A DNA stretch of 64,000 bases from Eublepharis macularius (taxonomy: Eukaryota > Chordata > Lepidosauria > Squamata > Eublepharidae): positions 46,507,368 to 46,571,367 of the forward strand of contig NC_072791.1 in assembly GCF_028583425.1 (NCBI RefSeq). The letters run 5' to 3'. The position numbers were made by a program, and so were the translations under genes. This document shows, piece after piece, positions 1 to 64,000 of the stretch (position 1 is its first letter; each line of letters starts with the position of its first letter). Under the pieces are notes generated by a model. It did not search any database. It had not been told where the DNA came from and worked only from the letters and a program-made list of their open reading frames with translations.

Positions 1-740
1 CTAAAACATCTGGGTATTCAACATTCTTGAGATTGTTCTCTTTGGCTGCTGAGAAGGGTATTTTTAATTATTTGTGCAGTACTCTTGGTGTTTGTGGCAC
101 TACAAGAGGGGGGGAAATAGGTCGCTTTCTCCAAGCTTACAGTTTAAAATAGACAATAGCAATAAAGGGTAGGGAGGAAGAGACAAATGTCTTAAGGAAT
201 AAAAGTGAGCTGATCCTGTTACGCATACTTAAGTTTTGAGATGGATGGCAGTGAGGACATACAGGAACTAAGTAAGAGACCTCATGAGGAAAAGTGAGCT
301 TTGAAGAGGGATCTGAAGAGAAGAATGACAGATGTTACAAAATATGTTTTCAGAGAAGGACATTCCATATATAGGAGGGACAAAGGAACAATGATCTTGA
401 TGAGATAGCGTCCCTCTCTGTTAACACTATATTATGGATTGCTAAGGAACTTACAAAGCAGCTTAACTGATGCCTACGGCATTTGTTTTCAGTAAATCAT
501 CCACACATCCCCCAAAAGGTAGAGTATCTCTTCGCATACTTCTGAGTGTTGCTTCACACATGCTTGAAAATCACTTGATTAGCGCAAGGCATCAAAATAT
601 GATAACCGTAGGTGCTGATACCACTGAAAAGGCATTGTTTTCAAGGTGACCCAAGGTCACACAGACATAGTCAGTCTGATTGGCAGTAGTTCATTAATGC
701 ATGCAAATCACCGCTGGACATGGCAAAGATCAAGTAATGA

Positions 741-759
741 AGTGTGTGTGTGTGTGTGA

Positions 760-799
<40 letters not shown>
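741..799. repeat. (GT)n(GA)n microsatellite
   Basis: A GT run, broken once by GAG, passes into a GA run in an ABCD4 intron. Confidence 0.95.
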
Positions 800-807
<8 letters not shown>

Positions 808-1636
808 GCAGTGTTCCTGCCAGAGAATTAGTTGGGGTTTGTCGATGAAAATAAAGTTTGAAACTTAATCAGAAATCAGAGAGGCCTTTGTAAAAATTGT
901 CACTGAAAAAAGAACAATACTTTACAAGCAGGCAGCTGTGCTCTGCTTTCAAATTATCTGGAAGATAATCTTAATACAAATCTCATTCATTTATAGTAAA
1001 TGGAAGCCAGCTGTTGCTTGGTTAAGCTTTGCTCTTGTGTCAACAATTATTTGTTCACAGGGCCATCCTGAGTTCTCAGATACTGGCCTGTTGAACTCTA
1101 TTCAGTTGCTGGGATAACTCCTGTTCTGCCATTGCCTGGGAATTCATGTTTGGGATTACCAACTGAAAGGGTATAGTTGAAACTCTACCAAATGCTCAAC
1201 CACTGTTGGAGGATGCTTTCATATGCTAGCTTAAGGAAGAACCCAGGATAGACCTAACTGCAGTTAATACCTTTGCTGGCAAAATCTTTAACTGCAATTA
1301 AAGCCCAGTGGCAGGAATTCAAATGGCAGGAGTGAGGGATCGGTAAATGTAGCTATGGCCTGTTCCCACTTGCATGATCATGGTAAGCCATTGGCTGCAA
1401 ACTGTTTGCATTGGTCCAAAATCTAGAGATTTTAGCTTAGTGAGATTTTATCACAAGGCTTGCTTATGTGCAGGTAGGCAGCAATAATCCCCTCCCCCCT
1501 CAAACCCCAGCCTTTTATATCCCCACAGTTTGCCTTGTAGTTACATATCTTAAGCCTGTTCAGTTATGAGCACTATTCTTGAATACTAAGCTCTTCCTGA
1601 ATGGAGCAACTTCTAAAGTAGTTGTCTTCATGCAAC

Positions 1637-1935
1637 ATGTCGATCTTTGGAATTCACTGCCACAAGATATGGTGATGTGCACTAGCTTAATTGGCTTTAA
1701 AAGACGGCTCAACAAAGTCATGGTGGGATAGGTCTTTCAATAGCTGTTGGCCAGGGCAGTTAATTTAACTTGCAAGTTAAGAAACAATTTAGTTCTGAGT
1801 CTAATTGCTTGGTTATCACCAAGGGAGAGCTACTTCCTCTCTGTCCCACTTCTGGCTTCTTGGAAGTAGCTGATCAGTCACTGGAATGCTGAACTTTATG
1901 GACCTTTAGTCTGACCCAGGAGGGATCTTTCTGTA
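1637..1935 (+). mobile_element. CR1/L3-type LINE 3' tail
   Basis: The stretch starts GGAATTCACTGCCACAAGAT and later has GGACCTTTAGTCTGACCCAG. These are hallmarks of the 3' ends of CR1-superfamily LINEs widespread in reptiles. Only the tail is present. Confidence 0.65.
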
Positions 1936-2224
1936 GTCTCGTCCTGAAGGGCAGGGGGTTGCTAATGGTCAGTTTGCAATACTTGTTAACTGACATTTAC
2001 CTTAGTCTGTGTTACCTGGTAATACATCCTGTTGATGACAATGGAGTGGAATTCATGTAATGTATGTATGATTGTACTGTTTATTCTTATGGAGTTCTGA
2101 ATACTTAAATAATTTTTAAAGGGCTGAAAAGTTGAGAGGTTTTGATCTTTTTGTTGAAGTGACAGTTTCCTAGATGGCGCAGACCAAACTGTTCTGTTGT
2201 TGAATGCGATTTCTTGCATAACAG

Positions 2225-4664
<2,440 letters not shown>

Positions 4665-5330
4665 GCCACTCCACAGCCAGTCATGAACAATAGAACATGG
4701 AATGAAAAGTTCAGATGGGGCAGTTACCAAAGTGCCTTGGAATCAGCCTGGAGGAGTTGAAGGAGTTGTAGCTTCAAAGCCAACAGGCGCAAATGAGGGT
4801 TCTGTGACAAAAAGACATCCATCTCCTATTGAAAGAACAGGGCAGAAGGGCAAGTTTTAACTCTTTTGTTGCCTTATATAGAGAATTTCCTCTGGCCCAT
4901 TGTTCTGATTTTCCTTGTGCCCCAACTAAAGATTTTTCTCTGAGGGAAGGAGATTCTTCTGCTGCTTGGATCTTCTTTTAGCAAGAATAACTGAATAGTG
5001 CTGAAGAGAACTAGATGGAGTTGTGCAGACCTGTCCACACACTGTGAGCATGACCCTTCTTTTGTGTGCCTGAAAAAGGGCATGCGTGTCAGGCTTACGG
5101 CTACGGCCTTGATGCTGGACTGAAATGTCTATATGGCAAGGCCATTGTCTTTACTCTGCATAAGGATCTGTTTGCTCTTGGCACATGGACAGAGACTCCT
5201 CTGTTACTATAGCAACCCTTTCTTGCTCAGGAAGTGTTATCCAGTAGAGCAAAAAGGGAGGGGAGGGGAAACAGAGAAAGGTATTATAGACTGGAAATGT
5301 TGTACACCTAACAGCTATCCATACCATGGC

Positions 5331-5336
5331 AATAAA
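5331..5336 (+). terminator. Candidate ABCD4 polyadenylation signal
   Basis: An AATAAA hexamer lies about 670 bp after the ABCD4 stop and is followed by a T/G-rich stretch (ATATGTTGTACATG). This would give a 3' UTR of about 0.7 kb. The assignment is by position and motif only. Confidence 0.4.
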
Positions 5337-5740
5337 TTTACTTTATATGTTGTACATGGAGGGACAGAATCTCAGTTGGCAGGGCTTCTGGAAATCTCAA
5401 AGCTGCAATATACGTGCACACTCCCCAGCTAAGGAGATGGGTGTGCAGTAGCGGCAGATGCTGATGCTCACCAAGACATCATTGAACTCTCTCAGTTCTC
5501 CTTTTGAGGCCGATGGACATTCTTACCAGGTGATGGCACATCAGCTGCTTGCTGGTTATAGAGTGTATCTGCATAACAGAGAACCTGTGCAACTTACACA
5601 TATTGATTAGAGAGAATTCTTGGGTTTTTTTTCTCTTTGTGTTGTCTTTTTTGCTTTTTTTTAAAAAAATTCTTGCCCTCATTTGGGTTAGAGAAGAGTA
5701 AGCTGAGATGTAAAGCTTGGAAAATGTATGTTGTCATATA

Positions 5741-6030
5741 AAGGTAAAGGTAGTCCCCTGTGCAAGCACCAAGTCATTACTGACCCATGGGGGGATGTCG
5801 CATCACGATGTTTTCTTGGCAGACTTTCTGCAGGGTGGTTTGCCATTTCTTTCCCCAGTCAGGAAAGAGTACCCAGGAAACTGGGTACTCATTTTACCGA
5901 CCTCAGAAGGATGGAGGGCTGAGAACCTTGAGCCGGCTACCTGATCCCAGCTTCCACCAGGATCGAACTCAGGTCGTGAGCAGAGCTTGGGCTGCAGTAC
6001 TGCAGCTAACCACTCTGCACCACTCTGTTG
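5741..6030 (-). mobile_element. tRNA-derived SINE (squamate type)
   Basis: Read on the - strand, a tRNA-like head with box-B-like GAGTTCGATCC is followed by a body containing AAATGAGTACCCAG and GGGGACTACC. The element lies between the ends of ABCD4 and the synthetase gene. It matches a SINE family I recall from lizard genomes (Squam1/ACA-SINE-like). The family name is from memory. Confidence 0.75.
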
Positions 6031-6585
6031 TTATATACTGGTTTAAAAGTCCAAAATCCAGAAGGGGTCAATGTGAGACCTCCTGTAGCTTTTAGATCAT
6101 CAGTCTTCCCGACAGCATCCTGTTCTGACTTTTCTTCCCTTTCTACCATTGCAGTGCTTTCCCCATTCTCATTTTCCTCCCATCCCAAAGGCTTCAAGTG
6201 ATGAAATTGGAGGAAGATACGAATTTGGGATGACAAACAAGTACCAGCAAGGAGGCTTTTGAGTTGGAATGTAGGGGTATATAATACAGAACCCTGCCTT
6301 TCTGTTACTTATACCAAATATCTCCTGCTTGGGAGGGCTTCTGAGGGAAAAAGAAGAATCTGATGTCCAGTATTAAGTACCCCACTCTTTTTTCCCCCTC
6401 ACCAGTTGACTAAATGTTCCCCCTAACTCTTGGGGAGAATACACCTTTGTGGCTTTGTTGGTGGCTTCTCATTCCTAGTGAATAGGCCAGCTTCCTCTGT
6501 AGTAAAGGATTGCTGAAGGGGAACAAGGCACTGCTGCTTGCAGATCACTTGCACAGAGCCACGTGAAGTATCTGAGCTACTGGCC

Positions 6586-6753
6586 CTACTTTTCTGGCCA
6601 AAGTTGCTTGTGTCGCTCAATGATCTCCTTCACCGCCTCATGGTCATCCAAGGTTGTCAGATCCCCTAGCTCATTGGCTTTGTTTTCTACAATCTTCTTC
6701 AGAACCCGCCGCATAATCTTCCCCGAGCGAGTCTTAGGCAGCCGCCGAGCCAC
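6586..6753 (-). CDS. ACSS1-like: ACSS1-like exon 14 and stop
   Basis: The last exon encodes [20 protein letters not shown] and a C-terminus ending HKQLWPEK with TAG at 6586-6588. The lysine in SGK is the catalytic residue (acetylated and controlled by SIRT3 in human ACSS1). No AATAAA on the - strand was found close downstream. Confidence 0.97.
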
Positions 6754-9700
6754 CTGAGCCAGAAAAATAGGAAGGGTTAGAACAGGTTGGCAAAACCTCA
6801 TTTACCTAGAGAAATCAATCTGTATTAGAAATTGTGAGACCTCCATCTATTTTTCTCCTGTTTCAGTCCATCTCCTCCCAGATTAGTAAAAAGGAAAAGA
6901 TCTCCTTTTCAACCTCGTGAGCATATGTCAGGGTATCACCTAAAAAAAAAAGTTTGCCAAGGGGACCACCCCAGCTATCAGGGCCCTTCTGTGCCCAGGC
7001 AATTGAAGTACAAAGGTCAGATTAACAGTCCATCTGCTTTCTGTCTCATGAAGTCTGAAATGTACATTGAGGAAGAAGCAGCAGGAACAAACTGGGTTAT
7101 AGTGATTTTTTAAAAAATCAGAGGGTATGTGCAAAGCCATGAGGCTTGAGTTGGAATAAAGCCGTGGAGATGCTCCTCTTGGATGGAGGCTCCAAAAGTA
7201 GGCCTCCACCCTCCCTCTGGGAGCCTCCTAGAGAATAGTGAAGGAACAAATTATTTGGTGCCTTGAACAATAGGTGTATTTACTCCACAGCTGATTGCCC
7301 CCATTTGCTAAAACCTCAGTGAACTCATTTGATTCATTTCTCCTGGGCCCAAAATGTATACTTAAGGAACTGAGATGGTCCAGTTATCCTAAGCCCACTA
7401 CTATGATTTGTTCTTGACAGAAATCTCTCAGGCTACCTTACCCATGTCGCTTAAGTTCCGTCCCCCCTCCCCACTCCAGCAAGAGGGTTAGGTGGTCCTG
7501 ATACTGTAATCAGGACCAAAACCAAGTTGTTTGATGGTCTTCAGGGACTTTCAAAATTACATGCAAAAACATAAACTGGTTTTAAGCAGCTTGCATGGTT
7601 AATAGGCGCATAATCCAATATGGTATCTCCAAAATATTTCATGTTTTCATGTCAACTGACCGGGCAGTCTTAATCCAGTCTTTGTATTCTCAGTGCTGCT
7701 GATTTATATCCAATTATTCAGAATAAGTCAGCAGTGAGAGATAAGTTTAGAATATTGTTTATACCTCATCTTTTCCCCTTTCTCCATTTTATCCATACAA
7801 TTATAACTCTGTGAGGTACATGAGGCTGTGTGAGTGTCTTGCCCAAGAACACCTAACAAGCTTCCATGGCAGAATGGGGATTCAAACCCAGATCCTAGTC
7901 CAACACTAACCATTATGCCACACTGGCTCTCAAATATGTTGTGATACTGTTTTATACATTTTGTGTTTGTCCAGAATTCTGTTTTTTGATCATCGAAAAT
8001 ACGAAGCTGCTGTATATGAAATTAGACCATTGGCCCATCTAAGCAGTGGTTCTCCAGGAGCTTTGGCAAAGGAAGACTTTCCCCAACACATGCTGTCCTT
8101 TAAGTAGAAACATCAGAAATTGAACTTTACGTTTGTATTTAGTTGTGCAGCTGCCATAACCAGTCTTTACCTTGTATCCTACCCACAGCTGAACAAAGTG
8201 CTAATGCAGTGCAGTAGAAGGAGAAACAGTCTACAGCTTGTTACCTGAACATATTCAGGGGCAGCATATTTTGCTATCTTTTCTGAAACCAGCTCTCGAA
8301 GCTCAGAGGCTAAACTTTCTTGGGACAGAGTAGAGCCTTTCTTCAGAACAATGAATGCATAGGCTCCTGCCAAAAGAGAAGCCAGGAACAGAATGTACAA
8401 TTGGACATGAGGCACGCCACATGAGAGACCACATTGCTTTGCCCCTTCTCCCAACTCTCTGGCATGGGAACTGAGGGCTACATCTGGCACAGGAGCCCCT
8501 TCTCATGCAGTGAAGACATCAGATTTTATCAGACACTTCCAGCTTCCAGCAATAAGGTCATCAGAGAAAAAGCAGGAAGCAGCAAGGCACAGCACTGCAG
8601 AAAATCTCCCCAAGGAACACTGGATCAAATTTTACTATCAGTTTTTTTAAAAAATTTGAGCTACCCAGGCCATGCACATGCAGCCTGTACTGTACATTCC
8701 ATGTGCACAAGTGTTGCCCTAGTTTCCTGGAGGAGTGAGATCCAAACTAAGCATTATGTTTAATAAGATGGGTTGAAGTTTTTATTATTCTCCATAGACA
8801 CATAGCAGCTGCTGCAAACTAAGTTTCCAAGCTCTTCAGGGCCCAGTTTGGATTGGGATCATGAGGTGGAAAAGGGGCTTCAGTTCCCCCCTCCCCCATG
8901 ACATTTTCCTGACTCAGAATGGCCTGGGGGAAGCAGCATAGAGCTGCCTGCCCTCCAAGCTTTTTTTCTGCTGAACCTCCCTTCCCTATGTCTACTATGT
9001 GTCTTAAAATAGCTTCTTTAACTCCAAACAGCTGTGGGTAAAAGCAGGCAGTCACTCCAGCTCCCACTTGCTGCCTAAATTGATCCTCCCCTTCTGTGTC
9101 TGCAGTAGATGTGGAATATGCAAGCCCCAGTGGAGGTGGAGCCCACAAGAAGTAACTGCAAGACTGACAGTGCAACTTAAAGCATACTGACTCAGAAGCA
9201 AGTCCCCCTCAAGCTCAAGTGGCTTATCCTTGGTAACTGTTTACAGATTTTTTCGGCCAATTACAGAATCATAGAGTTGGAAGGGGCCATACAGACCTTC
9301 TAGTCCAAGCCCCTGCCCAATGCAGGATCAGCCTAAAGCATCTCTGACAAGTATTCATCCAGCCTCTTCTTGAAAACTGTCAGTGAAGGGGAGCTCACCA
9401 CCTCCCTAGGCAGCTGATTCCACTTTTGAACTACTCTGACCGTGAAAAAGTTCTTCCTAATATCCAGCCGGTACCTTTGTGCATGTAATTTAAGCCCGTT
9501 GCTTCAGGTCCTATCCTCTGCTTCCAATTGAAACAGCTCCTTGCCTTCCTCCAAATGACAGCCTTTCAGGATTGTAACCAAAGCCACTCACCTTCTCCTT
9601 TGATCTCATGAGGATATCCAATCACAGCTGACTCTGCTACGGCACCATGGGTGTTCTGGAACACAAACAGGTTTGTTGTTTTACTTCAAGGATCCTTATA

Positions 9701-12700
9701 GACTGGTGGGAATTTGTAGCTCACTAGCCTTGGTGTAGGCAGAAGAAAGGGGACAGAATAGACAGGCTAGGCCCTGATGGTTCAATCCTTCCTTTACGAG
9801 CACTGGCAGACTGGAACCAAACTGTTTCCTGGTATCTTGTGCCACAGGACAACTGTGTGGGCTTCCACACTGAAGATGTATGATCCAGAAAACTTATGAG
9901 GGAGGAGCAAATTAAATAGTAAGTGCTTTAGGTGACTATATAATAGATGAGGGGACCTCTGGAAAACCAGTGTGGGATACTTGAAAGGAGAATGAACAAT
10001 TATTTGCCATGCTAGTCCCCACTAAGGGTATGCACCAAAAAAAAGTATGGGTGAGCCATATCCAGGTTTCAGGGATACCAAAAAAAAAGGTCAGTATCCC
10101 TGAAATCTGGGTCAGATTCTCTAATCTGGTTAGAGAATCCCAAATTTATTCAGTCATGATTCCCTATCGGAAAAACTATCCAGGAAGGGGTTATTTTTCA
10201 AGAAAACACCACCAAATTTGCTGGGAACCTATTTTTTCCTGTCTACTAAAGACCCCTCAAGTTTCAGTAAAATTGGGCCCTGGAGTCCAATTTCATGGGC
10301 CTCTGGAACAAGCTGCCCCAAGCCACCCTCCATTGTTTATTACTAGGGAAGCATTTCCATGGCTTTCCAGGCAAAAGGAAACCTTAAGCAAAGGCAACCC
10401 CTGGGCCAAAAGCCGGTCCCAAACACACATCCCACTCCCTTGTGAGATGAACCACAAAGCCCAACAGAACCAAAGTGAAGGAGGGCAACCAATCTCCAAC
10501 CAAAGGATCCCAATGTAAGACAATCCTGACTCCACCTGAAACAAGAGCGGGCAAGGTTTGATGGAGCTGCGGTGTATAAAAGGTGGCTGGCAGTAGCTTG
10601 AAAGGCTCTTTTGGAGCTCAGGAGGGGATGGAGGAGCAGGATGAGATGGGAATCCTCTCTGTCTGCTGCCTCCTCCCCAGTCCCACCAGGCTCACCCTGC
10701 TCTCCCGCCATGGTGTGAAGGAGGTCGCCTCCATTTGTGCCACTGCCCTCTCACTTGCACTGCTGCCTCTTGCTTGTTGCTGCTCCATCTCTGCTGCAGC
10801 TGAACAATCCAGCTCATAGAGTTTGGCTCATGGAGTTTGGTTCCTTGGAAACAATCTGGGATTATTTTATGTGATCCGTCATAGTTGGATTATGCTGGAT
10901 CAGCATAAATTCAGCTATAAGGCTAGATTCCAAATCCCAAGTTGCACACCCCTAGCCCCTGTTGCTGTGGCATCTCATAAAATTGCTTGAACCAATGTCC
11001 TTCAGATCATTCCATACATCCTTTGCCTTGTGACATAACCATGAGGACTCAAATTGATTAAGTAGATTCTTAGTTGATTCTGAGAAGTTCCTATCCTCCC
11101 ATACCTGCAAAACTGTTGCAGATACATTTTGTTTCTGGAGGGAATGATGCTTTGCATTTATAGGTCCATATAATAACAGCTGTGCTTATATACCACTCTT
11201 CTAGACAGATTAGTGCCCCACTCAGAGCGGTGAATATGGTCAGCGTTGCTATTATCCCTGCAGTACAGCTGGAGCTGAGAGGAGTGGCTTACCCAAGCCC
11301 ACTTGCTGAGCTCAAAGCAGTGATAGGATTCAAACCAGCAGAGTGCTGATTTACAGCCTGCCCATGTACCCTGCATTCAAAATATTTCTAATTCCACATC
11401 AAAAAAATTCTGTGACTGGACATCTCAAATTCTGCAATCAGAATTCACTCTTTTCAAAAATGCAGGCATTCATTTACACACTTCTGAATCTGAAACTCAT
11501 TCTCAGTTGCCTAAGGGCTGTTATTTCCCAAATTAGCGAAGAAGGAGTATTGAGATAGAAACACATGTAGCCACAAGGGACACTAGAGACATCAACTCAG
11601 CTAGTGGTAACTACTAAGTCATAGCATTTGGCCCATTTTCTTAGGCTACTGCTGGCGTTCTGCAAAGATTGCTATGACAACAGCAGGTTCTGTGTCACCT
11701 GCTAAATCCTACGAGTCTGCCTCTGGCTTACCACAATGTCTTCTATCTCAGCAGTGCCCAATCTGTGTCCACTGACATTGATGACATCATCCAGGCGGCC
11801 TGTCAACTGGTAATAGCCTTTGTTTGTCCGATACGCTCCATCCCCAGTGAAGAAATATCCTAGAGGGATCAAAGCAAGCCAACAGTTGTGTTCTAGTGGT
11901 TTTACTGAGGTGGCGTTCAATCTGTGTTTTGTGGTACCACAGCATTCCTCAGAAGCTTATCAGAGGTTCTTAACAAGACGATAACCTTCACTGAGAAAAA
12001 GCTTGTCCATCAGACAGAACTTCCCCTGAAATCTATAGCTACAGGAATCTGGTAGATGTAATATATTCTCAGTGCTGTTAGCCAAGATTTGTTTGTTGGT
12101 ATACTTTTATACCCTGCTTTATCTTCAGTGGTGACACAAAGCAGCTTACATCAGTCTCACCGCCTCTTATCTTAACAACAACCCTGGGAGATAAGGTTAG
12201 TGTATATTTACTTTACTTCATTTACACCCCATCATTCTCAATGGAAGGTGGCATGGTATAGCCTTCTCTTGTCAGATCTCATAAGCTAAGCAAGGTCAGT
12301 ACTTGGATGGTGACCATCAAGGAAGACTCTGCAGAGGAAGGCGCTGTCAAACCACCTTCACTTCTCACTTGCCTGGAAAGCCCGTTGCTGTGGTTGCCAT
12401 AAATTGATTGCAACTTGACAGCATGCATGCACACATACATTCTCAATGGGGACCCAAAGCAACTTCCATTTTTTGTCCATTTTATCCTCACAACAAGCCT
12501 TGTGAGGTAGGTTAGGCTGAGTATGTATGACTAGTCCAAGGTCACCCAACAAGGTTCCATGGCAGAGAGGGGAATTTGAACCTGGGTAGCCCAGAACCTA
12601 GATCTGGCAGTCTAATTACCACTCCACTTTGGCTCCCTTGGTTTTCATAAGCAGATGAGCTGGTAAATGTGTGTTATTAGGCTATTGCAACTCACATTGT

Positions 12701-15700
12701 GACACTCTCCCCAAACTCGAAATTCCTGTGCTTAGGAATTTTGCATATCAAGAAAACTCAGCTAACTCCCTTTTTCTCATATCTAGTTTTCTACATACAG
12801 GGAATCTTTTTGTAGAGAGAAGCATTCAGTCATGAGCAGTGTGAAGAGGAAAAGTCCAGGCCCAGATTTACCATCTTAGCTGCCATTTGCAAGAATTAAG
12901 CCAAAGTGAGTGCCCTCAATATAAAACATGTTCAAGAATCCTCTCTGCTATGTGTGTAAGAGCAGGCTTGGAAGGATCTCTCCACAAGCCAACCAATTTA
13001 AATGTTCCCTGAAAGCAGAACATTTTAAAGCCACTGTGTTAAAAGAATTGAAGCCATTGCAAAAATATTCCAAATGTAAACCCATCATTTCCCCCTCAGA
13101 AAGAGACCAGACCCCTTCACTATAAAAAGGCATTTATGAATTTGCAGTTTATAGTATGCTCACTGCCTCTTTTTTCTGGCCTCTGCCTGTACTAATTTTA
13201 ATATAAACAGTAATTACTGAGGAGGACAAACCACTTCAGAATTTTTGTGGGCCAGATACTTCTCATTCAGTTGGTTCTGAAAGCCATGTGGTTAGTGGAA
13301 GTCATGAAGGGGCAGCCCAGTTCTAGCAAGGAAGTTATTTTATGTCTTCTCTGTTGTCCTCCATTTATGTCTGTGTCCCCATGGAACTTATCCTTCTACA
13401 TGCTTTTCCTGGGTGACCTCATCAAATTGTATGGCTTTCAATGCCATGCATATTTTAATGACACCCAATTATACCTCCATACGCCTGAAACTTTCCCCTC
13501 CATTTGTCTGACATTTCTGATATTATTTGCACTGAAAAGTCTCATTGTCCTCTCAATATGTCCAAGACTTTTCTCCCAAGCCTTCCTCCCTTCATACACT
13601 CTCCATATCCATTGATGTTGCCATACATAATGCCTTGGCCTTCTTTTCTGTTGTTCCCCTGTTGCCATATCATGTTACTTCCCCCTCTACAAAGCTGCAA
13701 AGTATGGCCCTTTCCCTCTGTTCCCCTTGTTGAAAACTGGTTCACTTTCTGACCATGTTTTGCCTTGACTACTGCAGTCAGCTCTCTGGTTTCCTGCCAC
13801 TTTACCTCAAAACCTGTATCTCTTTCCAGCACTCTGCCACCCAAATCATTCAGTTCATTGTTCTGACCTGTGTTGTAGTCCTCATACATTTTCACACAGC
13901 CTCTGTTTGTTTTCAGATCCAGCACAAACTCCTCATCCCTGCCTTCAAATCCCTCAGTACCTCCCTGTCTCTTTGCTCTCACATCCTGATACATCCCTGC
14001 CTGTGACCTTCAGTCTTCCAGCTCTGCCACCTCATCCTTCTGAGGGTCTGTTGCTCACCCTTTCTCCCTTGCTGCCCTTTTATTCCAGGAACTGTTCCCC
14101 AGGACGTTTGTGCAACACCGTCTTTCTTTTTTCAAATTCCTTTTCAAAACCCATCTTGAAGGCTTTGTGCTCCTTCCCTACTAAAAGAAAGCCTAGAACA
14201 GACACACACTTTCCCCATCTATGTCCCCACCTTCAAATCCCTTCTGTTTATCACATTTCAGATTTTGAACTCCTCCTGAGGGCAGAAATCTGTCTTCTTG
14301 TGGTCTGTCAAGCACTGTGCGCATTGAAGGAGCTATGCACATAATTTAAAAGGTCTTTCCACTGTGCAGTTGCAGAGGGAGGTCACTGCCTCAAGCACCT
14401 GAATGTCTAACTAGGCAAATGAAAAGGAAGATTGTTTGCCTTTCTAGTCACATGTAGAAGAGAGGGAACATAAGAGACTCAGAATAGGTACAATCAGTAA
14501 CCAAGTGTAATGAGCTGCATCGCCATCCTTTCTCTGTTTCCACAAGTCCTTGCATACATAAAGCCAGAAAAATCCTGCTTACTAACAGTTGTCCATAGCA
14601 ACACATTGCTCCCCCCTCCACCAGCCACCTTTTCTCACAAGGATGTACCTGGGTAAGGCATCAGGTACGTCTCCAAGAACCTCTGGTGGTCATTGTAAAT
14701 GGTCCTTGCCATACCCGGCCACGCCTGCGTGATGCAAAGAGCTCCAGAGACATTGTTCTGTTTTAAGACATTTCCCTGAAGGAGAAATAATTGTACGATA
14801 ATGTTGAAGATAGTTCTTAGCCCAGTCCTGAGCACATTTACTCAGACGTTCACTGGGGATAACTCCTAAGTAAATGTACATAGGATCGCAGACTAGGGAA
14901 CTCATGTCCATTGTGCTCATTCCACAAAGCCACATAATTTTGAGCTCAAAAAATAGACAAAGAATTACTCCTTTGACAGATTCTTTATCAAACTAGGTGG
15001 CAGCCTGCTATTCTCACTCCCTGCTTTGTAGCCATTCCACTTTTGTGCTGACTGAGGGATTTCACTTGAATCCTGAAAATCTTTAGGGCCAAATTGCATG
15101 TTATCTTTTGTAACAAGTTGGGTCCAAATTCCCCAGACCCAACAGGCTTTCCCTGCAGATTCACAACAGCTGTGGGGAGACACATTTTGAAGGACCCCAG
15201 GGGACCAATTTGATTCAGGACTGTGGCATAGAGGGAGGAGGGACTCCTGCCTCCCATCCACCCCTTTGCTATTTTCCCTAGTTGAAACACCCATTTTGGA
15301 GCTACAATGTTGTGTTACTTCTTTAGAGAAAAAATTAGTTCTCGTGGTTGCACAGTGGGACTTTAAAGTTGCAACCTCAGCTTTTTGGCAACCACTTTTT
15401 ACTCTCCATCCCTCTATGCAATCTTGATTTGTATTTGCATGTGTGCCTGTCTTTGTCTATTCCTCTACTTTTAAAATCCTACTTCATAACTTATTTTCCT
15501 GTAAAGCTAAAGACAGATGATTGTTTTTCAGAGAGGTGAAGGTGGTTTGAAAGAACTGCTACTCTTAGGGGTGTGTATGTCCTCCCATTACTGGCAAAAG
15601 TATAGGTAAGAAGAGGCACCATCCATGCACACTATCTCCTCCCATGCTGCTACCAGCTGAGATCAAGAGTGCTATCTCTACTCTCGGTAGGTTGTAGCGC

Positions 15701-18700
15701 CCAAATGTCTGCCTGGCTCACTGCGGGGTGTAGGGTTGGGTGGGGTGTTGAGCCGTTGAGCCAGCCCTGTCAATTTTTCTGATCTTGAACTTATTTCTTT
15801 AAAACGTCTTAATTTTCAGATTCTGATTCCTCCAGCCTTTGTGTTGAAATTAGTAACAGCTGGCACTACAATCCACCCTTCTATTCAGCTACCGCAGTTT
15901 TGGAAAATATTGGCAACATTTGCCAGGAGATCAGCTTATCTTCACTCACAAAAATAGGCAAGAGCATGGGAAGAAACACAATTGGACTAACCACCTTTAA
16001 CAGCAAATTCATGAAGTACAAAGATCTGTAGGGAACTAACAAAAATTGGATAATGAGACGATATGGTTCAGCGGGAGAGTGCAGGGTTGAAAGGATCTCT
16101 GGTAACAGGTTTTAGATAAGACTTTCCTCTCTCTGGGACCACAGGCTTGTTGTGAGGATAAAACGTTTTGACTTGGTACTAGGCTGCTTCATATGTAAAT
16201 AGATCGCAGCTCTAAAAATCTACATGATGCTCTCGGAAGATTCTGTCCCAGAAGTTGTTTCAACTGATAGTGCTGACTAATGTGTGTGTGGGAGAGAGAT
16301 TGCTAACATTGTTCTCCAGTTTAACAATTCCTGTGATCTGAAAAGTGGATCACAAATAAAATGTACCTTGTCATCCATGAGGGCTGGGCTGATGCCAAAC
16401 AAGGGTCTCATGGCTGCAGCTGGAAGGATTTCAGCTCCTGGGTTTGAAGGACGAGGAGCAATACAGATGCCTCCTGTTTCTAAATAACACAAAACAAAAT
16501 GGATGATTCTCTTAAAATCTGGCCAAGAGGATGTCCCTAACAAGAAAACTTTCCCTTTTATATGATCTCTGACTTGTAGGGGAAAAGAAAGATTCCTCTC
16601 CTGTACTCAAGCCGTCAACAAAGACTCGGATACTTATAAGTCAAGCATTTCAAGAACTGAGAATGATACTCTATTTTGCCACATTTTTACATCTGCACCT
16701 GTTGCAAAGGCAGACTTTGGGCACTTGGCTGGAAAAGCACCAAGCTTACAAAACTCTGTACGTAACCCCTCACTAAGTTAGAATTGCTTTCCTAAGGGCT
16801 GTAACATTGCTTTTGTTTTCCTACCGGTCTGCCACCATGTATCAACTACTGGGCACCGTCTGTCTCCAACCACGTTGAAATACCATTCCCAAGCTTCTGT
16901 GTTGATAGGCTCTCCCACTAAAGAGGAAGAAAAAAGGCAAGTGACATACAAACCAACCATCCAATGAAGTATTACACCTTGGAAATGGCCCTCATAGGAA
17001 TATATGTGGCTACGTAAACTTTTCAGTCCTCTTTAAGTTCTCCATGAAGCTATATTGTATTAATATATCTGATTCATCTGATACTTCAGAGTTCCATATT
17101 CCACCATCCCATTTCCTGAGAAACCCTGGTTCAAAGTAGCGATTCTAATGTGACTTTGCCATAAATACACTGATCAAGACCCAGTTGATTGGCCTGGAAC
17201 ACACCTGATCCAAGAATCCTAAGGGAAGTTCTGTCATATTTCTTCACCCAGCCATCCCCATATCTCAGCAGTAGCCGAATGGCAGTAGGGGCTCCATAGA
17301 ACTGATTTATTCGTAACCTCTCCACAGTTTCCCAGTAACGTCCTGGAATACAAAAACAGATGCAATTACCACAGGACACGAGTCCTTCCCAGCCTGATAT
17401 TCAAACTAGTCTTGCCCCACCTGCTTCAGGCAGCCTACCTTTTTTTAAAAAAAAAGCTCTATCAGACTGAGCATTCACTTGCACAATTGTTCAGTGCCTT
17501 TGATTTTTTAAAAAAGCTGGAATCAACCTTTTAAAAATTGAAAAACAGTATGGGGGGGTGACCTGGTCAGCCAATCAGCACTCTGCATGGCCATCTCCTG
17601 CAGAAATAGGATCTACAAAATGTTCATGGGGGCCCACGTCTCAAGTTGTGTATATCTGCATGTAGCCTTACTCATTTCATCTACACATGACTCCTTTGTG
17701 CTTTGTCTGAACATGCAGAGTAGGCATAAGTATGTTGGCCGGATTGACTGGGGGGGCAGGGGGGGTAGTCTGCCCCGGTGCCGCCTGTGCCATTTGCCTG
17801 CCCTGCCGGACAGGGGGTGGCCAGCTTGCTGTGCGCCCACTGCCAACTCCACGGCACGCTGGGGCAGCCGGTGAGCTACACGGGTGGCACGCTCCTCCCT
17901 GTGTGATGACGTCACAGAAGTGATGTCATCACAGTGCCGGGAGCGCACATGCACGCCGGCAACCCTAGATACAGCCCTGCTTGTGAGCACAGCACCTACA
18001 CAGATAGGATACATCCACGTGAATGCTCACTTCCTGTGACTGGAAAGCAGCTGTTCGAATTATAGGGAGGGATTATATGCATAGACTCTTCCTCCATACA
18101 TAGGTGCCACTCTCTACATGTTCAGTCAGTGCATTCAGTCACCATGCCGAGGGTGATAAAGCCTAAGTGTCCACCACATGTTGATCAAAAGCTGCAGACA
18201 GTTCTGTGATCAAAACTTAATTTTCAGGCAGATGTAGGCCTGTTTTGGATCAGGACCACAGAACTTTGGGAGATGGGGTTTAAGCCTTCCCCTTGATTCA
18301 TTCTACCAATCTGAAAGTGAACCTGGGAGCTGCTTGGGGAAACATACTAATGGTTATGTGCAACTTTCCCTAACAGGACAAATAGCAGCTTCCCAAGGCT
18401 GTTTCAGATTGGGAAAAGGCTTACGCTTCCCCTCACCACACACCATGGTCTTGATCCAAATTGGGCCTACAGACCCACTGTTGATCAACAGTACCCACAA
18501 GCAAAAAAGTGGCAGTCCCAAGGACTGTGATGTTTGAACTGACCCTTGTCATTTCAGAGTACAACTATAGCAGGAATTTTGGATAAAGCTCCCCTATACC
18601 TGAAAAATCCTTTCAAAGGATTACTTAATAATGGTCCTTTGCCTTACTAGAATTTCTGCAAAGATTCTGAAATATATGTGGAAATGTACCACATCTTTTC

Positions 18701-21700
18701 CTTTCAAGTAAAACATTGAGCAACTGTAGTTTTGTTCATTTTTAACTACACCATGATTAAAAGTTGGCTGAGTATGACGAGAAGAGACCAAGTTGGTCTA
18801 GGGGCTGGATCTACCCATGAGTCAGCCCAGCCATGCATTTTTTTATTATTTACCTGGATTAGGATACACTGGAGTGCTCTCAAAAAGGACCGTGGTTCCT
18901 CCATTGCACAATGGTCCATATACCACATAGCTGTGCCCTGTGATCCAACCAATATCTGCAACGCACCCAAAGACGTCTCCATCGTGGTAATCAAACACAT
19001 ACTGTCGGAAAGAGAGTAATAAAAGATGGAGCTTTCTTCTATACTCAGTGATTTTAGAAAGTAATTATTAAGAAGATGCTATTCACAGCTGGAGTGTCCT
19101 GGAGTTTCTGCTCCTGGAAAACTTATTAATAGTCACACCACCTCTTTTCACACTTGGGAAAAACATGGTAATAGGATATGCCCAGGAGATAGGAAACCAA
19201 CACAGAATCTCTTTTGATAGGACAGCATGAGATTCTTGCCAGTCACTTATGAGTTATTTTGCTTTTGTAATCTGTAGCCTGAACACTGCTTAGTGAGGCA
19301 AAAGGTCATCCATGCTGTTCACTGCTGTTTTCTCAAGTGGTGCCATATATACAAGTGGTGCCATTCATATTTCTCAGAAAGCACTGGGACAAGGCAAGAA
19401 CCTCATTCATGGCACAGGCTGGGCTTTTCTTATCCTCTGTTGACATGAACTGACACTGACAGTAGTTATGACTGACACTTGTTAAAAAATAAAGCTTGTG
19501 AAGATGACCTCGTGAAAAGATATTCTCTAATGATGTGTGAATACCCCCTTCTTTAAAAAAAGTGATGTGTTAAGGTCTAGGGGGGAAAGAGAAGCAGAAA
19601 ACCTGAAAGTGTTAGGAAAGAATCAACGTAAAATCAGTCTGTGGTTTTCCTTACTCTTTTTCCCATGAGAATTTTCAACATCAGTCATTTAGAGTCCTGC
19701 CTTCCTTCCATATTTCACAGTTCCCGTAATTATACTTTTAAATTTCACAAACGTTCTCCAGGTAGAAGACTACTTGATCCACAAATCCTCTGCAAATTTT
19801 GCCCCAACTATCATTTTCATAACGATCCTAGTTCTTATATTCACATCTGCAACACAGTGGTGTGATTTTTTTTCAGTTTCACTCTTCTGACTGTAGCTGT
19901 TTTCAGCTTTCTAATTCTGCCCTAGAGTCAAAAACTCTTATACGGCGTATTCAACAACAATTGGATTACATACTTGATCCCATTAGCAAATCCTCTGCTT
20001 TTCTTCAGGCCTCCCCTTGTTATTTCACTTCCTGCCTGTTTTTATGCCAGAATAGTCTCCAACAGCTTTTCTCAAGTTTCTTAACTGTTGCTTTTGGAGC
20101 TGTTATTTCAAAAAGTATCCCCACCACTTTCTGAGTTGCTGTAGCAATGAAAAACGAAGATTCCAGAGGAGGAAGTTGGAGTGGTGTGTGGGTGAAGTGT
20201 AAATGTTTGTAATGGAAACTTGTCATTCTCTGTATTGTTTCAGGCACCACCAACCTGTTATAAGCTGGGGGAAGAAGCAGGAACTCGATTCAGTCCTGTT
20301 TCATAGTTTCCAAAGGCAACTGAAACAAAGCGTGCTGGATTTTTATTGAGAGCCCTTCACATTCATATTTCCTTAAATTTGCTCCTGCACTCCCAAGATC
20401 TGTCTTCGACAATCCCACCATCAATTAACAAAGTGCAGATTGTACAACAAATATTGATGGTGGGAGGGGGGAGAGGGCTCTCCTTCCTGGCTTCCTGGGT
20501 ATTGTCTATATCTGACATAGATTAGAGGGTAGGTCAGAACTAAGTCACAGTAACATTGCTGAAATACTTTCCACTAAGTTCTAGGGTTTGTCCTCTGCCA
20601 AACAACTTCCAGGGAAGGCGTTGAAAATTGATCTAATGATTAAAGGATTTGAAAACTAGACTAAGAAGCCAATCTAACGTGATTTATTTAGAAGTAAATC
20701 TAAAATCAAGGATTTCAGTTCAGATAAACTCGGTTATGATCAGCTGGTAGATGAGAGCTTCAGTTCTATACATACCCATGGAATTCACTGGAGCTTGTGG
20801 GTACCTGTAATAAGTGAACCCTGGCAGGAACACAAGCAGCAGAAAAAACGGCGGGGAGAAAGAGTTAAAGATTCCCCATGTCATTCTTTCTCTCCAAAAA
20901 GCAGCTTCAGTGCTGCATTTGGAAAAGACTAACAGTGCAATCCTAAACAGAGTTACTCCAGTCTAAGCCCATTGATTTCAATGGGCTTAGACTGGAGTAA
21001 TTCTGTTTAGGATTGCACTGTAAAACACTAACAGTGCTTCTTAGGATTGCAGTCTTAGTTTGGGAGAGATTTTTACTGCATTGTTCCCCGGTGCAACGTC
21101 TTGCTTCCATGTCGTGCCAAAAAATGAGGTCATTTTCCAGTGTGACAGGTGGGCCCTGGAGCATGCACATGAAGTACCCTGCCATTTTCCAACCCCTGCT
21201 CCCCAGTTTGGTGTAATGGTTAAGAGCGGCAGGACTCTAATCCAGAGAACCAGATTTGATTCCCCACTTCTCTGCTTGAAGCCAACTGGGTGACCCTGGG
21301 TCAGTCACAGCTCTTCAGAGCTCTCTCAGCCCCACCCACCTCACAGGGAGATTGTCGTGAGCAGATTGTCAGAGCAGTTTACACAGAGCAGTGGGCATTA
21401 AGTTGTCCTGAAGGGTGGTATATAAATCAAATGTTTTTGTTAGTTTCACCCCCTGGGGGATGTGGCAATCCTTGGTGATACTCTAGCATTTGTCCAAAAT
21501 TCTGTGGTTAAACCATAGAGTTTTGGTTGAAAGACAGAGTGTCACTGGCAATGTGATGCCATCACTTCTTTTGCCAGCATAGGCCCTGCTGAACATGAGT
21601 CTCCTACCAATTTGCCAGCAACAGAATGTGATGTCAAAAAATTCAACCTTCTGAAACTATTTTCTCCAGGGGAACTGACCTCTATAGTCTTGTTATCAGT

Positions 21701-24700
21701 TGTAACACTAGGAAAACTCCAGGCCCCATCTGGATGTTGACAACCCTACTGAGACTGCTTCTCGCTGTCTGCCTGGGCTTGTATTTGCTATGCCCTTAGT
21801 CACTGTTGAGCTAGACAGAGCCTTTCATGGAGAAGGAATGAGAGCAGAGAGGAACAGAGATGTCTTGGAGATGGTGCATATGTAGATATGTCATATGGCA
21901 GGCTAACAGAGTCTTGTTTGCCCTTTATGAAGTTTCCATATCTCTGCTGAATATATAATAACAACAACAACAACAACAGAGCTTATATACCTCTTCTAGC
22001 CAGATGAGTGCCTCACCCAGAGCAGTGAACAAGTTAGTGTTATTATTATCCCCACAAGACAGCTGGGGAGCTGGAGCTGAGAGGCATGGCTTACCCACTC
22101 GTGGCTCATGGCAGTTGTGGGATTTGAACCAGTAGAGTGCTGATTCAGAGCCAGACCACTTAACCACCGTGCTACAGCAGCAACTTTACCTTGTGTGTGA
22201 TGGCAGTATACAGCAAATAACCGGCCTGGGAGTGGACTAATCCTTTGGGTTTTCCAGTACTGCCTGACGTGTAGAGGAGGAACAGAAAATCTTCACTCTC
22301 CAAAGCAACAGGCTCACAGGTTACATCCTCTTTCATCATCGCCTGTCACAGGAAGCAGAGAAGATCTCTCAGTGGGATCTGTTCACAGCCCCAGGGTCTC
22401 CTTTAGGTTTTCCCTGTACCAGAGCTAAATTAATGAGCTCAGCGTGACACTGCCCACCATTTCTTCCTTTGCCCTGCTTATGTTTTTAAAAGCAAATTTG
22501 TAGCCCTCGTGGCGCAACAGAAAAGCTTGAAAGTATGTGGACTATGCCTGGTACACTTTCAAAACCTCAAGATGTTTCAGAGGGCTACATAACTTGTTTC
22601 TCCCCTCCTACCATGCCTACTCTTTCCCACCATTCTCTTCTCCTACTAATCATATGTTTCTAATACACTAATTCCACCCTCCAGACTGTCCTTCCTTATC
22701 TTTCTTTACAGGTCTGTCTCAAGCTGATTCCTAGAAAACTCTCAAAAGGTGCTTGAAGAGATAGGAGCACTTGAAACACCAAGTTTAGGACCCAAGTTGA
22801 ATTTAGTCTTTTCACAAGGTCTGGGCAGGACAGGCATCATCATCATTTAAGGTTCCAGTCTACAAACAGCATAGCAGTATATTATCAGCAACAAAGATCC
22901 CTCCACTAGCACAACACCATAGCCCTTGGTGTTGTAAGACAGCCAATGATCCAGTCATGTAGTCAGACAATCTTGCCTTTGATGTGGTCCAGCAATAACA
23001 CAGCAGGATACATTCGAGGAGAAAGGGGTCTCTCTATGCATTTTGTGTAATCCTACAAATCTTTCTGCCCGCTGAAGTCGCAGATCCCAGAGCAACTGTG
23101 TGCCTACCTCATCATCTTCTATTAATAGAGTATTGCTTCCCTTGCTAGGATTAGGATGCATGTGCCAGCCCAAATCATGCTTGTACCATTGTGACAGCAT
23201 TTCCCAGTGTAAACTCACTGTCTGACTGTTCAAAGGGAAGGGAAGGAGTTTTGTTGCTTGTATGTTAACAAAGTTTACATATATGAAGGCGGGGCATATA
23301 GTAATAGAATGAGGGCTGTGGGGATTCTTTGAAAGGTATAGAGGATCTCTTTCCCTGGGATGGGGACATGGATCTCACCTCTTCCAGTGAAATATCCAAG
23401 GCTGACATGGGAACCTTTCCTTCTGTCCTCATTGAAACAAAAACTCGTTTCACCATTGGACACAATTGCACTGCCTGGTCCACTGTCTGCTTTAGTTCAA
23501 TAACCTTGCCCCCTCGCAAGCCCTGGTTCACTGTAATCACTGTTTCAGACTGAGCTGGAGAAGGCGAAAGAAAAGAAATTACATTCAATGCACTGTAGTC
23601 TTCTTATGGCCCAACCACCCCACACTTAGGGTTGCCAGCCCCAAAGCAGCTGAGCCCTTGCCTGCAATGTACTGATGTCACTGGCAATATGCTGATGACA
23701 CTTCTGGTTATACAGGAAATGACATCAGTGCAGAGGATGCAGAATATCACCCTCCATTCCCCCCTTTATTTTTCTCCCAACATCCAGCTGAGCAGCTGTA
23801 GGAAGTATCCCCCGGGGGGGGATCTCCTCCCTCCAGCAGGAACCTGGCAAGCCTATCCCCTCTGCTTCTTAGACAGAGTTAAGAAAAGGGGATTTCCTTC
23901 CTCCAGTGCATTGTCTTCAACTGGTGAATCAAGACCTGCAAATGGTCTAACCTGGTTTACATCTACGTTTACCAGCATCTAAGTGGACCCTTGAGTTCTC
24001 CTGGAATTACAACTGATCTCCATACTGCAGAGATAAGTTCCCCTGGAGAAAATGGCAACTTCAGAGTTCAAACGCCATGGCATACCATAGATCCTAGTTG
24101 AAATCCCTCTCCAAATTCTCCCCTTCATAGACACCACCCCCAAATCTCCAGGAATTTCCCAATCTAGAACTGGCAACCATATCCACAAGGTTAGGCTTTG
24201 GGGGAGAGAAGTCCCCATGGTGCTCTCATGGCCAGGAATGACCCTGGTCTTTGAGGAGACCAGAGTTCTTTCTGCCTTGCTAGGCCCCTAACAATCTTGT
24301 TTTGAACTGGCCTCTCTTTGTAACCCACCGTCTGCACCTAGTTGTTGTGTATATAAATTAGCCTGATGGATATACCCTCCACACATCTGATGAAGTGAGT
24401 TCTGAGGCACAAAAGATTATGTGGAACAAATTTTGTTAGATTTTAAGATGTCACAAATCCTGTTTTAGTCTCTGCCCAGGGTACCTTGTCAAATAAAATC
24501 TTTAGTTTTTGTATTAGTTTATTGGTCCTTTGCCTTACATGTACAGGTTCTATGTATCCTAACAATAATTAGACAGAAAGAGTACACAGCCTGAGGTATA
24601 CAATTCTGAACAGTTAAGGGAATGAGACTGGATGAAGCAGATGGGAACAACCAGAATGGCTCAATGAGTAAAGGGATTGGGTGAGAAGCCACCCCAGAGC

Positions 24701-27700
24701 ATTGTTATGTCTGAAAAAGTATAAAGACCTCCATATTAATTGTATTATTATCACTCTGTGCAGGCTACCTTGTGGATCTTCCTAGGCTGAACATAGGTGT
24801 AGAAATCAAAATAAATAAATGTAAACTATGCTTTGCACCTGAAGACCATGATCTCCTACTCAGGGCTTGCAGAGAAGTTTGACAACATTTGCATTATGGG
24901 GTTGCCAACTCTTGGTTAAGAAATTCCTGGAGACTTGGGGGTGGAGCCTGGTGAAGGTAGAGTTTGGGGAGGGGAGGGACACCAACAGAGTCCACCCTCC
25001 AAAGCTGCCATTTTCTCCGGAGGAACTGTTCTCTGTAGTCTGGAGATAAATTGTGGGAGATCTACAGGCCTCACCTGGATGTTGGCACTCCTATTGCATT
25101 ATGACCTCAACCTCATGCTCCCTAATCTCTTCCTACTGCAGAGCAGGCTAAAAATTCTAATCTCTACTTCAAATGTTGGCCATAGCTTGTGAAGTCAAGA
25201 TTAGAAGTTCTTTAAAGCCTAACATGGATGGCTCAGGCTCAAGATAAATATATTTTTTTCTCAACACTTTTTTCTTTCTACCCAGCAGACTACCTTAATG
25301 TATGCTAGGATAGTCTTGGTGGCAGAAAGGCTTATGCATAACCATTGCTTCTGAAAACTTAGTTGGTAATTGAGGGTGATGACCCGACAGCTAATACTCC
25401 TAAAAGAAAGCTATTAAAAGATGATGGTCTTTTGTACAGGACATAGCTGCAGCACAGGAAGCACTTACCATCTTGGATCCTCTCTGCCAAAGCAACAGAG
25501 CTGAATCCAGCAAATACCACAGTGTGTATGGCTCCAATCCTTGCACAGGCCAACATACTCGCCACAGCCATTGGACAGGGGGGCATGTAGATGGTAACCC
25601 TGTCCCCCTTCTTTACTCCCTCTCGTTTCAAAGTGTTTCCAAGGCGACATGTCATCTCCAGCAGTTCCCTGTCCAAAGAAAATACCTGATAGTTTTGCTA
25701 CAATATGGTTTATTATCCCATAACTATGGTTGCAACCCTTCAGTGGGGCCTGGAAATTTCCTGCAATTACAACTGCTCTCCAGCCTACAGAAACCAGTTC
25801 TCTTGGGGAAAAATGGCCGGAGGATGGAGTCTATGACATTATACCCTTCTGAGGTATGATGCACACTTAAAAGCTTGCATTCTTCTGAGATAGAAATCAG
25901 TTCTCCTGGAGAAAATGGCAGCTTTGGACGGTGGAATCTATAGCATTGTACTCTGCTGAGGTAACTTGCCTCCCTAAGCCCCGCCCTCCCCAGGCTCCAC
26001 CCCCCGAAATCTCCAGGAAGTTCTCAACCTAGAGCTGGCAATCCTACCCATAAACCCTCCCGGTCTCATGCTCATGGTTAGCAAATATTATGTACAAAGT
26101 ATAGCATTACAAATACCTATGTTCGGTTTATGAAAATGTCCATTAAAAATAATATCAGAGGGAATGTTCTCTGCATGAGACCTGGGAAGTGACTGGCATT
26201 CGGAATTGACTACTCTATGGTGGATGGACCATTGATCTAATCGGATAAAGTAACACCTTATGCTCAGAGATCATAGGAAGCGAAGCTGGTCTACAGAAAA
26301 ATCCAAAACAAAAATCACTCAATACCTTTCTTTAGGACCAACCCCAAGTTCATTCAATAACATGCAAGCTTTCAAGTTCCCCACAACTCTTCCTGAGTCT
26401 GCGTGTTAAGAAAAATATGTGGAAAATATGTTTCGAACCAGTATGTTAAGATATTATGTGGTACTGGGTAGAGCTGGTTTCATGTACACTTTCTGGGAAG
26501 AAGAAAAAGTGGCACTTTATACTTAAGAACAGAAAAGCCGGTGGTTAAGGTCTCTCCAGCAGCAAATTGAACCCCTGGGTCCCTTTAGAAATTGAGAACA
26601 GAAGTAAGATGTGGTAGTAATATTAACAAAACTAAAGAATGGAAGTCAAATTAGGTAATATACCTAATGGCTGGGTGGCAGAAATGCCCAGAAGCAAAAA
26701 CCTTTCCTAGGTCCTCTTCCTCAAGTTGGCGGGGGCGGGGGGAGGCAGGGAGCCTTTCTTTGAAGGCTAAAGTAACAAGGAGCCGCATTAGTTGTTAAAA
26801 AATCCCAAAATAAAAGTGCTTTTACTGGGACCAACAGAAACATCCCAAAACAATCCAACACATTCTGCACAAGACGCACACCAGACGCCTTTAACTTCCT
26901 GAAACATCTTCCCCGCCCCCAACACACAAACCTTTTAACATTTAGCCTGATAAAGAATTCTGGAGCTTGCACGCTGATTCATTCATTCCCCCCACCACTA
27001 GATAACATTACCCAACCTGGCTTCCATTGATTCCAGTTTGTTAATATAAGGACTTACAATATTTTCAGTGAAATTCTAAGCAGAGTTACTCCAGTCTAAG
27101 CTCATTGATTTCAATTGGCTTAGACTGAAATAACTCTGCTTAGGATTTCACTGTTAAATTCTGTTCCTGGCGTTTAAGGGCTTTCTATTTGGTGTTTAAG
27201 AATCTTTTATGTTATTCATAGGGTTTTATCGGCTGGGTTGGGACTGGAGTGGTTTTTAATTATTATATTAGGCTGTTTTATTGTGACTTTATTGAATATT
27301 ATACTTTTGTATTGTTTTTAACCATTGTAATTGTTGTGAACCGCTTCGAGATCTTAACTGGAGGAAAGCAGTATAAAAACTGAATAAACAAACAAACAAG
27401 AGTTCTCCAGAACTCAAAAGATTGCAGTTTTTTGTGATATTTTGATTAGTCTCATTAACAGGTATCACATGATTTTTGTTTTTACCTTTGATGTTTCCAG
27501 CTAAGTGTTTTTCCCTGGCAGAGCACAAAACAGTGATTTAGATCCTGAGATCTACAGAACAAGCATTTTGCCTTGACATGAGCATTATAAACTACTAAAT
27601 TGTGATATTTTCATTATTTAAAAATATGAGCGGTTAAGCAGGTGTGCAAGTCGCCCTCCCATGCTTCCCTGTGAACAAGAAAAAGTAATCACCTGTATGT

Positions 27701-30700
27701 AATTCGGTCCTCTTGTCCAGGCTCATCTTTCTCCCAGATTAAGGCCACTTTATTTGGGGCACTGTGGACATGTCGATCCAAACAATTGACTGGAAGAGAA
27801 GAAGACTCTCACCATTGCAGGCCGGGCCATCTTCTAGTTCAGCACAAAGCTACTGCATACATAGTCCTAATTCATAGTAAAATTGATGACTCTCTTATGT
27901 ACTCTTATCTTTTGTTACAGAGGAATTGGACAAATGCTTACCCAGTTCACTAATGTTGGTATTTCTTTTTACCAACATGCAGTCAACAGCTGACTATACC
28001 CAATACCCCAAACCATACAGGGTAAAAAAAAAAAATTTAAAAACCCAGAGTGGCATGTATCCAACCACACATTTCCTCCAACACAGCAGCATTTCCATTT
28101 GCAGAAGAGAGAGTAGTGATTTCTACCAATCCCTCCCTCCACAGCAACTCCCAGTTTGCCCTCTATGCTGCTCCTGAGGGGATTAGATAGATTCATGCAA
28201 AATATGTCCATAAATGACTACTAGCCACGGTGACTAAATGGAATGTCCATATTCAAAGGCAATACACCTCTGAATACCAGTGTCTGGAGACAATATCAGA
28301 GAAAGACATGGACTCTATGCCCTGTCTCTAAGCCCTCCAGGGCTACTGTGTGAAACAGGATGCTGAAGTGGAACTGGGTAGGCCACTTTTCTGACCCAGC
28401 ATGGCTCTTCTTATGTTCTTATTAACTCCCGTCCCAAAACAAAATTCCAGAAGGATATTTCTCCAACAGAACAGGTTTTCTGCTCCTTAGTGGGGGAACC
28501 AAGTGTTCAGCTGGGCTATTTTTTAATATATACATACTTATGTGCCGTCAAGTTGCAACCAACTTATGGTGACCACAGCAAGGGACTTTCAAGACATGAG
28601 AAGAGGTGGTTTGCTGTTTTCTTCCTCTGCAGAGTCTTCCTTGGTGGTCCCTCATCCAAGTACCCACCCTGCTTAGCTTCTGAGACCTGATGAGACTGGA
28701 CTATACTATACCATTCCACATTCCTTTATGTTAAGAACAAGATATTAATCTGTGGTAAAGCCCAACTTGTTCATTTATGCTGTTCTATAATATCCAGTGT
28801 AGGAAAGCTCTTTTCCCCTGCTTGCTGTAGTAAACAGATGGCCTCAGGGAAACACTCACTCATCTCTGAGCCTGCCTTAATATCCTCATATGATGCACAA
28901 AAAGGAAGAAAACACACTTGTAATAAATGGGAGGAAGACCAGAGACCATTTGGCTATATTGTCATTGAGGGGCAAGATGGATTACTTTAATATCCCAGCC
29001 TGTAGTCCTAAAACTTAGTAGTTCACAACATGATGTGATTGGTTAAATGAAGACTTAGCAGAAATGAGGTAGCTCATCCTCTCAATATAGGATTGGACCC
29101 ATAGAATCTCTTCCAGCTGGGAAGTGAAGGGTTAAATGTTCAGTACATAATCTCAGGAAAAACTTGCCAAGGGGAGAAACAGAGCTGAAGTCTGTGCCAG
29201 TGCAAGAGACCATTCTTTGTTTAAAGTTCCTGCTGTCTTGGGTCCATTTATCTGGGAGAACTGCTGAGGCAAACCAGTGCAAACTAGTATTCTCTTTTGT
29301 GTTTTATTTATAGTATTGTGCAATATCTTCTCATCATAGGGAGGGAGCTAAAAAAAATCCTTAAAGATAAAGATGTCTCTCTGGGAACCAAGATCAAGAT
29401 AATCCAAACAATGGTATTCCCTATTACTATGTATGGATGTGAAAGCTGGACAGTGAAGAAAGCAGACAGGAAGACAATTGATTCATTTGAAATATGGTGC
29501 AGGAGGAGAGTTTTGCGGATACCATGGACAGCCAAAAAGACAAATAACTGAGTAGATCAAATCAAACCTGACTCCTCCCTAGAAGTTAAAATGACAAAAC
29601 TGAGGCTATCATACTTTGGTCACATCATGAGAAGACAAGTCCTCTGGAAAAGTGAATAATGATAAGAAAAGTAGAAGGCAGTAGGAAAAGAGGAAGACCT
29701 AAAAAAAGATAGCTTGACTCAATAAAAGAAGCCATGTCCTCCAGTTTGCAAGATCTGAGCAACTCTGTTAATGATAGGACATTTTGGAGGTCTTTCATTC
29801 ATAGGATCACCACAGGTCGGAGGCAACTTGATGGCATATAACACACACACATTGTGCAATATCTGTAACTTTGTCCTGATATATTCCCACGCCTCTGTAT
29901 ATAACTTTGGGGTACCATGTATGTTAGTTAATAAATATTGTTCCTTTCAAAGATCTCAGACTGTTCATAAAGCTCTTTCTCAGAGACCCAAGCTTTTCAC
30001 CCACACAAAGACACCAAAAACCTGGCAAAGCTAAAGAGATATATACCAGCTAGGGGACTTAACCTGGGACTAGAAACTGACAAAAGGTTAATCCCAGGAA
30101 ACAATATATATACGCAATACACAAAGTGACGTTTTATCAACAATGTGAAAGTGTATCAAGTTTTTCAAGCAAATCATATAACAATAAATACAATAAATAC
30201 AAAGGAATTCATGTCTCAATACTCTACAGCATCTATACATTCATCCAAGTGGTAGAAAAATCATTTAAATTCAGTCACAATGGTGCAACAGCACTCCTAA
30301 CAATAAATAACGAAGAAGCTGCTGAAAATGGTGAAGCAGCAAAGCTGTGGAACTGCGATTGCCACGCCGAAGCTGTGAAGCTGTGACCATTCACTTCGGC
30401 GCCTACAAGTTTCGCTGTAGGCGAAACGGTCTAGTCCCGTTTCACAATCAAAGTTATCTGATTGGTAACTACCCAAAGGATAGGAAAGGCGGCTAGCGTT
30501 TCCCTACAAAGAGGATTCAGGCACCTCCATATGCACACATAACACCCTAGCCTCCTGGTCACTGACAGTCTGGAAGGTGGGAAGGGGGAGCAATTGCAGA
30601 TAATTGACACTTGCTGCGGCTTCGTTCCTAGTTTTCATACTGTTAGCATTACATACCTCAGTGGTCATTTTATCTGCTCCCTGGTATCCTTGGAAATTAG

Positions 30701-33700
30701 TACAGCCCCTGGAATCTCCCAGCATATGGGAGAAAGAGCTTCCTCTGCCTGTCCCTGGAGGGCTGCTGTCAGTCAGGGTAGACACGAATGAGGTAGATGG
30801 ACCAGTGGCCTGACTCAGCATAAGGCAGGTATAGAATGTTCATAACTCCTACCAACACGCTACCCGCCCACAAATTAGAGAGTATTTTGCTGTTAATTCA
30901 ATTGAAGAAAACTGACTGCATGGTGTCCACTTAAATTGCATAGTCCACAACTGAATGGTGTCAGTCAGTAAGGTTAATGTGTTAGATGGGATCTGGTTAT
31001 CTGCTTTGGATGGGATAAGCCATTCTCTGACAGACTCTTAAAAGCTTGGGGGTCTTGTTAGAGCCTTCCCTGAGAAAAACTAGTGTGTATAGTGGTTTAT
31101 TTCCAACTTCATTTAGCACAGAAATTATCTTGGTTGAATGGAGCTGGTCTAGCCACACCGATTTATAGCTTTATTTCTTCTTTGGGTTCTGTTGTGAGAG
31201 AAAAGCAGTATACAAGTATTTAAAACAAATTCATATTACACTTATACTTACACTTCTAATTAAAGGATCATGTACGCCAAATTGTTCTAGCACAAGTTAA
31301 AAATTTATAGATCACTTTAAACAAATATACTTCACAGCAAGAAAAGTGCAGATGTCACAGACATGATTGGGAAAGTAACTAATGTTAGGGTTAAAAGTTT
31401 TCTTCTAGAGCAAAGGCAACCTATTTCATGCCATCTGCTCATTTAGAAAGTCAATGCAAAGTTTGAATTTTTTTTACACTCAGTCCCTCCTCATAAAGAC
31501 TGAGGTTTGAATGGCATAGAATCCCCCTTCTCCTAATATCATGCAATGAGATATTAAAGTTGGTAACCATAATCAAGAGATCCAACGGTATTTAAATTAC
31601 TGAGACGAATGTTTCTCATAGCACTTTTCTGTTTCAAATTTATGTTTATATAAAGTTACTACAGTAAAGTGTCCAGGCAACCCATAAACAAATAGTGCAA
31701 CTTGTACTTCAATCAGGGTTATCTCCACTTCCTAAGATCAATTGCACAGTCTGACCTAATATACACAATCCAGAGTTGTACAATCCCAAGTTAATCATTT
31801 GAAAAGCTCCAGAATAATCAGTTTGCACAATCTAAATAGATTAATTGCAGTTTGAAGTAGGTTAGTTGCTCATCTTAATCAGTGACAGACACTAAAGTTC
31901 AATGCATTGTAAGCAGGGCTTTTTTCCTGGGAAAAAGAGGTGGTGGAACTCAGTGGGTTGCCCTTGGAGAAAATGGTCACATGGCTGGTGGCCCCGCCCC
32001 CTGATCAGCGCCGGATCTAGGGTTGCCCGCGCCAGGGGCAACCCGCGCTCCCCGCACTGCGTGATGACATCACTTTGGTGACATCATCATGCAGGGCGGA
32101 ACGGCGGAGGCAGCGTGTGGGGCTGGGAAGCCGCCCACACCATTCGCCTCCCCACAGGAGAGGGGGCAGCCGGCCACCCCCTGTCCTGTGGGGCAGGCGC
32201 ATGGCGCAGGCAGCCATACAGCCCCCCGCGCTGCCTTTTGCCTGCTCCGTGGGACAGGGGGTGGCCAGCTTTCCACACACACCCTGTCCTGCAGGGCAGG
32301 CAAAAGGCAGCGCGGCCACCCGCGCCATTCGCCTGCCCCGCAGGACAGGGGGCAGCCGGCTGCCCCCTGTCCTGTGGGGCAGGCGAATGGTGCAGGCAGC
32401 CCCGCAGCCCTGTGCGCTGCCTTTTGCCTGCCCTGCAGGACAGGGGGTGCGCGGTAAGCCGGCCGCCCCCTGTCCCGCAGGGCAGGCGAAACGCAGCGCA
32501 TGGGACTGTGAGGCTGTCCGCGCTGCTGCCTGCACCCTCTGGCAGCTGCTCCCGGCACCCCCTCCCTGGTGGCACCAGGGGCAGACTACCCCCCCTCGAT
32601 CCAGCCCTGCCCCTGATCTCCAGACAGAGGGGAGTTAAGATTGCCCTCCACACCGCTGGAGTGGAGAACAATCTAAACTCCCCTCTGTCTGGAGATCAGG
32701 GGGCAGGGCCACCAGCCATGTGACCATTTTCAAGAGGTTCCGGAACTCCGTTCCACCACGTTCCCACTGAAAAAAAGTCCTGATTGTAAGTCTCCTTATG
32801 TGCCAATACTAGTAGACAGACAGGGTATAAATGCTATAAAAATAATAATTGCTGCTAAAGATATGGGAGACAAAAAAATGATGGAGTTTCTAAAAAATTA
32901 GAGCAAGATTTAGGTCCAGTAGCACCTTGGAGACAGACTAGATTTCCAAGGTGTGAGCTTTCGAGGGAGCTTTAACTCTTTTTTTTTTTTGAAAATTTTT
33001 ATTTTTTAATATCTAACACAGAAAGCTACAAAAACTACAAAAGTACAAGGGATAGAAAAGGGGCAAAGAAAGGAAAAAGGGAAGGAGGGCTGGGAAAAAG
33101 GGGAAGGCAACATACAGACAATAAACACTACACTACAATGCTTTTCCTTCATACTGCCATAATTAAAAATTAAACCTTTGTAAAATATTGCTGGAGTGGT
33201 TGACCTTACAAAATACAAATCACAATCCAACTTAAATCTTCCTCCCCCCCCAGGCCTCGGACGCAATTCTCTCTGAGCAGCAATAGCCGCAGCGCTCGTT
33301 GCCTCCCCCCCCCCTTCAAACTTCGGATCTTCTTCTTTTTGCTTGGTGTCTCGCCCAAATTCTTGTTTTTTGGCCTCAAAACCCCTTAGCTGATCTTCTG
33401 AATTTATCTTGTAAGCTTGATCTTTATAACTGAACCAAATTCCTTCCAGAAATAGCCATTTATACTTTATCCCGCATTCCCTCAGGAGAGCAGCAAGCCT
33501 TTTATACTTAAATCTTCTTTTCCGAACTAGAAATTGAATGTCCTTCAGTATCTTAACCTTATTTCCCAGAAAGTCCAAGTCCGCATTATATGAGTTGTAT
33601 AGGATAGTGTCCCGGACCCTCCTAGATGAGAATTCGATAAAAATCTCGCGAGGCAGCTGCCGCTTCGTTGCATACTTTGAAGAAGCCCGACGGACTTCCA

Positions 33701-36700
33701 AAATGGCGCTTTTTACCTCTTCTTTAGTTGCCCTCGCGGGTGCCGCCAGTAATTCCAAGGCAAGATCCCATAAATCCTCGTTTTCCTCCTCTTTCGCATT
33801 CTGGAGACGCAAAATAGTCTGTGTTCGTTCCACTTGCAGCCCGATCAGCTGATTTTCCACCAGCTTTAGCTCCTTGTTTGTTGCTCTCATGAGTGACGCA
33901 TTTTCCCGAGCAGACTTCTCTGCCCCTCCCCCGCTACTTCCTTGATGGCTTTCACATTGCTCTCAATTAAGCCCACCCTTTGATCTGTTTCATTCAGCTT
34001 GTCAACAAAGGGTTTTATGGCTTCGATGACCGATCTTTTCACCAACTCCTCGAGCGATTCCCCTTTTCCCTGCAGGGCAGCTGAAATTGACTTGCCCAAA
34101 GTAGGACTCTGCTTTTTCGCTGCCATTTTAGGGGGGGGGACCGCCAACCTTCTGAAACTCAGCGAGGGGGAAGAAATCCAAGTCTTCTTACCTTCAGATC
34201 CCACCACTCCTTCGCATACGCTTGTAATAACAGAAGGGATTCGCTTACTTACAGGCTTCCGCCTAGTCCTGTTCTTTGCCGTTTTCCATGGCCCGGCAGC
34301 ACACAGGGTGCCGCGCACGTCTGCCAGCCTCCATAGGGACAAACAGGCAATTTACCCCCTGCATCGATTTTCAGGGGGCTCTTCCCGGCACATCCCGGAC
34401 CCTGACTCCCTTCCTGGGAGTCCTGGGGGCTAATCTTTGCAGATCAGCCGCCCGGTCAGGCTGCTCAGACGCTTCCTCTCAGACCTGCAGAGAGGAGCAC
34501 CCGACATGGCCGAGAAAACGAAACTGAATCGAGGGAGCTTTAACTCTCGAAAGCTCACAACTTGGAAATTTAGTTCTCCTGCGGAAATACAATCAACAAT
34601 TAAGGGTTTGAAGAATAACAAATCAGCCGGTCCCGACGGCTTTCCCTCAGAATTCTATAAGAAATTCAGCGTAGTCTTAACTCAACCATTAACTGAAGCA
34701 TGCAACCATCTACTAAACACTGGTAATCAACCTCCTACTTGGAAGGAAGCAAACATAATAGTTATACCAAAACCAGGTAGAAATCATCTTAATCCATCCT
34801 CATACCGTCCCATCTCATTACTCAATCAAGATTACAAAATCTTTACCTCCGTCATGACCCAAAGACTCAACTCAATTATAAAGGACTAAATCCATCTGGA
34901 TCAGACCGGATTCATCCCTGGAAGGGATATAACGCATAACATTCACAAAACTCTACACATTCTCTCCACTTACAAACACTACGATTCAGAATTAATATTG
35001 GCATCGCTAGATATAGAAAAAGCCTTTGACACACTTGAAACAACATACCTACACTCATTACTACAACACATGAATTTTGGTCCCAAATTCTGCCAAGCCC
35101 TTCAAACTATATACTCGCAAGCCAAAGCTAGAGTGCAGGTTAACAATTCATCATCACCAGAAATAAACCTTATGAGGGGAACCAGACAGGGATGCCCACT
35201 ATCACCACTTTTATTCGCAATAGCACTAGAACCCTTAGCAAATGAAATACGAAATGACTTAAAAATCCATGGAGTTAAAATTGCATCTAAATCAATCAAA
35301 ATGAGCATGTTTGCAGATGATATGCTTCTTTATATCACAAAACCAGACACATCATTACAACAGCTACAAACAATCCTTGACACATTTTCACAAATTTCAG
35401 GCTTGAAAATTAACATACAAAAATCATTGCTAATGCCAATCAATCTTTCACAAGCAAATAAAACTAAGCTCTCCTCAGAATTTAAATTCCAATGGACTAA
35501 CAAATATCTCCCCTATCTGGGTACTAACATACCAACTAATTTGGACCATCTACTGAAATTCAATCACACACAAACAATGCAAGAAGTAAAGAAATTAATT
35601 TTGACATGGAACAAACAACAGCATAGCTGGTACTCAAGATTTCATCTGATTAAAACTTTCTTGCTTCCCAAAATGATATTTTTTGTTTCGAACCATTCCT
35701 ATATCTATACCACACAAATTACTGAAACAATGGCAAACAAGCTTTAATAACTATTTATGGAATCATAAATGACCCAGAATTGCATTTCACATATTACGAC
35801 AGAGTCCTCAAAACAGGGGCTTCAAATATCCAGACCTTGAATTATACACACACTCAGTCCATCTTTCTACTATATTACAAATACTAAGATCTAAGGAAGA
35901 AACAATTTGGTCACATATATCAGAGTCATTAAACTCCCCTTTGTCAATTCATGAAATACTTTGGAGCAATAATCGTCTTAGACCAACACAAACTGATAAC
36001 AACATACTTTGGGCAAGTCTAATGAAACTATGGGACCACTACAAAACCAAACTACTCCCACCATTATCACGGTATTCAGCTATTCTTTTTCAAGAATGGT
36101 TTCCACCAGGCTGCAGCCTATTAAACCATAAGCAATGTTTGTTTTTTTTTGAAAAATATAAATCTTTTAGACATATCTTTCTATTTGGGCCTTTTACTAA
36201 AAACTGATTTAGAAAAGAAATTAAATACTATTATCCCCTGGTTTCAGTACCTACAATTGGTCAATATGATTAATAAAATACATTTAAAAGATATAATATC
36301 AACACCTAAAACACACTTTGAAGACCTCATAGATGTGAACACTCACCATAAAAAGGGCTGATTTCAAAAGTCTACAAAATTATTATGCATTTGCATAAAC
36401 CAAAACATTACGCTTACCAAAAAAATTGGTAACAAGACTGTGACATACCGATATCCCAAAACCAATGGAAAGAAATTTGGTCATCTTCTACTTTAAACTC
36501 CAAAGCAATAAACATAAAACTTCAATCATTTAAAATCTTAACACGTTGGTATCTAACCCCTAAAAAACTTTCTGTTATCACCTCAACCTATTCACCTATG
36601 TGTTGGAAAAAATGTGGGAATATCGGCACATTTGGCCACCTATGGTGGCAGTGTCCTAAAATCAAAGCATTCTGGGAGGAGACATTAAAGCAAATAAAAT

Positions 36701-39700
36701 TAATAACAAATTATGACATACATTTCAAACCCCAACTAATATTCTTAAACCTATGGCAAAATACAAACATCCCCTCCTTTGTCCCCTCTTCCCAAGGTGT
36801 CACAATCATACAATTAGACACTAAAGTGGCCCATTAAGGATCGTTGTAGAGCCATCAAGCCTTTGTTCCCCTTTTGAGAACCACAGGGAAAGGCACCAGC
36901 CCCAGGGTACGTCTTGAGGTATTTAAGCAGGCTTCCCCTGCCATGAGGTGCGCGTGCCATCCCTATCCTGAACCTCTGCCATCTCTCTGCATGTCTAGTG
37001 CAGGCATTAGATACCACCATGCTTCGCTGCTACATCTTTCTTCCACGCCGTGACCAGGTGAGTATACCCAGTTCCGTCGATCTCAAGTAGGTCCTGCTAA
37101 TGCAAACGGCTCTGTTTTTCCTACTCTTTATTTCCTAGTTTCTTGTATGTACCTTGTTTGTGTGTGTTATCATAGGCATACGCAACACTATTAGTAAAAC
37201 ATGTTTTATCTTTATTAGTCTCGCCTCTTTATTGCACAAGTGATCTGGAAGAGGGACTCTGGTATAGCTGGTTAAGATCCGCAATAATTAAAACCCAGAC
37301 TGCATGCTAATTTCCCCATAAATAGCAGTTCTGGTAACAGGTAGTCAGGTGGATAAGAGAGGCAATGGGGGCTCATGAGGGCAAAAGCCTTGGCCCAGCT
37401 CACTGGAGTTCCTCCCTCTGTGATGCTGTCTTCACAGGGCTCCTGGCAAGTGAGTCTTGGAAAGTGTGTTAGCAAGCTACACCAAATAAGAACAATTGCT
37501 CATCCAGAAACTTCGTGAGCCACTACTGATAACTTTTCCAAAAGACATGCCTCCCATTTTCTAAGCCAATGCCAAATCCAAAAATGGGTGTATCATTTTA
37601 TAGCTCTTATAGCCAAAGAAGACATGAAATGGAAATTATGTTTGCTTATTTATGTATGTGCTGCATTCTCATTTAAACCCAGGACGAGTCTAGTTTTTAG
37701 ACAAAAGAGAGCAGGTAAGTGAGGGGAGCTGGACTCTCCCCATCCCTGTGCACTTCAGAAATTTTTTTCTCAGCTGGGCTCTGATAATAGAAGTAAGCTG
37801 GTAGAGAAGAAATTGCTTGGGATGACAGAGAGGTGAAGCAGGGGAAAGGGGATAGTTTCGCTCTCCAAACCTGTGTGGCAGTTTTTATATAACAATGAGA
37901 TCCACCACATGACTTAAATGATATCTTAATGTGGCAAACACAGACAACAAACATGGCTGCCCCTATCATGTCCAGTTTCCCTCTCAGAATGATGCTCATG
38001 GTGTATAGACCTTAATGCCACTTCCACATGTTCCAATTTTTGGGGGGTTTCCCTGTCCCAAAGCCGCGTTTTCCCGACTCACTTCGAGAATTCATCTTTC
38101 ACATGCATCATCCTTATGTGTGTTTTATGGGTGTTTGTCGCAGGAAAAAAAGGTCCCAAAACAGAAAACATGTTCTTTCTCTGCACCTCGTCACAAATGA
38201 CCTTGGCATATTCCTGTCCAATTTTTTTTTTTTGAGTGCATGTGGGATTGCGTTGTACCATTGTCCTGTCTTTCAGCTTCTGTAAAAACTGTGCATGTGT
38301 AGTTCTCCGTTCTCTACCACTGATGTCTCACTCAAGATTTTAAATGCAAAAGAGTTTAATAAATATGCAAACAGTAGAGTAGCACAATCGCACAATGCTA
38401 TATTTAAAATAAAATCAGAAATTGCATTCCATTCTCAATGTTGTTCCTAGACTGGTAGTCCAATTGCTGAGTGATCCAATGTAGCAAGCACTGCAGTATA
38501 ATTATTCTGGAAGCAGATAACGTAATAGCGCAAGTACTGTTAAAAAAAGTTAAGGAGGGGGTTATATGATCGCGCATGCAAACCAGATGCATGTGTGATG
38601 TTTAAGGGAGGGGTAATAGTGAGAGGAGGGGTTGGAGATTTCTGGGAGGACCCTTCTGAAGTGCAAAAAAAGCCTCCACATGCATTGCTATGGTAGGATA
38701 ATCGCGTGGAAAACCTGCATCAAAAAATAAACATGGACCAAAACAGGTCTCACAAAAAATGCTTAAAAATGGGATTATCATGACCTGCTCATGCATGGGA
38801 AATGATGACATGTGTAATGAGTGAGATAGCTCACCAGAGTTCCTTGGCAGGCCGTCCCATTAAGGCAGGGATAGGGAACGTCTGGCCCACGGGCCGGATA
38901 TGGCCCACAAAATCATTTGGTCTGGCCTGTAGGGCCAGCGCGTCCATTAAGGTGGAGCCAGCAGCCGCCTTGAGTGCAGCTCTCTGAAGCAGGTGCAGTA
39001 GCCCATGCCAGCCCCCGATGACCCCCCGGCCCGATCCGGCTCCAGTGCTGCAGGTTGCGCAGCGCAGAAGCAACCAGGCTGTTACTTTGTGCTCTTGCGC
39101 CCCTGGCCCGACCTGGTGGCAGTGTCGTGGGGCACGCAGTGCAAAAGCAATCAGGCTGTGCTTATTGCTTCGTGCGCTTGGTGGGTCAATCAGCCTGTGC
39201 CTATTGCTTTGTGCGCTTAATGGGTATTGGACATTGGGAAGGTCAGTTTGTAGTCCCTCAAAGTAGCTTCCAGCAGACACTCCAGTTCTTGCCGCTGTCC
39301 CTGCCAATTAGAAAGCTCCTACTCTGGCCCAGCCAGCCAGGAAAAGGGCCAGCCCCTCAAAGTAGCTTCCAACAGACACTCCAGTTTTTGCCACTGTAAA
39401 GAGAAAATGACAGGAAATGGGGGGACACATGGATCATGCCTTTCCCAGGGTTCAATCTCTCTGAAACTTGGGCGGGTCTACAGAGAACAATGAGGACTAT
39501 ATCCCCTGCAGATTTGGTGGGTATTGGACATTGGGAAGGTCAGTTTGTAGCCCCTCAAAGTAGCTTCCAGTAGACACTCCAGTTTTTGCCACTGTGAAGA
39601 GAAAAGGACCAAAGAAAAGCAGTTCCAGCCATTACGTTAGGTGTGAGTTAATTAAATGTTTGACCAAATATAGCAGGCTAATTTTTAAGTTGATAATTTT

Positions 39701-42066
39701 GTATGGCCCGCGGATGATGTTATAAATATCCCAAATGGCCCTTGGCAGAAAAAAAATTCCCCATCCCTGCATTAAGGATATGTGGAAGAGGCCTAAAACA
39801 TTTCTTTCCATTTGTTTGTCTAGACTTTCCTCATTGGAAATTTTTTTTAAAAAAACTTTTAATATGCCATTAATATATATATATAACAAACAGCCAGCAC
39901 ATATTTTGCTTGTATTCCTTTTCCCTGTTCCAGCAGTCTCTTTTGTCCCCCTAGAAAGATGCTATATGTAGTCTCAGGCAGGGGACCACATGAAAAAGAA
40001 GCCATGCTGGCCAAGGGGCTACTATGAGGAGGGGGGAATGCCCCCTCCTACATTTTCTGCATGTGAAAGAGGGGCGTAGCTTTGCCCAATTCCCTCTCCT
40101 CACCACAGTTGCTCAGTTCTATTCAGGTCCCATGACTCCACCAGCATCACTTTTTTAGGGATCAAAAGAAGCTGCAGTCTTCATGGTGGTTGGTCGGGTA
40201 TAACCAATTAAGTCATGACCTGTCAGCCTGTTGTATGTGCTAGCTTTGTTTATGTTCGTGGTTCCCAACTCGGAGTTATTGCAAGGGGTCCTTGAATCAA
40301 CATGTGCCTCAAGTATGGTCATTTTGATTTTTTTGTCATTATGTATTTTCTCAATCAGTGGACACTAATAGTACAACTACTATCCAGTGAAATCCAGTGG
40401 GTGTAGTAGTTAGAGTGTTAGACTAGGATCTGAGAGATCCAGGTTTGAGTTTCCACTCTGCCATGGAAGCTCCCTTGGCGACTTTGGGCTAGTCATACAC
40501 TCTCAGCCTAACCTACCTCACAGGATTGTTGTGAGGATAAAATGGAGGAGAGGAGAATGATGTTAGCTGCTATGAGTCCCCACTGGGAAGAAAGGTGGGA
40601 TATAAATTAAGTAAATAAAATAAAATAAAAAATATGTGAGGATCCATAGAAAATTTTGATATACATAAAAGAAAATTTTGATTTTAAAAAGGGGTCCTTA
40701 TACTCAAAAAGGTTGGGAACCACTGGTTTATGCTATTTCTTTATAAAGTTTTCAAACACACATACACTATGTTCACATGAAAATACATATAATCATTTTT
40801 AAAACCAAATTATCAAAAATAGCCATTCATTGGCGCCCCATATATTTTGTCCAGAGTTCAAATGGAATATACATATATCTACAATGAATTGTGAGTACTA
40901 GTCTTATAAAGGTAATGTTTTGTACAAGAAACATTACTTCAAAAGAGATGTGGCTGATTATTGCATTGTAACTAATAGCACAACAAAGGAGGAAATGTTG
41001 GTATAATATATGCATGCAGTAAATGGGCCAATAGTTCTGGATTCGATAAACAATTATATTCATTAGCTAAACATAAGGAAAGTTTTTAAAAAGAACATAA
41101 TACACATTTTCTATTATGAAATGAATATTTCCACCATAATGCTGCCGCAAATTATTTCACTACAATTGGAGCTCTCTTGCGCCCTGCAGGGCTGCAAACC
41201 TTCATCTCCCAGAATTACAATTGATCTCCAGATGACAGAAAATGGCTGCTGTGGAGGATGGACTCTAAGGCGTCATACCTTGTTGAGATCTCACACCTCC
41301 CCAAATCCTGCCTTCCCCAGGCTCCACCCCCAAATCTCCAGGAATTTTCCAACCCAGAATTGGCAAACCTGTCACAGAGTTGGTAAAAAGAACAAGCACT
41401 TTAACCTCATGTTCTTGAGCCATAGGGTGCATGAAAATAAATTTAATTTTAAATGCATCCTAGCAAATAACCGCAGAATATTTTGTAGAGATTTTTAGGG
41501 TAAAGTCACGAGCTACCGACTACCTAAATCCATCAAAAGAAAGCAGTCCCCAGACGGTGGCATGAAATAACATTGTAAGAAGTCTTACTCTATGGCCTCA
41601 TATTTCGCACACATCCTTTTTCTCTTTCTTCCCTCCCAGTGTTTTTGTCTTCTCCTCTAACAGGTCTGTTCAGCAGGAGAGACTGGCGTAGTCAAAACAC
41701 TGATTCATATATTCAGTGGATCTTCTTGAGAGAAAAGTATGGACAGCTGGCTTCCTACTTACCTGATACATTTAGCTGCCCTCCAAGGAACCAGGACACG
41801 TGGCCTTGCTGTAGGTTGCAGGAACTGACACAGTGAAAGGGGTTGATCCATGTGAGCCTGCTTCTTCCTAGTGCTCCCCAAAATGTGTCTGTCTGTTCCA
41901 CAGACAGCTGGTACAGCCCTTGGTGGTCCCTTGGTCCAGGAAAGGCTGCAGCTTCTGGCATGTATGCAGTCAGAGGCCCCCTGCTCCATGCTCTGGTTTT
42001 GCAGGATGAGTGTCTGCTTTTGGGGGCAGTTTTCGGAAAGCAAGTTCTAGCAAGCAGCCAAGACAT
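6586..42066 (-). CDS. ACSS1-like: Mitochondrial acetyl-CoA synthetase, ACSS1-like, complete (14 exons)
   Basis: Fourteen coding exons splice in consistent phase (2031 bp, 676 residues plus stop; human ACSS1 is 689). The enzyme makes acetyl-CoA from acetate, ATP and CoA. Residues 1-41 hold about seven Arg/Lys and no acid, starting [18 protein letters not shown], as expected for a mitochondrial presequence. Then come [18 protein letters not shown], the adenylation P-loop [11 protein letters not shown] (residues 283-293), [23 protein letters not shown], the hinge [16 protein letters not shown], and the catalytic lysine in [11 protein letters not shown] (about residue 633). Nothing is broken. [10 protein letters not shown] near the end and TFWGALGR near the start fit ACSS1 rather than ACSS2 or ACSS3. 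Position beside VSX2, not VSX1, suggests an ACSS1 paralogue. The start ATG at 42066 has A at -3. Confidence 0.95.
7758..7932 (-). mobile_element. tRNA-derived SINE
   Basis: On the - strand: GAGAGCCAGTGTGGCATAAT, box-B-like GGGTTTGAATCCCC, and a body ending in a CCTCACAGAG-type region. It belongs to the same family as the copies at 12210-12640 and 40395-40632. It is in the last ACSS1-like intron. Confidence 0.75.
8003..8100 (+). mobile_element. Short LINE-tail-like repeat
   Basis: The motif AAATTAGACCATTGGCCCAT followed by GCAGTGGTTCTCCAGGAG resembles a common reptilian dispersed repeat. Assignment to a family is uncertain. Confidence 0.35.
8245..8366 (-). CDS. ACSS1-like: ACSS1-like exon 13
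   Basis: This 122-bp exon between TTGGCAG and GTAACA encodes [20 protein letters not shown] and [20 protein letters not shown], the start of the mobile C-terminal domain. Confidence 0.94.
9264..9572 (-). mobile_element. CR1 LINE 3' end, antisense
   Basis: The + strand starts CAGAATCATAGAGTTGGAAG and runs through CTTCTTGAAAACTGTCAGTG. This is the complement of the CR1 3' end, which closes with the octamer-type tail ATTCTRTG. It ends about 20 bp from the donor of exon 12. Confidence 0.85.
9592..9655 (-). CDS. ACSS1-like: ACSS1-like exon 12
   Basis: This 64-bp exon, recognised only by translation and splice sites, encodes [20 protein letters not shown] plus E and ends at GTGAGT. An antisense CR1 tail begins about 20 bp inside the next intron. 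Confidence 0.93.
10023..10954. mobile_element. Non-autonomous DNA transposon, TIR-bearing
   Basis: The ends form an imperfect inverted repeat (left TAAGGGTATGCACC, right complement TAGGGGTGTGCAAC). Inside is a TATA-like GTATAAAAGG near 10575. A clear target-site duplication was not found, so the hAT assignment is provisional. Long reading frames inside do not resemble a transposase. Confidence 0.5.
11175..11345 (-). mobile_element. tRNA-derived SINE
   Basis: It contains CTTATATACCACTCTTCTAG, then CAGAGCGGTGAATATGGTC, with the tRNA-like head region near 11330 (GGATTCAAACC). It is the same family as the copy at 21953-22180. Confidence 0.7.
11732..11859 (-). CDS. ACSS1-like: ACSS1-like exon 11: hinge
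   Basis: This 128-bp exon encodes [20 protein letters not shown] and then the hinge [20 protein letters not shown], where the C-terminal domain rotates between the two half-reactions. It ends at GTAAGC. Confidence 0.97.
12097..12640 (-). mobile_element. Pair of tRNA-derived SINE copies, interrupted
   Basis: Two antisense SINE bodies lie in tandem (about 12097-12205 and 12210-12640). Both show the GTATAAA tail and the CTCACAACAA-type body; the second has the box-B region GGAATTTGAACC near 12570. The second copy is split by a 5S-type SINE at 12245-12437. Confidence 0.7.
12245..12437 (+). mobile_element. 5S-rRNA-derived SINE inserted in a tRNA SINE
   Basis: The head contains CAGATCTCATAAGCTAAGCA and AGTACTTGGATGGTGACCA, which match the internal promoter region of 5S rRNA. 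The body has AAGACTCTGCAGAGGAAGG and GTTGCCATAAATTGATTGCA. It is flanked by a perfect 12-bp duplication, CATTCTCAATGG, at 12233-12244 and 12438-12449. Confidence 0.88.
13247..14345 (+). mobile_element. Degraded L2-type LINE, reverse transcriptase remnant
   Basis: The translation shows [20 protein letters not shown] followed by [10 protein letters not shown], a decayed version of the L2 RT motif with YADDTQLY. Downstream come remnants such as FCLDYCSQL. Several frame changes and stops make it a pseudogene copy. Confidence 0.65.
14649..14775 (-). CDS. ACSS1-like: ACSS1-like exon 10
   Basis: This 127-bp exon between CCTTCAG and GTACAT encodes [20 protein letters not shown] and [20 protein letters not shown], closely matching human ACSS1. 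Confidence 0.96.
14805..14890. repeat. Short palindromic MITE-like repeat
   Basis: GTTCTTAGCCCAGTCCTGAG ... GTAAATGTACATAGGATCGC resembles a common amniote family of about 90 bp whose ends read CTTAGGATTGCA. It lies just upstream of exon 10. Confidence 0.45.
14890..16366. other. Intron 9 of the ACSS1-like gene (16366-14776), no further feature seen
   Basis: Apart from the small repeat near 14805-14890, this intronic stretch shows no recognisable exon or repeat. The GTGTGTG word near 16282 is a short run only. Confidence 0.5.
16367..16479 (-). CDS. ACSS1-like: ACSS1-like exon 9
   Basis: This 113-bp exon encodes [20 protein letters not shown] and [17 protein letters not shown], and ends at GTACAT. 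The first motif is part of the acyl-adenylate site. Confidence 0.96.
16825..16917 (-). CDS. ACSS1-like: ACSS1-like exon 8
   Basis: This 93-bp exon between CTTTAG and GTAGGA encodes [20 protein letters not shown] and ends in DTWWQT. Its last base completes a Glu codon with exon 9 (QTETGG). Confidence 0.96.
17205..17342 (-). CDS. ACSS1-like: ACSS1-like exon 7
   Basis: This 138-bp exon between ATTCCAG and GTGTGT encodes [20 protein letters not shown] followed by [20 protein letters not shown]. The human equivalent is nearly identical. Confidence 0.96.
17733..17979. mobile_element. GC-rich non-autonomous hAT-like element
   Basis: The right end CTAGATACAGCCCTG and left start GGCCGGATTGACTGG correspond to the terminal repeats of the element at 32006-32609. 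The interior shares CCTGCC/GGACAGGGGG motifs and a TGACGTCA palindrome (17907-17914). No target-site duplication is visible, and the left end is eroded. Confidence 0.55.
18854..19001 (-). CDS. ACSS1-like: ACSS1-like exon 6
   Basis: This 148-bp exon encodes [20 protein letters not shown] and [18 protein letters not shown], lining the acetate and CoA pockets in this family. It ends at GTAAAT. Confidence 0.94.
19002..20935. other. Intron 5, left part, no feature seen
   Basis: This is AT-rich unique-looking sequence. Reading frames near 19641-20134 have no recognisable motif. Confidence 0.5.
20936..21025. repeat. Palindromic MITE, near-perfect hairpin
   Basis: AGTGCAATCCTAAACAGAGT on the left is the complement of the right end, and GCCCATTGATTTCAATGGGC forms the centre. 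The stem covers about 43 bp with one mismatch. A related copy is at 27065-27155. Confidence 0.8.
21203..21445 (+). mobile_element. tRNA-derived SINE
   Basis: Head CCAGTTTGGTGTAATGGTTA, box-B-like GATTTGATTCCCC, body GTGACCCTGGGTCAGTCACA, tail GGTATATAAATCAAATG. It lies in the intron between exons 5 and 6. Confidence 0.8.
21640..21748. repeat. Fragment of the GTTGGCAACCCTA repeat family
   Basis: It contains TTTTCTCCAGGGGAACTGAC and ends CATCTGGATGTTGACAACCCTA, matching one half of the copies at 24898-25093 and elsewhere. Confidence 0.6.
21953..22180 (-). mobile_element. tRNA-derived SINE next to a splice donor
   Basis: It has an (AAC)n tail at about 21958-21979, body GCTTATATACCTCTTCTAGC, and box-B complement GGGATTTGAACC. 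The head ends about 10 bp from the exon 5 donor (22189). Confidence 0.8.
22190..22342 (-). CDS. ACSS1-like: ACSS1-like exon 5: adenylation P-loop
   Basis: This 153-bp exon (51 codons, phase 0 at both ends) contains the ATP-binding signature [11 protein letters not shown] and then [18 protein letters not shown] tRNA-derived SINE begins only about 10 bp inside the following intron. Confidence 0.96.
23379..23554 (-). CDS. ACSS1-like: ACSS1-like exon 4
   Basis: This 176-bp exon lies between CTCCAG and GTGAGA. It encodes [20 protein letters not shown] and a less conserved stretch ending ALDISLEE, which matches the human NQGLRGGRVVELK region. Confidence 0.93.
23627..23857. repeat. TIR-bearing repeat, GGGTTGCCAG type
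   Basis: It begins TAGGGTTGCCAGCCC and ends CCTGGCAAGCCTA, an inverted-repeat pair. It has two internal copies of a CACTGGCAATNTGCTGATGA-like motif. It is probably a MITE. Confidence 0.45.
23992..24182. repeat. GTTGGCAACC-type MITE copy
   Basis: It contains TCCTGGAATTACAACTGATC, GGAGAAAATGGCAACTTC and CCCAAATCTCCAGGAATTTC. The same family recurs at 24898, 25728, 41188 and 49428. Confidence 0.65.
24362..24470 (+). mobile_element. Eroded Penelope-like terminal repeat
   Basis: CATCTGATGAAGTGAGTTCT followed by AAATTTTGTTAGATTTTAAG matches the diagnostic segment of the repeat at 59855-60312, at greater divergence. The link to Penelope-like elements is inference. Confidence 0.45.
24898..25093. 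repeat. GTTGGCAACC-type MITE copy, opposite orientation
   Basis: It starts GGTTGCCAACTCTTGG and ends CTGGATGTTGGCACTCCT. Internal CACCCTCCAAAGCTGCCATT and TTTCTCCGGAGGAACTG are the complement of the copies at 23992 and 41188. Confidence 0.7.
25469..25668 (-). CDS. ACSS1-like: ACSS1-like exon 3
   Basis: This 200-bp exon lies between GGACAG and GTAAGT. It encodes [20 protein letters not shown], then [20 protein letters not shown] and [17 protein letters not shown], the conserved N-terminal adenylation fold. Confidence 0.96.
25728..26045. repeat. GTTGGCAACC-type MITE, duplicated centre
   Basis: The element repeats its central part (AGTTCTCTTGGGGAAAAATG and again AGTTCTCCTGGAGAAAATGG) and ends CTAGAGCTGGCAATCCTA. 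It lies just upstream of exon 3. Confidence 0.65.
27065..27155. repeat. Palindromic MITE, second copy
   Basis: AGTGAAATTCTAAGCAGAGT pairs with the complementary right end, with centre CTCATTGATTTCAATTGG. It is a diverged relative of the hairpin at 20936-21025. Confidence 0.75.
27693..27789 (-). CDS. ACSS1-like: ACSS1-like exon 2
   Basis: This 97-bp exon between CTTCCAG and GTGATT encodes [20 protein letters not shown] and then [13 protein letters not shown]. It follows a 13.97-kb intron 1 that holds most of the transposons in the window. Confidence 0.93.
28175..28432 (+). mobile_element. CR1/L3-type LINE 3' tail
   Basis: It begins with GGGGATTAGATAGATTCATG and ends GACCCAGCATGGCTCTTCTT then ATGTTCTTA, the typical 3' end of this reptilian LINE family. 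Confidence 0.7.
28535..28722 (-). mobile_element. 5S-rRNA-derived SINE, antisense
   Basis: The + strand reads CCAAGTACCCACCCTGCTTA then GCTTCTGAGACCTGATGAGA, the complement of the 5S promoter region. It also has GCCGTCAAGTTGCAACCAAC, matching the tail of the family. It is a second copy of the SINE at 12245. Confidence 0.85.
29329..29850 (+). mobile_element. BovB (RTE) LINE, 5'-truncated 3' end
   Basis: The translation includes [20 protein letters not shown] and [20 protein letters not shown], the C-terminal end of the RTE/BovB reverse transcriptase. Further on comes [13 protein letters not shown]. The 3' end GGAGGCAACTTGATGGCATA plus (AC)n is the BovB tail. It is flanked by an exact 14-bp duplication, ATTGTGCAATATCT (29315-29328 and 29851-29864). 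The coding part has stops. Confidence 0.92.
30101..30495. repeat. Unassigned dispersed repeat candidate
   Basis: It contains AACAATGTGAAAGTGTATCA, repeated ACAATAAATACAATAAATAC, alternating GAAGCTG/GAAGCAG motifs, and a closing GGCGAAACGGTCTAGTCCCG. The texture is that of a transposon end, but no family was recognised. Confidence 0.35.
30770..30838 (+). mobile_element. Short LINE tail remnant
   Basis: GAGGTAGATGGACCAGTGGC then CTGACTCAGCATAAGGCA is the typical end of a CR1/L3-type LINE. Confidence 0.5.
31914..32782. mobile_element. Non-autonomous hAT element (outer), with terminal inverted repeats
   Basis: It starts CAGGGCTTTTTTCCTGG and ends AAAAAAAGTCCTG. About 90 bp at each end are inverted copies (left ATGGTCACATGGCTGGTGGC, right GCCACCAGCCATGTGACCAT). 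It is flanked by an exact 8-bp duplication, ATTGTAAG, at 31906-31913 and 32783-32790, as for hAT elements. The interior was later split by another hAT at 32006-32609. An 18-bp inverted repeat TCCAGACAGAGGGGAGTT lies to the right of that insertion. Confidence 0.88.
32006..32609. mobile_element. GC-rich non-autonomous hAT element (inner, nested)
   Basis: The ends CAGCGCCGGATCTAGG and CCTCGATCCAGCCCTG are inverted repeats. It is flanked by an 8-bp duplication, CCCCTGAT (31998-32005 and 32610-32617). The interior is a run of alternating direct and inverted GC-rich units built on CCTGTCCTGCAGGGCAGG. Overlapping long reading frames on both strands are a by-product of the composition. It also carries TGATGACATCA near 32063. 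Confidence 0.87.
32915..34570. mobile_element. Head-to-head Penelope-like terminal repeat, split by an L1
   Basis: Reading across the L1 insertion, CCAAGGTGTGAGCTTTCGAG on the left is the complement of CTCGAAAGCTCACAACTTGG on the right. Farther left is GTCCAGTAGCACCTTGGAGA, shared with the repeat at 59855. The two arms meet inside the segment GGGAGCTTTAACTCTC. Confidence 0.55.
32980..34528 (-). mobile_element. L1-type LINE carrying ORF1 only, with poly(A) and 19-bp TSD
   Basis: An exact 19-bp duplication TCGAGGGAGCTTTAACTCT (32961-32979 and 34529-34547) flanks the element. The T-run at 32980-32990 is its poly(A) tail, and AATAAA-type motifs precede it. On the - strand a protein starts [20 protein letters not shown] near 34125. 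It has a coiled-coil-like region ([19 protein letters not shown]) and an L1 ORF1 core ([37 protein letters not shown]). One frame change lies near 33925-33935. The tail follows directly, with no ORF2. Confidence 0.85.
34571..36790 (+). mobile_element. L1 ORF2 fragment (reverse transcriptase to C-terminal zinc knuckle)
   Basis: L1 RT motifs appear in order: [75 protein letters not shown] and the catalytic [10 protein letters not shown] (about 35303). Near the end is [18 protein letters not shown], the ORF2 C-terminal cysteine motif. A stop at 34887-34889 and later frame changes show it is dead. No endonuclease, ORF1 or poly(A) belongs to it. Confidence 0.9.
36798..37236 (+). mobile_element. 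Possible solo LTR
   Basis: The stretch begins TGTCACAATC and ends TTTATTGCA (TG...CA). It has a TATA-like GTATTTAAGC near 36919, and is flanked by near-identical 5-bp sequences, CAAGG and CAAGT. It abuts the L1 fragment. No internal region or second LTR is present. Family not determined; the call rests on structure only. Confidence 0.35.
38012..39802. mobile_element. TIR-bearing DNA element hosting a hAT insertion
   Basis: The left end TAATGCCACTTCCACATG and right end ATATGTGGAAGAGGCCTAA form an imperfect inverted repeat on either side of the hAT at 38868-39769. The original element would be about 0.88 kb. Target-site duplication and superfamily are unclear. Confidence 0.45.
38868..39769. 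mobile_element. Non-autonomous hAT element with 8-bp TSD
   Basis: Termini CAGGGATAGGGAA and TTCCCCATCCCTG are inverted repeats, with an 8-bp duplication CATTAAGG at 38860-38867 and 39770-39777. Subterminal GGCCCACGGGCCGG and ATGGCCCGCGGA are also complementary in style. The interior has three direct copies of a unit with CCCTCAAAGTAGCTTCCA (about 39256, 39352, 39557). No transposase is visible. Confidence 0.88.
40256..40725. mobile_element. hAT-type MITE with internal SINE
   Basis: Left TCGTGGTTCCCAACTCGG and right GGTTGGGAACCACTG are terminal inverted repeats. They are flanked by GTTTATGT (40248-40255) and GTTTATGC (40726-40733), a 7/8 match. The centre is occupied by a SINE. Confidence 0.78.
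40395..40632 (+). mobile_element. tRNA-derived SINE inside a hAT MITE
   Basis: It reads CAGTGGGTGTAGTAGTTAGA, GGATCTGAGAGATCCAGGTT, body AACCTACCTCACAGGATTGT, and an A-rich (AAATA)n tail. It is in the same orientation as the copies at 21203 and 48446. Confidence 0.82.
41188..41372. repeat. GTTGGCAACC-type MITE copy
   Basis: It contains CAGAATTACAATTGATCTCC, AGAAAATGGCTGCTGTGGAG and CCAGGCTCCACCCCCAAATC. It lies just left of exon 1 of the synthetase gene. Confidence 0.65.
41763..42066 (-). CDS. ACSS1-like: ACSS1-like exon 1: start, transit peptide, N-terminal domain
   Basis: The ATG at 42064-42066 opens 101 codons plus one base, ending at GTAAGT. It encodes the basic presequence, then [19 protein letters not shown] and [11 protein letters not shown] non-coding 5' exon further right cannot be excluded. 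Confidence 0.9.
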
Positions 42067-43014
42067 AATCCTGGGGTACAAAAGGAGCCTCTTCCTACCT
42101 CTGAGCCAAGGAGAACTTCTTTAAGCATATGTCCTAGCTCAAGCTCTGTTCCTGTTTTCCTGGCAGTGCAAAATGTGAGTTTATTATTCCCTCAGCTCCA
42201 AACCGTACATCCACATTCAGACTGAATACAGTACAAGATGGATTCACTCGCTTCCTGGAAAACACACACACGTATATTCCTGTCCAAGAGGAGCATATGC
42301 AAAGGAAATTTGATCCCTTTTGCAGGAGGAGTAGTGGGGTGGATTTGGGGAACGTCCAACTGGAAGAACCTTCATGCTAATCGGAATCAGCTCCTGAACT
42401 CAAGCCAGATTGGGCTGCAGTTTGTATGCACAGCCACGTTCAATCCAGACCAGACTGTTCTCGCTGACATTCTTGCAGTGCATTCCTCTTTCCTTCCTTG
42501 TGGAAATGCAGAGTGGCTGCTTCTGTCCTCTGAGATAAATACAGCTCATATGATCATAAGATAAAGTTAAACTATTCATAAATTTTGGCGTGCTTTGGGG
42601 CTCATGGAATGTATAGATAGTAATGTGCCAATCTTTGATAACAAGAAGGCGTTTGTTTCAGTATATCAGATGTATGTGTTTGTTTTTCTAGCACAATTAG
42701 TTAATAGGGTACATGGTGTTGTATTAATACCAGAGAGTGTGTGACTTCTTTCATTGGAAACATATATACAGAACAGCTTTTCCTGTTGGGGTCCTTTTTG
42801 CAGTGTGTGATTTATGTTTCATCTTCCTTTGTTACTAATGGAACTTCAGAATTAGGAGAAAGTTGTTCACTTACGTTACTAGGCTGTTCTAGTAAGAATT
42901 GTTCTGCAAGTTCCATCTAAGGCAGATGGTGGCTGCCTAGTTTGAGCCTCCACACCTATACCAGGCACTAGGCAAGATGAAGGCTGGTCCTGCTTATTCT
43001 TCTAGCTGGGAATG

Positions 43015-43800
43015 TGCAATTCAGGATATCCTGTTTAAAAATATAACTGAAAAATTGTATTATTCAGTATTATTCAGGTATATCTAGATATATCTGTCTT
43101 ATTTGGGTATATTCAAATAAACTAGTATTTACATTCCTGAAATATCCAGATATATTCAGGAATATCTGGGAATTGTATTTTAAAAGTTGCAGCAGTTTAT
43201 TTTTTTCTCCATTTGCAGGTTTCCCAGGCTAGGGGTGGGAGAGAGGCAGCATTACTGTGTGTGCGTGTCTGCGTCAGTGTTGCTTGCTTGTTATATCCCA
43301 TTGCCAGGTCTGGCTGGCTGCCTTGGTACTACTGGCTTTCCAGTGTGGCTGCTGGGACTCTCTGGTTTGGTGTTGGGCTTTGTTGGTTCTGTTTGCATTG
43401 GGAGACTTGGCCAGTGTGGTTGTATATTTGGCTGAGGCTCTTTTTTATGCTACTGTGTTTGCCCTGGAGAAAGCATTGGATGATGTCCCCCCCCTAGGAA
43501 ATAGTGGAGAGTGGCTGGGGGCACCTTTTCAGGGGACTCCTAGACCCAATCAACATGAAAATGGGGTCTTTAGTGGACAGGCAAGATTTTGGTCTAGTAT
43601 GCTTGAAGATCAGCCCCTCTACCCCCCCCCCCCTAAAGATTCTCCCATAGGGAATAATGGAGCCAAATATATTTGGAATTCTGAATAAAACTCAAATCCA
43701 AATATTATTTTTGGACCTGGATATTGGGAATACTGAATATATTTGGTATTCTGGATACCCAAATTTAAAAAATGCTAATTTTTTTTACTGCGCACTCTAG
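43015..43800. repeat. AT-rich repeat with recurring ATATTCAGG motifs at both ends
   Basis: Both ends carry repeated ATATCC/ATATTC words (GATATATTCAGGAATATCTG on the left, GGATATTGGGAATACTGAAT on the right) around a GC-richer centre. It resembles the element at 10023-10954 in texture and may be a DNA transposon. Clear inverted ends were not found. Confidence 0.35.
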
Positions 43801-43854
43801 GCCTGGCTTTTCTGTACTATATCACCTTTTTGAGCCCCTACTTCTGTTGCACAC

Positions 43855-43984
43855 TAAGAGCCAAGCTACAAGTGATGAATTACACTTGCCTGGCAAGTGA
43901 ACAGACTCACGTGTGTTCCTCCCTGTTCACTTGCCATTCACTTGCGCTCCACTTGATCATTCATAACTTGTAGCTTGGCTCTTA
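43855..43984. repeat. 130-bp MITE with 20-bp inverted ends
   Basis: TAAGAGCCAAGCTACAAGTG on the left is complementary to AACTTGTAGCTTGGCTCTTA on the right. The middle has CACTTGCC repeats. It is intergenic between the synthetase and VSX2. Confidence 0.8.
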
Positions 43985-44851
43985 CACTCTCAAGAGCCTA
44001 AGCTTGGCAGCTTTTTTGGAACAACTTTCTTCTATCAAGCTCTCCTCTTCCTTCAGGTTTTTGTCTACAGCACAGTTTACCTTTCCTTTGCAGTCTCGCA
44101 CTACTTATACTTCATGTTCTCTACAGCTTTACAAACATATATACAGAACATATGGTTGTTTCTAGTTCAATAACTTAACAGTTTCATGCTGTGTTCAAGG
44201 AGGAATCCTCCCCCCCACCCCCGGATTTCTGTAAGTTTGTCAATTTCCTCAAGCCCAAAAATGTCAGGCAAGTTTTCCTCTAGGACAGTTTGTTCACCAT
44301 CACTGAACAATGAAGCAAAAGAAATCAGGATCAGCTCAGTGGTTTTTCAAGATAAGATGCTGTGCTGTCAAATCTTTTGTCTATTCAGGACTCCCAGGCA
44401 GCCTTTGGCAACTTCTTACTTTTCACAACTGCAATTTGTTCTGCAAGTATCACCAAGCCAGCCCAACCAGTTTTTGTGCCTATCACGCACGCTTTGAAAA
44501 GTACCACCTCTACTTCTAGCAAGACAAGGACAAATGAGTTACCCTGAATGACATTTTTCCTTAGTTGAAAAAGGGGAATCCTGTGTTGTTAACTGCTATG
44601 CAAGTAGATGAAGTCTAGCAAGCAGTCCTGTTTCCATTACAGAACTGCAGAGATGAACAAGTTGTTCAAGCAGACTTCTCTCTACAATGCAACCCAAGTC
44701 ATGATTCTGTAGGTATAACTTTGTAGGTAAAGCACCAGTGTTCTGGACTCCCATGAGAAATCTGTACAATGTAAAGCTTACACAACCAACTACCACTATT
44801 GCAGTAGGAAGCACTTGATCTAAAATGTGTGGTATTGAGGACAGCTCAAAC

Positions 44852-44876
44852 ACTACTACTACTACTACAACAACTA
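44852..44876. repeat. (ACT)n/(ACA)n microsatellite
   Basis: A short trinucleotide run, ACTACTACTACTAC followed by AACAACTAC. Confidence 0.8.
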
Positions 44877-46823
44877 CAGTGTAGCCTTTGTTAGGGCAGT
44901 GACAGGGCTTTAGGTGTGTCTGCCTGTAAAGTGCACTGCCTTGCTGCATCAGACAGATTGTTTAATTCAGCATCCTGTTTCCAATGCAACAGTGCACTCC
45001 CCAGAAGGACATAAAGGTGATGGGCATTTCTTCTCGTACCATCTCTGTATGCAAGCGCTCCTATTTATCTTGTAGACACTGGGAAAGGGTTGGAGGGAGG
45101 CTGCTGTTTCTGCGTCAATAACTGGGGGACTGGAAGAGAGGGAAGATGTTGCACAGAGGAAGATTGGGTTACACAAGCTCAAGAATGAGGTGGCAGAACA
45201 GAATGCATCACTTCTCTCTGTACATGATGGGTTCCTGCTCATATTCCTTCATATCCAAAATCCCATGCATACAGAAAAGTAAACCAGCAAGGAAAAAGTC
45301 TCCAGCCTCTCTCTTTATTTATTGCAGTGGTCTACTATTTTTCAGGGATTTAAAAAAAACATAGGGGAGCATTCCAAAAATGTGAACCTCTATGATCCTC
45401 TACCAGCAATCAGAACAGTCCATTCTATTACTACTGCGTTCACCTACCTTCTTCCCACCTCATTCTCCAGCTTGTGTAGATGAAGCCTAAGAAGAGGCAT
45501 TTGAAATTACTCTGAAGTGTACGTGAGTCATCTGTGGGAACCATCTGCCATTGTTATGACCTTGACCATTCTTGTTTGGAGCAACGGTGACCTCTGATGC
45601 TGCAGGATTGCAACATTTATACATTTCTCATCTGCCTAGATACTCAGTTGTCCAGATTTTTGCTGTGGTTTTTCGAGAGACTAAGTTGTCAAATACATTT
45701 ACAAGTGATATTAAGATGACCTGTTTTTTCCCAGAACAACTGCAAAGCCATCATTAACGTTACTCCAGTAACTGCATCCATTACGGAAGGAATTGCTGTT
45801 GGTCATATTCACTGAAGTTGATAAAAAAGGAAAAATTCTTACCCTAACAAACAAGAACTGTATAATTTGTTGCTTTGGAGCTGGAATGTATAGGCCAACC
45901 TTGCTGTTTTGAATATCTCCACAATTTTTTTAAAAATGCCTTTGCTCCTTGGTGATAACATTCTACTTTTGTCCAGCATTTATATACATGTGAGGGCTAC
46001 AGTACAAAGCAAAGTGTTTACTTTGTTCCCACATGAGGCTATCCTTTGGCAGCAAACCTAACCCTTCCATCCAGGCAAGATGTATGTGCAGGTGGGAAAT
46101 AGTGCTCGTAATTAGTACCAGTAAAGTGCTAATACATGAAAGTACATTTGAGCCAATGCAGCCCTTTCTTTCAGTGTACAGTTGTAGGAAATGTCTGTAC
46201 TCATTCTTAGAGGTACTTTTGAAAATGAAAAAGAAAAAAAGGAACACTTTAACTGCACTTTTCCGTGGTTCCATGATGAGCAGACACAAAGCTGAGAGAA
46301 AGAGAATACTTTCTTTATGCTTCATGTCTAAATTGGTATTTCCTAAATAAAGAGGGCCACCCTAATTTGAGGAGGGCAAAGGTATCCATATGGAGTGTGC
46401 ATTCTTTGTAACACACAGGAAACATAACATTTCATTTTATTTTTATTTACTTTATTTATTGCCTGCCTTTCTGAGACTCAACAATTCATTTTATTCAATT
46501 AAATATTTTAAATATTTTTAACATTTTATTATTTTAAAACTATGCTGTTTTATTCCTCAGTTCCAAAAAAAAGTCCTTAAACACTTTTACTATGGAACTG
46601 CTGTAAACACCTCAACATAACCTTTTTTAAAACCTCAAATATCTTAATTTCTCAGTCAGTCCTTTAGTTTGTTTGGGTAAAGGATCACACGTGTCTTTTA
46701 ACAGTAGCAGTCTAGCAGACTCATAGTGACCCCCTCTGGCTGAGACATAGAAGACATTTCCAACCCTTATTTAGGAAGAACACAAGCACACACATTTGGG
46801 TGGCATCCAGCTAAAGAGTCATG

Positions 46824-46944
46824 GCGGTTGTTGTGGATTTTCCGGGCTGTATAGCCGTGGTCTTGGCATTGTAGTTCCTGACGTTTCGCCAGCGAAAATC
46901 CACAACAACCATCGTTCTCCGGCCATGAAAGCCTTCGACACTAC
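46824..46944 (+). mobile_element. 121-bp Penelope-type end fragment with 11-bp TSD
   Basis: It starts GCGGTTGTTGTGGATTTTCC and ends GCCATGAAAGCCTTCGACAC. The middle is CTGACGTTTCGCCAGCGAAA followed by ATCCACAACAACC, which is complementary to the start. An exact duplication AAAGAGTCATG flanks it (46813-46823 and 46945-46955). I recall both ends from squamate Penelope-like elements; the coding centre is missing. Confidence 0.65.
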
Positions 46945-47384
46945 AAAGAGTCATGTGCTTCTTCCAGCTGCCCAGTTCTCAACCATTAAAACAGCTATTA
47001 CATTTGACTCAATACTGATGACTGCTCTTACATGGTGCCTAAATTTTGAGCATATTTTATATTGTTTTAATCTAAATAAACTATTAGCTTTACTGCTGCT
47101 ATATTAATACTGCAAACTTTGTTACTGATCAGTGCTACTAGTTTGATAATTTTTATTTATATATTTAATTGTTTAAAGTTTTTTAACTGTTATGCTGTGA
47201 ACCATCTTGGTATAATTTTAATGGTGGAAAGGCAAGTTCCAAATACACAAAATAATTGATTATAAAACATAACTAAGTAATTAATTATATGTTTTTATTA
47301 TGTTTTTTTCCCTCACTCTTGCCTTTTTAAAAAGCTGTTAGTTATCAGTAATCGTGCTCAGTTCCAAGGTATAAGCTATCACAT

Positions 47385-47680
47385 ACAAGGCTCTTCACGG
47401 CCTCGGTCTTGCATACCTATGGGACTGCCTCTCTCCTTATGTCCCTTCATGGCAGCTTGGTGCATCTGAATAGGGTCTCCTGCAAGTGCCACCCTGCACA
47501 TGGATGAAATCAACAGCTGCCCATACATGTACATTCTCTGTAGTGGCCCCTGCCCCCTGGAACAGCCTGTCTGAGGAAGTCCCCACTCTCCTGGCTTTCT
47601 GCAAATGATGCAAAACTGAACTATTCAAAAGGGCTTTTTACCCAGATAGGAGGGCTGTATTATAGGGCGATGGTCTCAAA
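47385..47680 (+). mobile_element. LINE ORF2 C-terminal remnant (L2/CR1 group)
   Basis: The conceptual peptide has LHGLGLAYLWDCLSPYVPS and VVAPAPWNSLSEEVPTL followed by FKRAF. These are decayed versions of the conserved tail of L2-like reverse transcriptase proteins. Confidence 0.55.
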
Positions 47681-47829
47681 GAGATGCTACACTAACAAGT
47701 TAGGGACCGTAAACTTCACTACTATTTTGCCTTACATTCTATCTGTTGTTTTAAGTATGTGTTCCTATGTACTACCTGCTGCTTTAAATATGACCCTACT
47801 GGCTAGTTCTATGTTGTCTAATGTCAGTG

Positions 47830-48420
47830 CTAGAACTGCTTATGCATCACCTTACGCTTGGCTCCATTGAACCTCATTTGCCATATTGTTGCCCACTCAC
47901 CCATTTTACGGAGATCCTCCTGGAGCTCTTTAGTTAGCTTTGGTTTCCACCCTCTGAATAGTTTGATGTCATCTGCAAACTTGACCCAGTTCACCCCCCG
48001 TTCCAATTCCAGATCATTAACAAACAAATTAAATAGCATGAGCCCCCATACCAATCCTCCTGGGACCCCACAGCTTACTTCCCTCCATTGCAAGAACTAT
48101 TCATTTATTCCTACTCTTTTGCTTCCTGCTTTTAAAGCAATTTTTAATTCAAAAGAGGACCCATCCTCTTATCTCATGACTATTAAACTTACCCAAGAGT
48201 CTTGGTTGAGGAACCTTGTTAAAAACCTTTTGAAAGCCCAAGTAAATAATGTCAACCAGGTGGCCCTCATCCACATGCTTGTTCACTTCCTCAAAGAACT
48301 CCAAAAGACTAGTGAGGCAGAACTTACCTTTGCAGAAGGCATGCTGATTTCCCCGCAGCAGGCTTTGTTTCTCTATGTGCTCAATAATTCTGTCTTTGAT
48401 TATAGTTTTTGATCATAGAA
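47830..48420 (-). mobile_element. CR1-type LINE reverse transcriptase fragment
   Basis: On the - strand the peptide includes GVPGGLVWGLMLFNLFVNDL, VKFADDIKLFRG and ATIWQMRFNGAKRKVMHKQF. These correspond to RT motifs GVPQGS, FADD and the KW.MRFN..K..VMH segment. The homology continues up to about 48420 in decayed form. Confidence 0.8.
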
Positions 48421-48445
48421 GACCACTGGTCTCAACCATATTTAG

Positions 48446-48700
48446 CTAGTTTGGTGTAGTGGTAAAGAGTGGCGGGATTCTAAACTGGAGAACCGAGTTT
48501 GATTTCCCACTCCTCCGTTTGAAGCCAGCTGGGTGACCCTGGGTCAGTCACAGCTCTCTCAGAGCTCTCTCAGCCCCACTCACTTCACAGGGTGATTGTT
48601 GTGGGGATAATAACATACTTTGTAAACCGTTCTGAATGGGTGTTAAGTTGTCCTGGAGGGCAGTGTATAAATCAAATGTTGTTGTTGTTATTTGGTCAAA
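48446..48700 (+). mobile_element. tRNA-derived SINE
   Basis: Head GCTAGTTTGGTGTAGTGGTA, body GGGTGACCCTGGGTCAGTCA, tail AAATCAAATGTTGTTGTTGT. It is closely related to the copy at 21203. Confidence 0.82.
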
Positions 48701-49427
48701 TATATCACAAGTACATCTACCTTACATCCAAACAAGTGCGTAACAGCATAGGTTCTGCCCATGTTTAGTTCTGTTTTATTCTGATTTGTATCTTTACAGA
48801 AAATGGCACAAAAATCACAGGTTTCAAATGACTAGAAGTTGTTACAGTTTGGTATCTTAAACACCTCAAATAACAATTTTTCTCACCATATGTACATTAT
48901 TTACACACCATGGGCTATAATCTAACACGCCAAAGAACTGGGAGACAAAGACAAAGAAGGATTATGTTGAAAGATCAATCATAAACAAAACAGTAAACAG
49001 GTAAAAACTCCCCTTGTTGGAAACAAGGATAGGAAAGGGAACATGGGGATTTGCTATCCTGGGACCTTCACTGGGGAAGAACAAAAAGGCAATGTTACTA
49101 TGAAACTGAGGAGATTTCTTATGACTGTTTGGTCATGACTTCAGGTCAGAATCTTTGATTTAACTGGCTACGTAAATCACCTGATATCCCCTTTTACTGG
49201 TGGACCCCCAAGCTGTCCATAAGTGCTTTATTTCGCATTGCACTACTGCACGTGACAAGGATAGCTAAAGTTGCATACAGATAACGTGCTTTACATGAGC
49301 AATTTTCACACATTCCTCATCATTTGAGCAGCATCAAGAGATGTTTCCATGTGTGAATAAGCAATTGCAGATCTAACTTTGACAAGGTTTCCATATCACC
49401 TTAGAGTTTCCGACCTCTAGATGGTAG

Positions 49428-49622
49428 CTGGAGATCTCCTGGAATTACAACTGATCTCCAGATGACAGATACCAGTTCCCCGAGAGAAAATGGCTTCTTT
49501 GGAGGATGGACTCTATGGCATTATATTCTGCCGAGGTCCCTCCTTTTCTAAACTCCACCCTCTCCTGGATCCACCCTCAAAATCTCTAGGAATCTCACAA
49601 CCTGGAGCTGGCAACCTTACCT
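49428..49622. repeat. GTTGGCAACC-type MITE copy
   Basis: It contains CTGGAATTACAACTGATCTC, AGAGAAAATGGCTTCTTTGG and ends TGGAGCTGGCAACCTTAC. Confidence 0.7.
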
Positions 49623-51106
49623 TAAAGGCAACTCTTTACAATGTAGTAAGTTCACACAATGATCCAAGAATAATCAAGTGCTGGGTAATCCAGTGATGTG
49701 CACATATGTGTGAACCAGCCCTTAAACTCTTAGGACTGGAAAAGTCATGAAAAATTAAGCTCCTTCCCTCCCCCTCCCCTGTAATTTGGCTGTTAAGGGC
49801 CAAGGGTGTTTTTCTCCACTTCCATTTCAGAATAATTCCATCCTGAATTCATAGTACTCTCCCAGGCTTAGTTTGACCCAGGTTATCTAGGATAAAACTC
49901 TGAAACTGGTTTTGAATACCCAGTATCACCCCTGTAAAATGATAAGTAACAGAGTGTATATACTCATTTGTGGAGTGCATTTCCCTCACCACTAAGTAAC
50001 CCTGCCAGATTCTATGGATCAAGAACTGCAGAGGGAGTCAGTTTCCAGATCAGACACCATGACACCCAAGTAGACTTAAGTCCTAGCACCTCTCTTTTTA
50101 GTAACTAAGTGCTCCTTTCCAGTTTTATAATATTACAGGACTCTATAAGGAAATACTCGTATGGAAGGTGCAAACCACTATTAGAATGAACAATGTTATA
50201 TGCAACTATTCCCATGGATTTCCCCCCATCATCATCTGAGCTAAAGGGAAGATTCATATAGCCACCAAGGATACTAGGCCAGGATTTTGGGATGCTACAG
50301 TCTGGGTGCCATAAACAAGGGCATGTTCTGCAAGAAAAAAATCACTATTGCACTGGAAGGGTGCCTGGGACTCTTATTAACAGCAATGCTGATACTGCAG
50401 TGAGGAAGAGACTCTCTCTGAGGTATGGGTGCCACCTGGCCTGTTGTAAATTTGGCTTGACCTTTACAGGAGGGAACAGCTTTCTTTTGCTTTTAAACTC
50501 AGCCTCAATGCTAGGCAATGGACAGTTTAAAATATTATATATTTACATAAATTAACATATAAAAATGAAAAGGAATATTTTTTCCTTCTGTGGGAAAGCC
50601 ATAATAACCTGAAGGAGAGACAGATTTGCTCTGGCAATGAAATACAGTGAGAGATGATAAAGTCATCTTTTAAGAGTGGGATGAGAATGGAGGCAGGTAG
50701 GGGGGACTGAATGAAGTTAAAAGATAAAAAAAGACCCAACATTGGCTTATTGGCTGGTATTGAGGAAATCCTAGTCCTCGCTAACTTGATTTTCCTCTTG
50801 GGGCTATTATTGTGGTGGTACAGGACCCTCCTCTCCCCAAAATGAGGGGAAGGGGAAGAGCAAGAGTGCTCCTGAGGGCAGGAAGAGCAGAGGCAATGTG
50901 CTCCTGAGGGGAATCAGTCTCTAGACACACCTGAAAGAACGTGGCCTGAGCCTGTGGCTTCCTGAAATCCACAGAGACCAAGTGGGAGACTACCTCCATT
51001 TTTAGTAGGGGATTCAGGAGGAACCCTGTTGGTCTGAGAGGAGGCTGTAGCTCCTGGAAGAGTTAGTCTTTGAGGAGATAGCAGATTTCCTATCGTCCCC
51101 TTCCCT
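49623..51106. other. VSX2 3' flank and likely 3' UTR
   Basis: No repeat or gene was recognised. The VSX2 transcript should extend leftwards from 51107 into this interval. The end of transcription could not be fixed. Confidence 0.45.
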
Positions 51107-56318
<5,212 letters not shown>

Positions 56319-56514
56319 CTACATCCTAGTTTAACGAGGATTTAAAATATAAGTTATTGAAAACTGAACTTTTTTCACATAAATTAACAGATACAAGCTT
56401 GTATGTTTGCTTACACATAAGAATCAAAGGCCAAACAAAGACTGGCATCTTATAATATACAATGTCAACACATATGACTTACCTATCTATTGTGTTCTTG
56501 CTTTTACTCAGGCA

Positions 56515-56700
56515 TGAAGCCTTTCACGGCCTGGGGCCTTCCTACCTCTTGTATCGGAACCAAATCTCTCACTATACCCCCATTGCCAGTTAGATTCCTC
56601 AGATAGCCTTCAATGGTACTCTCATCTAGGACTGTCCATTTGACAAGTTAGGTCACAGGCTTTCTCTGAAGTAGACCTACCAGACTGAGTATTGCTACTT
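56515..56700 (+). mobile_element. LINE ORF2 tail remnant (L2/CR1 group)
   Basis: GAAGCCTTTCACGGCCTGGG resembles the equivalent part of the remnant at 47385-47680 (GCTCTTCACGGCCTCGG). It is heavily decayed. Confidence 0.4.
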
Positions 56701-56731
56701 TTAGGAAGGTGTGACTTGTTCCAGAGGGCTT

Positions 56732-56940
56732 TTGGATAGCCCAGGTGAGCCTGATCTTGTTGGATCTCAGACACTAAACAGGATTGGCCTTGGTTAGTAA
56801 TTGAATGGGAAATCTCCAGTGAAGACCAGGGTTGCAGATGCAGGCAATGGCAAACTACCCTTGTTAGTCTCTTGCCATGAAAACCCTGCCAGGGGTCGCC
56901 ATAAGTCAGCTATGACTTGGGGGCACTCTCCAACACCAAA
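56732..56940 (+). mobile_element. 5S-rRNA-derived SINE, diverged copy
   Basis: GCCTGATCTTGTTGGATCTC, ACTAAACAGGATTGGCCTTG and GGTTAGTAATTGAATGGGAA correspond to the 5S rRNA promoter. The tail has CAGGGGTCGCCATAAGTCAG. It keeps more of the 5S sequence than the copies at 12245 and 28535. Confidence 0.85.
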
Positions 56941-57929
56941 CTGTTCTGGCTGCTTTTTAAATGCGTGTTCTGGTTTTTAACTTGTTACTGAGTGGATATG
57001 TTTGTGTCCTTGCAATATCTGCTCTCTGTTGCTTGGAATCTGAAGAGATAAAGCAGGATATAAATATTTTAAATAAATAAGTGAATTATCAAAAAATTGG
57101 CAGGGCTATGTGAATGGACAGAGGAAGGTCTCATTCCACCTGGCCCACCCTACCTCTACCAAATACCTCCCCATGGCCTGGTCTGATGCTGCAATTACCA
57201 CTGTTGACATCCCAGAGGTAAGAGTAGGGAAGGCTTCCATCACTACTTTTCTTACTGAAAAACATGTGGCAGTGCCAGAACTGAACTGAGCTGCTTCTAA
57301 CATGACAAGAGCAGAGGTGAGAAAAACATTTTGTCTACTCATACACCGTCTTGTTTTTTTTGCTCCAGATGTTCTAGAGCTGAAGACTATTCTACACCTT
57401 GTTTATTCTTTTAAATAATACCCCCTTTCCCTGTAATGTTCATTACAACCTTTCTTCTAGTCATGTGCATGCATAAAATTCTGGGATAATACATATGTAC
57501 ATTCATCACTTGATGTTGTAGTCATACTTACATGTTTAAATGAATTATCACACATTTGGCAACCCAGATAGACCTATGAGCTCCAATACAAGGCTTTTAA
57601 AAATTAATTCAGTTCACACATTCAGCTACCTGCTCTTTATTTCTAAATCCCAAGGAGAAATCAAGTGATGATGCACACCCTTGTGCATACCAGATATTTA
57701 CCACACTGATTGGCCCACAGGACATTTCTAACCCCCATAAGCAACATTACATATTCCTTACCAATTTTTAATCAGTGTGGCTATTTTAAAAGAAAATTGT
57801 CTCAAGCCCTTAAAGCAAGCCCTTACAGCACCATTCCACTTAGTGCCCCCCCTTCTTACAACTATGGCAGGAAAACACCACCGCACACCTCAGCACACAG
57901 GGATATAATTAATTTCCCATTACTGTCTC

Positions 57930-59150
57930 TCTGTGCCACAGGCTTTTGGCTCTCGCTGCCTGAGGTTCTCTCTTTCATTATTTAATGGGGTGTCACAGCA
58001 ACAGGGGGCGAGTGCGTGAGCGCTGCTCGAGTGTGTGCTAGACGCAAAGGCCGACTTCCCATGCGTGTCACACAGAGGCTGGAGGGCGCCGCCTGCCTCG
58101 ACTCCCCCATTTAAGGAGCACCTGCACCCCACCCGGGTGAGCGAGCGCCTGCCTGCGCCTGACAGAAAACTATTAGCGTGGCTGCTTGCCTGCTCTGCCC
58201 CGGCCCCAGCCTTCCATTTCCCATTCCTCTTGTCTCTCCCCTCCCCTCCTTTTCCTTTCCCGCCTCGGAGAGAGGCATCAGCTTTGAAATGAAAAATTGC
58301 TGGCGGTCTATTCAGGAGGAGGCAAAGGAAGAGTCAGCCCCAGGGGCAGCCCGGGCCTGATTGAAAAATAAGTTAATTTCAGTTTGAATCGATGGGCCTC
58401 AGGCACTGAAATATCACGGGAAATTAAAGCGGCTGCTCCCCGGGGATCGGCGCCATTGACCCGCGCTAATTAATGCCGGGGTGGTGGTGAAGTTCCTGCT
58501 CGCTCCTCCGTGAGGCAGGCGCCCCCTCCCCGCACACTCAAGCCACCGGCTTTTTCTCATTTAACTAATTAGGCTGGAAAATTGGGTGTTAATTTGTTTA
58601 GGAATCCTCTTTTTTTAAAAATGCTCTCCCCCCCTTCCTTTCTCTCTCGTTCTCTTGCCTTTCCCTTTCCAGGGAAAGCAGCCACAGTCCCTGGCGGAAT
58701 GGAAATGAATGGGGAAGGGGGGGCGCTTGCTGGCAGATGGATGCTCGGGGGTCACTCCGCAATCTTCTCCGACTTGATTGCTTGATTAGGTCGTTAGCAC
58801 ATTAAAAAATTGCTCGCCGTCTGGCGCTGGCCTGATGAGTGGGACGAGGCGGGAATCGCCTGGGTAATTTATCTTTTTTATACGACGAAGAATTTGATTT
58901 CAATCTGCAGATATATGGAGGCGCCTTTGACACCTGTTTAACATTATCGCTCCGACAGCTTAACCCTCTGATGACTCGCTGGGCGGGCAGCAGGGAAGAA
59001 GGCCCATCGCTGTAAGAACATCGAGGAGGGAAGCGAACGGTTTTTCCCCAGGAAAAGGGGACGGGCGTCCGCTAACCTTTGTAAGCATAGTGGCTCCTCT
59101 AGTAGCTGTAGTAGAGGAACGCTGGTTGCGCTCGGGTTTTACTGGGGAAA
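57930..59150. promoter_or_regulatory. CpG-rich block in VSX2 intron 3, candidate enhancer
   Basis: This is by far the longest CpG-rich, repeat-free stretch near VSX2. It holds no exon or recognisable repeat, but has paired-type homeodomain cores: CTAATTAATG at 58466-58475, CTAATTAG at 58565-58572 and GTTAATTT near 58372. It also has AT-rich islands such as the one around 58865-58930. This composition resembles conserved developmental enhancers or intragenic CpG islands of homeobox genes. Whether it is conserved cannot be seen from one sequence. Confidence 0.5.
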
Positions 59151-59161
59151 ACAAGCTAGCT

Positions 59162-59252
59162 TAAGCATTTCTACTTGGAAGTAAATTTCACAGAGTTCAG
59201 TGAGGGTTGCTGTTTTACCAAGTGTGCTTAGGAATGCAGCCTTAATTGTGCA
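59162..59252. repeat. Short MITE-like repeat
   Basis: ACTTGGAAGTAAATTTCACA followed by GTGCTTAGGAATGCAGCCTT is a member of the common amniote family with ends CTTAGGATTGCA. It marks the right edge of the CpG-rich block. Confidence 0.5.
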
Positions 59253-59854
59253 AGTAACCCCGTTGTCTGGGGCATCCCCTGAAGTACAGTGAAAGGTGAA
59301 GCTCAGGATTTTTCCCAATGTTACAGGGGACGTTTGGGTCATGCCTCAAGATATTTTGGTGCTTAAGAAAATCCAACGGAATTGACAATTTTCTGTGCTT
59401 TGGTGTTCCAAAATTTGCCACCTGAAGCAGGTTGCCTCACCCTGCCTAAGGGCGGGGCCAGGCTTGATCCTGTAATGCAGTAGTTTGAGACGCTAAACTG
59501 GCTTGGATGATTGATTGATCCCATGTATAAACGAGGCTGGGCCCCTGGGGTGTACAGGAAGATGTCAGTTATTTAAAGCTTCAGTAGAAGATGCTGTAGG
59601 GCAGAATAGTTCAAACTAGTAAGGCTTACTGGAGAGGCTTAGGCATAGATCCAAGGAAATATTAGGCCAGAGAAAGGCAGTAGTTTTGTTTTCCCCAGTG
59701 CTGAAAGTTATTTGAGATGAGCTTTGCTTCCCATCACATATACTGTGTATCCATATTCTGTTTCTAGGGCTTGCAGACCTTTTTGGAACAAGTCAAAAGC
59801 CTGAAAACCCTGTCCACCAGAACGGACACCCTGTCTCCAACCCTAGTTTCTTCA

Positions 59855-60312
59855 AAATCAAAAAGAGTCCAGTAGCACCTTTAAGACTAACCAATTTTAT
59901 TGTAGCATAAGCTTTCGAGAATCAAGTTCTCTTCGTCAGATGCATGATACAGAGACTGGTCAAATATAGAAGAGGAGGGAGGAGAAGTGGAGGAGAGAGA
60001 AGATGCAGTTAGGGGGGGAGAGAGAGGGATGTAACCAAAACATTCCTTTGTTAGTATATGTAAACATCTCCTTAGCATACTAGCAAAGGAATGTTTTGGT
60101 TGCACCCTCCCCCTCCCCCCCTAATTGCCTCTTCTCTCTCCTCCCCTTCTCCTCCCTCCTCTTCTATATTTGACCAGTCTCTGTATCATGCATCTGATGA
60201 AGAGAACTTGATTCTCGAAAGCTTATGCTACAATAAAATTGGTTAGTCTTAAAGGTGCTACTGGACTCTTTTTGATTTTGCTACCACAGACTAACACGGC
60301 TAACCCTCTGCA
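59855..60312. mobile_element. Inverted-repeat insertion, probably Penelope-like, with hammerhead-like cores
   Basis: Two arms of about 195-200 bp (59855-60050 and 60080-60279) are near-perfect inverted copies around a loop of about 30 bp. The right arm continues with ACAGACTAACACGGCTAACC to 60312. A 13-bp duplication CCTAGTTTCTTCA (59842-59854 and 60313-60325) proves a single insertion. The right arm has CTGATGA (60194-60200), a 5-bp stem (60202-60206 with 60212-60216) and GAAA (60217-60220). The left arm has the same on the - strand with CTGACGA. Assignment to Penelope-like elements is from arrangement and memory of the family. Confidence 0.72.
60194..60230 (+). ncRNA. Hammerhead-ribozyme-like core (candidate, fossil)
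   Basis: CTGATGA, a stem GAGAA/TTCTC with loop CTTGA, and GAAA occur in the order of a hammerhead core. After GAAA comes GC-TTAT-GC, then TA, which would form a very short stem III and a UH cleavage site. Two weak points: an extra A sits between CTGATGA and the stem, and stem I pairing is not evident. Activity is unknown. Confidence 0.4.
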
Positions 60313-60325
60313 CCTAGTTTCTTCA

Positions 60326-63122
60326 GTCCATCTCATTCTCCTGTTTTACATTTACTGAAAATACTCCTGTGAGCATACACAGGATAGATATATAATGCAG
60401 AGAAATAAGACAAATATTACCATGCTTCTGCACCTAACTGGAAATCTAGGAATAAAGGGATGGTAAGATTCACCTTACAAAATGGAAGAGTCACTAGTTG
60501 CTGCATATGAATACTGGCTGGATTGGGGCAATAATGTTTAAATTAACCATTGAGTCTCTTTTGTGCTAATATATGTATGTGTGGTCAAAATTAATAAATC
60601 CATACTAAAAGAGACATTTGTAACAAGGATGAGCATTCTGACCAATGCAGGTTTTATACCTGCATTATGAAACATAATTGTTTTGGGTTTTTTAAAGCAC
60701 ATGGTAGAAAAGAAGCTCACTGTGAGAGGTTTTGTATTTTCCAACATTGCATCTTGTGTTTTGTTCAATATTTTGACCACTAGGTGGCTCCATCCTACGA
60801 GATTTCACATTGCCCACACCACCTTTACTTCCTCCCTATCTGTGTACAAAATGTACAGGACAACACTCTCTACCAGCAAGCAAATTTAGCTTTGTCAAAA
60901 CTAACCAGAGATGATCTACTACTTACTTTTGTGCAACAAGTGCTCTCTCTGGAGTTTATAAAGATAAACAATATGATTACCAAACACAAGCATTTATAAA
61001 TTATTGCCTTTAAGCAGGCGGGTGGGGTGGAATTTACACTTACTTTGAGCTCTCCTCCAGCCATGTAAAGTCATCTTTCTCTAAGAAGTGTGACATTACT
61101 GGCATGTTCCAATTCTGAAATCCATGGTACTATATTATAAAAAACATGGCTAAGGCCTTCCACTGATGTTGCCTCCCAGTGCTGATATTCAGAGGTTTAC
61201 TTCCTCTGAATAAGGAAGTTCCCTTTAATCCCCATTAATATATCTCTTCTCTATGAATCTGGCTAATTTCCATTTGAAGCCAGGTATGCTTATGGTCAAA
61301 GACATCACTAGGTCTCTGAAGAGGTGGCATATAAATAAAATAAAAATGGGTGCCACCTTACAGGTGGGTTGCTCCACTTTCTCTTTGCGGGGCGCTGATT
61401 TTTCTCAGCCCCTGTGGATCCTGGATCCTGCCGGGGGCATTGCTGTGGGATGCAGCCTGGTGGCTCTGCCTCCTCTGAGTGTTCCAGTTCAGATTCTGGG
61501 GAGCTACAGGTATGACACTATCAGGTCAGAAGGTGGAACCCACAGGAAGAGGTCTGTTCATCTCAACTGTATGGATACTGCATGTGCCTGTAATGCTCTG
61601 TCACCATGTAATACTATCCTCATGTGATATCAGGTCCTCATAGTTCAATACAATCCAGGCAATACCTGTGTTGAAATCAGAAAGGGGGAATAGCTTACAG
61701 GTAACAATTCAAGAAAGGGAGCCAAATTGTAGAACACAGGGCAAGCCAGGTATATTCATGCACTATGTAGTATCAAGGAGTTAAGCAGGAAGAACACTTT
61801 TTACAAGAAAACGAACCATTTTAGGGATGGGAACTATCCAATATAGGAACAAAATGTAGAAGACGGGTGCAATTTGAAGGGGACTGGAATAGGGGGAGGG
61901 GTTTTTAAATCCTCCCTCTCATGCCGCTTTTCATCTGAAAATTGCTGCCACCAAGTTTCTTTTGGCCCCTGCTGGTGAACCCAAACATAAAAATAGCAAG
62001 GCAATTTTCAGTGAGAGAACAGAATTAGGGGACAGGATTTTAAAACACACGTATATACACTTCTGTTCCCTGCACTGGCATTCCTTTTCAAACTGCAAAC
62101 CTGGTAGCTCCAAGTTATAAAAAAATAAAACACCCTTAAAGGAATCATAGTTTTGCCCCTGATAATACGCATACCACCAACACACACTTTTAAGTATCAC
62201 AAAACCACCACATATAGCAAGCATATCTCCACACACAGCCTCCCTGTCTGAATGCCATATGTTGGGGGCAAAAAACGGGGGAACACAATTGCCATTAAAT
62301 CCAGATTGTAAACTTCTCAAATTAATTTGTGCAGCCACTGTTGCTGCAGACAGAATGCTGAACCAAATGGAGACAAATGACTTGGTCAGGGCTATGAACA
62401 AGACAGAGGTGGGGTCTGAACCCAAAATGGCAAACCATTCCTTAGACCTCCCATGTGAGATGTAATATGACAGTATTTTACCAAAGGCAAACTGGTGAAT
62501 TGCCAGCACAGGCTCCCCCTTCAATTTATTTATCCCACAATTCATTTTCTACCCAGATCCCCCTGAATCAATTCCCCTTCAATTAATTTACCCCCAAATC
62601 AATTTTCCAGCTTGATCCCCAAAAATCAATTTCCCTTCAATTAATCTACTCCCAAATTAATTTTCACTTCTGCTTCCCTCCCTCCAATTTTTTTTTGCAT
62701 GTGTTTTTCTTGCAAATGTCAACGATAACAGCTGAATAACGTGCCCAGAGAGTTCCCACTGCATTAACACTGCCTTTGGGATTGTGTTGAGGGGGCTAGA
62801 GGTGGCTCCTAAATGCTGAGAATGAAGGTGTTGTAGACCAAAAAAAGTCAGCTGGCCAATAAGCACTCACCTGCCCAACAATGCAAGCATCCTCACTTCT
62901 TCCCTCCCCAATGATCTGTGTCCATAAGAGCAGGCAGGGGGGTAGATGTTCAGGATCCTATTTGCACTAATTTGCCGATGCATTGATATCAGAGTCTTCT
63001 AAGTTTTGGTAGCCACCCATTATATTGAGGGGGGAAAAACCAAGGTGGCAGCATGGTATATGCTGACAAAACAAACCGAGGATGAGCTATAGGACCAACA
63101 TCAGCTATAGATTGAGACTTTA
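60326..63122. other. VSX2 intron 3, no feature seen
   Basis: No VSX2 exon was found on the - strand here: no coding match for the expected helix 1-2 peptide (AFNEAHYPDVYAREMLA). Near 62540-62660 there are repeated CAATTT/CCCAAAT words, which are low-complexity. Confidence 0.45.
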
Positions 63123-63372
63123 TTATCTATTTACTACATTTATATTCTGCTTTTCCCCCAAATGGGAACCCAAAGCAGCTTACAGTTTTGTTCTCCCTCT
63201 TCCATTTTATCCTCCCAAGTTATTATTCGTTTAGATAATTTGAATGCCACCTCTCCAGAACTTGCTTGATGCAGCTTACAACTAAAAACAACAACTCTGT
63301 GAGGTAAGCTAGGCTAAAAGATGGTGTCTGGCCCAAGAACAACCAGTGAGCTTCTATGGCAGAGCAGGGATA
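63123..63372 (-). mobile_element. tRNA-derived SINE, composite
   Basis: ATTCTGCTTTTCCCCCAAAT, AACCCAAAGCAGCTTACAGT and CTCTGTGAGGTAAGCTAGGC form an antisense SINE body with an inserted GCCACCTCTCCAGAACTTGC segment. The tRNA head is mostly lost. Confidence 0.6.
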
Positions 63373-63790
63373 TCTAGAAAGCCAAAGCCAACAGAGCAAT
63401 GATACCTTTAAACTCTATGCCCAGTACAACTTTCTTCATTAAAAACTTTGTCAGAAGGCTTTCTAGATGTCCTCCCACAAAGCAGTGCTCCAGAGTATCA
63501 AGTTATTATCATTTCCACTTCTTGTTCTACTGCAGTTCTTCCACAACAGGAAATTACCTCTTTTGTAGTCTCCTTTTTTGCCCTCCCACCTCCACTAATT
63601 TTTATCCTGGGAGTTGCAATTCCAACACAATTGGTAAATGGAAGGTAAGATAGTTCACTGCATCTTTCAACTTCAAATTTCCTCAAATGGGACAGCTATG
63701 GATAAAACCGCAGAGACAATAATGGACAATGTACAACAAAATGTTTAGGTTAGATGTTATGGGGTGGATTCTCTGTGGTTAGACACTGAA

Positions 63791-64000
63791 CAGGGCCGGC
63801 GCCAGAGTTTCTGGCGCCTGCGGCCACGAGCACGCGCGCTTATGCGCACGCACACCTCTGACTGTGATGATGTCACGTCATCACGCAGCGCAAGATGGAT
63901 GGGGCGGCGCGCAGAAGCTTCTCCATGCTCCACACGCTGCCCCAGCAGCTGCTCGCAGCTTCTGTGCCCGGCTGGGGCGTGTGGGGGCGGAGGAGCGCGC
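63791..64000. mobile_element. GC-rich hAT-like element, left part, cut by window edge
   Basis: It starts CAGGGCCGGCGCCAG and soon has TGATGATGTCACGTCATCAC, like the elements at 17733 and 32006. The right end lies outside the window. Confidence 0.5.

Follow-up and report, generated by a model that had tools for sequence, protein, structure and literature searches.

RESULTS

The window analyzed here is a 64,000-nucleotide stretch of the Eublepharis macularius genome (C2:46507368-46571367), and genome searches covered 2.24 Gb in 72 contigs. The minus strand of the window carries a complete coding sequence, here named ACSS1B, that was assembled from the window sequence in 14 exons. The original prediction placed the gene at 6586..42066, and these limits are the stop and start codons of the assembled model. 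Exon 1 (41763..42066) begins with the start codon at 42066 and encodes an arginine- and lysine-rich N-terminus and most of the ACAS_N domain (match at C2:46549131-46549289). Exons 2 (27693..27789), 3 (25469..25668), and 4 (23379..23554) are taken from the gene model; exon 5 (22190..22342) encodes the nucleotide-binding loop (amino acids 283-293), and exon 6 (18854..19001) encodes WITGHSY (amino acids 329-335). The motif GSVGEP crosses the junction of exon 7 (17205..17342) with exon 8 (16825..16917), and TWWQTETGG crosses that of exon 8 with exon 9 (16367..16479). Exons 10 (14649..14775), 11 (11732..11859), 12 (9592..9655), and 13 (8245..8366) again come from the gene model, and exon 14 (6586..6753) encodes LPKTRSGK and ends in the stop codon. 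All 13 introns are GT-AG, and the joined exons give 2031 nucleotides that translate to 676 amino acids and a stop with no internal stop codon. Because the coding sequence is intact, we rule out that the gene is a pseudogene. A further ACSS copy was not found within 264 kb around the window.

The protein encoded in the window scores as an acetate-activating enzyme. It matches the acetate--CoA ligase model TIGR02188 with 905.1 bits (E=2e-272), over the curated NCBIfam cut-off of 724.95 bits, and falls below the cut-offs of two propionate--CoA ligase models. Moreover, the Pfam domains ACAS_N, AMP-binding, and AMP-binding_C all exceed their gathering scores, and the chains that score highest among solved structures carry the name acetyl-coenzyme A synthetase. 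The catalytic motifs of this family, including Trp414 and Lys609 of Escherichia coli Acs, matter for function. Those tested in the window protein begin at amino acids 283, 432, 546, and 626; TWWQTETGG aligns at the position of Trp414, and LPKTRSGK aligns at that of Lys609, which corresponds to Lys633 of the window protein. Finally, residues 1 to 37 include seven lysines or arginines and no aspartate or glutamate, the first acidic residue being at position 38. The best N-terminal hydrophobic moment is a modest 0.37, versus 0.59 in the second copy described below, in a comparison of composition and moment. The basic, acid-free composition is like that of mitochondrial presequences, although the moment is modest, and the presequence is therefore a putative one.

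On one side, the gene is flanked by VSX2. An exon with the end of the homeobox and the CVC domain lies on the minus strand at 56082..56273 (C2:46563449-46563640; Homeodomain, 23.2 bits with a cut-off of 22.9), and a minus-strand open frame at 51107..51688 holds the last VSX2 coding exon, with an OAR motif (32.5 bits, cut-off of 20.1) and a stop codon at 51107-51109. On the opposite side, the neighbor is likely ABCD4. ABC-type motifs were read by eye in plus-strand frames within 3282-3506 and 4242-4406, the latter an open frame with the Walker-B-like motif LDEATSAL and a probable ABCD4 exon, and the Pfam matches of these probable exons were below cut-off (ABC_tran, E=0.085; AAA_30, E=0.0022). 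Thus, of the original claim that an intact ACSS gene sits between ABCD4 and VSX2, the complete coding sequence and the VSX2 side stand, and the ABCD4 side is likely rather than proven. A plus-strand frame at 628-759 of the window was rejected as a wrong guess, with one chance Pfam match below cut-off.

When the genome was searched with the window protein, 37 matching stretches were found, and a search for ACAS_N gave four places: C1, the window on C2, C5, and C9. The original prediction had called for a search of the same genome for an ACSS1 linked to VSX1, whose lack would have spoken against an ohnolog. The search left that reading standing: an intact copy was found on C1, sharing the strand of a VSX1 exon that lies 23 kb upstream of it. 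This gene, ACSS1A, has its matching exons at 206.537-206.586 Mb and consists of 14 exons encoding 691 amino acids, with internal splice sites that are all AG/GT; at layout, its exons were given the phases of the window gene, which the splice sites afterwards bore out. Exons 2 to 12 have the same length in both genes, and exon 13 is one codon shorter on C1. The two genes are alike in their 14 exons, matching phases, and catalytic motifs, with WITGHSY, GSVGEP, and TWWQTETGG conserved in both, but they differ in locus, in N-terminus, and in 34% of aligned residues (438 of 668 are identical, or 66%). Exon 1 is just 41% identical over the aligned part. Between the coding sequences, pS was 0.736, dS was saturated at approximately 3, and dN was 0.26, for a ratio of approximately 0.09 (Nei-Gojobori). 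The synonymous saturation indicates that the split is old, and the low dN beside it indicates that amino acid change has been constrained.

The remaining two ACAS_N places are more distant members of the family. We read the C5 gene as ACSS2 and the C9 gene, which is unassembled, as ACSS3 from their exon sequences. In a tree of four sequences and 318 columns, in which ACSS2 was represented by the C5 fragments, the window and C1 copies grouped with each other to the exclusion of ACSS2 and E. coli Acs; both alternative topologies were rejected (p-AU < 0.001). Over the same 318 positions, the window protein was identical to the C1 protein at 232 and to the ACSS2 fragments at 179. The four-sequence tree shows only kinship with ACSS1, the two copies being sisters with respect to ACSS2 and E. 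coli Acs, and does not date their split. A duplicate of ACSS2 is ruled out by the tree. The matches on C9 are weaker (37-50% identity) and appear to rule out a duplicate of ACSS3, a gene outside the four sequences of the tree.

The neighborhoods of the two copies are also paired; we note that neighbor names are readings from family matches and position. Of 69 candidates scored in a genome search with the VSX2 homeobox/CVC exon, two were matches, one near each ACSS1 copy. The C1 match (C1:206514679-206514870) is 89% identical to the VSX2 exon and lies 23 kb upstream of ACSS1A on the same strand. ENTPD-type exons were found at C1:206.447-206.453M on the minus strand and at C2:46.775-46.776M on the plus strand, the latter approximately 204 kb past the VSX2 side of the window. 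Thus, ENTPD6-VSX1-ACSS1 on C1 matches ENTPD5-VSX2-window gene on C2 in gene order and in orientation, the pattern expected after duplication of a block.

The wider block fits more poorly. A CD225 match at C2:46.383M, 124 kb past the ABCD4 side, was read as SYNDIG1L, and no CD225 match (SYNDIG1) was on C1 among the 30 listed. Likewise, no paired-box match (PAX1) was on C1 among the 16 listed; two full-length single-exon paired-box matches at C2:48.8M and C7:8.9M were read as PAX1/PAX9. Phosphorylase exons past ENTPD6 on C1 (206.343-206.370M) were read as PYGB, a gene that lies beyond ENTPD6 in human as well, and 41 Mb separate the C2 phosphorylase from the window. The poorer fit could be due to rearrangement or to matches that were missed. 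There are three glycogen phosphorylase loci in the genome, at C1:206.34M, C1:227.3M, and C2:5.75M.

DISCUSSION

The window gene is very probably ACSS1B, a VSX2-linked ohnolog of the VSX1-linked ACSS1A that arose by duplication of a block and would encode a working mitochondrial enzyme. The original prediction had likewise read the gene as an ohnolog, and that reading is supported by the intact twin on C1, by the paired order and orientation of ENTPD, VSX, and ACSS genes, and by the old divergence of the copies. The duplication of the block containing ENTPD5/6, VSX1/2, and ACSS1 most likely belongs to the genome duplications of early vertebrates, a suggested date that rests on saturation and synteny. 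Human 14q24 is not known to contain an ACSS gene. Loss of ACSS1B in mammals is suggested by mammalian gene lists and by the title of Castro et al. 2012. The gene would be a clean case of an ohnolog that one vertebrate lineage has retained and others seem to have lost.

How ACSS1B would act may be proposed from its sequence. The putative N-terminal presequence would direct import into mitochondria and thereby place the enzyme in the matrix. There, the enzyme would join acetate and ATP into acetyl-AMP, and CoA would then displace AMP to yield acetyl-CoA. Acetylation of Lys633 would inactivate the enzyme, and a deacetylase of the SIRT3 type would reactivate it, by analogy with the Lys635 acetylation/SIRT3 switch of ACSS1 described in a review (PMC7689297). 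According to the same review, mice lacking ACSS1 appear normal in the fed state and become hypothermic on fasting, and we infer that a second enzyme could add robustness. The suggestions of the original prediction concerning fasting and histone acetylation are speculation.

The two copies might be a true ohnolog pair and yet the window copy might have drifted in substrate, regulation, or tissue role, a reading that is compatible with ACSS1B and that we regard as possible but unlikely. The low identity of exon 1 over its aligned part is consistent with drift. Moreover, the chicken gene named ACSS1L or ACSS1B (UniProt E1BZT9 in PMC8566343 and PMC10531955) is repeatedly reported from liver in transcript, protein, and acetylation studies (PMC8147372, PMC11426133, PMC7764366, PMC10531955, PMC8566343). 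An "ACSS1-like" protein is also reported from embryonic liver. The same set of chicken studies reports ACSS1B from ovary too, however, and another study names chicken ACSS1A and ACSS1B together and finds that both rose in the breast muscle of heat-stressed broilers (PMC9484139). Thus, chicken ACSS1B is not confined to liver. Also against drift, both copies keep the same three motifs, and the window protein passes the acetate--CoA ligase cut-off and fails both propionate--CoA ligase cut-offs. More doubtful still is the idea that non-mammalian amniotes split mitochondrial acetate activation, such that ACSS1B became more regulated and liver weighted and mammals, after losing it, were left with ACSS1A alone; the reports from muscle and ovary lower its odds. 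If true, such a division of roles would help to explain why mammalian liver exports acetate instead of burning it.

Alternatively, the VSX-ACSS1 block might have been copied by a recent, lineage-specific segmental duplication instead of by whole-genome duplication. Two copies in like neighborhoods of one genome are consistent with such an event, and our comparison draws on this genome alone. The synonymous sites are saturated at a pS of 0.736, however, and the proteins are only 66% identical. Moreover, the human VSX genes map to 20p11.21 (VSX1) and 14q24.3 (VSX2) (PMC2211742), and because these are different chromosomes, the split of the block predates the lineage studied here. Finally, chicken studies name both ACSS1A and ACSS1B. 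We therefore consider a recent duplication very improbable. That a single ACSS1 was translocated next to VSX2, such that the window gene would be a simple ortholog, found no supporting point and is barely credible, as C1 still has its own intact ACSS1 next to VSX1, which rules out movement of a single gene.

That ACSS1 has a twin is, judging by a title, already known. Castro et al. 2012 (Gene 497:249-255) announces a "novel Acss1 gene" and the retention and loss of paralogues in vertebrates, and as far as the title goes, it shares with our gene the theme of a second vertebrate Acss1. Chicken ACSS1B/ACSS1L is likewise a second ACSS1-type gene, named alongside ACSS1A and likened to the window gene here by its name. 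We take the chicken gene to lie beside VSX2. A term search of the literature did not find a paper that pairs ACSS1 with VSX2. In goat, the ACSS subfamily is reported to comprise three genes (PMC9490004). For birds and reptiles, mammalian acetate physiology, with its one mitochondrial ACSS1, need not hold, a point that, by its title, the 2012 paper had already made. What is new lies in the detail: models of the two genes as they stand in this genome, and a broken retrocopy of one of them.

The retrocopy indicates that ACSS1B has been expressed. An intronless piece at C1:27080453-27080811 is identical to the window coding sequence at 324 of 360 positions, with 10 gaps, and runs with small deletions across junctions 10/11, 11/12, and 12/13, from exon 10 to exon 13. 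The match of the same piece to the ACSS1A coding sequence extends over only 151 positions, 116 of them identical. We conclude from these alignments that the piece is a truncated and broken retrocopy of the window gene. The retrocopy implies that at some time the window gene was transcribed in the germ line and its message spliced there. Moreover, the fused exons confirm three junctions of the gene model.

Intron 1 of ACSS1B contains repeats of other kinds. A LINE-like element is present at 34434-36837 on the plus strand together with 33006-33962 on the minus strand, and the location of its parts on opposite strands suggests an inversion. The minus-strand frame at 33006-33962 had no Pfam match at E<=0.01, and its resemblance to L1 ORF1 is our assumption. 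The segment at 31892-32723 has long open frames on both strands, up to 213 amino acids, with repeating phrases, and is probably a tandem or low-complexity repeat. Finally, within the LINE-like element, the plus-strand frame at 34890-35747 encodes a reverse transcriptase (RVT_1, 92 bits).
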